Assembly: GCF_022539505.1 (NCBI RefSeq)
Contig: NC_061512.1
Coordinates: 246,714,510 to 246,778,509, forward strand
Reading direction: 5' to 3'
DNA length: 64,000 bases
Origin: Lolium rigidum
Taxonomy: Eukaryota > Streptophyta > Magnoliopsida > Poales > Poaceae
Of the stretch, positions 1 to 64,000 are shown piece after piece. Position 1 is the stretch's first letter. Each line of letters opens with the position of its first letter. The position numbers were made by a program, and so were the translations under genes. The notes under the pieces are model-generated. The model saw only the letters and a list, made by a program, of their open reading frames with translations. It did not search any database and was not told the origin of the DNA.

Positions 1-1051
1 ATCGGTGGTGGTAGTAATAGAGAACCGATGGGTGGTTATTAGCGAGGGCCTCCGCGCGAGCCCTGTCATACTGAGTGTTGATCAATTCCATGTTGTGCGC
101 CCTAGCAAGGTACGCCCATGCTACCGGCACCTGGGCGGCGCCACGCCTACGCTCGAAGACTCCATTGTGGGTATGGTGGTGTGTTGCTGGTTACCTGCAA
201 GGGCCGCCGCGTGCGTCATGTTTGGCGGCTTGGGGAACCATGCCGCTACTTGGGCGGTGCCTCGTGTGGCGCCAGACTCCCCGACAACAAAGGTGTGAGA
301 TTCGTCTCTCGATCAAGAATTCGTGTTGTGCAGCGTGCCAGCGCCGAGGCTGGACGACCCTCCACGAAGCGCCTCGTTGGCTGCACCTGGTAGGAACTTG
401 CGCCCTTGGTAGCTAACGATGTTGAAGCCAGTCGGATGTCCAAGCAGGGCAGCTCCGATGCATACAGCTGTCGAAGTACGTTGTAGAGGCCGCGGTCGAG
501 GCCGATTGGTTGTTTGTGTGGCAAAACTGCATTGTCCGCGAGAAACCTGTTGTGGCGACCGGTGTAAGTGCCAGCAGGCTGTCCGTGCGGTGTGTCTCCA
601 TTGCCCATGAGAAGTGGAAGAGTGTTTGCCGGCCGGTGTTGAGGCCAACGGCATGTGCACACGGTACGGCTCTCCATTGCCCGTGCCGAGGCCGGTAGGC
701 ATAGACCTTCCGCGGCGTACATAAGTGGTGCGGCTAGAGCTGCCTATAACGTAGCCTACCTGCCTTACGAATGACAATTCTCTGTTGCCTGATATGGAAC
801 TTGAGATGGGGAAATGTATATGATCCAAGTATATAGCTCTGTTGCAAAGGAAACGAAAAGATGGTCTGTAAATTAATCAAATAAATATATGACCTTAAGG
901 AAGACTTGAGGAAAGTTGTTTGATAATGTCATCAGATCGTACGATATTTCATGATAGAAGTTGACCACTGTATATATTCTAAAATAGAAGGAAATGTTTT
1001 TTCCATTTATCTCCTTATGTTGATAACATTTCTATTACATCAAATGAATTT
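1..1051. other. No recognisable gene; GC-rich then AT-rich flank
   Basis: The first 760 bases are GC-rich and open in several frames on both strands, but no reading frame shows a motif I recognise and the frames overlap heavily. The remainder is AT-rich and featureless. It ends at the 5-base duplication GAAAC (1,052-1,056) that marks the insertion of the long LTR. It may be old transposon DNA. Confidence 0.5.
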
Positions 1052-2970
1052 GAAACTGTAACATCCCAAATTTCAAACAAAGAAGAAAATGAAATTCCTT
1101 TTTCCAAAAATGAGAACCAAGAAAAACTTTTATTACATCATGTGCTATGCATAGTGCTCATACCTAAACCTTGTGTTATTTGCCATGATTGTTTGTTTAT
1201 TGCATTGAACATATTTCCAAAACCCTAAACCCTAACCTTCTCAAAACCAAATAGGATCAAATATGAAGAAACTAAAATAAAATAAAAAAGACATATGTGG
1301 GCATATAGCCCTAGTATGCAAATATTGACCAATACCCTTCTTACCTTTCTAAATGGTTGTGAACCTTTGTTAGACCCCACTAAACCCTAAACCTTACTCT
1401 CCTTCTCACCATCAAATATTAAAACAAATAAAAAGAAATTAAATTAAAAAGAAAAGGCCTATGTACCTATGGCTATTTTTGGTAAAACTTTTACCTAGGC
1501 TTTTCTACCTTGATTAGATGTGTTGAAAACATCAACAAACTTAACCTAGTACTTACCAACCAAATCAAGTGAGAAACAAAAATAAAATAAACATATGCAT
1601 AAAGGCATATGTGGCACATAGCCATATTACCAAATCTTGACCTATGCACCTCTACTTTGCCCAAATGGTTTGAAACCAACACTAAACCCCATCTAACCCT
1701 AAATGGACCCTAGACCATGCCTAAGTAAAGCAAGAGGAAAAAAATAGAAGAATAAGAAAAATTGGAATATCATCTCATATGAGGCTATGGCCATTTTTGC
1801 AAATCCTTAACCAAGGCCACCATGGCTTGTGCCAATGCTTGTGAAACACCAATATATCAATAACAAACCCTTTTGCATCAAAGAAAAACAAATGAAAGCA
1901 AAGGAAATATCAAAATTCAACTACATATGATAATGGTCAAATTGAGCTTTTATATCATCATGCCCACTTTGAGCCCCTGGATTAGAAGATTCTTAAACTA
2001 AAACCTCTCACTTCTTTCCACCTTATCCAAGACCATATCAAGATGAACAATTCTTGTGTTGACCACCATGGTTGACTCTGCCTCCATTGCTTAAGATAAG
2101 GTTGACAAGTAGCAACTTTGAAATAGAGAGAAGATCATACCCATTTTGTGATTTCACAAAACTACACCATTTTGCACCACACCACCACCTTTATGCTTCA
2201 ACTATTATTTGAAGTCACTCCACCAAAATTCATTGAAAAATTTGAAAGTTTGTTTCTTGCGGCCATTTTACCGAGCACCTTGGGTGCACCATTCTACCAA
2301 CTCCCTACACTCAAAAACCCAGCAGATAATGGCCTAAACTAGCAAGCTTTGGTCATCAAATGTACTCTCCAGTACTCCCTCCTTCATGACAAATACCAGA
2401 GACGCACTATGGTACACATTTGCATCATCTTTCCACCATGCCGAGCATGACATGGCCACACACATGCTTTTCCTCTCCCTGCTCGAATCCAATGTACCAA
2501 ACCATGTCACATAGCCTCCCCTTGCTCTGCTGGACCTGCTCGACACGACCATCGACGAAGGAGACGCCGGCACTGGTTAGAACGATGCACGCCCAGGACG
2601 CCCAGTGACACGCCAGAGCGCGTCGCGACACGTCCTGGATGTGACAGTACACGCACGCGTTCCGTTGACCCCACGCTCGCCTCGACCTCTCCTCTCTCCT
2701 ACGCCATCACCAGGACACCAGCTACTCCCAAGACAACCTCATTGGCTCGCCGGCGCCCTGTAGACGACGACATGGTCGACGTCCTCCGCCACGGGTCCTG
2801 CAGTACACGACGTCGCCTCACCGCCTCAGTCCATCCCTGTCCTCGCCGTGACGCGCGCTAGCACCGCCTCGACATCGCCAACACTGTTGCGCCCTCGCCC
2901 GTGACGCTAGCCCACTGTAGCCATGTCGACGTCGACGACCTGCTGCGCGACCCGCAGCACCTCGCGCCCC

Positions 2971-2978
2971 TATAAAAG
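2971..2978 (+). promoter_or_regulatory. TATA box of the long LTR
   Basis: TATAAAAG lies in a GC-rich stretch just upstream of a CT-rich transcript-leader-like sequence (CTCCAATCTCCACAC). This fits the LTR's own promoter, with transcription starting roughly 30 bp downstream. No reading frame follows inside the window, because the internal domain has been lost. Confidence 0.6.
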
Positions 2979-3907
2979 GAGGGCTCCCGCGCCTCCAATC
3001 TCCACACTAACTCACCCCCCTCCTTCTTCTAGCTCGCCAAGACCCCTTCCCCTCCTCGATTGAGCCCTCAGTCGCCGGAATTTCACCGGAGTAGCCCGCC
3101 AGTACCCCGCAAGCTCGCCGAAGAATTCGTCCACCCCTGCCGCTCCCTCGACCACCGTTCGCCTCGCCGTCGTCGACAACGTCGAACGCCGCCGACGCCC
3201 AGCCTCGCCGGAGCCCAGGATTGCCGCCGACCCCCTTCCTCCGCTGTGCCAGTACCCCCTCTCGTTGACGTAGATGACGCATGTAAGCCGTCCGATCTGT
3301 CTTTAATCCTACGTCCCACACGCGCGCGTACCGCTTCGGTTTTAAAGAGGCACTGACTGGTGGAGCCCACCTGTCAGGCGGCCTGTGAGCGCGAGACGCG
3401 CAGTGGGCCGGCCTGCTTCGCTTTCTCCCCCTGGCCCAATACCGTTTCCCGCCTAAGCCCAGTTGATTTGAATTCGATTTAAATCTTTCAGTCAAATTGG
3501 TTGCAGATGCTTTACTAAAAATCAAATAACTTCAAATCCACCAAACCAAATTTGACAAATTGGATATTGTTGGAAAGCTTATGAAAAGCTCCATCCAACC
3601 CCACTGGTTAGAACCCTAGATATATTGTAGAATTTGAATAGTAAAAATAACAAGTAAGAAGGTTTTCCAAATTCAAATAAATTTATAAAATCAACCATAA
3701 ATGATTTTGAGGTGATTCCACCTCTCATAATTCACTTTTCAAGAACTCTAATTGTTTATGTAAAAAATGATATGGTTTCTTCATATGATCATGGGATAGA
3801 ATCAAAAATTGGCTATGTAGTCAATACTAGCCCGTTTAAATTATTTTCAAATTTAGGATTTCAAACCTATGAGGTGTAGCACCTCATTTAAAACATCTTC
3901 CCAAGTA

Positions 3908-4142
3908 CTACCTTCGTTTCAAGGAATAAGGCGCCCTCGTTTTACGAGCTTTTTCTTTGACCAAGAATTACTTTAAATAGATAACTATTGTTTGTATGAA
4001 TTAGTATCATTAAAAAGTGCATTTCAATACGAATCCAACGATACTATATACATATAATATAATCAAGATTTTGTTGCTCAATTTTTATGGTCAAAGTTCG
4101 TCTTGGAATACGCGTGCGCCTTATTCCGTGAAACGGAGGTAG
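3908..4142. mobile_element. Stowaway-type MITE inside the solo LTR
   Basis: A 235-bp element flanked by TA on both sides (3,906-3,907 and 4,143-4,144). Its ends are inverted repeats: CTACCTTCGTTTCAAGGAAT at the left and ATTCCGTGAAACGGAGGTAG at the right. TA duplication, small size and CTMCCTYCGT-like ends are typical of Tc1/mariner-derived Stowaway MITEs of grasses. It encodes nothing. Confidence 0.85.
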
Positions 4143-6064
4143 TATTATGAAGTAATGTGGTGACCCTTGTTGCATGGTCTCATCCTTGCTCACTTGAGGA
4201 TCTTAAATCAAAGTAGTATTTAAATTGCATTAGATGATGAATCTCATTTAAATCATTTTTCTCAAATGATAAATGTGAAGTATTGACCTTGGTCAACATG
4301 ATCTCACATTTATGAATTGAGGAGATTAAATCTTAATAAGATTCAATGAGAGGAATTTATTTCTCCAAACTAAAGAGAAACCCTAATCCACATTTCAATG
4401 GGAGGAAATTATTTTCTTAACACTAAGTAAGAAAACCCTAGCTTAATGTTGAGTAATGTTAGGTGATGATGCTAGATCATTTGTGTGAGCCATTAAGGTT
4501 AATTAAGTCTACTTAAGTATTGTTTGGTGATTGTATCCTCGTATTCGTTTATAGACGCTAGTACCAGAGACTATCAAGAGGATGAGGTATTCTACCAAGA
4601 AGAGGAAGAGAACTTTGATCACTACCCCAATCAAGGCAAGCTAATATTCTTGCAAGTTGCCCTAGTGCAAAGCTCTACAAGAGCAAGGCACCATTACCTT
4701 CTACTTTATGCTTAATGATCCCATCCCAAGTTTACCTTACAAGTTTTTGATTTGGTTTATCAAAGTTTATTTTTGATTCATGATTCACTTGGTCTAGTTA
4801 TGGAGTAGTACAAGAGCATCACACTTAGCCTAGAGAGCTACAAGTTAATTAGTACCCCTCATGAGTAGTTGCTAGTGCTAAAACTAAAAGTGACTAATTT
4901 AGATGGGAACTTGTGAAAACCTTGGAATGATGAGTCATTCTATTGAAAGATTTTGAAGGTGAATATGACTTGTGAATGACTTGGTGAAATTTACCAAAAA
5001 TTGATGGTTGAGTTCGGATGCGATACCATTCCAATTCTTAAGTACCCCCACAATACCTGAATCTGGGTAAGGCTTAGCTAGAAACTTATGTATTTTAGTA
5101 TGGTTCCCTCTGAACAAGCGTCATCGGGGTTATGCCGAGGCTGCCTCCATTGAAAGTGAAATGACGTGAAATGAGGTGAATGTCCTACCCAAGCCCTGTG
5201 CAGTTCCCGGGTTGCGATTGGCTCTCACCGGGAGGCCAAGCTCATGGGGAGAGGTGCCTATACTAGGGTATGTAAATGAAAGGTTATGATTGGTAGTTCG
5301 CGCACTGAGTGCGATAAATCAGGGCCAGTTACCCCTGACGGACTATTGCAATTATTGTGGCACACGTGTACGACCTCTGCAGAGTTTAAACTATTCGAAT
5401 AGCCGCGTCCGCGGTCATGGACAGTTGGAAAGGCCATACTGTTCCGTCATCAGAACTTTTCTAAAAATATGAATGGTGACTTGTGACTTGAATTGAAACG
5501 TGACTTTGACTTTGAATCACAACAGAGTTGTGGGAATGACACTAATGTTCCCACTTGAGTTAAGTTAGGCAAATGAGGAGTCTTTGTTTACTAAATGCTT
5601 ATGAAATAAAACTGGCTTTATGAAAATAAACCTAGAGCTTAGAACCCCATTGATATAATTGTTAGTGCTTACACTAGTATTAGTTTTCGAGTACTTTAAA
5701 GTACTCATGGCTGTGTCCCTGGCTATTCAAATGGCCAGACTATGAAGATGAGCCCCAGTACCAGGATGAAGGACAGCAGGACGTCTACGACAACTAGGAC
5801 CACTCCTGACGTCAACAGTTGCCTGTGGAGCAGATGGACTACTACTACGCTACTTCCGCTGTGTGTTATGTAATTGATCAGTAGATCAAGTGTTGTAGTG
5901 AGACTGGATCATGTGATCCTTTTTAATGTAAGACTATTATGGTGTTGTAATGAATGATGTTCTGTGATATCAATCTATTATGTCTCGCAAAAACAATATT
6001 CCTGGGATTGCGATGAATGGCATAATAGGCATCTAGACTTAAAAATCCGGGTGTTGACAGAAAC

Positions 6065-7320
6065 CCTGTTGCAAGTCAAATCATGGTTGTCATCTAAATT
6101 TGACAAGAATTATATGGGGCATGCTTCCTACGTGTTGGGAGTGTAAATACATAGGGATAGGAAAAATAGAATATTGGGCCCGATTCAAACGGAATATCTA
6201 AATAATGCACTTAGGAAACTCTATGAAATAAAGCATTCTAATTACTATACCTATATTTAAGTGAATTAAACACTGTGAGAAAATGTGTGCTAGAAATTCC
6301 AAGAAAGGAAGTTAATGAGCAATATGCCTTCTTCATTTGTATTGGGTTCTTTGATGTATGGTATGTTATTTATCAGACCTGATATGTACTATGAAGTTGG
6401 AATTCTTTGTCGATATACAAATAAACATGGAATAACTTAACGAAAGCAAATGAAGAATGGTCAACGCAAGAAAAGGAATAATGGTTAGTGGAAAGCTACA
6501 TCAATTTCAACATTGGCACGATTTAATTGTTTCGCTTAGTTAGGTCTTGTCCATCATGTAATTCTTCTAATGACATGATCCCATTGTCAATTTGCTACAC
6601 ATGTCTATGGTTAGAAAATCTGAACCATTATTAACCAAAGAACTAGTCTATTAGAGGCTTACTAGAGACACCGTGTTATTTACAAACCACACAAGAATTA
6701 GAGGTTTCTCTTAACACAATTATAGCATGGATTATATAAAAAATTCATGAACACTAATATATGGTAATAATTTTATTATTATTTTCTATACGGTAAATTT
6801 TCAACAAAATCGAGGTCGGTCAGCTAGGAGTGCGTTGTGTTGGGAAATTTTGGCATGCATCGGGAAGCAGAAGTGGGAGGCAGGCGATGGGCAGCTGGGG
6901 CCCTCCTAATGCAAGAACAAGCGTAGTAATGTAGTAATGCATGGTCAGTCATCACATTCAACATTAAATAAAAGGCAAATTGACAAAATTCTCAGCGCGA
7001 GTGGTTTATGCATAACAATGATTACACGCTGCCAATCACCAGGAATGGTATCTAGTTGTACTCTTATAAAAAAAATACATCACACGTTTCATAATAGTCA
7101 GAAAATGCATCGCACGGTTTCTTAATAAATCATAACAATAACAATACATGTTGCATAATCATAAGAAACTGCATTACAGGTTTCATAAATCAAAACAAAA
7201 TTCACCACCAAGGTTCACAACCACAAAATGATACAACATAATGTTTAGAATAATAACATGATACAACAGAATTTAAGAGTTCGTGTTATTCATCCAAATT
7301 CATATACTAAAGGGAGGCTA
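6065..7320. other. AT-rich intergenic DNA without recognised features
   Basis: This resumes the DNA that held the solo LTR. I see no coding frame of note, no clear repeat boundaries and no RNA gene. Short repeated phrases such as CATCRCACGKTTTCATAA around 7,075-7,180 hint at an old degraded repeat. Confidence 0.45.
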
Positions 7321-7326
7321 ACTTCT

Positions 7327-7610
7327 GATGAGTGGAGCGAGGCCCGTCGCCTGTAGGCTTGGGCCTGTCGTACGGTACGGATCGTTGGCACCGCCTATAT
7401 ATACATCTTGTAAGCCGCCGGCTAGTGTTTATCAGATTAAAAGATAACCCACGATGTTTGTAAACACTCCCCGATATAGTGAAATTTTGTTGGCTGGCGC
7501 CCGTGGTTTTTTCCCCTTCTGTGTTGGAAGGGGTTTTCCACGTTAAATCTTGTGTCTCCGCTACGTTTACCTTTATCGTTCTACATTATTTGCTTGTCGC
7601 TTTTATAACA
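7327..7610 (+). mobile_element. Probable 5' LTR (3' part) of a Ty1/copia element
   Basis: The end is set by ...TTATAACA at 7,610 followed two bases later by the primer site. A TATA box (TATATATA, 7,396-7,403) lies inside. The left border is not certain: TGATGAGTGG at 7,327 is one candidate but no target duplication could be matched. No 3' LTR of the same family is seen downstream, so the element is truncated. Confidence 0.5.
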
Positions 7611-7612
7611 AG

Positions 7613-7625
7613 TGGTATTAGAGCC
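7613..7625 (+). other. Primer-binding site, initiator tRNA-Met type
   Basis: TGGTATTAGAGCC differs by one base from the usual plant copia primer site TGGTATCAGAGCC, complementary to the 3' end of initiator tRNA-Met. It starts two bases after the LTR end and 27 bases before the gag start codon, the normal arrangement. Confidence 0.85.
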
Positions 7626-7651
7626 TATGTTTCAATCTAGGGTTTTGCGAC

Positions 7652-8164
7652 ATGTCTTCCTTGAAGTTCGATCTACCGCAGCTGGATTATACCACGAGAT
7701 TTTCTCTGTGGCAAGTAAAGATGAGGGCGATCCTTACCCAATCTTCTGATCTGGATGAAGCTCTTGATGGATTTGGCAAGAAAGATGCCAAGACCTAGAC
7801 CGACGATGAAAAGAGGAAAGACCGTAAGGCTTTTTCATTAATTCAGCTTCATCCATCCAACAATATCTTGCAGGAAGTGCTGGCTGAGAAATCCGCAGCA
7901 GCGCTGTGGTTGAACTGGAATCGATCTGCATGTCCAAAGATCTAACCAGTAAGATGCACGTGAAGATGAAGTTGTTCTCGCACAAGCTGCAAGAAGGTGT
8001 GTCAATGATTAATCACATGTCGATCTTTAGAGAGATCGTTTCTGATTTGTTGTCCATGGAGCTATATTATGATGATGAGGATCTCGCTCTTATACTGTTA
8101 GTCTCGTTGCCTAATTCTTTTGCGAATTTTCGAGACACCTTGTTATATAGCCATGATGAACTAA
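7652..8164 (+). pseudogene. Ty1/copia gag, truncated and broken
   Basis: From the ATG at 7,652 the reading begins MSSLKFDLPQLDY, the usual opening of copia gag proteins of the UBN2/Retrotran_gag_2 type, whose product would package the RNA in a virus-like particle. A TAG at 7,796-7,798 interrupts the frame where a Trp codon is usual. About 35 codons later the reading has to shift near 7,905 to continue through LESICMSKDLTSKM and the conserved YDDEDLALILLVSLP segment. The gene then stops abruptly at 8,164, where an inverted gypsy LTR fragment begins, so the zinc knuckle, protease, integrase and reverse transcriptase are absent. It cannot be functional. Confidence 0.85.
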
Positions 8165-8706
8165 TGATGACCCACAAGTATAGGGGGTGTATCATAGTAC
8201 TTTTGATAAATAAGAGTGTCGAACCCAACGAGGAGCAGAAGGTGTTGACAAGCAGTTTCGATGAAGGATTCACTGTAAATGCTCACAGACAAGTATTCAG
8301 GGGGTTTTGGTATAGCAGTTAAATAAAATACAAGTAAGTAAAATGCGAGAGTAATAATTGCAGCGAGTGGCCCAATCCTTTTTAGCACAAAGGACAAGCC
8401 GGTTTGTTTACTTATGATGACCAAATGTTCTTGAGGACACACGGGAATTTAGTCTAGTACTTTCGCTTCATATATTTGATTAATCTTCATTGTTTTGATA
8501 AGTGTTGTGTGGATGAACCTATGCTAATGCACCGCCCTTCCTAGGACTAATACGTACTTATGATTAAACCCCTTTTTTTGAAAAAGTTGTGATTAAACCC
8601 CTTGTAAGCATCCGCAAATACAAGAAAAGTAATTAAGATAAATCTAACCACAGCCTTAAACTCTGAGATCCTGCTATCACTCATGCATCGATATACCAAC
8701 GGGGGT
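8165..8706 (-). mobile_element. Gypsy LTR fragment (3' end of LTR), inverted
   Basis: This is the reverse complement of the last 0.5 kb of the Athila-type LTR that ends at 25,909. It starts TGATGACCCACAAGTA and matches that LTR closely down to the position corresponding to about 25,395. It sits inside the copia gag and is cut off at 8,706 by a forward LTR. The rest of this LTR copy is not seen. Confidence 0.85.
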
Positions 8707-10078
8707 TGATACGTCTCAAACGTACCTATAATTTCTTATGTTCCATGCTACTTCTACGATGATACTCACATGTTTTATACACACTTTATGTCATTATTAT
8801 GCATTTTCCGGCACTAACCTATTGACAAGATGCCGAAGAGCCGATTGTTCGTTCTCGCTGTTTTTGGTTTCAGAAATCCTACAAAGGAAATATTCTCGGA
8901 ATTGGACGAAATCAACGCCCAGGGTCTTATTTTTCCACGAAGCTTCCAGAAGACCGAAGGGGATACGAAGTGGGCCGATGAGGCGCCGACACCACAGGGT
9001 CGCGCGGCCTGGGAGGGGCCCACGCCGCCCTATGGGGTGGGCCCCTCGAGCGTCCCCCGACTCTGCCCCTTCTCCTATATATTTTCTCCGTCGCGAAAAC
9101 CCTATTACCAAGAGCCGCGATACGAGAAAAGATCCAGAGACGCCGCCGCCGCCAATCCCATCTCGGGGGATTCAGGAGATCGCCTCCGGCACCCTGCCGG
9201 AGAGGGGAATCATCACCCGGAGGACTCTACATCACCGTGCCCGCCTCCGGACTGATGCGTGAGTAGTTCATCCTTGGACTATGGGTCCATAGCAGTAGCT
9301 GGATGGTTATCTTCTCCTCTTGTGCTATCATGTTTAGATCTTGTGAGCTGCCTATCATGATCAAGATCATCTATTTGTAATGCTACATGTTGTGTTTGTT
9401 GGGATCCGATGAATATGGAATACTATGTCAAGTTGATTATTGATCTATCATATATGTGTTGTTTATGATCTTGCATGCTCTCTGTTGCTAGTAGAGGCTC
9501 TGGCCAAGTTGATACTTGTAACTCCAAGAGGGAGTTTTTATGCTCGATAGTGGGTTCATGCCTCCATTGAATCTGGGACGGTGACAGAAAGTTCTAAGGT
9601 TGTGGATGTGTTGTTGCCACTAGGGATAAAACATCGATGCTTTGTCTAAGGATATTTGTGTTGATTACATTACGCACCATACTTAATGCAATTGTCTGTT
9701 GTTTGCAACTTAATACTGGAAGGGGTACGGATGCTAACCTGAAGGTGGACTTTTTAGGCATAGATGCATGCTGGATAGCGGTCTATGTACTTTGTCGTAA
9801 TGCCCAAATAAATCTCATAGTAGTCATCATGATATGTATGTGCATTGTTATGCCCTCTTTATTTGTCAATTGCCCAACTGTAATTTGTTCACCCAACATG
9901 CTATTTCTTATTGGAGAGACACCACTAGTGAACTGTGGACCCCGGTCCATTCTTTTACATCTGAATACAATCTATCGCAAACATTGTTCTTTACTCGTTC
10001 TTCGCATACAAACATCATTTTCCACACCATACATTTAATCCTTTGTTACAGCAAGCCGGTGAGATTGACAACCTCACT
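8707..10078 (+). mobile_element. Forward gypsy LTR (TGATACGTCTC family), running into gap
   Basis: It starts TGATACGTCTCAAACGTA. Over the first 550 bp it matches the LTR at 63,156-64,000 and, inverted, those at 18,752, 23,693 and 25,910. The later part matches, inverted, the LTR at 62,146-63,155. By comparison with that copy about 115 bp of LTR should remain when the sequence enters the N gap at 10,079. Short ORFs in the GC-rich part around 8,800-9,250 recur as open frames only because the LTR is repeated; they carry no protein motif. Confidence 0.8.
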
Positions 10079-10178
10079 NNNNNNNNNNNNNNNNNNNNNN
10101 NNNNNNNNNNNNNNNNNNNNNNNNNNNNNNNNNNNNNNNNNNNNNNNNNNNNNNNNNNNNNNNNNNNNNNNNNNNNNN
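10079..10178. other. Assembly gap (100 N)
   Basis: Exactly 100 N, the conventional size for a gap of unknown length. It separates an LTR of one family from the gag of an element whose 3' LTR is of another family, so sequence order across it should not be trusted. Confidence 0.95.
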
Positions 10179-10182
10179 GGTA

Positions 10183-10737
10183 ATGTTATTATTGATAATT
10201 TCTATGCAAGACTTTCTTTTGAAGACAAGACCTTTGCTGGATACTTCTTGTTCTCGATCATTCACGCGCAACAAAGAAGAGTTTAAAAGGGACCTTCTTA
10301 ATCGGATCCAGGAAAATACCGAAGGATGGGAGAACGACAAAGATAGAGAATCGTGTATAAATTATGATTACAAATGCATTGAAGCTTTTATGGATACTGA
10401 TAAATTTCATAATATGAGTGCTACTTATGGTCTTGATTCTCAAGTTGCTACAAATCTTTATAAAGCTTTTGCCTCTCATTATGAATTGCCTAAGAAGAAT
10501 TTTGATAAGTTTCATGAACCGTATAAAGATAAAATTGATTCATCTATAAATAAATGTGTTGTAGTTGAAACTCGTGGATCATGTTATTCCCGAAGCTTAT
10601 ATTGAAAAAACTCCTTTCCCTGCTAAAATGAAGGAGTACTCGTTATAAATAGTGCGGTTCATAAAAGTGAAAAGAAACCTATAGAACCTGAAGAACAAAT
10701 AAAAGTTGAACCTGCTGTTGCAATAGTTAAAGATCTT
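10183..10737 (+). pseudogene. Athila-lineage gag, C-terminal remnant
   Basis: The reading is rich in Asp, Lys and Asn and runs without a zinc knuckle straight toward the protease, as in Athila-lineage gypsy elements of grasses. A frameshift near 10,580 and a second near 10,645 (with TAA between them) break the frame; reading continues in frame into the protease domain at 10,738. The 5' part of gag, the leader and the primer-binding site fall in the N gap or are missing. No start codon can be assigned. Confidence 0.7.
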
Positions 10738-11829
10738 GTGACTGAAAATGTGGAGGATGGTCATATTATTTTTTGTGAAGATGCTTATAATATTGTTTCA
10801 CATCCTAATAAGTCTAAGAAAGCTAGTGTTCCTATGCTATCTGTTAGAATTGGAGATCATTGTTATTATGGTTTATGTGATATTGGTGCAAGCATTAGTG
10901 CTATTCCTTATGAGCTTTACACGGAGATTATGCACGAAATTGGTTCTTGTGAACTTGAAGATATTGATGTGGTAATTCGGCTGGCTAATAGAGAGACTAT
11001 CTCTCCAATTGGTATTGTTCGAGATGTGGAAGTTTTATGCGGTAAGATTAAATATCCCGCTGACTTTTTGGTACTTGGTTCTGCTGCTAGTAAATATTGT
11101 CCTATCATTTTTGGTAGACCTTTTCTAAATACTTGTGGAGCTATTATAGATTGCAAGAAAGAGAAAATTTTGACTAAATTTGCCGGTGAATCTTATGAGT
11201 TTAACTTCTCTAAATTTACCAAAACTCCTTATAAAGCTGATTCACCTAATAATGATTATAGAGTTGAACAGTGTGCATCTATTGCTCTCGCTCCTAATAA
11301 CCCTTTGCAGCAACATTTGGAGAATAGTGAGGGTGAAGTTTTTAGGGAAGAAAGAAATGAGCTTGATGAAATTTTTCTCCGTCAACCTATTCTTAAGCAT
11401 GATTTACCGGTAGAAGATCTGGGTACAACACCGCCACCAAAGGAAGATCCTGTCTTTGATTTAAAACCATTACCTGATAATCTTAAATATGCTCATATTG
11501 ATGATAAGAAAATATATCTTGTTATTATTAGTTCTAAGCTTACAGAGTTTGAAGAAGAAAGGTTATTGGAAATATTGAAGAAACACCGAGGTGCTATTGG
11601 CTACACTCTTGATGACTTGAAGGGGATTTCTCCCTCTATTTGCCAACACACCATTAATATGGAAGATGATGCAAAGCCTGTTGTTGAACCTCATCATCGT
11701 TTAATTCCTAAGATGAAGGATGTGGTAAGAAATGAGGTATTAAGACTTCTTGAAGCTGGTATTATATATCCTATTGCTGATAGTAGATGGGTCGATCCTG
11801 TGCATTGTGTTCCTAAAAAGGAGGAATGA
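10738..11829 (+). pseudogene. Athila-lineage polyprotein: aspartic protease and linker
   Basis: This 363-codon stretch holds a retropepsin-like domain with the active-site motif DIGAS (around residue 49), where D-[ST]-G-A is usual, followed by the hydrophobic flap region and a conserved IIFGRPFLNT segment. A charged linker then leads to the start of reverse transcriptase (HRLIPKMKDVVRNEVLRLLE). It ends at TGA 11,827-11,829, in frame with the continuation at 11,830, so this looks like a single Gly-to-stop mutation. Protease would process the gag-pol precursor. Confidence 0.85.
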
Positions 11830-12960
11830 CTCATTGTGCCTAATGATAATGATGAGCTCATACCTCAAAGAGTAGTTGTAGGTTATAGAATGTGCATTGA
11901 TTTTCGTAAAGTTAATAAAGTTACTAAGAAAGATCATTATCCTTTGCCTTTTATTGATCAAATGTTAGAAAGGTTATCCAAAAATACTCATTTTTGCTTT
12001 CTTGATGGTTATTCCGGGTTTTCACAAATTGTCGTTAAAACTAAGGATCAAGAGAAAACCACTTTCACTTGTCCCTATGGAACCTATGCTTATAGACGTA
12101 TGCCTTTTGGTTTATGTAATGCTCCTGCTACTTTTCAAAGATGCATGTCTGCTATTTTTCATGGCTTTTGTGAGAGTATTGTAGAAGTATTCATGGATGA
12201 TTTTTCTGTCTATGGGAATTCTTTTGATAATTGCTTGCGGAACCTGGATAAAGTTTTGCAGAGATGTGAAGAAACTAACCTTGTTCTTAATTGGGAGAAA
12301 TGCCACTTTATGGTTAATGAAGGAATTGTATTGGGACATAAAATTTCCGAGAGAGGTATTGAAGTTGATAAAGCTAAAGTTGAAGCAATTGAGAAGATGC
12401 CCTATCCTAGGGATGTTAAAGGTATTCGTAGTGTTCTTGGTCATGCTTGGGTTTTATAGGAGGTTTATTAAAGACTTCTCTAAGATTTCAAAGCCTCTTA
12501 CTAATCTTCTTCAAAAAGATGTACCTTTTGTTTTTGATGATGATTGTAAGGAAGCTTTTGAAACTCTAAAGAAAGCCTTAACAACTCGCTCCTATAGTTG
12601 AACCTCCCGATTGGAACTTACCATTTGAAATTATGTGTGATGCTAGTGATTTTGTCTGTAGGCGCCGTTCTTGGACAACGAGTAAATAAAAAATTGAATG
12701 TTATTCATTATGCTAGTAAAACTCTTGATGCTGCTCAAAGAAATTATGCTACTACCGAAAAAGAATTGTTAGTCTGTAGTCTTTGCTTGTGATAAGTTTA
12801 GATCTTATATTGTTGATTCAAAAGTTACTATTCATACTCGATCATGCTGCAATCGGATACCTTATGCAAAAGAAAGATGCTAAGCCAAGGCTTATTAGAT
12901 GGGTGCTTCTGTTGCAAGAATTTGATTTACATATTGTAGATAGGAAAGGTGCTGATAATC
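11830..12960 (+). pseudogene. Athila-lineage reverse transcriptase and RNase H, frameshifted
   Basis: The reverse transcriptase palm is clear: CIDFRKVNKVTKKDHYPLPF, then the fingers/palm segment RRMPFGLCNAPATFQRCM and the catalytic box FMDD (the Y-M-D-D equivalent) around 12,190. The frame breaks near 12,448, where one extra T turns a conserved Gly-Phe-Tyr segment out of frame. It breaks again near 12,595, around 12,770 and around 12,838. The RNase H part (NVIHYASKTLDAAQRNY, YATTEKELL) follows. The enzyme would copy element RNA to DNA; as sequenced this copy makes only fragments. Confidence 0.88.
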
Positions 12961-14418
12961 CTGTTGCTGATAATTTGTCTAGATTGGAAAATATTGCTTA
13001 TGATCCTATTCCTGTCAATGATAGTTTTCGAAATGAACAATTGGCTGTAATAAAGGTGAGCTCGCGAGACAGTCCTTGGTATGCTGATTATGCTAATTTT
13101 ATTGTTTCCAAGTACTTGCCTCCGACCTTTTTAGCTCAGCAAAGGAGGAAATTCTTTTATGACTTGAGGCATTATTTCTGGGATGACCCACACTTATATA
13201 AAGAAGGAGTGGATGGTATTCGCGAAGATGTGTTCCCGAATATGAACAAGCAGGAGATATTGAGTAAATGTCATGGGAGTGCTTATGGAGGACATCACGC
13301 CGGAGATAGAACCGCGCAAAAGGTTCTACAATCAGGTTTTTATTGGCCAACTCTCTTCAAAGATGCAAGGAAGTTTATTTTATCTTGTGATGAATGCCAA
13401 AGGGTTGGTAATATCTCCAGGCACAATGAAATGCCTATGAATTATACTCTTGTTATTGAACCGTTCGACTGTTGGGGATTTGACTTCATGGGACCTTTTC
13501 CCTCTTCAGAAGGTAACACTCATATACTTGTTGCTGTTGATTATGTTACTAAATGGGTGGAAGCCATACCTACAAAAAGTGCCGATGGTGAGACCTCTTT
13601 AAGAATGCTTTTAGATATTATTTTTCCTCGATTTGGAGTTCCTAGATATATTATGACTGATGGAGGTTCTCATTTTATTCATGGTGGTTTTAGAAAAACT
13701 CTTGCTAAATATGGCATTAATCATAGAATTGCTTCCGCTTATCATCCTCAAACTAGTGGGCAAGTAGAACTATCAAATAGAGAAATTAAATCTATCTTGC
13801 AAAAGACTCGTTAATAAAACTAGAAAGAATTGGGCTAGTAAATTGAAGGAAGCACTATGGGCTTATAGAACCGCTTATAAAAATCCCATGGGAATGTCAC
13901 CTTATAAAATGGTTTATGGAAAAGCTTGTCATTTACCTTTAGAACTAGAGCACAAAGCTTATTGGGCTGTTAGAGAATTAAATAAAGATCCTAAACTAGC
14001 TGGTAATAAGAGGTTGCTGCAATTGAGTTCTCTAGATGAATGGATAAGTGAAGCTTATGAAAATGCTAAACTCTTTAAAGAAAAAGTTAAAAAATGGCAT
14101 GATAGAAGGATTATCAAAAGATAATTTAATATAGGGGATAAAGTCCTATTGTATCGGTCTCGTCTCAGATTCCTTGCAGGGAAATTGCTCTCGAAATGGG
14201 AAGGACCATATGTTGTTGAGGAGGTGTATCGTTCAGGAGCAATAAAAATTAGCTCTCTCCAAGGCAATGTCACACAAGTGGTAAATGGACAAAGACTCAA
14301 GCATTATATCTCGGGTGATTCTTACAATGTAGATGTTGATGTTATTCGAGTGGAAACACCGGAGGCTTTCATCAAAGGACAAATTGATCGTCCGCGTAAC
14401 TCGACTTTGAATAGGTAA
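12961..14418 (+). pseudogene. Athila-lineage integrase, frameshifted near the end
   Basis: The HHCC zinc-binding domain is seen ([12 protein letters not shown] ... CDECQRVG). It is followed by the catalytic D ([10 protein letters not shown]), second D (TDGGSHF) and E ([12 protein letters not shown]) of the DDE core. A frameshift near 13,809 ends the long frame at 13,814 and reading resumes at about 13,815 in another frame. An in-frame TAA at 14,122 then replaces a sense codon before the C-terminal domain (VLLYRSRLR, SKWEGPYVVEEVYRSGA), which ends at 14,418. Integrase would insert the cDNA; this copy is inactive. Confidence 0.88.
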
Positions 14419-14753
14419 CGTATCTGGTAATAAAAAGTTCGCGATTTACTTTCCGAACAATGTTTTTGCTGTTTTTGGAAAATATGAAAAATTACGAGAT
14501 CGAAACAGAGTGGAGGAGACGCACGAGGGCGTGCCCCCATAGGCCGGCGCGGGCCCCAGCCAGGCCGTGCCGCCCTATGAGCTGGCCGCCTCGTCGCCTC
14601 TTTCCGACTCTGGTTCGACCTGGTACTTTCCTTATGACATAAAAATTTATTCTATATAATCCCCCGGACCCCTGGAGGTCCGTATATCGTTTTCTCGACG
14701 TGTTTTTGTTTCGAGCTGTTTCTGCCAGGATCTGTTTTCAATCTAGAAGCACC
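14419..14753 (+). other. Spacer between pol and the downstream ORF
   Basis: Non-coding stretch inside the retroelement. It contains a GC-rich patch resembling the LTR GC block (GGCCGGCGCGGGCC) and a CT-rich leader before the next ATG. No splice site or promoter can be assigned with confidence. Confidence 0.5.
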
Positions 14754-15299
14754 ATGGTCTCCAACAACAAAGGCAAGGGGCTTTCGGATGAAGATATTCA
14801 AGATCCCGAGTGGAAAGAGGTGGACGAGAGCGTCAAGGAAGAAGATGAAGAAGAAGTGGAGGAAGACTCGCGTGCGCACCCGCGTGCTACCATCGCAAGC
14901 ATCAGGGTGGTGGAGAACCCTTTCAGTGCAAAGAGGAACGCAAGAATTCGCACCGGAGGAAAGGTTCCACGTCACTACCTAGCTCCAAAGACATCTCCTC
15001 CAGGCACCTACAACCCCTTCCGCAATCTAATTTACAATAATCAAATTGAAAGGACTCCCAAGGCAGCATTGCCTAGCAATTGGGATATAGATCATTCTAA
15101 CACTGCAGGAAGGATGAAGCCTGAAGCTGAAGAGTGGGGAAATAACTCCAAGAGTTGGGACTCGCCGTCGGACATACTTCTTAACCGCGTCGAGCATAAT
15201 TCGGAGATGATCCGCAATCTCATGTACAAGATTGATGAGCTTCAGGAGCTTGTTGAGAAGCTTGTCAAGAATTCATCACCACCACCGCCGAAGGAGTAA
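14754..15299 (+). CDS. Extra ORF downstream of pol in an Athila-lineage element (181 aa)
   Basis: The start at 14,754 is chosen because ACCATGG is a good initiation context and the protein opens MVSNNKGKGLSDED. The frame is open for 181 codons to TAA at 15,297-15,299, whereas pol beside it is broken many times. The N-terminal third is strongly acidic (runs of Glu and Asp around residues 20-45), the middle is basic and Pro-rich (SPPGTYNPFRN), and residues 140-175 look like a short coiled coil (MIRNLMYKIDELQELVEKLV) before a Pro/Lys tail. No signal peptide or membrane segment is present, so it is not an envelope-like protein even though it sits in the position where some Athila elements carry one. 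Function unknown. Confidence 0.7.
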   Translation: MVSNNKGKGLSDEDIQDPEWKEVDESVKEEDEEEVEEDSRAHPRATIASIRVVENPFSAKRNARIRTGGKVPRHYLAPKTSPPGTYNPFRNLIYNNQIERTPKAALPSNWDIDHSNTAGRMKPEAEEWGNNSKSWDSPSDILLNRVEHNSEMIRNLMYKIDELQELVEKLVKNSSPPPPKE

Positions 15300-15404
15300 C
15301 TCATCATCGGTATTGGCATCCCCTTGGTTTGTTCCAAGCTTGGGGGAGTGTCGCGGTATCACATCATCACTATCTTTTACTTTTTACTATCAAGTAGTGT
15401 CATA

Positions 15405-16279
15405 TAAGGGTGGACACGAGCCAGCTCGGGCTGGGCTCGGTCCGAGCCTGCTTTTAGCTCGCTCTAAATGGGCTCGGCTCGGGCTGGCTCGTTTGTTCCA
15501 CGAGCTCGAAAAATGGGCTCGGCTCGAGCTCGACGGAAACTCGGGCTGGCTCGGGCTGGCTCGTGAGCTGGACGCCTATAGTCACTGCCATGTGGGCCCC
15601 ATGCATCAGCGTACTCTCCCGTCGACCCCCGCATCAGAGTCCCGGCGGCGCATCGGCGAGGTGCACCCCGATCTCCATGCTCTCAACCGCCTCGTCGGCG
15701 TTGGTCTGGTCTGAGAACCCCGATGCCTTCTTCTCTACGCATCTGAGGATTCTGAACGGCTCCAGGGTGATATGGTCCTCCAGATCGTAGTCGTTGAACT
15801 CGGTAACTTGTACAGGGGCGGCCGTCGCTTGGGTCATCGACGAGAGGTGGCGGCGGCGCGCCTGTGCCAGTGCCGGCCGCGGCAGCCCAGGTATGGAGGA
15901 AGCGCGTCGAGGACGCCCCGTCGCAGGCGGCGTGGTGCAGGGCCAAGCCGACGGCGAGGCCACGACCAGCTCGTCACCACCAGCGCCTGTGCTGTGCGTG
16001 TGCGGAGACAGATGACCTGATCGATCCACTCAACCATCCACGTTCCGTTTTGGGCCAAAAACTACTCAAACCAGGCCCAGATCACGTCCCCTGTTAATTC
16101 GAAAAAAAAATCACGAGCTAACGGGCTGGCTCGGGCCGAGCCGGGCGAGCTTTTAGCCCGCTACGGGCCAGAAAATTAGGTTCGACTCGGGCTGCATCTA
16201 ACACGGGCCGAGCCCAAAACGAGCCGAGCCAGAAAAAGCTCGGGCCGAGCCAAAAGCTCGGCCCGAACGTCCAGCCTTA
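15405..16279. mobile_element. Non-autonomous hAT-type element carrying host gene DNA
   Basis: An 875-bp insertion in the retroelement's 3' non-coding region. It is flanked by a perfect 8-bp duplication GTGTCATA (15,397-15,404 and 16,280-16,287), the hAT size. Its ends are inverted: TAAGGGTGGACACGAGC at the left and, read inward from the right, TAAGGCTGGACGTTCGGGC. About 170 bp at each end is packed with GCTCGGG/CCCGAGC units forming an imperfect long inverted repeat. No transposase is encoded. The middle carries a piece of a BAHD acyltransferase. Confidence 0.85.
15683..15965 (-). pseudogene. BAHD acyltransferase fragment captured by the hAT element
   Basis: On the minus strand the reading GLAVGLALHHAACDGASSTR continues FLHTWAA. 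HHAACDG is the catalytic HxxxD(G) motif of plant BAHD acyl-CoA transferases, and the following S/F-L-xx-W-A helix is typical of the anthocyanin/phenolic malonyl- and aromatic acyltransferase branch. Such enzymes acylate alcohols and phenolics in the cytosol. Only this segment is recognisable; downstream the similarity fades into a different frame, the DFGWG motif is absent, and no start codon belongs to it. It is a captured gene fragment, not an enzyme. Confidence 0.75.
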
Positions 16280-16287
16280 GTGTCATA

Positions 16288-17960
16288 TCATTAGTAGGGA
16301 AGTTATCATATAAGATGGGTTGCAGTGTGGAAGTATCTCTCCTTTAGTTGGTTGTCTATGTATCCCTTGGTGTGAGTTATCGTTATGGAATATTAATGAG
16401 AAGTCTTATCATTTACATATTGCACATCTTATTTTAGTTTGCAATCCTTATTATATGATTGATCTTGTTATTAGTATTGGTACCACTTTGGGAGCACTAA
16501 ATAAATCTATTTGGTTTTGGCAAACTTAGCATTGGTCAATAGCAACAAAACTTTGAGGTTTAAGTAGAAAAGAGAAATACATGTAGTTGTTTCATTATCT
16601 TTCTTTCTTGTTAGCTCATAGATTATTATTCTGAAGTTAAAATTGTTGGTGCTTACAAGGAAGCTGCATGATTGTTTCTATCACATGTATATTTGTTTGT
16701 TTCCCTCGACTCTTATGCTTGCTAATTAACCTTGCTAGCCAAAGACTCGTACCGAGAGGGAATACTTCTCGTGCATCCAAACCTTAACCCAAAACCTATG
16801 CCATTTGTGTCCACCATAACTACCTACTACATGGTATTTCCTGCCATTCCAAGTAAATACTTCGTGTGCTACCTTTAAAACAATTCAAAAATTTATTACC
16901 TCTTATTTGTGTCAATGTTTTATAGCTCATGAGGAAGTATGTGGTGTTTTATCTTTCAATCTTGTTGGGCAACTTTCACCAACGGACTAGTGGCTTCATC
17001 CGCTTATCCAATAATTTTGCAAAAAGAGCTGGCAATGGGATTCCCAGTCCCAAGTTAATTAACCTAAATAGACACTCCTCCATGGTATGTGATTGATGGA
17101 CGGCACCCGAAGGATTCGGTTAGCCATGGCTTGTGTAAGCAAAGGTTGGGGGGAGTGTCATCATAATAAAACTAAAATAAAAAGGCACTCCTTCATGGTA
17201 TGAGATTGTTGGCAGGCACCCGAGGATTCGGTTAGCCATGGTTTGTGTAAGCAAAGGTTGGAAGGAGTGCCAACCAAAAATAAAACTTTATGGGAGCCGC
17301 TCTTCGGGAGTTTGTCTGGCAAGGGGGTTAGAGTACCCGCTACCAGTCGTTGACAACAACAAACACCTCTCAAAATGTTACTTTCATTCTCTTTATATGA
17401 TTTCAAAACTGAAAAATCTCTAGCACATGATTTAATCCCTGCTTCCCTCTGCGAAGGGCCTGTCTTTTACTCTATGTTGAGTCGATAAACCTATTTCCCT
17501 CCATCTTAAGCAAGCATTTGAGTTGTTGTGATCAAACCATTATATTGTGATTTGCTTCATCATGTCTTTTATTCTTCCTTGTTTAGTACAAGTTTTATCT
17601 GAATGAATATAGCTTTGCAAGTTATCAATGATCATGAGGAGGTTATTATGATTGAGTATGCAAGTTGTGCCATATAAACTTTAACATGAGATCACTGCTC
17701 AATAGATAAGTATAATCTGTTAACTGTTCTTTGACCAAGAACGAAGTTTTCCATCACCAACTATGATTTCTTATGCACCTTTATTTGTGATTACCTTATA
17801 CTTGTTTCAAGTTGAATTATATGAGAAAGTTGTTTACTAAAATATCTTGTGTGAATGAATGTGAAGCTTCTTGTCCGTATTTTATTTATTGACTCCTCAC
17901 TCCATAAACATGTGGTCCTGTTCTACCGAGTTCGGTTTCGCTTGGGGACAAGCGAAGTCT
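16288..17960 (+). other. 3' non-coding internal region of the Athila-type element
   Basis: Between the hAT insertion and the 3' LTR there is no coding frame. The region contains GTTGGGGGGAGTG phrases resembling polypurine tracts, and two hairpin-bounded repeats at 17,071-17,271 (listed separately). Long 3' non-coding regions are usual in Athila-lineage elements. Confidence 0.6.
17071..17271 (+). repeat. Two tandem units with matching inverted ends
   Basis: Unit 1 (17,071-17,159) and unit 2 (17,184-17,271) share most of their sequence, including GATTCGGTTAGCCATGG. Unit 1 opens GACACTCCTCC and closes GGGGGAGTGTC; unit 2 opens GGCACTCCTTC and closes GAAGGAGTGCC. In each unit the ends pair with each other, and the bases that differ between units differ in pairs, as expected of a conserved stem. 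Confidence 0.75.
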
Positions 17961-17973
17961 AAGCTTGGGGGAG
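17961..17973 (+). other. Polypurine tract of the Athila-type element
   Basis: AAGCTTGGGGGAG lies one base before the LTR start TGATACGTCC. This is the usual position and composition of the plus-strand primer. Confidence 0.75.
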
Positions 17974-17974
17974 T

Positions 17975-18751
17975 TGATACGTCCAATTTGCATCACTATT
18001 TTATATCATAATTTGTTGTTATTCATTGATATATTTCATATTTGGAGATGATACTTATGTTATTTCATCTATTTTGCATGTTTCATGATTATTGGAGGAT
18101 CGCGCACCGGAGCCGGGATTCTGCTTGGAAAAAGCACCGTCGGAATGCAATATTTCGGAAGATCAACAGCTGACGAAATTATATGAAAAATCCTATTTTT
18201 CCGGATGACGAAGGGAGCCACAAGGGGGAGAAGAGGGGACCCGAGGTGGGCCCACCCCATAGGCCGGCGCGGCCCAAGGCCTGGCTGCGCCGCCCTGTGA
18301 GGAGGGGGCCCACAACCCCCTCTCGCCTCCTTTTCTTCGCGTACGCCTTCGTCCCGAAAACCTAAGCCCCAGGGAAATAGTCGCGGAGCGTCACAGCCGC
18401 CTCTGCGAGGCGGAGAACACCAGAGAGAAAAGAGCTCTCCGGCAGGCTGAGATCCGCCGGGGAAATTCCCTCCCGGAGGGGGAAATCAACGGCATCGTCA
18501 CCATCATCGAGCTGGACATCGTCTCCATCACCATCATCATCATCTTCATCATCATCACCGCCGTCTCCACCGCTGCACCTCGTCACCGCTGTAGCAATTT
18601 GGGTTTGATCTTGATTGTTTGATAGGGGAAACTCTCTCGGTGTTGATTTCTACTTGTTATTGATGCTATTGAGTGAAACCGTTGAACCAAGGTTTATGTT
18701 CAGATTGTTATTCATCATCATATCACCTCCGATCATGTTCCATATGATGTC
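17975..18751 (+). mobile_element. 3' LTR of the Athila-type element, first part
   Basis: Starts TGATACGTCCAATTTGC directly after the polypurine tract. It runs to the 5-base ATGTC (18,747-18,751) at which another retrotransposon is inserted, and resumes at 25,170. It includes a GC-rich block with GGCCGGCGCGGCCC and a run of CAT/ATC triplets (18,500-18,560) that is open on the minus strand only as low-complexity Asp codons. Confidence 0.9.
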
Positions 18752-20224
18752 TGATGTCTACGAGAGCTTCTATTCTTGTAGACAGTGTTGGGCCTCCAAG
18801 AGCAGAGGTTTGTAGAACAGCAGCAAGTTTCCCTTAAGTGGATCACCCAAGGTTTATCGATCTCAGGGAGGAAGAGGTCAAAAATATCCCTCTCATACAA
18901 CCCTGCAACCACAAAGCAAGAAGTCTCTTGTGTCCCCAACACACCCAATAGGTGCACTAGTTCGGCGAAGAGATAGTGAAATACAGGTGGTATGAATATA
19001 TATGAGCAGTAGCAACGGCACCAGAAAAGTGCTTGCTGGCGTGTAGTAAGTAAAGATGCAGCAGAACAGTAAACAAGCAGCGATAGCAGTATTGGAAACA
19101 AGGCCTAGGGATCGTACTTTCACTAGTGGACACTCTCAACATTGATCACATAATAAAACCACTCTACACTCTCTTGTTGGATAATGAACACCGCTATTTG
19201 TGTAGGGCTACAAGAGCACCTCAATGCCGGAGTTAACAAGCTCCACAACATTCGATATTCATGTTTAAATAACCTTAGAGTGCATGATAGATCAACACAA
19301 CTATACCAAGTACTAACATAGCATGCACACTTGTCACCTTCATACTATGAAAGGAGGAATAGATCACATTAATACCATCATAGTAATAGTTAACTTCATA
19401 ATCTACAAGAGATCATAATCATAAACTACGCCAAGTACTACATGATGCACACACTGTCACCATTACATCATGAAGGAGGAATAGAGTACTTTAATAACAT
19501 CACTAGAGTAGCACATAGATGAATAGTGATACAAAACTCATATGAATCTCAATCATGTAAGGCAGCTCATGAGATCATTGTATTGAAGTACATAGGAGAG
19601 AGATTAACCACATCGCTACCGGTACAGCCCTTAGCCTCGATGGAGAACTACTCCCTCCTCATGGGAGACGGCAGCGGTGATGAAGATGGAGGTGGTGTCG
19701 ATGGAGAAGCCTTCCGGGGGCACTTCCCCGTCCCGGCGGCGTGCCGGAACAGAGACTCCTGTCCCCCAGATCTTGGCTTCGCGATGGCGGCGGCTCTGGA
19801 AGGTTTTTGCGGGTTTCGTCGATCGTGATAGGATTTTCGCGACGGAGGCTTTAAGTAGGCGGAAGGGCAAGGTCGGTGGAGTCACGGGGGGCCCACACAG
19901 TAGGGGGGCGCGCCCACCCCCTGGCCGCGCCGCCTTGTGGGGTGGGGCCCCCTGGCCCCCCTCTGTCCCTCCTTCGGTGCTCTGGAAGCTTCCGGGAAAA
20001 ATAGGGATCTGGGCGTTGATTTCGTCCAATTCCGAGAATATTTCCTTACTAGGATTTCTGAAACCAAAAACAGCAGAAAACAGGAACTGGCACTGCGGCA
20101 TCTCGTCAATAGGTTAGTTCCGGAAAACGCATAAATATGACATAAAGTATGCATAAAACATGTAGGTATCATCAATAATGTGGCATGGAACATAAGAAAT
20201 TATCGATACGTCGGAGACGTATCA
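18752..20224 (-). repeat. 3' LTR of the nested element (1,473 bp)
   Basis: On the minus strand it reads TGATACGTCTCCGACGTATC ... GTAGACATCA. It is nearly identical to the 23,693-25,169 copy; by eye there are a few dozen differences at most, including a one-base change in the last 12 bases. This implies a fairly recent insertion. Confidence 0.92.
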
Positions 20225-20240
20225 GCATCCCCAAGCTTAG
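20225..20240 (-). other. Polypurine tract of the nested element
   Basis: On the minus strand CTAAGCTTGGGGATGC abuts the start of the 3' LTR. Two further copies of the same 16-mer lie inside the element at 22,092-22,107 and 22,150-22,165. Confidence 0.75.
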
Positions 20241-22814
20241 TTCCTGCTCGTCCCGGCAGGTAAACGATAACAAAGATAATTTCCGGAGTGACATGCCATC
20301 ATAACCTTGATCATAATATTGTAAGCATATGTAATGAATGCAGCGATCAAAACAATGGTAAATGACATGAGTAAACAAGCTGAATCATAAAGCAAAGACT
20401 TTTCATGAATAGTACTTTCAAGACAAACATCAATAAGTCTTGCATAAGAGTTAACTCATAAAGCAATAAATCAAAGTAGAGGTATTGAAGCAACACAAAG
20501 GAAGATGAAGTTTCAGCGGTTGCTTTCAACTTGTAACATGTATATCTCATGGATAGTTGTCAATGCAAAGTAATATAACAAGTGCAATATGCAAGTATGT
20601 AGGAATCAATGCACAGTTCACACAAGTGTTTGCTTCTTGAGGTGGAGAGAAATAGGTGAACTGACTCAACAATAAAAGTAAAAGAAAGGCCCTTCGCGAG
20701 AGGAAGCATTGATTGCTATATTTGTGCTAGAGCTTTGGTTTTTAAAACAAGAAACAATTTTGTCAACGGTAGTAATAAAGCATATGTGTTATGTAAATTA
20801 TATCCTACAAGTTGCAAGCCTCATGCATAGTATACTAATAGTGCCCGCACCTTGTCCTAATTAGCTCGGATTACCTGGATTATCATCGCAATACATATGT
20901 TTTAACCAAGTGTCACAAAGGGGTACCTCTATGCGCTCTGTACAAAGGTCTAAGGAGAAAGCTCGCATTGGATTTCTCGCTTTTGATTATTCTCAACTTA
21001 GACATCCATACCGGGACAACATAGACAACAGATAATGGACTCCTCTTTAATGCATAAGCATTTAGCAACAAATAATGTTCTCATATGAGGTTGAGGATAT
21101 TTGTCCAAAACTGAAACTTCCACCATGCATCATGGCTTTAGTTAGCGGCCCAATCTTCTTCTCTAACAATATGCATACTAAAACCATTCAACTCATGGTA
21201 AATCGCCTTTACTTCAGACAAGACGAACATGCATAGCAACTCACATGATATTCAACAAAGTGTAGTTGATGGCGTCCCCAGGAACATGGTTATCGCTCAA
21301 CAAGCAACTTATAAGAGATAAGATGCATAAGTACATATTCAATACCACAATAGTTTTTAGGCTATTTGTCCCATGAGCTATATATTGTAAAGGTAGAGGA
21401 TAGAAATTTAAAGGTAGCACTCAAGCAATTTACTTTGGAATGGCGGAGAAATACCATGTAGTAGGTAGGTATGGTGGACACAAATGGCATAGTGGTTGGC
21501 TCAAGGATTTTGGATGCATGAGAAGTATTCCCTCTCGATACAAGGTTTAGGCTAGCAAGGTTTATTTGAAACAAACACAAGGATGAAGCGGTGCAGCAAA
21601 ACTCACATAAAAGACATATTGTAAACATTATAAGACTCTACACCGTCTTCCTTGTTGTTCAAACTGAATACTAGAAATTATCTAGACCTTAGAGAGACCA
21701 ATTATGCAAACCAAATTTTAGCATGCTCTATGTATTTCTTCACTAATAGGTGCAAAGTATATGATGCAAGAGCTTAAACATGAGCACAACAATTGCCAAG
21801 TATCACATTATTCAAGACATTTTACCAATTACTACATGTAGCATTTCCCGTTTCCAACCATATAACAATTAACGAAGCAGTTTCAACCTTCGCCATGAAA
21901 ATTAAAAGCTAAGAACACATGTGTTCATATGAACCAGACGGAGCGTGTCTCTCTCCCACACAAGCATTTATTCAAATAAAAACAAAAACAAACGGACGCT
22001 CCAAGTAAAGTACATAAGATGTGACCGAATAAAAATATAGTTTCAAGGGAGGAACACTGATAATTTGTCGATGAAGAAGGGGATGCCTTGGGCATCCCCA
22101 AGCTTAGACGCTTGAGTCTTCTTGAAATATGCGGGGATGAACCACCGGGGCATCCCCAAGCTTAGAGCTTTCACTCTTCTTGATCATAGTATATCATCCT
22201 CCTCTCTTGACCCTTGAAAACTTCCTTCACACCAAACTCGAAACAAACTCATTAGAGGGTTAGTGCATAATCAAAAACTCACATGTTCAGAGGTGACACA
22301 ATCATTCTTAACACTTCGGACATTGCTCAAAGCTACTTGGAAGTCAATGGAACAAAGAAATCCATCCCACATAGCAAAAGAGGCAATGCGAAATAAAAGG
22401 CAGAATCTGTCAAAACAGAACGGTCCGTAAAGACGAATTGTATTGAGGCACCAGACTTGCTCAAATGAAAATGCTCAAATTGAATGAAAGTTGCGTACAT
22501 ATCCGAGGATTACTCACGTAAATTGGCATAATTTTCTGAGTTACCTACGGAGAATTTTGCCCAGATTCGTGACAGCAAAGAAATGCTGTTTACGCGCGAT
22601 AATCCAAATCTAGTATGAACCTTACTATCAAAGACTTTACTTGGCACAACAATGCAATAAAACTAAGATAAGAAGAGGTTGCTACAGTAGTAAACAACTT
22701 CCAAGACACAAATATAAAACAAAAGTACTGTAGCAAAATAAACACATGGGTTATCTCCCAAGAAGTTCTTTCTTTATAGCCATTAAGATGGGCTCAGTAG
22801 TTTTAATGATGCAC
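20241..22814 (-). other. Non-coding interior of the nested element
   Basis: No frame longer than about 88 codons and no retroelement enzyme motif. It contains two extra copies of the polypurine-like 16-mer. Presumably this is 3' untranslated RNA of the element; such filler is common in non-autonomous derivatives. Confidence 0.65.
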
Positions 22815-23453
22815 TCATAAGAAATAGTATTTGAAGCAAAAAAGAGCATCAAGAGGCAAATTAGAAACACATTTAAGTCTAACATGCTTCCTATGCATAG
22901 GAATCTTGTAAATAAACAAGTTCATGAAGAGCAAAGTAACAAGCATAGGAAGATAAAACAAGTGCAGCTTCAAGATTTTCAACAAAAAAAGAGGTGTTTT
23001 AGTAACATGAAAATTTCTACAACCATATTTTCCTCTCTCATAATAATGTCCAGTAGCATCATGAGCAAACTCAACAATATAACTATCACATAAAGCATTC
23101 TTATCATGAGTCTCGTGCATAAAATCATTACTCTCCACATAAGCATAATCAATTTTATTAGTAATAGTGGGAGCGAATTCAATAAAGTAGCTATCATTAT
23201 TATTATCATCATCAAATATAGGAGGCATATTGTAATCATAATAAAATTTATCCTCCATAACAGGTGGCACCAAAAGACTACTATCATTATAATCATCATA
23301 AATAGGAGGTAAAGTATCATCAAAGTAAATTTTCTCCTCAATGCCCGGGGGACTAAAAATATCATGCTCATCAAAACCAGCTTCCCCAAGCTTAGAATTT
23401 TCCATATCATTAGCAACAACGGTGTTCAAAGTATTCATACTAATATGTTCCAT
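22815..23453 (-). CDS. ORF of a non-autonomous retrotransposon, unknown function (212 aa)
   Basis: The frame opens MEHISMNTLNTVVANDMENS, soon after the primer site as gag would. The first 150 residues are acidic and Tyr/Asp-rich with two imperfect repeats of the type YFDDTLPPIYDDYND / YYDYNMPPIFDDDNN, then DSYIVEFAHDATGHYYERG and CRNFH. The last 50 residues switch to a hydrophobic stretch (LLKILKLHLFYLPMLVTLLF) and a basic end, which could be a membrane segment or out-of-frame reading after a lost stop. A diverged copy lies at 60.5-61.6 kb. No gag, zinc knuckle or enzyme motif is visible. Confidence 0.6.
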   Translation of the reverse strand: MEHISMNTLNTVVANDMENSKLGEAGFDEHDIFSPPGIEEKIYFDDTLPPIYDDYNDSSLLVPPVMEDKFYYDYNMPPIFDDDNNNDSYFIEFAPTITNKIDYAYVESNDFMHETHDKNALCDSYIVEFAHDATGHYYERGKYGCRNFHVTKTPLFLLKILKLHLFYLPMLVTLLFMNLFIYKIPMHRKHVRLKCVSNLPLDALFCFKYYFL

Positions 23454-23664
23454 GGGTTTTTAAATTTTCGGATCAAACCATCCATGTCTTAAATCAGGAA
23501 ATAGAATAAGAAGCTCATTGTTGTCCATTATGCCTAACTAGTGTAAATAAGAAGCAAAAAGATGCAATTGCAGGATCTAAAGGAAATAGCTTCGAGCACA
23601 AACACAACGGCGCCAGAAAAGTACTGTTACCTGGAACCGTAGTATGAGTGCCTTTTACCTTTCC

Positions 23665-23682
23665 TCCCCGGCAACGGCGCCA
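23665..23682 (-). other. Primer-binding site, tRNA-Asp type
   Basis: On the minus strand TGGCGCCGTTGCCGGGGA lies 10 bases after the 5' LTR end. This is the tRNA-Asp primer sequence known for Athila-lineage elements. Confidence 0.85.
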
Positions 23683-23692
23683 GAAAATAGCT

Positions 23693-25169
23693 TGATGTCT
23701 ACGGGAGCTTCTATTCTTGTAGACAGTGTTGGGCCTCCAAGAGCAGAGGTTTGTAGAACAGCAGCAAGTTTCCTTTAAGTGGATCACCCAAGGTTTATCG
23801 ATCTCAGGGAGGAAGAGGTCAAAGATATCCCTCTCATGCAACCCTGCAACCACAAAGCAAGAAGTCTCTTGTGTCCGCAACACACCCAATAGGTGCACTA
23901 GTTCGGCGAAGAGATAGTGAAATACAGGTGGTATGAATATATATGAGCAGTAGCAACGACACCAGAAAAGTGCTTGCTGGCGTGTAGTAAGTAAAGATGC
24001 AGCAGAACAGTAAACAAGCAGCGATAGCAGTATTGGAAACAAGGCCTAGGGATCGTACTTTCACTAGTGGACGCTCTCAACATTGATCACATAATAAAAC
24101 CACTCTACACTCTCTTGTTGGATAATGAACACCGCTATTTGTGTAGGGCTACAAGAGCACCTCAATGCCGGAGTTAACAAGCTCCACAACATTCGATATT
24201 CATGTTTAAATAACCTTAGAGTGCATGATAGATCAACACAAGCTGTACCAAGTACTAACATAGCATGCACACTTGTCACCTTCATACTATGAAAGGAGGA
24301 ATAGATCACATTAATACCATCATAGTAATAGTTAACTTCATAATCTACAAGAGATCATAATCATAAACTACGCCAAGTACTACATGATGCACACACTTGT
24401 CACCATTACATCATGAAGGAGGAATAGAGTACTTTAATAACATCACTAGAGTAGCACATAGATGAATAGTGATACAAAACTCATATGAATCTCAATCATG
24501 TAAGGCAGCTCATGAGATCATTGTATTGAAGTACATAGGAGAGAGATTAACCACATCGCTACCGGTACAGCCCTTAGCCTCGATGGAGAACTACTCCCTC
24601 CTCATGGGAGACAATAGCGGTGATGAAGATGGAGGTGGTGTCGATGGAGAAGACTTCCGGGGGCACTTCCCCGTCCCGGCGGCGTGCTGGAACAGAGACT
24701 CCTGTCCCCCAGATCTTGGCTTCGCGATGGCGGCGGCTCTGGAAGGTTTTTGCGGGTTTCGTCGATCGTGATAGGGTTTTCGCGACGGAGGCTTTAAGTA
24801 GGCGGAAGGGCAAGGTCGGTGGAGTCACGGGGGGCCCACACAGTAGGGGGGCGCGCCCACCCCCCTGGCCACGCCGCCTTGTGGGGTGGGGCCCCCCTGG
24901 CCCCCCTCTGTCCCCTCTTCGGTGCTCTGGAAGCTTCCGGGAAAAATAGGGATCTGGGCGTTGATTTCGTCCAATTCCGAGAATATTTCCTTACTAGGAT
25001 TTCTGAAACCAAAAACAGCAGAAAACAGGAGCGGCAGCTGCGGCATCTCGTCAATAGGTTAGTTCCGGAAAACGCATAAATATGACATAAAGTATGCATA
25101 AAACATGTAGGTATCATCAATAATGTGGCATGGAACATAAAAAATTATCGATACGTCGGAGACATATCA
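23693..25169 (-). repeat. 5' LTR of the nested element (1,477 bp)
   Basis: Partner of the 18,752-20,224 LTR with the same borders. Short open frames in both LTRs around the GC-rich block (for example 24,469-24,771 on the plus strand) recur only because the LTR does, and show no domain. Confidence 0.92.
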
Positions 25170-25909
25170 ATGTCTCGTGAGTAGTTCGTTTAGTTCTTGA
25201 GGACATGGGTGAAGTCTAAATGTTAGTAGTGAAGTATGGTTGAGTAATATTCAATGTTATGATATTTAAGTTGTGGTGTTATTCTTCTAGTGGTGTCGTG
25301 TGAATGTCGACTACACGACACTTCACCTTTATGGGCCTAGGGGAATGCATCTTGTACTCGTTTGCCAATTGCGGGGTTGCCGGAGTGACGAAACACGAGC
25401 CCCTGTTGGTATATCGATGCGGGAGGGATAGCGAGGATCTCGAGTTTAAGGCTGTGGTTAGATTTATCTTAATTACTTTCTTGTAGTTGCGGATGCTTGC
25501 AAGGGGTATAATCACAAGTATGTATTAGTCCTAGGAAGGGCGGTACATTAGCATAGGTTCACCCACACAACACTTACCAAAACAATGAAGATTAATTAGC
25601 CGTATGTAGCGAAAGCACTAGACTAAAATCCCGTGTGTCCTCAGGAACGTTTGGTTATTATAAGTAAACAAACCGGCTTGTCCTTTGTGCTAAAAAGGAT
25701 TGGGCCACTCGCTGCAATTGTTACTCTCGCACTTTACTTACTCGTACTTTATTCACTGTTACACTAAAACCCCACGAATACTTGTCCGTGAGCATTTAAA
25801 GTGAATCCTTCATCGAAACTGCTTGTCAACACCTTCTGCTCCTCGTTGGGATCGACATTCTTACTTATCGAAGATACTACGATACACCCCCTGTACTTGT
25901 GGGTCATCA
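25170..25909 (+). mobile_element. 3' LTR of the Athila-type element, second part
   Basis: Continues the LTR interrupted at 18,751 and ends CTGTACTTGTGGGTCATCA at 25,909. Without the insert the LTR would be about 1.51 kb. The last 0.5 kb matches the inverted fragment at 8,165-8,706. Confidence 0.88.
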
Positions 25910-26997
25910 ATAGTTAACTTCATAATCTACAAGAGATCTTAATCATAAACTACGCCAAGTACTACATGATGCACACACTGTTACCATTACATCATGAAGG
26001 AGGAATAGAGTATTTTAATAACATCACTAGAGTAGCACATATATTAATAGTGACACAAAGCTCATTGCAATCATAAAGGAATATAAATAAGCACTTCACT
26101 ATGCTATTACGAGATTACTCTGCGGCAAGATAACATCTAACTCAAATCATAACTCGGTGAATAAGTATCCTGTGAAATATAGCCTAAGAGACCCACACGG
26201 TGCACACCTTTGTCACCTTTACACATGTGGGACAAGGAGTCTCCGGAGATCACATAAGTAAAATCCACTTGAATAGCATAACGACATCTAGATTACAAAG
26301 CTCATCATATGGATCTCAATCATGTAAGGCAGCTCATGAGATCATTGTATTGAAGTACATGGAGAGAGAGATTAACCACATAGCTACCGGTAGAGCCCTT
26401 AGCCTCGATGGAGAACTACTCCCTCCTCATGGGAGATAGCAGCGTTGATGGAGATGGCGGTGATGTCGATGGAGAAGCCTTCCGGGGGCACTTCCCCGTC
26501 CCGGCAGCGTGCCGGAACGAGAGACTCCTGTCCCCCAGATCTTGGCTTCGCGATGGCGGCGGCTCTGGAAGGTTTCTCGTACCGTGGCTTTTTCGTATCG
26601 AAGATTTAGGTCAGGGACCTTTAAATAGGCGAAGAGGCGGAGTCGGAAGGCTGACGAGGCGCCGACACAATAGGGTGGCGCGGCCAGGGCCTGGGCCGCG
26701 CCGCCTACATGTGTGGGGCCCACAGGGCCCTCCTCTGGTGGCTCTCGGGTGTTCTGGAAGCTTCGTGGAATTCTAAGATGCTGGGCGTTGATTTCGTCCA
26801 ATTCCGAGAATATTTCCTTACTAGGATTTCTGAAACCAAAAACAGCAGAAAACAGGAACTGGCACTTCGGCATCTCGTCAATAGGTTAGTTCCGGAAAAC
26901 GCATAATAATGACATAAAGTGTGAACAAAACATGTAGGTATTGTCATAAAACAAGCATGGAACATAAGAAATTATCGATACGTCGGAGACGTATCAC
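25910..26997 (-). mobile_element. Truncated inverted LTR, TGATACGTCTCC family
   Basis: Matches the inner-to-outer part of the nested element's LTR from the position equivalent to about 19,387 to its end at GAGACGTATCA. It begins exactly where the Athila-type 3' LTR ends, so that element probably inserted into this LTR. The other half is not found upstream, where the assembly gap lies. Confidence 0.8.
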
Positions 26998-26999
26998 AC

Positions 27000-27274
27000 T
27001 TAATCAGCCCAACAAATCTGGAATATCAAATTCTCGGACGCCACCGAGAGTTCAAAGACAGCGGCGCGCTGATCACCCTCGCGAGGGTTGGTGAACTCAA
27101 AGTCCAAGCCGACACACTTGATTTGTGCATTGTCGAGATAGTCCCTCTTGACGGCGCGGATCACTTCTCCACCCTTCTTGCACGGAGAGCGACCGTGATC
27201 GTGAAAGACATCCCTTCGGCCATGAGGTGGTATATCCAAGATCGAGGAGCCGGGTCACGCGGGAGGTGCTCCAT
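27000..27274 (-). pseudogene. 3'-5' exonuclease-like gene, 5' fragment cut by an LTR
   Basis: From ATG at 27,274 the reading begins MEHLPRDPAPRSWIYHLMAE. After a one-base deletion near 27,163 it continues IRAVKRDYLDNAQIKCVGLD then FEFTNPREGDQRAA and SENLIFQICWAD. The LD-x-E triplet (D and E of motif I) followed by RAAV...L and a FQIC strand is the opening of the DEDD exonuclease fold found in plant WRN-like/RNase D-like proteins. The gene ends at 27,000, where LTR sequence begins, so motifs II and III are missing. It resembles in plan, but not closely in sequence, the two exonucleases in the transposon at 45-47 kb. Confidence 0.7.
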
Positions 27275-27529
27275 TGAGGCCGAAACATCGACGGAGAGAG
27301 AGCTTTTTGGTAGAGGAGATGATGCAGATGTGAAGCATGTGTGTGGCAATTGTGGAGAAGATGTGAGGCATATAAAGGAAAGGAAGATGAAGATGAACAT
27401 GCCAGCCACCGGGTGATCAATTCCCGTGGCTGGCCGCCGGCATCCCAAATTCTCGTGGTCGTGCGGCGCATGACGACCCGCGCCAGTAATGGCAAGGACG
27501 ATCGTCTTCCACGGGAACAAACCGTTCGA
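27275..27529. other. Upstream DNA of the exonuclease fragment
   Basis: On the minus strand a weak TATA-like TTTATATG lies about 95 bp before the ATG (27,368-27,375). Nothing else is recognised; the left boundary of the CACTA element may lie in here. Confidence 0.35.
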
Positions 27530-27771
27530 CTTTATGTCTCGGCTCGTGTCACCAGCCGGGACGAAAGGGGGTGCTGGCAGGCGCAGCGAGCCGCAAAACC
27601 CTTTAGCCCCGGTTTGGGTTACAAACCGGGACAAATGGATTGTAACGAGCCGGGACCTATGGGTGCCATACGATCGGGCGGATTCGGGGCGACGTGGCCA
27701 GGCCTTTAGTCCCGGCCCAGGACACTACTGGGACAAAAGGGGTCGGACAAAAGGCATGTTTTCTACTAGTG
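27530..27771 (-). mobile_element. CACTA-type transposon end
   Basis: Ends ...GTTTTCTACTAGTG at 27,771; read from that end it is CACTAGTAGAAAAC, a terminus common in grass CACTA elements. The adjacent 240 bp contains repeated CCGGGAC/GTCCCGG units, as in CACTA subterminal arrays. No partner end or transposase is found, so this is a remnant or a small deletion derivative whose left border I cannot fix. Confidence 0.7.
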
Positions 27772-27812
27772 GGTTGCTGCTGCATCAGCGCGCGTTGTCA
27801 CTAGGGCGACGG

Positions 27813-29219
27813 TGATGTCTACGCACGCTCCTATTATTGTAGACAGTGTTGGGTCTCCAAGTGCAGAGGTTTGTAGAACTGCAGCAAGTTTCCCTGAAGT
27901 GGATCACCCAAGGTTTATCGAGCTCGGGCAGGTAGAGGTCAAAGATATCCCTCTCAAGAAACCCTGCGATTACGATACAAGAAGTCTCTTGTGTCCCCAT
28001 CACACCCAATACACTTGTCAGGTGTATAGGTGCACTAGTTCGGCGAAGAGATAGTGAAATACAAGTAATATGGATGATTATGAGTGGTAATTGCAATCTG
28101 AAATAAAAATGGCAGCAGGCAAACATGTAGCAGAACTTGTTGTAAACGGTGTTTCAATGCTTGGAAACAAGACCCAGGGATCATACTTTCACTAGTGAAC
28201 ACTCTCAACAATGAAACCATAATTAAATACATAGATATTATCACTTCACTATGCTACTCTGAACCACTCTCCGGTTTGACAATAAACACAAATTCACTGT
28301 GTAGGGGCTGCATTCCTTAAAGTTCGCATTTCCAATCTATGGACGCCCCACACTATCAACTTGAGCATACAAAGATGTTACTAAATAGTTACCACAATTC
28401 ATAAGTATTTCTGTGAATTAAGCTTAAGAAACAAACACGGTGTGCACACTATCACCTTCACACCGTTGGACAAGGTGTCCCCGGAGATCACATAATAAAA
28501 CCACTTGAGTAGCACAATAGTTCAAGCATAGCATCTACTTATTCAACTAGATTACAAAGCTCATGATCACATAAAGATCATACATGGAGAGATAGATAGA
28601 CCACATAGCTACTGGTAAAACCCTCAGCCTCGGGGGATAATACTCACTCCTCATCATGGGAGTCAACAATGGCGATGAAGATGGCGGTGGATTCGATGGA
28701 GATGGCTCCGGGGGAAATTCCCCGTCCCGGTAGGTTGCCGGAACAGAGACTTCTGTCCCCCGGATCTTGTCTTCGGTGGCGGCGGAGCTACAGAACTTTT
28801 CGTGGACGGAGGCTTGTATATTTAGGGTTTTTGCATCGGGAGGAATTTATAGGCGGATGGGCGAGGTCGGTGGAGGCCAAGGGGGCCCACACCACCCCTA
28901 GGCGCGGCTAGGGCATGGGCCGCGCCTAGGCCCTGTCTGGCCGCCCTATGGAGCCTCTTCGTCCCCCACTGGACTTAGTCTTCGTTACGGAAAAATAAGA
29001 TCTTCGACTTTTGTTTCGTCCAATTCTGAGAATATTTCCTGTACAATTTTTATGAAATACAAAACAACAGAAAACATAGAACTGGTACTGTGGCATCTTG
29101 TTAATAAGTTAGTGCCAGAAAATATATAAAAGTGCAACGAAGTGTAAACAAAACATATAGCAATTGGTGTAAAACAAGCATGGAGCATCAAAAATTATAG
29201 ATACATTTGCAACGTATCA
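27813..29219 (-). mobile_element. Solo LTR, TGATG...ATCA family, minus orientation
   Basis: Both LTR ends are present: TGATGTCTACGCACGCTCC at the left and TTTGCAACGTATCA at the right. It is a diverged relative of the nested element's LTR, with an older look (more substitutions). Flanking bases GACGG and TGCGG do not match well enough to claim a target duplication. Confidence 0.75.
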
Positions 29220-29404
29220 TGCGGCTTTGTACATGAGTTGTTGCGTTACAGCGGCAGCGCGGCGACCGACACATACGACTACCTGGACGGGAGTAGCAAA
29301 ATTGGATAGCTGGAAGCTTACGCATCCGAGATTCCGATCGACAGAGACTAGAGAGAGAGAAGAGAAGAGTACCATATCCAAGGGAAGAAGCAAGCAAACA
29401 TAAT
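29220..29404. other. Short unassigned stretch before the tandem duplication
   Basis: Holds a GAGA run and no recognisable gene or repeat. Confidence 0.4.
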
Positions 29405-29606
29405 AATGCATAATATATTCATTACACACAATGCAGATCACGAACCCAGTGCTAGACAAAATTCGACCACCAAACCGTGCTAACGAGACGAATTAGGAAA
29501 CATACCACAAAACCTAACTAGATCGAGCTAAGGAGCTGAGATACATGGCATGGAAGGAACCAACAAGAGCATATCATGGAACTGATCGGGAACGAACATG
29601 AGCATC

Positions 29607-30274
29607 TCACTCGTCCCCGGCGGAGGCCACCGCGCTGCTCGTCCCGGCTGAGCGCAAGTGCACCCACTCCGGTGTCCCGCCGGGGTAGAAGTCCGACTCG
29701 ATGAAGCGGCGGTGGCAGCGGCGCCTCGACGACGGCGAGCTGGAGTGCCGCCTCGGCTGAAGGCGCGAGGGCGGCGAGCTGTAGGGACGCCTCGGCTGAA
29801 GGGCGACGCCGAGTTGGAGGCCAGCTGGTGACGTGACCAAGTCGCGGCCGCGCTCGAGGGCAGCCAGTGACATTCGGCCACCGCGCTGCTCCTGCTCAAC
29901 CTTAGTGATGTCCGGCGACTCGCCGTCGCGCTGGAGGCCGACGTCGCGACGTAGCACGGGCTGGAGGTCATCGGGAGGCGCCGATGACTGGCCTCTCTTG
30001 AGGTCGCCATGTGATCATCGCACGTAATCCAGGAGGTCATCCAGGTCCTTGATCGGCGACGAGAAGCCAGCGCCGGAATGATGTCCGCTCTCCTGCCTAG
30101 GCGCACACACGTTGTGCCGGATGTGGCAGCTCGTCGCTGCCGATGGAGCCGGAGGCAGCGCCTGCAGAGCCAGACGCCGAAGAAGATGGCGTCGACCACA
30201 GCCACACCGCCGAGGACAATTCCGGCGATCGTGTCGGCGTCAAGGGTGTGGCCGTGGCTATGGCCATGCGTCAT
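29607..30274 (-). pseudogene. Small single-pass membrane protein gene, copy 1 (frameshifted)
   Basis: From ATG at 30,274 the protein opens MTHGHSHGHTLDADTIAGIV and continues with a hydrophobic helix ending VWLCRRCLRLHRQR. Relative to copy 2 an 8-base deletion at about 30,128 shifts the frame. If that is ignored the original frame meets the same TGA as copy 2 (30,015-30,017), and beyond it stays open to 29,607 with PDDLQPVLRRDVGLQRDGES, a Pro/Ser/Arg-rich region and a DFYPGGTPEWVHLRS end. The family is not one I can name. It may once have encoded about 220 residues. Confidence 0.55.
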
Positions 30275-30427
30275 GGCGGGCACTTGGTGCAGAAACGGTC
30301 CATAGATTTCGGGGACCCTAAGGTGAAACGACACCAATGACCCCTTTTCATAGTGGCTAAGCTTTTCTAGAATAGGGGGCAATGGCCCCCTACTCTGAAA
30401 AAATCCTTAAAGATATTCATTTATGTT

Positions 30428-30960
30428 AGAATCTATCTATATATTAAAGCAGAACGAAATAGAGGCACCACATTGATTGAGTCACTATTCATGCATATCT
30501 ACATTGACGACATCCGAACAATACTTGATAGTAAACATTATCTATCTATATATTAAAGCTGAAATAAATGAAGATAACGCACCAATTGTGTCACTATTGA
30601 TACACACCTACAGTGATGGCGCACCAACAATACTTGATCGTAAACAATATCTATCTATATATTAAAGCTGAGATAAATGGAGGCATCCCATTGATTGATT
30701 CATGCATATCTACATTGACGACGTCCGAACAATACTTGATAGTAAACATTATCTATCTATATATTAAAGCTGAACCAAATGAAGATAACGCACCAATTGT
30801 TGTCACTATTGATGCACACCTACAGTGACGATGCACGAACAATACTTGATCGTAAACAATATCTATCTATATATTAAAGCTGAGATAAATGGAGGCATCC
30901 AATTGATTGATTCCCTATTCATGCACATCCAGAGTAACGACGCATGAACAATACTTGATA
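30428..30960. repeat. Array of about five 110-bp repeats, unit 1
   Basis: Each repeat carries TATCTATCTATATATTAAAG followed by an AAATGRAGRYA segment, then ATTGATTCACTATTCATGCA and CAATACTTGATAGTAAAC. Starts are near 30,428, 30,540, 30,648, 30,752 and 30,860. Confidence 0.75.
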
Positions 30961-31600
30961 CAACGTGCAGTAATTTATTCCATTGGTTTTTATAGTAATT
31001 GTTTTACACTTCCGTAATAATTTCCCGACGGTAATTACCCAATCGTAATTCTTCGGTGGTGCATATTTTTACGATGGTAGTAGCCGCGCATGAACAATCC
31101 CTCTTCCCCCACCCAGCGTGAATAGTGAGCAATAATTTTTTTTAATACTTTTAACAGTAATTTTCATTATTAATTATTAAAGGTGAGACAAATGGAGGCA
31201 CCACAGAGATTGATTCACTATTCATGCACATATACAATGCCGACACACGAACAATACTTGATACAGTGTACAGTAATTTATTTCATTGATTTTTATAGTA
31301 ATTTTTCACACATCTATAACTTCCGTAATAATTTCCCGACGGTAATTACCCAATCGTAATTCTTCGGCGGTGCATATTTTTACGATGGTAGTAGCCGCGC
31401 ATGAACAATCCCTCCTCCCCAGCCCTGGCGTGAATAGTGAGCAATAATTTTTTAATATTTTTTACAGTAATTTTCGTTATAAATGTGTAATAATTTTTTA
31501 TAGTAGTTTTCAGTATAAATCATCAGCAACAGTAATTTCTCGATTATAATTAGCCAACTATAATTTTTTGGCAGTGCCTCCCCGAAAACAACTTTCGACT
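30945..31600. repeat. AT-rich 300-bp repeat pair, unit 1
   Basis: Two consecutive copies share CGTAATAATTTCCCGACGGT, ATTTTTACGATGGTAGTAGC and CGCGCATGAACAATCCCTC. They also contain a tail related to the 110-bp repeat. The equivalents in unit 2 are at about 34,340-34,980. Confidence 0.65.
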
Positions 31601-32177
31601 TGCATGTGTTAAGCATATACTCCACTATTTGTCGTCTGTTTTATATATCACCTCATCATCACCCTAGCTCCACTATCTGTCTCATATTTTCTCCGAGAAA
31701 AAAATACTATATTCTATTATTGGTCGTTTCATAAATTTTATTGTTCTAAACTAGCTATATACACCAACCAACCAACACAATCTTCATAGTTATTACACAT
31801 GCCACATCTTGATGGTGTACTGAAGATATAGACATTTAAGTCTCACCCAGCATCTGACATGTAGGGTTATCGTTGGACATCTAGTGGTGTTCTTGCCCCA
31901 ACAACCGTAGGATTTGAGGCTGAAACTATGCGCCTTCACAAAATATAGTCACATGAGGATAGATGTAGCATTTTGGTCAAAAATGACTTAGTATATATAG
32001 GGTCAATTACAAGTATAATCATCACTAATTTAAAGTATGAAGGTGTCCTTTTTCTAAGTAACTAACATACCCGTGAATTTTTTCGATAGAAGACACCAAA
32101 GAAATCCCTGAATTGAAGTAACTATATATGAGATAATAGTTATAGCCTACTTCAATCTATTAATCCTTTTTTATATA

Positions 32178-32434
32178 CTCCCTCCTGCCAAATTTAGGAT
32201 GCATATTAGGTTTGGTTAAAGTCAAACTTTATAAAGTTGGTCTAACTATATATGAAAATAGATTAACTTTTATAATATCAAATACAGATAAAATGATAAT
32301 ATATTTCATGGTGATTCTAATAACATTGAGATAATGGTGTAGATGTTGCTATAATGTTCTATATATTTAATTAAAGTTTACAAATTTTGATTTTGACCAA
32401 ACCTAATTTGCATCCTAATTTGGGAGAGAGGGAC
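32178..32434. mobile_element. Stowaway-type MITE, copy in unit 1
   Basis: Flanked by TA on both sides. Starts CTCCCTCCTGCCAAATTTAG and ends CTAATTTGGGAGAGAGGGAC, an inverted pair. It was present before the segmental duplication, because the same insertion occurs in unit 2. Confidence 0.85.
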
Positions 32435-32504
32435 TACAGTGCAACATAGACATGAAAATGGTTTTCAATTTTTATCATTATCAAAATATAATATTTTATG
32501 AACA

Positions 32505-32632
32505 GTGGGGAGATTTATATCATTCGCATGAAACTGAATATAAAACATTCAGGTTCATAGAACCTAGACATACAGCCCGATTTCTATCATTCGCATGAAA
32601 CTGAATATAGAACATTCGGGTTCATAGAAGGC
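32505..32632. repeat. Pair of about 70-bp repeats
   Basis: Two consecutive copies of ATCATTCGCATGAAACTGAA...GGTTCATAGAA. The same pair is in unit 2 at about 36,520-36,640. Confidence 0.7.
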
Positions 32633-33600
32633 TTCTTTTATAGTACCTTTTAACACACCTGAAGATAGGAGAGGTATGATTTAGGCAACCATTAGGATTA
32701 ACATATTTAGATTTTTTTCGAAATGGAGGCAAAGCTCCAGCCTCTGCATCAATCGATGCATGCAGTAGCCCAACAAGACGTAGATAAGGGAAGAAATATT
32801 AATACAGTACATTTAATCCCGTTGTCCACATTTGACACAAAAAAGAAACAATGTGGACGCCGGAAATATTTGTGCTAACTTGGCCGAACTGTCCAAGGTT
32901 CCGCACCTAGATCATCAGTTTTTATCCTCTTAGTCGGAATAAAAGTACATTGTATTAGGAATCTCGATAATAAAGGATTTTGTCCCTTTGTATCTATCAT
33001 AGTTTTTTATGAGATGGTATCTATCATAGTTAATATCCAAACAAAAGTATGAACATGCAATTCTAACCGCTTGAGTACAACACAATGCAGATTGTATCGA
33101 TTGGACTTTTGTCGAGAAACATGCTAGAAGTATTGCCTATTCACATAGAAGGAAATGGTTAGAAAAAAAGCAAACAAAAACAAGGTACAGAGGAAGCAAA
33201 CGTTCAATCAATTGAGAAATGGGAGAAAACGGCAAACAGAGACTAACACACCAAGATAATGCATAATATATAGTTCATTACACACAATGCAGATCACGAA
33301 CTGAGAGCTAGACAACATTCGACCACCAAACCGCGCTAACGAGATGAACTAGGAAACAGACCACGCAGACGCACGCGTGCCACAAAACCTAACTAGATCG
33401 AGCTAAGGAGCTCAGATACATGGCACGTCGCGGCCGCGCTCGAGGGCAGCCGGTGGCATTCGGCCACCACGCTGCTCCTGCTCGACCTCAGTGATCTCCG
33501 GCGACTCGCCATCGCGCTGGAGGCCGACATCGCGATGCAACACGGGCTGGAGGTCGTCGGGAGGCGCCGGTGACTGGCCTCTCTCGAGGTCGCCCTGTGA

Positions 33601-33867
33601 TCATCGCACGTAACCCAGGAGGTCATCCAGGTCCTTGCTCGGCGACGAGAAGCCAGCGCCGGACTGACGTCCGCTCTCCTGCCTAGGCGCATGCACGTTG
33701 TGTCGGATGTGGCGACGAGCAGCTCGTCGCTGCCGATGGAGCCGGAGGCAGCGCCTGCAGAGCCAGACGCCGAAGCAGATGGCGCCGACCACAGCCACAC
33801 TGCCGAGGACAATTCCGGCGATCGTGTCGGCGTCAAGGGTGTGGTCGTGGCTGTGGCCATGGGTCAT
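33601..33867 (-). CDS. Small single-pass membrane protein, copy 2 (88 aa)
   Basis: The start is the ATG at 33,867, giving MTHGHSHDHTLDADTIAGIV. His residues cluster in the first ten positions. Residues 15-37 form one hydrophobic segment with small residues (GIVLGSVAVVGAICFGVWLC) followed by a basic, Cys-containing juxtamembrane stretch (RRCLRLHRQRRAARR), so the C-terminus is probably cytosolic by the positive-inside rule. It ends SKDLDDLLGYVR at TGA 33,601. The frame beyond this stop stays open and protein-like, as in copy 1. Expression and family are unknown. Confidence 0.5.
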   Translation of the reverse strand: MTHGHSHDHTLDADTIAGIVLGSVAVVGAICFGVWLCRRCLRLHRQRRAARRHIRHNVHAPRQESGRQSGAGFSSPSKDLDDLLGYVR

Positions 33868-34022
33868 GGCGGGCACTTGGTGCAGAGACGGTCCATAGAT
33901 TTCGGGGTCCTAGGGTGAAACGACACCAAGGACCCCTTTTCATAGTGGCTAACCTTTTCTAGGGCAGGGGCAATGGCCCCCCTACTCTGAAAAAATCCTT
34001 AAAGATATTCATTTATGTTAGA

Positions 34023-34345
34023 ATCTATCTATATATTAAAACAGAGCGAAATAGAGGCACCACATTGATTGAATCACTATCCATGCATTTCTACAGTAAC
34101 GACGCCTGGACAATACTTGATAGTAAACATTATCTATCTATCTATCTATATATTAAAACCGAACCAAATGAAGATAACGCACCAATTGTGTCACTATTGA
34201 TGCACAACTACACTGACAGCGCACGGACAATACTTAATCGTAAACAATATCTATCTATATATTAAAGCTGAGATAAATGGAGGCATCACATCGATTGATT
34301 CACTATTGATGCACATCTACAGTGACGACGCATGAACAATACTTG
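34023..34345. repeat. Array of about three 110-bp repeats, unit 2
   Basis: Same repeat as at 30,428, with starts near 34,023, 34,137 and 34,248. Fewer copies than in unit 1, so copy number changed after, or with, the segmental duplication. Confidence 0.75.
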
Positions 34346-36182
34346 ATACAACATGCATTAGTTTATTCCGTTGGTTTTTATATTAATTGTTTTACACATC
34401 TACGACTTCCGTAATAATTTTCCGACGGTAATTACCTAATCGTAATTCTTCGGCGGTGCATATTTTTACAATGGTAGTAGCCGCGCATGAACAATCCATC
34501 TTCTCCCGCCCTAGCGTGAATAGTGAGCAATAAATTTTTTAATATTTTTTGCAGTAATTTTTAGTTATTAATTATTAAAGGTGAGACAAATGGAGGCACC
34601 ACAGCGATTGATTCACTATTCATGCACATATACAGTGCCGACACACGAACAATACTTGATACAGTGTGCAGTAATTTATTTCAGTGGTTTTTATAGTAAT
34701 TTTTTCACACATCTATAACTCCCGTAATAATTTTCCGACGGTAATTACCCAATCGTAATTCTTCGGTGGTGCATATTTTTACGATGGTAGTAGCCGTGCA
34801 TGAACAATCCCTCCTCCCCCGCCCGGCGTGAATAGTGTGCAATAATTTTTAAATATTTTTTACAGTAATTTTCGTGATAAATTTGTAATTATTTTTTATA
34901 GTAGTTTTCAGTATAAATCATCAGCAACAGTAATTTCTCGATTATAATTACCCAACTATAATTTTTCGGCAGTGCATACTTCTTCGACGATAATTTCACA
35001 ATTGTGTTTTTCCTATAGTGCACGAATAGTAATCCTTTTGACACAAATCTCCAACCATATTTACTGAATGGTGCGGTAATTCTTTAACATAAATTTTACA
35101 CTCCAACACTCCAACTATAAATACCTTGTTTTGTAGTATTTTCGGGATTCTCCTGAGAAACATACTCCTATATTCATCACTTATTTTATTCAAGAAAAAT
35201 ACTACCACCTCCTTTGAGTAATTTTTCGACATTAATTTTTTGAAAGTAAGTGCTCAACCGCTATTTTTTGCGGTAGTTCTTCTACCGTATATGTTTCAAT
35301 GGTACTCAAGTACTATGTAATTCTTCAATGGTAATTATTCGGTAGTCATTTTCCAATAATGATTGTCGGGGTTCTCCTGTAGTAACTTCGGGTGAACAAA
35401 TACTCGATTATTCACATCGTCTTTTATTCGAGAAAAATACTAATATTTTGTTCTATTAATCGACTCAGGATCATCCAACAGAAATACTATTGCCTTATTC
35501 GGCAATACCGTAAAAAAGCTTTTCAGTATTCGACACAAAATATACATTATTATTCACCGTCTCTTTTATTTATTGACCAGGCCATACTTTTTTTTATTAA
35601 TCGCCTTATCGTCACCGTACGGGCATAATCCACTATTTGTCGCATATTTTATATATCACCTCATCATCACCCTAGCTCCACTATCTGTCTCATATTTTCT
35701 CCGAGAAAAATTACTATATTCTATTATTGGTCGTTTCATAACTTTATTGATCTAAACTAGCTATATACACCAAGAAATCAACACAACCTTCATAGTTATT
35801 ACACATGCCACATCTTGATGGTGTACTGAAGATATAGACATTTACGTCTCACCCACCATCTGACATGTACGGTTATCGTTGCACATCTAGTGGTGTTCTT
35901 GCCCCAACAACCGTCGGATTTGAGGCTGAAACTATGCGCCTTCACAAAATATAGTCACATGAGGATAGATGTAGCATTTTGGTCAAATAATGACATAGTA
36001 TATATAGGGTCAATTACAAGTATAATCATCACTAATTTAAAGTATGAAGGTGTCCTTTTTCTAAGTAACTAACATACCCGTGAATTTTTTCGATAGAAGA
36101 CACCAAAGAAATACCTGAATTAAATTAACTATATATGAGCTAATAGTTATAGCCTACTTCCATCTATTAATTTTTTTATATA

Positions 36183-36439
36183 CTCCCTCCTTCCAAATTT
36201 GGGATGCATATTAGGTTTGGTTAAAGTCAAACTTTATAAAGTTGGTCTAACTATATATGAAAATAGATTAACTTTTATAATATCAAATACAGATAATATG
36301 ATAATATATTTCTTGGTGATTCTAATAACATTGAGATAATGGTGTAGATGGTTCTATAATGTTCTATATATTTAATTAAAGTTTACGAAATTTGACTTTT
36401 ACCAAACCTAATATGCATCCTAATTTGGGAGAGAGGGAG
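36183..36439. mobile_element. Stowaway-type MITE, copy in unit 2
   Basis: Same element and same insertion site as 32,178-32,434, flanked by TA, with the terminus ending GAGAGAGGGAG. Confidence 0.85.
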
Positions 36440-37316
36440 TACAGTGCAACATAGACATGAAAATGGTTTTCAATTTTTATCATTATCAATATATAATATT
36501 TTATGAATAGTGGGGTGATTTCTATCATTCGCATGAAACTGAATATAAAACATTCAGGTTCATAGAACCTAGACATACATCCTGATTTCTATCATTCGCA
36601 TGAAACTGAATATAGAACATTCGGGTCCATAGAAGGCTTCTTTTATAGTACCTTATAACACACCTAAGGATAGGAGAGGTATGATTTAGGCAATGATCAG
36701 GATTAACATATTTAGATTTTTTTTCGAAATGGAGGCAAAGGTCCAGTCTCTGCATCAATCGATGCATGCGGCTTTTATTACTTTATTAACATATTTAGAT
36801 TAGACCCGATGGCCCAACAAGACGTAGATAAGGAGAAAAATATATTAATACAGTACATTTAATCCTGTTGTCCACATTTGACACAAACAAGAAACAATGT
36901 GGACGCCGGAAATATTTGTGCTAACATGGCCGAACTGTCCAAGGTGCCGATGAGGGCTGGAACCGCACCTAGATCATCAGTTTATATCCTCTTAGTCAGA
37001 ATAAAAGTATATTGTATTAGGAATCTCGATAAAAAAGGATTTTGTCCCTTTGTATCTATCATAGTTTTTTTTTAGATGGTATCTATCATAGTTAATATCC
37101 AAACAAAAGTATGAACATGCAATTCTAACCGCTTGAGTACAACGCAATGCAGATTGTATCGATCGGACTTTTGTCGAGAAACGTGCTAGAAGAATTTCCT
37201 ATTCACATAGAAGGAAATGGTTAGAAAAATAAGCAAACAAAAACGAGGTACAGAGGAAGCAAACGTTCAATCAATTGAGAAATGGGAGAGAACGGCAAAC
37301 AGAGACTAACACACCA

Positions 37317-37851
37317 AGCAAATGTCGAAGAACAAAGACACACTACCACACTAAGACTACCTAGTTATATATAACTACTATACAAACTTTTTTTTCACAG
37401 AGTTTTGAATTTTTTTACGGATTAACATAGAGTTGACACACTTGTTTTATGGTTGATTTCAGTTGTTTTTTTCTCGTGTGCAGCTTGGGTGCCATCTAAG
37501 AATTTTTTTGACGGCTTCCAGCTTATGTAACTTTTTCATCTTCTATGCGATCGATCAATCAGACCATGCTTTGTGAAACATGCAATATATGCGTAGCTCG
37601 GGAGCGATTGCTCTCTCATTTGTCGCATATTTATGGACACGGTTGATGGATTGTTGTCTATGTGCCAATGTTACACTAGTAACTCAATGTCTTCAACGCA
37701 CATATGGATCTCAAAGTGCGGCTTCATATTCAACTACCTTCCTTCCAATAAGAATAGGTTCCAAAATATTTAGTAAACCGGAACCAACTAGAGTAGATAG
37801 CACACATATAGTTGTCGGAAATAGCTAGTGGAACACACACACACACAAAAA

Positions 37852-37854
<3 letters not shown>
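37317..37854. other. Unassigned DNA left of the large transposon
   Basis: AT-rich with a CACACA run near its end. No gene, RNA or repeat border recognised. Short frames around 37,580-37,830 lack any motif. Confidence 0.45.

Positions 37855-37895
<41 letters not shown>
37855..37895. repeat. (TA)n microsatellite, left of the small element
   Basis: About 20 TA units, directly followed by the terminus GGTCTGCTATTCTCG. It probably represents the insertion target. Confidence 0.9.
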
Positions 37896-37897
<2 letters not shown>

Positions 37898-38291
37898 TCT
37901 GCTATTCTCGAACCGGTTCGAGAATAACTATTCTCGAACCCTTTATGAACTTCCTAACTTATTGCATGCGAACTTCCCGTGAGTCTTCACATTTTCTCGT
38001 CTCACGTCCCGCTCGCGTCCCGCTCCCGCGCGCGTGTGAACTTCCTACGAGACAGCGAACCGTTACGTGTCCCACCTCCCGCTCGCTACCCACCTCCTCC
38101 GTGCTCGCTCCCCACCCCTCCCCTGCTCGCTCCCGAGCTCTTCCATGGCGATTTCCTCCCTGCTCGCTCCCGAGGTCTTCCCTGGCGTTTTCCTCCCTGC
38201 TCGCTCCCGAGCTCCTCCCTGGCGATTTCCTCCCTTGCTCGCTCCCGAGCTCCTCCCTTTTACTCGATGCGTTTCTTCGAGAATAGTTCAG

Positions 38292-38294
<3 letters not shown>
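37896..38294. mobile_element. 399-bp deletion derivative of the large transposon
   Basis: It is bounded by TA repeats on both sides. Left end GGTCTGCTATTCTCGAACC; right end, read inward, GAGCTGAACTATTCTCGAAG. Bases 37,971-38,277 match, inverted, 60,111-60,416 at the right end of the large element with about three differences. The last 17 bases match the first 17 bases of the large element's left end (38,325). This is what an internally deleted copy, keeping only one full end and a stub of the other, would look like. It contains repeated CTCGCTCCCGAGCTC units. Confidence 0.75.

Positions 38295-38324
<30 letters not shown>
38295..38324. repeat. (TA)15 between two facing termini
   Basis: Fifteen TA units flanked by AGTTCAGCTC and GAGCTGAACT, so the whole is a perfect palindrome of more than 60 bp. 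It is the shared target DNA between two neighbouring elements of one family. Confidence 0.9.
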
Positions 38325-38327
<3 letters not shown>

Positions 38328-38557
38328 CTGAACTATTCTCGAACCCCCCTTAAGAGTGGTTCTAGAATAGCTATTCTAGAACCCCCCTAATCCCACTCGG
38401 TTTCTTCCCCCCGTCCCGACCGATACCCAACCGAACTTCCCACGTCCCGACTCCCGACCGATACCGATTCGTGAACGAAGCGAACTTCCCACGTCCTCCT
38501 CGTAAAAACACCGCGCCCCGCATCGAGCGGAGATCAACCAGCTCCGCACCTCCACCT

Positions 38558-38828
38558 CCTACCTCGTCGGCGCGGGCGAGCGAGCGGCGGCGGGAGCCGA
38601 CGCGAGGGAGCTCGCGACGGACACGAAGACGTTGAAGCCTTCTACCTCGTCGGCGCGGGCGAGCGAGCGGCGGCGGCAGCCGACGCGAGGGAGCACGCGA
38701 CGGAAGCGAAGACGTTGAAGCCTCCTACCTCGTCGGCGCGGGCGAGCGAGCGGCGGCGGCAGCCGACGCGAGGGAGCACGCGACGGAGGCGAACGGCGGC
38801 GGTAGCTGACGCAAAGGAGCCAGCGGCG
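38558..38828 (+). repeat. GC-rich minisatellite, about 3.5 units of 82 bp
   Basis: Units start TACCTCGTCGGCGCGGGCGA at 38,561, 38,643 and 38,726, each followed by CGAGCGGCGGCGG and CGACGCGAGGGAGC. A partial fourth unit fades out by 38,828. It lies just upstream of the first candidate ATG (38,908), in what would be the transcript leader or promoter. Confidence 0.8.
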
Positions 38829-38907
38829 GAGAACAGCGAGATCCCGCCTCGTTACTCGCCGCAATTCGTCTATAGCCCGACGAGATCCAGATTCCCTACA
38901 GCAGTTA

Positions 38908-41073
38908 ATGGCTCCAATTAGAGGCAGATCATCGGAACATGCTTCAACATCAATCCGACCAAGCTCCTTCAAGACGCTAGCACTGGAGGAAGATAAGGTA
39001 CAAAACCAGAAGTTCACATAACTCATATACTGCTTTGTGCTCACTGCAAAACCAAAAAAAAAGGAGCACTTTAGATTCTAGTGAAAAGAAAGTTCATAAT
39101 GATTCATAATGGAAGTTCACATAACTCATTTAGAAAAAACGACCAATTTAGATTCTCCTTAAAAGGTTCATATGAATTTATATTGGAAGTTCACATAACT
39201 ATTTAACTGCTTTTCCTGTACATCAGTATAAACAAAAACCAAAATTAGACTGGAAGTTCACATATTCTCCTGCAGAGTCTATTGTAGGAAAAAGAAAACT
39301 TATGTCTTTTACTGGGAAGTTCTTAAAAACAGTTTCCTGGAGTTCACTTCAGTTATAAAAAATAAAAACAGCAAAATGAAAAAATAAGTATGCAGGTGCA
39401 TGTATGTCGGAAGTTCATATTACATTGTTTAGCGGTTAACTTTACTTGTTTTAGTTTTTTGAAGACATCAGACAAAGTTTTATGTATAAAAGTTCTAGTC
39501 CAAATGTTCAAGAAGTTCGCATGTTAAAAAACTTACCTTGTTCTGCTACTGCAGGGCAAAGAATCGGAACAGAAGCGATGGCGACGAGATAATCGGCTGG
39601 TCGAGCCCTAAAAAGCCTCCAATGACTCCCATATGCTGTGATGAGCCAGTTTCATTTATCCAACCAGTGTTCCGCAATCCCAAGAGAAAGACAAATGCTG
39701 CTGCCGTTGAAAGGAATTTCAATCGGAAAATCCAAGAACAAGATGACATGGATAACAGCAAAAGGAAGCGGGATACCACAACATCAACAGATGATGATGA
39801 GGATATTATGTGTTGGTCAGGTCCACCAAAAAAACCCCGTTCACCAATAAAGTGCACTGAGGAGATATTTGCTAGTAATGCAACGTTCCGTCAGCCACGA
39901 AAACGGCAATCTACAAGTACATCTACAACAAACACAGCTGGAAGCAACAATGTGAACAGGGACAGTGGCCAAAAGTCGTCTTCTAGCAGTGATGCTTCTG
40001 AACAGCAACGCAGTTATGGGGATGGTCAAAGTGACAGCATACACCAAGATCGTCGAGGCACTCAATCAAGTCATATGCCGCCTCGAGATCCACTCTGCCA
40101 TGTACCAAAAGTCACACCGCCATGCCCCATAGTACCAGATGATAGAGCCACCCCTGCAGAGCTGCGAACATACACACACGTAAGTTCAATTTATATATTG
40201 CTGATAAAAATTTCACTCTTACACACACATTTATTTAGACAAATTTGCATGGAAGTTCACATGCTATATCTTTAGAAAAAACAGTTGATATGATTGGGAA
40301 AGATCGTGAACCCTATATCCATGATAAAAGTTCAGCTGATTTTTAGGAAGTTCACATGCTCGGTTTATTATATGAAATGTGTAGTTGATATGTTCTCGAT
40401 ATTCATGTGCAACAGTTTTCCTGTGAAAAAAAGTTCAGATGACTTTAAGAAGTCCATGTTCTTATTTTTTATTAAATTTTAGGAAGTTCACTTGACCTAT
40501 TCCCTGAAGTTAACATACAAATAAAATATGTAAAAATAAATAAAAAATAATGCAATAACAAAACCGTGGCAATTTGCGAGCTGCAGATCTTGATCCGGAC
40601 CTGATACCATCCATTGGTCAAGAATTTAGTACATTCAAAGACGCATATGTATTTTACAATACATATGCAAAGCACACAGGGTTTGGGATAAGGAAAGGAC
40701 AGCACAACAAGAGCAGGCGTTACTTGAGATGTGTACGAGAAGGTACACACCGCCAAAGTGTCAACGAGGAAGACCGACAGCGTGACAAGATGACCAAAAG
40801 AACTGGGTGCAAGGCCTTTATGAGATTGAAAGAGAGGAGTGATGGTACCGCATTGTCAAGGACATTACACTTCAGCACAACCATACCCTCGCTGTTAAGC
40901 CCATCAATGCTAGTTTTCATGCGTTCTCACAAAAAGGTGGATCCAACATTGAAGGGGTTGGTAAAAGACCTTCAGTTCAGCAATATAAAACATGTAAACA
41001 TAATGGGCCTGCTTACAAGGCTGCATGGTGGCCGTGATAAGATTGGCTGCCACAACAGAGACATACTAAACAT
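38908..41073 (+). pseudogene. FAR1-type MULE transposase, N-terminal exons and FAR1 DNA-binding domain
   Basis: Candidate exon 1 (38,908-38,997) starts MAPIRGRSSEHAS and ends at GATAAG|GT. Exon 2 (about 39,555-40,180) is Ser/Thr/Lys-rich with two repeats of a W-S-x-P-K-K-P type (GWSSPKKPPM, CWSGPPKKPRSP) and ends at CAC|GTAAGT. Exon 3 (about 40,587-41,073) carries the FAR1 domain: TFKDAYVFYNTYAKHTGFGI, RKGQHNKSRRYLRCVREG, GCKAFMRL and, in a shifted frame, WYRIVKDITLQHNHTLA. This zinc-binding fold recognises DNA in FHY3/FAR1 and their transposase relatives. Exon phases do not fit at both splice junctions, and two compensating frameshifts (about 40,850 and 40,900) disrupt exon 3. Confidence 0.78.
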
Positions 41074-41201
41074 GTAAGTACTCCCCCGCCCCCCCCCTCC
41101 CACCCCTCCTTTATATATAAAATGAAAACTTACATGAAAAACAGGGGAAAGAAAAAAGCAAAACAAAAAAAAGAAAAATAACAACAAATTTCTTTTTGCA
41201 G

Positions 41202-42818
41202 AAAGCGAAAAACACGAGGAAGGAGTCCATGAATGAGGTGCAGAATATGTTCAAATTCTTTGAAGACATGAAGAAGGAGAATGAAAATTTCTTCTATGAC
41301 TACAAGGTTGATGACGAAAACAGACTGGAAAATGTTTTCTGGTCTAATGCTAGCTCGAGGGCAGCATATGCAGATTTTGGAGATTGCATAACTTTCGATA
41401 CTACTTACAAGTCGAACAAGCACCACTTGCCCCTTGCAGTATTTGTCGGCGTAAACAACCACTTGCGATCAACAATCTTTGGTGTTGCGTTGATGGGAAA
41501 CGAGTCAGAGGAGTCCTTCAAATGGGTATTCAGCAGATTCCTTGAATGCATGGGCGGTAAACAACCAATCTGCATACTTACAGGTTTGCAGAAAAATCAG
41601 AATCTATACTCCTGTTTGTACCTTCAGTTGTAGTTCATAACAAAAACACACAGAAGTTCACATGTTTACACCCCTGCAACACGAAAAAATAAAAGATATT
41701 TAATTTGCTGAAGTTCACCTTTGTTTTGTTTTTTGTGAAGTTTGCTTGCATTATACCTGATGTGTTTTTTCCTAATAATTGTTCAGATCAATGCCCAGCA
41801 ATGGCAAAAGCAATACCTAAAATTTTCAAACGGACTCTACATAAGTTCTGTAGATGGCACATAATGAACAAGCATAAGGACCCGCTGAAGAAGCTTTATA
41901 AACTATTCCCTGACTTGAAGGATAAGCTGACTGCAATTTTGAACCATCCCCTAATGCCATCTGAGTTTGAAGATGCGTGGAAGGCTTTGATTGAAGAGTA
42001 CAATCTGCATGATATAAATGTCATGATTAACTTATGGGCTGAAAGGAAATTGTGGATATCAGCTTACTGGAAGGAAGTTTTCTGTGCACGCATGACTTCA
42101 ACACAGAGAAGCGAGAGCATGAACTTTGTGCTGAAAAGGGGTTTTGTCACTGAACGAGACAACCTACACATTTTTGCTAAGCAAGTTAACAACTGCATAC
42201 AGGCAAGGCATGAAGCAGAGAATGCAGAGGCAAATGCATCAACGGTGAGTGATCGATTTCCTTTTTTATGTTAATGAAAAAAAATATGCTTCAATAATTT
42301 GGAAACACATAGGATGAGAACATAAAAAAAAGGAAAAAGACTATGCAGATGTTATGGAAGTTCACAACTGTTTGGTCAGGGGTTCTTCTGTACACAAAAA
42401 AGTGTCATCTGTTTTCGAGAAAAAAAAGTATGCACATGTTATGGAAGTTCACATCTGTTTAGTTCTGGGGTTCATATATATATATAAAAGTTATCTTATG
42501 TTTCATGTTCAAAAAGCAAATGACTTTTCCACCGACAAAAATCAAAAATGCAGGGCTCAAGGAAAACAGTCACCAGGTATGGCTTCGAGGCACAGGTGAT
42601 GGATAAGTACACACGGGCAGTGTACTCAGTTTTCCGGGAGCGGCAATATCACAAGCACAGACTTTCCGCATTAAGACTTCCCAGGATAATCCCAACATTT
42701 ACCTTGTGCATCACTACAATCGAGTAAAGAATTCGCTTGGTCAAGACATGAGTTCGAGTGCTAGCAGATGAAGTTGAAGGCCGCTATGAATGCGAATGTA
42801 AACTGTGGGAACATACAG
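41202..42818 (+). pseudogene. FAR1-type MULE transposase, catalytic core exons
   Basis: Exon 41,202-41,583 contains VFWSNASSRAAYADFGDCIT then FDTTYKSNKHHLPLAVFVGV, with the first catalytic Asp (FDTTY) of the MULE DDE domain. It is joined at ACAG|GT to exon 41,787-42,244, giving ILT-DQCPAMAKAI with the second Asp. That exon continues FCRWHIMNKH and TSTQRSESMNFVLK, whose Glu is the likely third acid. Exon 42,554-42,818 leads to the SWIM motif but is frameshifted at least twice (near 42,670 and 42,760). A one-base miscount in an A-run at 41,207 would repair the phase with the preceding exon. The protein would cut the element's ends for transposition. Confidence 0.82.
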
Positions 42819-42949
42819 GTAAAAAAAAAAGCCTCTTTCATCAATTGCTTTTGGTTGTATTACACTACAGATGCATATAAAAAAAGTAATCGTTGACACG
42901 AAAAAATAAAAAAATTAACCGAGCTAATGTTAACTTTATGCACACACAG

Positions 42950-44209
42950 GGTTGTTCTGCCACCATGTCATAGCTGTCTTTGAGCACCTACGCCTGGATG
43001 AGATACCAAGCAAGTATATACTCCGAGAGATACACCAAAGATGCGAGTGACAAACCCCGATTACAACCGCGAGACTACAGGACAACAACGGACGATGGGA
43101 CTTCAATTGAATACGGACGAACAATCCTTTACGGTGAAGCGATTAAAATTATAAACAAAGGATGCACTTCGGAAGCAAAATTCCAAATAGCATTATCTCG
43201 CCTTCGGAGATGCCAATACAAACCTGGACAATGAGGATGCAGAGCCGGAGAATAATGAGGATGCGAGAGATGGAGAATAATGAGGATGCAGAGATGGAGA
43301 ACAATGAGCGAGTCATCGAACCAAGAAAACACAACACGAGAAACTGGCGAGCACAACGACATTCCTCGGACCGAGGACAATGATCCATATGCGGATATAC
43401 GACCTCCACTACTTGCAATAACAAAAGGAAGCAAGACTACGAGATGCCGCAAGGAGGAATGGAAAATGCAAACCCCCGCACCTGCCCGTCCGGAACCGGA
43501 ACTAGATGAATACGGGAGACCGAAAGGTACAAGATTATGCGGAACATGCAATAAAATTAATGGCCACAATTCCGGAACCTGCAAGGCAAGGCAGCTGGCT
43601 AAAACACTCTTGGAAACACATAAGAAGGTGTATGGGCCTACAGCATCTTCAGCAAATATCAAGGTCCGCATAAGAAACTTGCTTGCTCGCCAGCACATTC
43701 CAGAGAATGATGAAGAGGAAAAACTGGACACAGATGAGGGTGAATGCTTCGAAGATGAGACGGATGATGAAGAATATGAGCAAGAAGATGAGGATGAAGA
43801 TATCACTGAGCAAGAAGATACACAGAAAACACCAGATGTGGAGAGCAAACTGCAAAACTTAAATAAAACGGGAGGACAAAGGAAATGCAGCGTGTGCAAC
43901 CTAAGGCTAGGACACTACGCGTCAACATGCCCCAACAGGGAAAAGATACTACAACAACAGATTGTTGAACGACAAAGAAGTGATGGTGCAACAATGAAAC
44001 CAAAAGGGGTGAAAGCTTGTGGTACATGCAATAAGATAAGGGGACACAACTCTAGAACTTGCGCAAGAAGGCAGCTTGAGGAACAGCTATTACACCTGCA
44101 GTCAACAGAAAATGATAGCAACACAATGGAAGATAGAAGCAATGAGAAGAACAAGGAGAAAACACAAACTACACCAGCACCTATAAGAAGGAGTACCAGG
44201 AAGAGGTAG
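42950..44209 (+). pseudogene. FAR1-type MULE transposase, SWIM finger end and zinc-knuckle C-terminus
   Basis: Joined to YECECKLWEHTG of the previous exon, this exon begins LFCHHVIAVFEHL, completing the CxCxnCxH SWIM finger typical of MULE/FAR1 proteins. A Glu/Asn-rich repeat region (43,228-43,310, built of GAATAATGAGGATGCAGAGA units) carries another frame change. The last frame (43,280-44,209) then encodes three CCHC-like knuckles: CGTCNKINGHNSGTC, CSVCNLRLGHYASTC and CGTCNKIRGHNSRTC. These are separated by a very acidic stretch and end in RRSTRKR, a likely nuclear signal. Confidence 0.78.
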
Positions 44210-44883
44210 ACACAAAAAAGGAAAAAAAATAGAATAGTTCATACTGAAAACAAATATGTAGTTGGTTACATTGTGTAGAATAAATATACTGCTGAAGTTC
44301 ACTATTTGTTCATGCTACTGCTGATCCAAAATGTAAAGAACAGGAATTTTCATAAAAATCATTTATTTTAAACCTCTACACAGGATGTTGTGAGAATAAA
44401 TATATCGTAATTCAACTGCTAGACAGTTGTTCACGTAAAATGTTGATTAAAAAAAAACAGCAGGAAGTTCACAGCCGATTATCCGCGAAGTTCACTATGT
44501 ATGACGGTGTGAAAAAAAAGTTCGTATAAAAATTAAACAGGAACACACATGCAAGAAAAAAAGGGAGATCAGATATCAACAGCTGCGAAGTTCTCACATA
44601 CTATTCATACGTGAATGATACTGAATTGTTAAAAAAATGAACAGACAACATATAGGATTGCAAAAAACAGTAAAATAGGGACATCTTCATTGTATTATAA
44701 AATGAATAAAAGGGAAGGGAAACACAAAGTAAAAAGAGAAAATTATGACTGCGAAGTTCAGATCTAGCCAACTAAGGAATTCTCTTAAACATAAAACCTA
44801 AAAGAAAGTGTAGGTAAATTAAACGATTACAATCTGATCATAGAAAAAATAAAAATAAAAATGTCCCTACAAAACTAAAATCT
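44210..44883. other. Spacer between transposase and exonuclease copy 1
   Basis: AT-rich with six or more motif copies. The two genes converge here, so both 3' ends lie in it. The second half begins the 1.39-kb tandem duplication at 44,406. Confidence 0.6.
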
Positions 44884-45792
44884 TCACCAATCCCTGCCAC
44901 GCTTCTTCTCGGGATGTTTGAATAAGGAGAAGAAGCCCCTCTCAAACAAATCCAGCCTTCGATAAACCTCGTAGGTTGCATATGCATCCCGTGCAGCATA
45001 TTCCAAATGCTTAGGCGGTAGAGGCGGCGGATTAGCCCACATCCTGTGCTCTGCCCTTCCAAAACCATCCTTCATCTCAAAATAGATTGGATCTATAATA
45101 GCTCCAGCAACATCCTTCAGGCCTTGAAGTTTCTTCTTTTTGTCCGGATCTCTCCATATTTCCTGGATATCCTTCAGATTATGAACATAGAGATTTGAAC
45201 GTGAGAGAACTTTGCAGTCTTCACGTGGTGCAAAAACCAGCAAAAATGTACCTAAAGCCATGAAGAAACTCAACCAAACTTTCACTCCTCTCATCGAGCA
45301 TGGCATATGTGGTACACAAGAACATCGGTGCCAACACATAGCTGGATCACAGCAGCTTTCTTCGGATTGAAATAGGTACCACTGAGTTTGTCATACTCAA
45401 CATCAAGACCAACAATCTTCCTAGCAGAAGAATCGAGGGAACCTTCAGCATTGGTGATCCACTCCTCAACACTAGCTGCTGAATTCGTGTACAGAACCTT
45501 CATAGTGGTTGTGCCATGGCAGGGGAATGTGTACTCGTGGGAAAAAGGAGCGTTTGCCATGCAAAATCGGTGGACAGAAGAAAAGAAAGAAGAAGCAATT
45601 GGTAATTCACGTGCACCGAGCCAGAAAAAGAAAAGACCTGTATTTATAGATTGAGATGTAACAAACACGTCGTGATCCACGAATTCAGGAAACAAACAGT
45701 ATATATCCAAAACAAATAAATAGAACAGCCGATGGAGATAACAAGAAAACAAAAATTCTGCGGGATAACAGAAACAAAAATGACCTTATCCG
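44406..45792. repeat. Tandem duplication, unit 1 (1,387 bp)
   Basis: Begins CGTAATTCAACTGCTAGACA and contains the frameshifted exonuclease copy 1 with its downstream spacer and upstream leader. Confidence 0.88.
44884..45560 (-). pseudogene. DEDDy 3'-5' exonuclease, copy 1 (one-base insertion)
   Basis: The start at 45,560 gives MANAPFSHEYTFPCHGTTTM, equivalent to copy 2. Motif I is VGLDVEYD (D, E). An extra C in ATGCTCGATGAG near 45,297, compared with ATGCTGATGAG in copy 2, shifts the frame just after the VYHICHA strand. After the shift the same protein resumes and reaches motif II (NLKDIQ) and motif III (YAARDAYATYEVYRRL), ending KHPEKKRGRDW. Two further small differences in the following 30 bp blur the alignment. 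As sequenced, the product would stop soon after motif I. Confidence 0.85.
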
Positions 45793-47203
45793 CGTAATTC
45801 AACTGCTAGGCAGTTGTTCACGTAAAATGTTGATTAAAAAAAAACAGCAGGAAGTTCACAGCCGATTATCCGCGAAGTTCACTATGTATGACGGTGTGAA
45901 AAAAAAGTTCGTATAAAAATTAAACAGGAACACACATGCAAGAAAAAAAGGGAGATCAGATATCAACAGCTGCGAAGTTCTCACATACTATTCATACGTG
46001 AATGATACTGAATTGTTAAAAAAATGAACAGACAACATATAGGATTGCAAAAAACAGTAAAATAGGGACATCTTCATTGTATTATAAAATGAATAAAAGG
46101 GAAGGGAAACACAAAGTAAAAAGAGAAAATTATGACTGCGAAGTTCAGATCTAACCAACTAAGGAATTCTCTTAAACATAAAACCTAAAAGAAAGTGTAG
46201 GTAAATTAAACGATTACAATCCGATCATAGAAAAAATAAAAATAAAAATGTCCCTACAAAACTAAAATCTTCACCAATCCCTGCCACGCTTCTTCTCGGG
46301 ATGTTTGAATAAGGAGAAGAAGCCCCTCTCAAACACATCCAGCCTCCGAAAAACCTCATACGTGGCATATGCATCCCGTGCAGCATATTCCAAATGCTTA
46401 GGCGGTAGAGGCGGCGGATCAGCCCACATCCTGTGCTCTGCCCTTCCAAAACCATCCTTCATCTCAAAATAGATTGGATCTATAATAGCTCCAGCAACAT
46501 CCTTCAAACCTTGAGTTCTCTTCCTGTTGTCCGGATCTCTCCATATTGCCTGGATATCCTTCACATTATGAACATAGTACTTTGAACGTGACAGAATGGT
46601 GCGGTCTTCTGCGACGCAAAACCCAGCAAAAGTGTACCTATAGCCATAAAAGAAATCATACAACTTTTCACTCCTCTCATCAGCATGGCATATGTGGTAC
46701 ACAAGAACATCAGTGCCAACACATAGCTGGATCACAGCAGCTTTCTTCGGATTGAAATAGGTTCCACTGAGTTTGTCATACTCAACATCAAGACCAACAA
46801 TCTTCCTAGCAGAAGAATCTAGGGAAGCTTCAGCATTGGTGAGCCACTCCTCAACACTAGCTGCTGCGTTTGTGTACAGGACCTTCATAGTGGTTGTGCC
46901 ATGGCAGGGGAATGTGAACTCGTGGGAAAAAGGAGGGTTTGCCATGCAATCGGTGAAACAGAGAAAACGCACAGAAAAAAGAAAAAGGAAAGGGAGAAGA
47001 ATCGGTGATTGATATGCACCGAAACACAGAGGGAAAAAGACATGTATTTATAGTTCCAGAAATGTAACAGGAGACGTCGTGATCCACAAATTCAGGGAAC
47101 AAACCAATACATATCCAATAAAACAAAACAGAAACAGCCGAGAGATAACCACAAAAAAACAAAAAAATCCTGCGGGATAACAAACAAAAAAGGATCTTAT
47201 CCG
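45793..47203. repeat. Tandem duplication, unit 2 (about 1,411 bp)
   Basis: Begins CGTAATTCAACTGCTAGGCA and ends at CTTATCCG, as unit 1 does. The first 450 bp of the two units are almost identical, while the coding parts differ more, including several replacements. Confidence 0.88.
46271..46945 (-). CDS. DEDDy 3'-5' exonuclease (WRN/RNase D-like), copy 2, intact (224 aa)
   Basis: The second Met of the frame (46,945) is taken as start because copy 1 has the matching Met and the context GCATGGCA is good; nine more codons are open upstream. The acidic catalytic residues of a DEDDy exonuclease are present: VGLDVEYD (about residues 50-57, D and E), NVKDIQAIW (about 138, D), and YAARDAYATYEVFRRL (about 193, Y and D). 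Conserved AAVIQLCVG and VYHICHAD strands lie between. Length fits a bare exonuclease domain without helicase. Enzymes of this fold remove nucleotides from 3' ends of DNA or RNA, usually in the nucleus. It has no visible intron, unlike its neighbours, and lies inside a Mutator-like element, so a role in processing transposition or silencing intermediates is possible but unproven. Confidence 0.85.
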   Translation of the reverse strand: MANPPFSHEFTFPCHGTTTMKVLYTNAAASVEEWLTNAEASLDSSARKIVGLDVEYDKLSGTYFNPKKAAVIQLCVGTDVLVYHICHADERSEKLYDFFYGYRYTFAGFCVAEDRTILSRSKYYVHNVKDIQAIWRDPDNRKRTQGLKDVAGAIIDPIYFEMKDGFGRAEHRMWADPPPLPPKHLEYAARDAYATYEVFRRLDVFERGFFSLFKHPEKKRGRDW

Positions 47204-48115
47204 GGGCCAGTTGTGAGCTCACGTGCAAGCACAAAACAAAAAAGCATAAAAAGACTACAAAGAAGTTCACGTGATAACAGTGCAGACGTTCGCACAGAGT
47301 AAAAACACTGAAAAAATAAAAAGCTGTTCCACACCAACCAACCACCCCCCACCCACCAAACCACGCCCAACCCACTAAAAACCACCACTCGGCGCAAAAA
47401 AAAAGTCAACCACTGCCTGGTGTTCCGCCGGAAGAAACATCCCACGGAGAAGGAGTCGAAGGAAGAGCAAAGGGAGAACAAAGAACAGAGAAAAAGAAGA
47501 AGAAGAAGAGAATTCTAGCAAGATCTACAGAAAAGTAATCCAGCATCAGAAAAGCGAAGGGATTACCTAACAAAAAGAAGGTGCGTCTAACCCATCCCCA
47601 TCCCATCTACTCATTGAATCGCCGTGGATCTTCCTCTCTTTCATCCTTCATGGCCGTGGTTTTGAATCTAGACTAGTATAAAAAACAAAGATCTAACAAC
47701 TTAACAAAATAAATACCTTAGAGATTACTTAAAAAATGTTTTGCATACGATAGATCTATCAAAAAAAATCAAATAAAAACATGTTAGGCAGAGGGTTGGG
47801 GGGGGGGGTGGAATAGACACTAATGAACAAGAACAGGAGTTCAGATAAGAACTCCCGAGAAGCTCACTTGTGAAAATAAATGGAAAACAATATACAAAAA
47901 ATAAAATAAGTTGGAGGGTTTTAAAATCTACAAACATGTATCCAGCCGGCATTAGTATACTGTGATTGGGAAACTTAAAAAATATATAATAAAAGAAGTT
48001 GGAGTTTAAAATGTAGACAACACAAAATGCAGACTAGAAGTGGAAGTTCAGTTCAAAAAAGTGATGAGGTCCTGTTAGTACAAAAAATGTTTTATGCTGG
48101 AATATTGTGACAGGA
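47204..48115. other. Spacer upstream of exonuclease copy 2 and the B3-like gene
   Basis: The genes diverge from here, so promoters for both directions should lie in it. AAC-rich and A-rich tracts and several motif copies (47,264, 47,838, 48,043) are seen. A CCACC-rich tract lies at 47,340-47,390. No coding frame is convincing. Confidence 0.5.
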
Positions 48116-48907
48116 ATGGCTGCTGGTCCATCGTACGTCATCCTCAGCGACAGCGAAAGCGATGAAGAGACCTGTAAAAGAGGTAAAAAAAGATAGAAAT
48201 GCTTTCAAAAATACTTTATGGAACTAAAAATGTGCTTATTTTTTATGCAGGTCCAACTATTCATGGATTTGAAATCTTTGACAAGCACTCGTCACTTCGG
48301 AAATGAAGTTGAAATGACCAAGGAAAATCTGGATCATCTCAAAAGGCAAGTACTTGACTACAAGCCAACAATCCCATATTATGTATGCAAGATGGGGAAG
48401 ACAACGAACAACATCACGAGAGGCAAAATGGTAATACCAAAGACGCCAACTTACAAAACTTTATTTTCGTACACTAACTCGTATTACATATGATGTTTTG
48501 GCTGAACCAACATGTATTACTAACTTTATTACAGTCTTCCGATATTTAAATGTTTATCGAAGTCCAGTATAAAAGAAACCGTGAAGTTCACTTACGAATA
48601 CACTCGAACATGGATATGATATTCACTTTCATGTGTTTTCATGCGGACTTTCGATAAGGAATACACCGAAGAACACCTAAAGAATTATCTAACGGAGCCA
48701 ACAACAATTCCAATAACCTCCAACACAAATGCCTGGGTTGGTACACGGGTAAGGATAAACAAAGTTGCAATCGGAAATGCAGTGATGACAACAAATTGGC
48801 CGTGATGTAGTCATGGGTGCGAAATAAAAGATGGAGATATCTCGCATGTTCGCTTCTACGACGGAACAAGAGAACTCGGCTGCTTCGTGACACGTCTTAG
48901 CAACTGA
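48116..48907 (+). pseudogene. Small B3-like DNA-binding protein, broken by indels
   Basis: Exon 1 (48,116-48,182) reads MAAGPSYVILSDSESDEETC and ends at AGAG|GT. A second exon starts after TTTATGCAG at 48,250 and contains KPTIPYYVCKMGKTTN in a frame reached by an early shift, ending at AAAATG|GTAA. The last exon (about 48,640-48,907) reads FDKEYTEEHLKNYLTEPTTI, WVGTRVRINKVA, TTNW, CEIKDGDISHVRFYDG and ends GCFVTRLSN. The first strand (I-P-x-Y-V-C-x-M), a hydrophobic W-V strand and the C-x-I-K-D-G-D-I-x-x-x-R-F turn suggest a plant B3 fold of the REM type. At 48,799-48,812 one extra and one missing base disrupt the NW...HGCE join. Confidence 0.6.
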
Positions 48908-49423
48908 GTCTGAAAAACTTACTATGAAAATAAAATTATGTACCAGTTTACTTTATTGAACCTTATGTTTTGTATCAGCACCCCGAGAACAAATTATGGT
49001 TGTGTTTCAGTATTGTTGATGTAATAAGAATGCTTATGAAGAAGTTCACATAGAGTGAGTACGAAGTTCGCTTATAAATGAAAAAAAGATTAGCAAGTTT
49101 ATGTTCACAGAAGTTCCTACATGAAAAATCATTTCTGAATATACGGGAATAAAAAATAGTACAGTTTGCATTGAGAAAAACGAATGGATATGGGAATACT
49201 TTTACACTGTGATGACAGAGAAGTTCACTAATAACAAAAAAAAAACAGCACATATTTTGTACAGCTTGCTGTTTTGAAAAAAGAAAGACCATATCCTCAC
49301 TAATTACATCCGTATCCCGAATTCAATCACATAATGAGAAGTTCAGTTCAATAAAACAACAAAAATAAAAATGTTGAATATCCTATCAACTACTAATTGC
49401 GAAGAAATTGAATCGGATCATCA
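48908..49423. other. Spacer between convergent genes
   Basis: Between the B3-like gene's stop and the end of the minus-strand protease gene. At least five motif copies (49,043, 49,064, 49,110, 49,221, 49,340) and no coding frame. Confidence 0.6.
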
Positions 49424-51700
49424 TCATGCAGATCCCAATGATCGCTGGGTTGTCTGCGAACCTAGACCAATAAGCAGCATGAGATCTTTCAACATACTAG
49501 GCCACTGCTCCGCCAGAATTTCATTCTTGGGATGAAATAGGAGCTGATACATGTACTCAGCTTTCCAATCCTCAACACGCCGCTGGTAGACAATCAGGAA
49601 TGCAAAAAAAAAACATATGAAAAACAGTAAAAAATAAGACAAAAAAGCTATACAGCGAAAAAAACACAGCACTACACTTACATCCTGGTTTTTTATATTA
49701 TCAGCAATCTTATCACCACCGTATGTAGCACAAATTCTTAGAGCATAGAAGCCACACTCATTAGCCCCTTGTGCCGGAGTCTTTGGATATGAACACCGTC
49801 ACAGCAACAACATCCCACTGTATATTACCATTATATTTGTTAAATTCTGCAACACCATACACCTGTTTTAACAAGGCCACCATCCTATTAATCTGCAAAA
49901 ACAAAAAAAGAACAAAAAGTGAATGGTTTCAGCAGTTTAAAAACAAAAAAGGAAAGAAAAAGCTGGGAAGTTCACATAGTACTGATATATCAGTTCACAC
50001 ACACTACATATAGTTTTAGCAGTTTAAAAAACATATAAAAAGTCGGGAAGTTCACGGTGTACTAACATATCAAATTAACACACACAATCGGATGGTTTCA
50101 GCAGTTTAAATAAATATAAAAAATAGCTAGGAAGTTCATATTGTAAAAACATATCAAGTACGGACAAAAAAGTTTGAATGGTTGCGATAGTACACATAAA
50201 AAGAAAAAAGCTGGGAAGTTCACATTATATTAACAAATGAGTTCACATAAAAAAAGTAAAAATGATAGCAGTGAAAAAGTAAATAAATAAAATGATGAAA
50301 AGAAAATCACGTACAATCTCAACACGATCCTCATGGTGCCGACTCCTTGAAGTATGTGCCAGACCAGTATACCTCCTAGTGTCAAGGATGTCCAACGTAC
50401 CAGTGTACTTGTTCATAACATAAACAGAGTGATGATCATCCATGAAATGAGGGATGATGATCTGTTCAGCAACAACCGAAATTAACAAAAAGGAAGTACG
50501 CACGTGAAAACAAAAAAAAAAACAAAGGGAGTTCACTACAGCAAATATGAAGAGGTTCAGATTAAAAAGCATACCAACTTTGCTTTCAGCAAATTTTCAT
50601 TAGGCCGAACATAACGCTTGAACATTTTAGCAGCAGACCTCACATCAAAAGGTTGTCTCGGTAATGGATTACCATTGCTGTCCCTTAGCTTGAATGGCGC
50701 AAAATCAAGCAAGTACTGCACAAAACACAAACAAAAAAAAGGAAAACTATACAAAGTAAGTATATGCATACAAAGGTATATCTGAAAAAATTAATTTTCA
50801 ATGTTTGAAAAAACCTACAGGGATAGTATGAGGTGACATCAAAACACGAGAGCCAGATTCAAAAATATATTTCATCCCCGGATCATCCTTCCGATAATCG
50901 ATGATATGATCCATCATGTCGGATTCCAACATTTCACAGCGGCCAAACAGTTTATACATGTACTTGGCATCAACTAAAACAGGATCATCAAAATCATTGC
51001 AGAACTTCACCAGGGGGACACTGCACACACATTAAAAAAGAGAAAATATATATATATAAGACTAGGGAAGTTCACTTAGCATATAAAAAAATAAAAAGAC
51101 CTAGAGAAGTTCACTCAGCACAGTATATGAAGTTCATATGCCACAAAAAAAAACTAACTAAGTAGTAAACGAAAAACATACCTTCCATGAGCTTTGATGT
51201 ACTCCTTGCTTAGAATTAACTCCATCATCTGCTTGGCCTTGGATAAATGAGGAAACACATATGGTACAAAGTTTGGGACTTCTTCCCCGAACTTATTGGA
51301 CAATTTAGTAGGCCTTTTATTCGAAAGAACCAGATTTTTAGCACTAGACTCGCTCGGGCTTCGAGTTTCAAAATCATCACTTGCTAGTCGGAGAACAGCG
51401 CCGAACATCCTTTGTAATGGGCTTCGCAGTAAGCTTCTTACCAAGCTGAGTGACAAAGTCATCAGAATCATCATCGTCGTCGAGCAAAACTACATCAGCC
51501 TTCCCCTTCTCGCAGGTGTCGTGAACCTTATTCCTAGAAGATTTTCTCGGTATTGGAATGCAGCCTCGGGATAATCTTCTTTGACTTGCTTACAAGACTA
51601 TCAAAATTCTCTTCAGGGATAATCTGAACTTCTGGTGTGAATGACTGAGTCTCGAAAAGTGAGAAATTATCTTCCTCGATACCAAGAGATGGACCTGCAT
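49424..51700 (-). pseudogene. Ulp1/C48-like protease, second module (3' half of the long gene)
   Basis: Read on the minus strand, exons include: an acidic linker (VVLLDDDDDSDDFVTQLGKK, about 51,430-51,540, reached by a frame shift); RPTKLSNKFGEEVPNFVPYV; VPLVKFCNDFDDPVLVDAKY; YLLDFAPFKLRDSNG; IIPHFMDDHHSVYVMNKYTG then LDILDTRRYTGL; and ANECGFYALRICATYGGDKI (about 49,700-49,765). The last exon ends LMLLIGLGSQTTQRSLGSA at 49,424. His (HHSVYV), Asp (LDILD) and Cys (ECGFYAL) in that order are the triad of C48 (Ulp1/SENP-type) cysteine proteases, which remove SUMO-like tags. Splice sites (CTGCAT/AC and GT) fit several exons, but indels break others. It may be a separate gene or the C-terminal part of the preceding module. 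Confidence 0.68.
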
Positions 51701-51819
51701 GAAAAGAATACAAAACCAGGAAGTTCACTTCTGAATCAAAAAACAAAAAAGAAACAAAAACAGTGCAGTCCAAAAAAAACATGTGTTATAGAGCATAGCC
51801 AGCGATATATTTTGCGAAA

Positions 51820-53199
51820 AAGTAAAAATCATACCAGGATCAACACCTAAAACATCTTTCAGGTCGATATTGAAATCTCCACCTGTCAGCCAGCTATATA
51901 ACATGGTCATCCTGATGTTTAGAATATCTTTTTGACTGAACAAGCACATGCTTTCCCCATCATAAGACTGGAGGATCTGTAGCATGAAGAACCCGCAATC
52001 ATGGCTGCAAAAAAAAAACACACAAACAAAGAATAAGAATAAAAAGAAAACAATTGTATTAGTTAAAAAAAAAAACCCTGTAGTCAATGTATACAGAATA
52101 AAGAGCAAAACAAAAGAAAGGGGAAAAAACGCTTACGCAGTTGCCTGTCTTGGAGAATTAACATAGTGAAGCTTGAAGTGGTCGATGGATTTTGGATGAA
52201 AATGATCACCCTTTGAATTCCCTGCTAACGACCATAACTTCTTGATACCAGATGCCATTGTATGTAACAGACTTCTTACCATCTCGGATCATTTATATCG
52301 CGTAACGAATCAAGCAATTCAAAACGCTCTTTCTCAAGGTTCAAAGCAACAACACAGAAGTGACCAGGAACGTGTGGTGCACATGGATCAGGAGGATCAA
52401 AACAACCAAAAAGAATCTGCCATTAAAATGATAAAAATAAAAAAGGACAGGTTAGAAGTATGAAAGGTAGACTATTTCCTCAAATAAGAAATCACATTTA
52501 ACTTTACTACTGAGTTATTTTAGTAACATGTACAACAGGGGAGGGAAAAAAAGGTAGGAAGTCCACATGCCATAATTAGTGAAGTTCAGATGTATAGAAA
52601 AGAAGAAAAAAAGACAACAGACGAGCACCCACTTTCTTGTGGTCCAAACGTTCCGGAGCATCGACGCTGAAAATATTACGAACAAGCCGAGAACTCAGAT
52701 TTCTTTCAAATATCTGCCTCTGCAAACATGACAATGAAACACAAAGAAGGTTAAAAACATAAAGGAGGAAAAAAATAAGCACCTACATTAACAAAAAAAA
52801 ACTAAAAAATGATAAAAAGAACGGAGAAATAACTTACAGAACAATTGTATGGCACCACCATTTTATCAGAATTCTTGTACTTCTGACCAAGCAAGTATGT
52901 TCCAACAGAAACAGTTAGAGAACAAAGAAACCCGTTGGGTTTAAAAGCTTCAGCAATTTGTCCGATCGTGCAATCACATTGATCATTCATGAAAAGGGTC
53001 TTCTTACTGCAGAAAAAAACACAAAAATTAGAGGACAAAACAAAAATTTAATAAAAAAATAAAAAACAAAACAACAAAAAAAGAAAAAAGCCTAAAAAAC
53101 AGATAGAACCTTCTTATGGGATCTTTCCTCAACTTGCAAACGCTTTCATATACTTCTTTGATTTTAATCATCATAGGTTGAAGAGACAGTGGAGGCGTC
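51820..53199 (-). pseudogene. Ulp1/C48-like protease, first module
   Basis: Minus-strand exons in order: MIKIKEVYESVCKLRKDPIR (about 53,110-53,175); KKTLFMNDQCDCTIGQIAEA and SVSVGTYLLGQKYKNSDKMV-like strands (52,835-53,000); RQIFERNLSSRLVRNIFSVD (52,635-52,720); ILFGCFDPPDPCAPHVPGHF then CVVALNLEKERFELLDSLRD (52,270-52,425); MASGIKKLWSLAGNSKGDHF (52,137-52,258); and HDCGFFMLQILQSYDGESMC (51,835-52,006). His of PGHFCVV, Asp of LLDSLRD and Cys of DCGFF form the C48 triad. Individual exons are mostly open, the His exon ends in a stop two codons after NDPRW, and a frame change is needed there. Confidence 0.75.
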
Positions 53200-56100
53200 G
53201 AACATAAACTCGAGTCTGCAAAAAATAAGGAAACACAGACAAAAATGTAAGAACAAAAAAGGAAGTTCAGATGATGATATTCCAGAAGTTCACATATTCA
53301 AGAACGTGGTGCAGAAACTGGAATGTCCAGAAGACCCACAGTTCATCAATGAAGGCTACCATCAAAAAAATACACACACACGATATCACTCCCCCCCCCC
53401 GGTCAGTCATATACATGCAGAAAATGAAAACTACGACATGAACTCATGCCGCATTACATAGCATTAGGAAGTGTCTTACATGGAACATGATGCCAAACAG
53501 CGAAAAACAAAATACATATACAAAAGCACCCCACCACACCCCTCCCCCCATAAAAAACCAAAAAAAAAAGGGAAAAAGGTTTTAGATAGAGATATATGAG
53601 GAGTAAACATAAAGAATAAAAAGGCGGGCTAGCATTAGGGGAGGGTGTGTGGGGTAGGAGAACTCGTATGTTCCCCATTCGGATATCCTTGCCTAAGTCT
53701 TGCGGGGATTCTTCAATAGAAGCGCTCAAGTCATCTCGTTGATTCTTCAAAGAATGAGCTCGACTCGCTCAATCGAATCGATGCATCGCGTCCATGGTTA
53801 TCTCCAGCTCGAAACTCATTATTGTCATCATCATCGGCACCGATGCTCGCGCTCTATATTGGCTTCGGTACTCGGCAGCTTCTCCCCGTGCAGCAGCAAC
53901 ACCTACTTCCTCACGACCATGCGCAACAACGAGACTTACAATCCATAGCAGACCGGTAATACACCAACATCATCAGCAGCCTCAGCACATGTTTCGGAAA
54001 CAACTGCACCAATGCCAGGTAGTTGGGCAGCATCCTTCGCATCATTTCCATCCTGACATGTTACAAGATCTTCAGGAATTGAGAAACCTTTTCCAGTAAC
54101 TGCACAATCTTCAACATGGTGTTCAGCATCTTTGTCTCCATCAGAATGTGCAACTATCTCGGGAAATAAATTCCCCTTTCCAACAGAGTCTAACTCAGAA
54201 TAATGATCAGCAACTTTGTCACCGGCACCACCAGAATTACCATCACTGTCATCTAAAGGAGGAGTTACAGGGGTTGCCGGATGTACAAAATTATGCTTGA
54301 CATAATAACGATCAACAGATGAATTGTCATCACTGTCATCTGGAAGACCATCCTTCTCAACACACTTTTCATTTACCTACCAAACAAATAAAAAAACAGA
54401 AGTTCAGATGTAGAAGATGGAGTAGTCCATATACACACAAACAAAAAACAAAACAAAAGCCCAACTATAAAAAAAAAATAAAAAAATACCTCAGCTAAAG
54501 GAGGTGATTTATCAAAAACTGCATCTTCAACATGATCACCAGCAAAAGCTGGAGGACATTGAGGGGTTGGCGGACGAACAAACCCATCATTCACAGGTGC
54601 ATGATCACCATCTCCTGAATTCTGAGGTGCATTTTCCTCAGCAATCCTAGCATCTTCCTGCAAAAAATAAGAGGATAACAAAAAAGAAAAGGTAAGGAAG
54701 TTCACATGAAAAAACAAAGAAGTTCACATATGTGTAGTAACACAAAACAAGAGATAAAAAAGGAAGTTCACATAAAAAGGGATGGACATAAGTTCAAGAA
54801 TGACTAATTATACCTCGGCTTCAAGCAACTGATCGACCAAGTCCCGCATCAACATCTTCAACGGAAGAAGAAATATTCTTCTGAACATTACTTTCAACAC
54901 TATTATTGCCTGATACATTTGCACGGCTCTCAAACTGCTTGCACAAAGAGTCCTGATTCATACCAAAATCAAGAAAACCTGTGCGCATTAGAGACAAAGC
55001 CCCCCTCAAGCTATCAAGGAGCGATGTTTCACGCTTTGAATGCTCATCCAGTGCTTCAACACTGGGGAAATTACCATCAGCAAGCCGACCTTGAAATTGT
55101 TTCGTACGATCAGCTGTAGTCGGAATCGTACGAGAGAGATACTCAACTTTCTGCAACAGTGATCCAATCTGATCAATAACACCAGCAGAAGGCATCCCAG
55201 CACTAGTTGAAGCAGACTGGTGATTGTCTTTCGTCTTGACATTAGCAATTTGCGAAATTGGAATCTCGCAATGACCTCCAGCAGGATGTTCATTGGCATT
55301 ACCAGCATCAGGCTCACTACGATGGGTGCCCTCATTAAGATTGACAATTAAATCTTCAACACGATACCGATATGAATAAGCAATTTGGTTGCGGCCTTTC
55401 CACTGCATTGTAATACAGGAGTTCACTTAGCAGATATTATGAAGTTCAGATGATACATAAAAAGTAAAAAAAAATATACAAAACTATGTAAGTTCACTTG
55501 GATATAAAAAGTAAACCTCATATGCCACATAAAACATTAAAAAAAAGACATAAGGAAGTTCACATGCGACGTAGTATGAAGATCAGATGCCACATAAAAA
55601 AAGGGTTACGCTTTGAAAAAACTAACCACAATTCTGCCAAACTTGTACTTCATCAACTCTGGTCCACCATTCTTTTGAATGTCCATTTTGTAAATAGCCT
55701 TCAGAGGTTTCTCATGAAGAAAGTTTGCGCGAGGAGTTTGAGTATGCATGACAGAATGTGGTGGTAGAAAGATGCTGTCAAGATACATAACAGTGGGGAT
55801 AACAGCACACCCTTCTAACCCAGTCTCGAGGGATATCAGTGGTCTTGATATTTAGTAGCAGCTCGTTTCAACTCATCAACAACAAGCTCGGCAATAATCC
55901 ATCTTTGCCATCTTATCATAATCCATGTTCACAAGCATTGCAGCTTCCCTACCGACACGGGTAGCTGAACCAGGACATATGAGCTTGCTAAAAAGAATGG
56001 CAAAGAAGACCTTAACAACCAAATCTTCCTTCTCGGGGTCTTCAACAAGATCAGATAACAATTGACGCAGATCTTTAGGCTCAATACTAGCATTGCTTTC

Positions 56101-58390
56101 GAACCCAAGCTCTTGTTTCAAAAGAGCCAATGACTCGTCATGTCCGGATTCTCGAGCAGTATAGGAGTATCGCCTCCTATAGGAAAACCAAACACCCGAT
56201 GAACAGGTGTCTCTATTAACCTCTAGAACTCGCCGTATCCACAAGCCAACTTCATGGTAGAAGTGTCAATAGTCTTCATCAAATAACACATGAGAACACG
56301 TGATACGTTACCCTCCAGACCCATCGAAAAACACAGCCAAAACCAGCTTGCTCAACCTTCAATCTGTGTTGCTGTTTTAACATTGCTGCAGCCGAACGAA
56401 CTTCACCGAGAGAACAGCGAACAGTTTGCTGAAAACGTGTCTTCTCACCATCAAGATCTTCATCTGCCTTCCTCTTCCTAGCCATGGTTTTCTTTGTCGG
56501 CCTTTTCAGAACTTTCTTCGAATCACCTTCCAAAACAACAGGTTTAGAAGGACCTGGCTTCCTACCAACTTTCTTCCCCTGGTATAGAAAAAAAACATTT
56601 AAAAACCACAAAAAAATTAATGAGAAGAGGAAGTTCACACCAACATGAACACAGAAGTTCACACTACACTAACCTTGGCAGGAGCTTCAAAGTCTGATTC
56701 ATCGCTAACCAATTCTGTACGACTCTTCTTAGCATTGCACTACATAAAATGAGATGCATAAAAAGGGAAGAGTTCAGATTCAATAAACAAAGAAGTTCAC
56801 AAGTGGAAGAATTATGTAAAAATGAAGAAACAAAAATAACCTTGCCGACAGACGAACACCATCTTCAGTGGAATCTGGGACATATGTCTCATCGACATCA
56901 ATCTTACGTTTACGGCGACCCAGACGTGATTTCCCAGGAGATGAAACTCGTTCCGAAGCAACAGTGGGCTGGACAGTAGCAGCAACACGAGGGCTGCGCC
57001 GCACGAGATTTCTAGCCCGGACGAAGCGAAGAGATTTATTTAAAAAATAGAGAAGTTCACAATGGTACACATATGTAAAAGTGAACAAAAAAGGAATTTA
57101 ACAGAATAAACAAAATAAGAACATAAAAAGAAATAAACCTTGTCAAGCAGCAACATCTTCTTGAGTGGCACCCGGGGCGTATGTCCGCTGCAAAGGATCT
57201 CTCGGTGGCAGGCAGCAGCAGAAGCAGCAGCTTTCCCCGCAGGTGAATTCTCTTTTATCTTCCTCGCAAACAACCCTTTCTTTCCTCACTTTAGGAGGAA
57301 CATCATTGACAACAGGCATTACCCTTAACGTGACTTTGCTTTCGCAGGTATTTCCGTAATATGTAGTCAATTTCTCCCGGTGCTCGAGCTAATTTAGCAG
57401 ACTTGTCTCTCCTTTTCCTTCGCAAGCTGTTCTTCAACCATATAATCCCGAGTAACTATTTGAGTACCAGCCACGGACCGAGATTGAGTTTCTTCCATCA
57501 CGGTGTAGCTTCAACCGTTTCGGACTCAAGAACTTGCCGCAGAGGAGTATAATCAAAAACGAGGCTGCCCATGTTACCCTTCTCAACAGCAGGAGTCCTA
57601 TCAAATGCTGGGGGATCTAAGAAACGCGGTAAACTGTCAGCAGAATATGCAGCAAAATCCTGGTTCAGCAAATCCAGAGATTCTCTTATAGTCTTGTCAG
57701 CTGCATAACACAAACAAATAACACAGAAAAAGAGTAAAAATGTAATCAAGAAAGCTTGTATGGATTGCAGGAAAAGGAAGTTCACTAGAAAATGTTAGTG
57801 AGGTTCACATATGTATGTTCCTAACCTGACTCATCGAGCATCATCCGTCATATTAGAAGATAAATTCCCCAAACCGAAAACACAAGCATCACCGTAATCA
57901 TCAACATGATCAAATACCTTCCCTAAAAAATACAAAAAAACAAACAAATTCAATGTCAGAAACATAGGAAAAAAATTCATGTTCAGACTTATACTTCCTA
58001 TGTGCAGCAAAATGTTAATTTCATGATTCACTTTTTTTAAAAAACAGCCTGTACATGAAAAATAAACATTATACATAGGAAGAATGAACATAATTAATAC
58101 AGTGAGTTCAATTAAATGACAAGTAGTTCATAACATGTGCTATACAGAAACACAGATAAAATAGATAGAAATCCTAAAATGGTGACCACGGGGAATTATA
58201 ACACAGAAAAAAAGCCTACAGAAAAGCAAACCCTAGAACAAAAAAAAAATGGACCAGTCATAGGACAGAACAAAAACATGGATATTTCATTTTTGACAAC
58301 GCAAGAATAAAGCATGAATTTATGGGTAGTAAAAAATACAAATCCGAAAAACAAACCTCCACCACCATTCGAAGCATCCTTATCCATCAC
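53200..58390 (-). pseudogene. N-terminal part of the long Ulp1-type gene, with conserved helical domain
   Basis: Translation probably starts at 58,390 (MDKDASNGGGG), spliced at GGAG|GT. Exons then give VFDHVDDYGDACVFGLGNLS (57,835-57,925), DKTIRESLDLLNQDFAAYSA (57,500-57,702), a basic exon with KSRLGRRKRKIDVDETYVPD (nuclear signal-like, about 56,845-57,035), and KPTKKTMARKRKADEDLDGE leading into VRSAAAMLKQQHRLKVEQAG and FGCVFR (56,300-56,580). ESGHDESLALLKQELGFESN follows, then LVVKVFFAILFSKLICPGSA and MLVNMDYDKMAKMD (55,890-56,150). This GFG...F-x-x-x-L-I-C-P region is the helical domain that precedes Ulp1 in many plant transposon proteins (DUF1985/mobile-domain-like). Long acidic exons (53,700-55,430) fill the rest. 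Several frames are broken (for example TGA after MTDDAR at 57,836). Confidence 0.68.
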
Positions 58391-58810
58391 TCACAGAGAA
58401 ATAAACAGAGGAACGGACTCCCAAACCAAAAATTGAAGCCGACCAGCCCGTCTGGGACGAACTAGAACCACCGCGAAGGAGAATCAGAGTAGCGCCGGAG
58501 TTCCAACCGCCGGCCGAACGGGGAAATATCGCCGGCAAACACCGAAGACGGCGAGGAAGAGCAAACTGCAGCGAACCTAGGGTTTAGACCAAAGGGGAAA
58601 TGGTGGATTTCGAGTAGAACGAAGGAATATCAACAGGGGACGGGGGATAGCAAACGAATCGGGAGCAGCAGTTACCTAGAGCGCCGCCGCCATTGCAGAG
58701 AGGATGTAGCAGTTTCGGGATGTCCGCCTGCGAGTGGGGGAAGTGGGGAGTGCGAAGGAGAAGGCGCAGACAAGAGGAGTAAAAAGAGGAGTTGAGAAAT
58801 AACTGCACCA
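58391..58810 (-). promoter_or_regulatory. Leader and probable promoter of the Ulp1-type gene
   Basis: GC-rich, with a candidate 5' untranslated exon ending CGCTCTAG|GTAACTG (donor at about 58,678) and CT-rich sequence upstream. No clear TATA box. The exact transcription start cannot be seen. Confidence 0.4.
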
Positions 58811-60110
58811 GATTTATATTAAAAAAAAAAAGGAGGCAACAATAAAAAAAAACAATGAAACGTTACCTTTGGCAGTAAGATATAAACAAACAGGAAGTTC
58901 ACATTTAACTGCGACTGCGATTCACTTTGTCTAAAAAAAAAAAAGAAAAAATATAGGATGGGAGGGTCACACCCGCACTGTCCCCACAACCATTACGAAG
59001 TTCACTTGATAAAAACGTCAGGGGTTCACTCATCTTGAAAAAGGGTATTTGGGTATATTTTAAAAACATTAATTGATTCCCTAATATAGCGGGTAGGAGT
59101 TCCCCACCACAATTACGGAGTGCACTTCTGTAAACGCAAGGAGTTCACCAATCTTAAAAAAATGTATTACACTATATTTTAAACATTTATTAAAAAACCT
59201 TTTATTCATTTCCTAGTATGGGGGGGGGGGGTCCCCCCCCCCTTTAATGGTACAAGAACAAAATAAATTAACACTGGTTAATTTATACATGGAGTTAAAG
59301 AAAAAGAATACCAAAAGTAAACTGACAGCAGTTCACGTAATAAAGTAACAGCAGTTCATTTTCAGATTTCAGATAAAAAAAGATAAAAACATGCGTATGA
59401 ATGGAAAAACAATAATAGAAAAAATTGGATACTACATTAAAGGGAAGTTCACAACTTACAAACAGATATATACATACATGCTCGATGTGGATTTACATGT
59501 GAAATGGAGGCCACAACTTATCTGAAAGATGAAAATCAAACATGCAATTGACAAAGTTCATGCATTCCGGTAGTTCACATCATAAAATTAAAGAAGTTCA
59601 TTTGTTATAATACCAACAAACATGCACTGCTGGTAATGAAAAACAGAGCAGAGACTTGTAAGCTACGAAAAAACCCACAGATAACAAGCATTATCTGGAT
59701 TCTGTTACTACATCAAAGTGTAAAGCATGAACACCACCGCGTCATCACTGCATCATCTGAGGAAAAACATAACTACACAAGCATAGGCAAAAATACCGAA
59801 CTAAGCAAAAGAACATAGATCTGTGAAAACAAAATTCGTGGATAAGGATCAAAGCAAAACCTATCAAAACAAAGCGCGAGAATATAACGGCGGAGCCATC
59901 AACCTCGAGGATTTCTGAAGCTGTGCGACGGCCATCTGAAAAAACAAATCTGCAGATCAAAGATAAAAAAGATAAGAGCAATGTCCGGATAGCATAGAAG
60001 AAACTGTGCCGCAGACATCAACGATCTGCGATGCACCAGTGGAGAACAAATTCGTCGATGGAGCGTCGGGCACGAGCACGGAGATGAGCCGCCACCGTCG
60101 CCGAAGTTCT
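58811..60110. other. Right subterminal non-coding region of the element
   Basis: AT-rich with many motif copies. It includes a degenerate duplication (about 58,960-59,060 versus 59,085-59,190) with ACCATTACGAAGTTCACTTG / ACAATTACGGAGTGCACTTC counterparts, and a G12-T-C10 palindrome at 59,220-59,242. From 59,880 it becomes GC-richer. A minus-strand frame opening MAVAQLQKSSRLM (about 59,936) is short and unsupported. Confidence 0.5.
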
Positions 60111-60416
60111 AAGAAACGCATCGAGTAAAAGGGAGGAGCTCGGGAGCGAGCAAGGGAGGAAATCGCCAGGGAGGAGCTCGGGAGCGAGCAGGGAGGAAAA
60201 CGCCAGGGAAGACCTCGGGAGCGAGCAGGGAGGAAATCGCCATGGAAGAGCTCGGGAGCGAGCAGGGAGGGGTGGGGAGCGAGCACGGAGGAGGTGGGTA
60301 GCGAGCGGGAGGTGGGACACGTAACGGTTCGCTGTCTCGTAGGAAGTTCACACGCGCGCGGGAGCGGGACGCGAGCGGGACGTGGGACGAGAAAATATGA
60401 AGACTCACGGGAAGTT
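60111..60416 (-). repeat. Right terminal region of the large element, inverted match to the small element
   Basis: Inverted match to 37,971-38,277 over 306 bp with about three differences. Contains five GAGCTCGGGAGCGAGCA-type units. The outermost part, expected to be about 75 bp by comparison with the small element, lies in the gap. Confidence 0.88.
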
Positions 60417-60516
60417 NNNNNNNNNNNNNNNNNNNNNNNNNNNNNNNNNNNNNNNNNNNNNNNNNNNNNNNNNNNNNNNNNNNNNNNNNNNNNNNNNNNN
60501 NNNNNNNNNNNNNNNN
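60417..60516. other. Assembly gap (100 N)
   Basis: Hides the right terminus of the large transposon, any target-site duplication and the junction with the next retrotransposon. Confidence 0.95.
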
Positions 60517-61598
60517 CAAGAAATAGTATTCGAAGCAAAAAGAGAGCATCAAGAGGCAAATCCAAAACACTTTTAAGTCTAACATGCTTCCTATGCAAAG
60601 GAATCTTGTACACAAATAAATTCATGAAGAACAAAGTGACAAGCATAAGAAGATAAAACAAGAATAACTTCAAAATTTCAGCATATAGAGAGGTGTATTA
60701 GTACCCATGAAAATTTCTACAACCATATTTTCCTCTCTCATAATAATTTTCAGTAGCTTCATGAACAAACTCAACAATATAGCTATCACATGCAGCATAC
60801 TTTTCATGATTTCCAAACACATAATTTTTATCAAGTTCAAGAATAGTGGAATTAAAACTTTCAAACTTACTTTTATTAATAATATAACAAGGTAGTTGAT
60901 CAATATCAATAGATATGGGACTCATAGAATAAGTCAAGAACTCTCCAATCCCATTTTCATTAGTAGTACAATTAATATTATCAAGTAACATAGGACCATC
61001 ATCTAGAGCTTTATCATAGACATTTGCCAAACAAAATTCTTTAGTACCATGCATTTCGACATCGTGCACAAACAAAGCATTATCATAAGATTTATCAAAG
61101 TAGCATGGATTATCATAAATAATGAGGTAGCATAATCATTCTCACAAGTATTTACTCATAGGTACTATTTCAAGAGAATCCACAGAACATAACATTCAAC
61201 CTCTTCCGGTAAGCATGGAGGACAATCAAATAGTGTAAGAGATAAAGAGTTACTCTCATTAGAAGGTTGACATGGGTAGCTAATCCATTCTTCCTCCTTT
61301 GTTCATCACTCTCCTCTTCTTTTTCATCCAATGAGCATTCAGGTTCATCAATTTCCTCCTCTTTTTCATCCAATGAGCTTTCGGTTCATCAATTCCTTCT
61401 TCCACAGTGTTCTCGCAAATTGTGAGTGCATTCTTGTGCATTAATGTGCCTCTCTTTATAATCAAGGATATAAGGATTCCACTCGTAGCATTCTATGCAA
61501 GAATTAAGGATAGTAGAGACATAATCTTTAAGGCCCTTACAAACAACACAAGTTTCATAATTCTCAACCATGAAGGATTCTATCTCTGAGGCTCCCAT
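60517..61598 (-). pseudogene. ORF remnants of a non-autonomous retrotransposon
   Basis: Minus-strand frames in order: MGASEIESFMVENYETCVVC with a further Cys-containing stretch (61,389-61,598), a repeated acidic phrase (DEKEEEIDEPECSLDEKEEE, about 61,300), then GIGEFLTYSMSPISIDIDQL and AACDSYIVEFVHEATENYYE with CRNFHG (60,698-61,075). The last phrases and the hydrophobic tail that follows match the 212-residue ORF at 22,815-23,453, so this is a longer, diverged version of the same unknown protein. Frame breaks near 61,080-61,170, 61,390 and 60,690 show it is not intact. Confidence 0.65.
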
Positions 61599-62116
61599 AA
61601 ATAAGACAAATTGTTCTACCTCTTCGAACCCATAATGAATATAGCAATTCCGATTATAGTTCTTAATTAAAAATTCCTCACTAAAGCCACATTGAAATTT
61701 AAGATGTTTAGTATCCTCGTTGAGAGCAACAGTTTATATCATGGCATTCAAGCAAGATTTTAGCAATTGTATTCAATTTTTTCTATCATAGCACTCATTA
61801 TTTTACCAGCTTCTTGATTCTCTATAATTATTATAGCATTCTATAAGCTCCAAGTAGGTTGTTGGTTCTCCCATAATGAACAGCTTTTAATTTTTCGATT
61901 TTTCAAATTTTTATGGATTTTTGGGTATATGAGGAAAGTAAAACAAAACTAAAATAAACTAGACAAAAGTAAACTAAGCAAACTAATACTAGACAGAAAT
62001 AAACTAAGCAACAAATAAACTAGACAAAAAGTAAACTAGCAAAACAAAATAAAATAAAAGTAGAGAGAGAGGTAGAGTGTACTCCCTAGTGTGAACTTAT
62101 GAGTAGAGCTATGCCT

Positions 62117-62133
62117 CCCCGCAACAGCGGCCT
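62117..62133 (-). other. Degenerate primer-binding site, tRNA-Asp type
   Basis: On the minus strand AGGCCGCTGTTGCGGGGA aligns with the tRNA-Asp site of the nested element (TGGCGCCGTTGCCGGGGA) with a few mismatches. It lies about a dozen bases after the LTR end. Confidence 0.6.
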
Positions 62134-62145
62134 GTAAAATAGTCT

Positions 62146-63155
62146 TGATGACCCACAAGTATAGGGGATCGCAACAGTCTTCGAGGGAAGTAAAACCCAA
62201 ATTTATTGATTCGACACAAGGGGAGGTAAAGAATACTTATAAGCCTTAACAACTCGAGTTGTCAATTCAGCTGCACTTGGAAAAGCACTAGTAACAGGGG
62301 TGATGTGAAAGTAGCGGTAGATATGAGAGCAATAGTAACAAGAACACAATCAGCAGAGTAATAGTAATATGAGAGCAATGGCACCAGTAAAACTAGTCAT
62401 TGACATGTAGAACAAGTATATGATGATGAAAGATGGACCGGGGTTCCCAGCTATCTACACTAGTGGTAACTCTCCAATAACAAGTGTTGGGTGAACAAAT
62501 TACAGTGGGCAATTGATAGGATTGAAATAGCATTAAGACAAGTAATATCAAGATCATTAATCATGTAGGCATGTTTTCCAATAATAGTCGTACGTGCTCG
62601 CAATGAGAAACTTGCACAACATCTTTTGTCCTACCAACTGTATGGCAGCATGGCCTCAAGGGAAACTCATCGGATATTAAGGTACTCCTTTTAATAGAGT
62701 ACCGGAGCAAAGCATTAACACTCCGTGAAAACATGTGTCCCTCACATCACCGCCATCCCCTCCGTTGTCCCGATTTCGTCACTTCGTGGCCTTTGGTTCC
62801 GGACGGATGACATGTGCATACAACTTGTAGATACAATCTAAGCAATAAGTATAGAGCTCAAATCTAAGATCATGCCACTCGGGCCCTAGTGACAAGCATT
62901 AAGCATAACAAGATTGCAAGCAACAATAACTTCATAAACTTTGTAGATAGACAATCATAACGTAACAATCCATCGGATCCCGACAAACACAACACCGATT
63001 ACATCAGATGAATCTCAATCATGTAAGGCAGCTCATGAGATCATTGTATTGAAGTACATGGGGAGAGAATACCAACTAGCTACACCTAGAACCCGTAGTC
63101 CATGGGGGAACTACTCACGGAGCATGATGGAGGCGATGGCGTTGATGGAGATGGC
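62146..63155 (-). mobile_element. 5' LTR of the inverted retrotransposon, interrupted
   Basis: Begins TGATGACCCACAAGTATAG and matches, inverted, the second half of the forward LTR at 8,707-10,078. It stops at GGAGATGGC (63,155), where a forward LTR of the same family starts, so the LTR was hit by a related element. Confidence 0.82.
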
Positions 63156-64000
63156 CGATACGCCTCCGACGTATCGATAATTTCTTATGTTCCATGCCAC
63201 ATTATTGATGATATCTACATGTTTTATGCACACTTTATGTCATATTCGTGCATTTTCTCGGAACTAACCTATTAACAAGATGCCGAAGTGCCGGTTCTGT
63301 TTTCTGCTGTTTTTGGTTTCAGTAAATCCTAGTAACGAAATATTCTCGGAATTGGACGAAATCAACGCCCGTGGGCCTATTTCGTCGACGAAGCTTCCGA
63401 AGTCCGAAGAGCGAGACGAAGAGGGGCCACGAGGTGGCCAAACCACTAGGGCGGCGCGGCCCAGCGCGCGGCCGCGCCGCCCTATGGTGTGGGCCCCTCG
63501 TTAGCCGCCTCTCGACTCTGCCCTTCCGCCTACTTAAAGCCTCCGTGCACGAAACCCCCGAAGCGAAGAGCCACGATACGGAAAACCTTCCGCAGACGCC
63601 GCCGCCGCCGATCCCATCTCGGGGGATCCGGAGATCGCCTCCCGCACCCCTGCCGGAGGGGGGATTCATCTCCCGGAGGACTCTACACCACCATGGTCGC
63701 CTCCGGAGTGATGAGTGAGTAGTTCTACCCTCGGACTATGGGTTCATAGCAGTAGCTAGATGGTTGTCTTCTCCCCATTGTGCTATCATTGTTGGATCTT
63801 GTGAGCTGCCTAACATGATCAAGATCATCTATCCGTAATTCTATATGTTGCGTTTGTTGGGATCCGATGGATAGAGAATACTATGTTATGTTGATTATCA
63901 AGTTATTATCTATGTGTTGTTTATGATCTTGCATGCTCTCCGTTATTAGTAGAGGCTCCGGCCAAGTAGATGCTCTGTAACTCCAAGAGGGAGTACTTAT
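63156..64000 (+). mobile_element. Forward gypsy LTR, cut by the window end
   Basis: Starts CGATACGCCTCCGACGTATC (first base C where T is usual) and matches the forward LTR at 8,707 for its full visible length, including CTCCAAGAGGGAGT near the end. The element continues beyond the window. Confidence 0.85.

Follow-up and report, generated by a model that had tools for sequence, protein, structure and literature searches.

Repeated short sites for an element-encoded protein are familiar from En/Spm, whose TnpA binds subterminal sites confined to the ends, with reported effects on methylation. The VANDAL elements of Arabidopsis, on which VANC lifts silencing, carry short words of one orientation in their intronic, intergenic and terminal non-coding DNA, often as tandem repeats, and related families carry different words: YAGTATTAY in VANDAL21, AGTTGTCC and AGTTGTAC in VANDAL6 (PMC5735166, PMC10398659). 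Relatives of VANC with Ulp1 (KIU) exist (PMC13317346, a review). A third parallel is offered by microsatellite-flanked MULEs, Micron/SaTar of rice and guayule (PMC5907723) and MuTAnT of Medicago (PMC4486113), in which there are autonomous and small non-autonomous members and in which neighbours are joined via the microsatellite without nesting.

How does the locus examined here compare with these systems? The window, a 64-kb stretch of ryegrass (Lolium rigidum) DNA, contains a large element, Y, which with its relatives shares with VANDAL both the MULE type and the dense, same-orientation short words in non-coding DNA, and with the microsatellite-targeted MULEs the flanks, the small non-autonomous members and the joining of neighbours. 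As with TnpA, the sites are short, repeated and bound, putatively, by an element protein; unlike those of En/Spm, they fill about 20 kb of the interior in uniform orientation. Unlike VANDAL, the ryegrass elements reside in a grass, are flanked by (TA)n, have no DUF1985 detectable by hmmscan, encode a protein with two Ulp1-like regions and have paired motifs at their right terminus. Phased motif arrays are a feature of the ryegrass elements; the main text of the SaTar paper contains neither the word ‘motif’ nor ‘Ulp1’ (PMC5907723). Literature searches on the letters of the motif returned no transposon paper by title among the matches listed, and those on Lolium, MULEs and anti-silencing no such ryegrass system by title among the matches listed. 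The motif is the mark of a family of Mutator-like elements, flanked by (TA)n, that encodes a FAR1-type transposase and, from the other strand, a long Ulp1-type protein. The features are as follows.

37896..38295, minus strand: X, a separate element of ~400 bp in inverse orientation, with (TA)n at 37856-37895 and 38295-38324
38035..38044, minus strand: the only exact inverted motif, part of X
38295..38324, no strand: (TA)n tract that links X to Y
38325..60416, plus strand: Y, a large (TA)n-associated Mutator-like element whose right end disappears into the N gap (60417-60516)
38431..38488, minus strand: two weak inverted sites (38431, 38480) in Y's own left end, from the reading of left ends
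39009..59602, all plus strand: dispersed array of 66 GAAGTTCA(C/G/T)(A/T)T-like sites, from motif counts and a weight-matrix scan
40610..44209, plus strand: FAR1-MULE transposase gene with introns, exons by tblastn
44884..46950, minus strand: a pair of DEDD-type 3'-5' exonuclease-like genes, duplicated in tandem (1,387 bp)
49427..57001, minus strand: ‘UlpAB’, a long multi-exon Ulp1-type gene, from tblastn with P0002, P0004, P0006 and P0009
60343..60352, plus strand: exact motif in the right-terminal region of Y; a partial GGAAGTT continues into the N gap

Between 38 and 61 kb the 9-mer GAAGTTCAC occurs 40 times on the plus strand and once, at 38036, on the minus strand; in the rest of the window it does not occur. 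The random control, 200 sequences of the element's dinucleotide composition, averaged 0.1 (plus) and 0.085 (minus) copies, with maxima of 1 and 2; the repetition asserted in the original prediction is confirmed. The exact form GAAGTTCAC(A/T) numbers 37 plus copies, 36 of them within 39009-59602 and the remaining one at 60343, and a single minus copy in the whole window. With at most one mismatch, the counts are 65 plus and 5 minus in 38-61 kb, and 0 plus and 7 minus outside; the ‘over fifty’ copies first claimed thus hold with one mismatch, but not for the exact form. A weight-matrix scan returned 66 plus sites, against three on the opposite strand at the same threshold. Read from their letters, the words hold no CG or CHG wholly within them. 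Elsewhere in the window, strand-biased words at 30.5-34.7 kb are part of an approximately 109-bp repeat.

Mapped coding sequence is touched by just one of the 66 sites, where about 22 would be expected from the coverage of a coding map that is incomplete and takes in 7,281 of the element's 22,091 bp; the predicted scarcity in exons is borne out. Many sites are intronic, a position that would suit a signal acting at the RNA level, in splicing, translation or otherwise. Against this, the motif keeps to the plus strand beside the transposase gene (plus) as well as beside the exonuclease-like and Ulp1-type genes (minus), and it is present also in elements that resemble the window at their ends only. 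The independence from gene direction on which the original prediction had dismissed such a signal is therefore upheld, and we regard an RNA-level role as extremely improbable.

What in the element might bind the motif? The FAR1 and Ulp1-type genes named beforehand as candidates are both present. The transposase matches PF03101 (FAR1, E 2.4e-12) and PF10551 (E 9.8e-18), the latter placing a MULE transposase domain in Y; its C-terminal zinc-knuckle-like exon (43259-44209) was assigned by eye, and the tblastn matches of P0025 and P0049 run through stops. Downstream, PF01612 scores 28.3 bits at 46271-47047 and 19.6 bits, under the cut-off of 23.6, at 44884-45390. The duplication of these exonuclease-like genes also copied a motif pair (sites 44464/44487 and 45851/45874). 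UlpAB comprises an N-terminal conserved region, a C48 peptidase region and a second Ulp1-like region, this last recognized by eye; PF02902 is matched by P0004 (E 3.4e-10) and, in two stretches, by P0008 (E 3e-12). The AlphaFold model of the N-terminal part has a mean pLDDT of 38, too low to be informative. All protein relatives whose hits bear an organism name come from grasses. Of 41 cases of close identity within 40 kb, 40 have the Ulp1-type exon on the strand opposite to a transposase exon and downstream of it. The proposed link to DUF1985 found no support from hmmscan in seven Ulp1-type relatives (E up to 1) or three window exons (E up to 5), and it is for this reason that we do not file the element as a VANDAL. 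A B3-like domain, the other binder that had been suggested, is likewise unsupported: the three ORFs tested at 48-49 kb have no Pfam B3 match, and we reject a B3 gene there.

The left end of Y, gagctgaactattctcgaaccccccttaagagtgg, follows directly upon (TA)n, and the copy L011 begins at the same point by blastn (6420 corresponding to 38313). Across the (TA)n tract lies X, in which 37971-38280 matches 60108-60416 inverted at 97-99% identity, and which carries the right-end hairpin and a 23-bp motif pair in reverse. X is apparently a deletion derivative, judged by eye to consist of about 20 bp of left end and about 380 bp of right end. The apparent inverted repeat of 300 bp is X against the right end of Y, and we do not read it as long TIRs of Y. 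Short related hairpins stand at both ends of relatives, Y's own right end being within the gap; insertion into (TA)n would mask the 8-11 bp target-site duplication of a MULE; autonomous and non-autonomous members have common ends and (TA)n flanks, the right flank of Y again falling in the gap. Inverted motifs had been placed only at the left end. The location stands, but the exact copy at 38036 belongs to the separate element X, and the two weak sites lie in Y's own left end.

A direct-repeat pairing is evident in the window, where 16 of the 66 sites have another exactly 23 bp downstream and three have one at 24 bp. A spacing of 20-23 bp is about two helical turns. In the whole genome there are 27,548 copies of the 10-mer and 8,809 of its reversed control; direct pairs, counted at spacings of 20-23 bp, number 3,489 for the motif (reversed control, 0) and 1,650 for GAAGTACA (control, 3), and inverted motif pairs are found at one place, against one. 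Isolated sites are near chance level, since among the 100 motifs listed in the first 13.4 Mb of C1, 61 lie outside two clusters and the control leads one to expect about 48 (by eye). A peak at 19-20 bp among family-1 transposase loci was discarded as mainly one homologous place.

If the motifs are so regularly paired, might replication slippage or gene conversion have left them as a functionless, minisatellite-like by-product? At L061 the array comes near to a genuine tandem repeat, the unit being 20-22 bp, and 30 of 41 same-strand steps measure 20-23 bp. On the other hand, the spacers of the 23-bp window pairs are unrelated to each other: the mean upstream identity of 21 pairs is 0.28, where site pairs drawn at random give 0.33, and one pair reaches 0.75. 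We conclude that most window pairs did not originate by local duplication. As the sites are also dispersed, avoid mapped exons and are less variable than their flanks, such a by-product is quite improbable. Pairing at 20-23 bp with unrelated spacers characterizes the ryegrass elements; the sections covered of the VANC papers give no spacing.

The motif is present in related elements, as had been anticipated. All 38 family-1 transposase loci sampled have at least two sense 9-mers on the transposase strand, amounting to 231 sense and 0 antisense copies. At these loci minor variants occupy 1.9% in motif columns, against 5.3% in non-coding, 4.6% in flanking and 2.5% in coding sequence; site 41653, one of eight, is no more conserved than its own flanks, and recent shared descent could lie behind part of the site conservation. 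Two elements of 2.2 kb at L009, similar to the window at their ends only, hold 30 exact motifs in a single orientation, and their diverged columns number 12 of 252 in the motif and 56 of 584 in the spacer. At L061, 35 plus sites are followed by 8 minus, the strand flipping where two elements meet; here and at L062, similarity to the window is confined to the end sequences.

All six right ends read, one being that of a family-2 element, have a motif pair spaced by 22-23 bp just inside. This pair suggests a role in transposition, the main rival to an anti-silencing function, and it fits the one at least as well as the other. The FAR1-MULE transposase, or a partner, would bind the sites for transposition, as TnpA does the subterminal ones of En/Spm, with the arrays in the interior acting as spares or decoys by which transposase is drawn to non-autonomous copies. 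FAR1 domains bind DNA, and the small elements do hold dense arrays. However, the window sites extend through introns and spacers over about 20 kb, and most left ends are without sites (of seven read, Y and L011 have two weak inverted sites each, a third has one and four have none). We consider this explanation unlikely, although it deserves serious weight.

A second family has diverged words, GAAGTACA and AAGTTCAA, together with a diverged transposase and a diverged Ulp1-type protein. Its eight stretches all contain GAAGTACA and none contains GAAGTTCAC; the arrays combine the two words, of which AAGTTCAA resembles the family-1 word, and in one element AAGTTCAC occurs twice. That related families differ in their words, GAAGTTCAC against GAAGTACA/AAGTTCAA, is a likeness to VANDAL and VANC. 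Orientation in family 2 is non-uniform, which we count against our main reading: the word is antisense to the transposase in all five transposase loci and also at L056 (12 of 13 words), and at L057, either the same element or a different one, the words lie on the plus strand. Host transcription or chromatin factors might bind such words, which the element would use as enhancers or insulators. Transcription-factor arrays are typically non-coding, phased direct repeats, as these are. But different words in two related families of one genome would call either for two host factors or for rapid evolution of the host, and isolated motifs, as noted, are near chance; this explanation is improbable.

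Fixed orientation, exon avoidance, direct-repeat pairing, conservation, presence in small elements and different words in a related family together make a binding site for an element protein the best reading, and that part of the original prediction survives, although its DUF1985 and B3 parts find no support. By analogy with VANC, GAAGTTCAC(A/T)T may be the recognition word of a family-encoded DNA-binding protein that lifts silencing, a proposal we hold to be evenly poised. The DUF1985 result, the grass origin of all named protein hits, the right-end pair, and the mixed words and orientation of family 2 weigh against it. Such a protein would bind cooperatively along phased sites on the same face, covering the element; it would thereby mark its own family and lift its silencing, and that of small copies also in trans. 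The likeliest binder would be the Ulp1-type protein, which both families encode alongside the transposase; silencing factors modified by SUMO could be targets of its Ulp1-like regions. Words without an internal CG or CHG would suit a protein that finds its target while it is still methylated.

More tentatively, and with rather less confidence, we propose a grass MULE anti-silencing system that either is independent of VANC or parted from it long ago. In it a double-Ulp1 protein would read a direct-repeat code (one word of 9-10 bp every 20-23 bp, with no CG or CHG wholly inside) and coat the element in one polarity, families would change words and protein together, and small elements consisting mostly of reader sites would live off the protein.

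In the literature covered, it is in Arabidopsis and other eudicots that transposons show sequence-specific anti-silencing. The genome of a single grass now presents paired sites by the thousand, in two or more families that differ in their words, so that co-evolution of protein and word, the role of spacing and the respective shares of anti-silencing and transposition become directly testable. The paired word is a simple probe for such elements in further grass genomes, and protein-word pairs might serve to demethylate chosen loci.

Between 38 and 61 kb, the word GAAGTTCAC occurs 40 times on the plus strand and once on the minus strand; it is absent from the remainder of the 64-kb window. Generated sequences matching the dinucleotide composition held a mean of 0.1 copies and at most 1 on the plus strand, and at most 2 on the minus strand. 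The interval is occupied by the following features, among which the Ulp1-type gene and the FAR1 domain are encoded as originally predicted:

37896–38295, minus strand: X, a small inverted element with (TA)n at either side
38325–60416, plus strand: Y, a large (TA)n-associated Mutator-like element, its right end lost in an N gap
in Y, plus strand: FAR1 (PF03101) and MULE transposase (PF10551) exons
in Y, minus strand: two exonuclease-like genes (PF01612), one over and one under the curated cut-off
49427–57001, minus strand: a long Ulp1-type gene

Are there more than fifty copies, as the original prediction held? Not of the exact word followed by A or T, of which there are 37 (36 inside 39009–59602). 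With one mismatch allowed the figure is exceeded, the element carrying 65 plus-strand and 5 minus-strand copies, and the DNA outside it 0 and 7. A weight matrix with the consensus GAAGTTCA(C>G>T)(A>T)T finds 66 plus-strand sites, the same threshold being passed three times by the opposite strand. The predicted scarcity in exons is borne out, with 1 of these 66 sites overlapping coding sequence on a homology-based, incomplete map (7,281 of 22,091 bp). The plus strand is A-rich from 40001 to 60000 (AT skew 0.13–0.33 per 2-kb bin, above most of the window). Inside the element, 44464–47047 is a 1,387-bp tandem duplication containing an exonuclease-like (PF01612) gene and a motif pair; outside it, at 30518–34700, a repeat of about 109 bp carries ACAATACTT on one strand.

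What of the inverted copy? It lies at the left end, at 38036, as predicted. This sole exact inverted motif belongs to X, itself inverted, and not to Y. The apparent terminal inverted repeats of about 300 bp are probably not the two ends of one element, but X matched against the right end of Y. Y has the same start in a second copy, at locus L011, and X resembles the left 20 bp of Y fused to its right 380 bp. In all seven readable elements with the window's word (family 1: Y, X, two units at L009, the L011/L012 element and two in L061), the word, judged by eye, points away from the GC-rich left end and towards the right one. Weak inverted sites occur in the left ends of Y (two), the L011 element (two) and the first L009 unit (one), and in none of the other four. 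A motif pair is present at all six right ends read. The strand switch in L061, between sites 2885 and 2923, falls where two right ends abut without intervening (TA)n. The element ends are hairpins around AGAATA-N-TATTCT, a plan common to this family and to related elements with diverged words (family 2), the arm letters differing.

The same orientation is kept in the family-1 transposase loci sampled. In 30 loci of 3.5 kb, cut from 150 transposase-exon matches and including the window and the L011 copy, GAAGTTCA lies on the transposase strand in every case; L029 and L043 each have, in addition, a single antisense 8-mer. Eight further loci (L046–L053, 59–71% identity) have it on that strand with no antisense copy. 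Together the 38 loci hold 231 sense 9-mers, at least two in each, and 0 antisense. Minor variants make up 1.9% in motif columns, compared with 2.5% for coding sequence, 4.6% for the 20-bp flanks and 5.3% for non-coding sequence, figures that ignore kinship among the 38 loci; likewise uncorrected for relatedness, variability is below that of the flanks at seven of eight sites, the exception being 41653.

In the window a second site follows exactly 23 bp downstream of 16 of the 66 sites, and at 24 bp for 3, against a background expectation of 0.45% at any one position. The spacers of 21 window pairs have a mean identity of 0.28 versus 0.33 for random site pairs (highest pair 0.75); being no more alike than random, most of the 23-bp pairs are not mutual copies. 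Among the pooled fetched loci, spacing peaks at 19–20 and 22–23 bp in family 1, the former mostly reflecting one homologous place across many copies, and at 22–23 and 45–46 bp in family 2. Inverted pairs at most 60 bp apart number 0 of 362 in this pool, of which L061 is not a part; L061 has one, at the element junction. Throughout the 2.44-Gb assembly (1,764 contigs), direct pairs at spacings of 20–23 bp number 3,489, against 0 for the reversed word, and inverted pairs with 0–30 bp between them are confined to one place, a palindrome, the control also giving one. The motif pattern is real, strong and genome-wide.

Small elements carry the arrays too. At L009, two adjoining 2.2-kb elements match the window at their ends only and hold 30 exact motifs in a single orientation; the units differ at 12 of 252 motif columns, 56 of 584 array-spacer positions and 182 of 1,249 others. 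L061 and L062, whose match to the window is likewise limited to end sequences, have GAAGTTCA 35 times on the plus and 8 on the minus strand, and 39 and 0 times, respectively; steps are 20–23 bp in 30 of 41 same-strand cases in L061 and 21–23 bp in 16 of 38 in L062. The L061 array is almost a tandem repeat, as reported for VANDAL targets.

Does the word change between families? Beside the family-1 element at L011 stands a second (TA)n-flanked element (801–5690) with different ends. In one orientation it has 14 GAAGTACA (versus 0) and 7 AAGTTCAA (versus 0); it also holds 8 GAAGTTCA and 2 AAGTTCAC, and no GAAGTTCAC. Y has 40 GAAGTTCAC, 2 AAGTTCAA and 0 GAAGTACA on the plus strand, and 2 GAAGTACA on the minus. 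Five transposase loci at 53–60% identity contain GAAGTACA (L054 8, L055 7, L058 2, L059 5, L060 8), four of them AAGTTCAA, and none GAAGTTCAC. GAAGTACA pairs at 20–23 bp number 1,650 genome-wide versus 3 for the control. The family-2 word is antisense to the transposase in all five and in L056 (12 of 13); at L057, about 13–17 kb from L056 and possibly a separate element, it is on the plus strand, so that uniform orientation over whole elements is established for family 1 only. At L056:3200–4000, read on the minus strand, GAAGTACAG and TAAGTTCAA alternate in steps of about 22–23 bp. Arrays of the two families are neighbours at L011 (801–5690 beside 6420 onward), and no more than about 20 kb separates them near 10.99, 28.16, 29.92, 59.1 and 71.43 Mb of contig C1, a layout resembling the arrays without nesting that are described for SaTar elements. 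By their flanking microsatellites the ryegrass elements belong with the Micron/SaTar MULEs, as far as the available part of that account describes them (PMC5907723).

Which protein might bind the word? A proposed B3-like domain was not found in three ORFs at 48–49 kb. Relatives of the Ulp1-type gene occur in Lolium, Puccinellia, Avena, Triticum and Hordeum, the closest named proteins coming from Lolium. Their conserved N-terminal region is accompanied by a C48 Ulp1 region and by a second one that is Ulp1-like. PF02902 (C48) was detected in proteins P0004 and P0008; P0004, as a single protein, aligns with both Ulp1-like regions of the window. P0009, from durum wheat, spans the N-terminal through the second Ulp1-like region, and its Pfam search returned no C48. 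By eye, H, D, Q and C are retained at the expected positions in both regions of the ORFs. The N-terminal exon gave 150 matches, of which 116 positions were compared with 90 transposase positions, and 64 lie at most 40 kb from one. At 57% identity or more (48 positions), 41 are within 40 kb, 40 of these on the opposite strand and downstream; for the 68 less similar exons the numbers are 23 and 18. The family-2 loci L055, L058 and L060 have a partner in the compared list (39–48% identity), L054 and L059 none there. By position, the two genes travel together in both families, which makes both proteins candidate binders.

The anatomy works like that of the VANDAL/VANC system in the portion of Hosaka et al. 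(2017, PMC5735166) available; a 2026 review (PMC13317346), in its accessible part, has Ulp1-carrying VANC relatives acting likewise and the Ulp1 domain strongly conserved in eudicots. One difference is that hmmscan gave no DUF1985 match in three window exons of the Ulp1-type gene or in seven relatives, lending no support to the link originally suggested, and VANDAL membership is therefore not claimed. The VANC precedent tips the choice of candidate towards the Ulp1-type protein; the transposase stays a candidate because of the motif pair at every right end read. We consider it likely that the word is bound by an element-encoded protein. That the arrays would serve anti-silencing is our best guess, evenly balanced between right and wrong.
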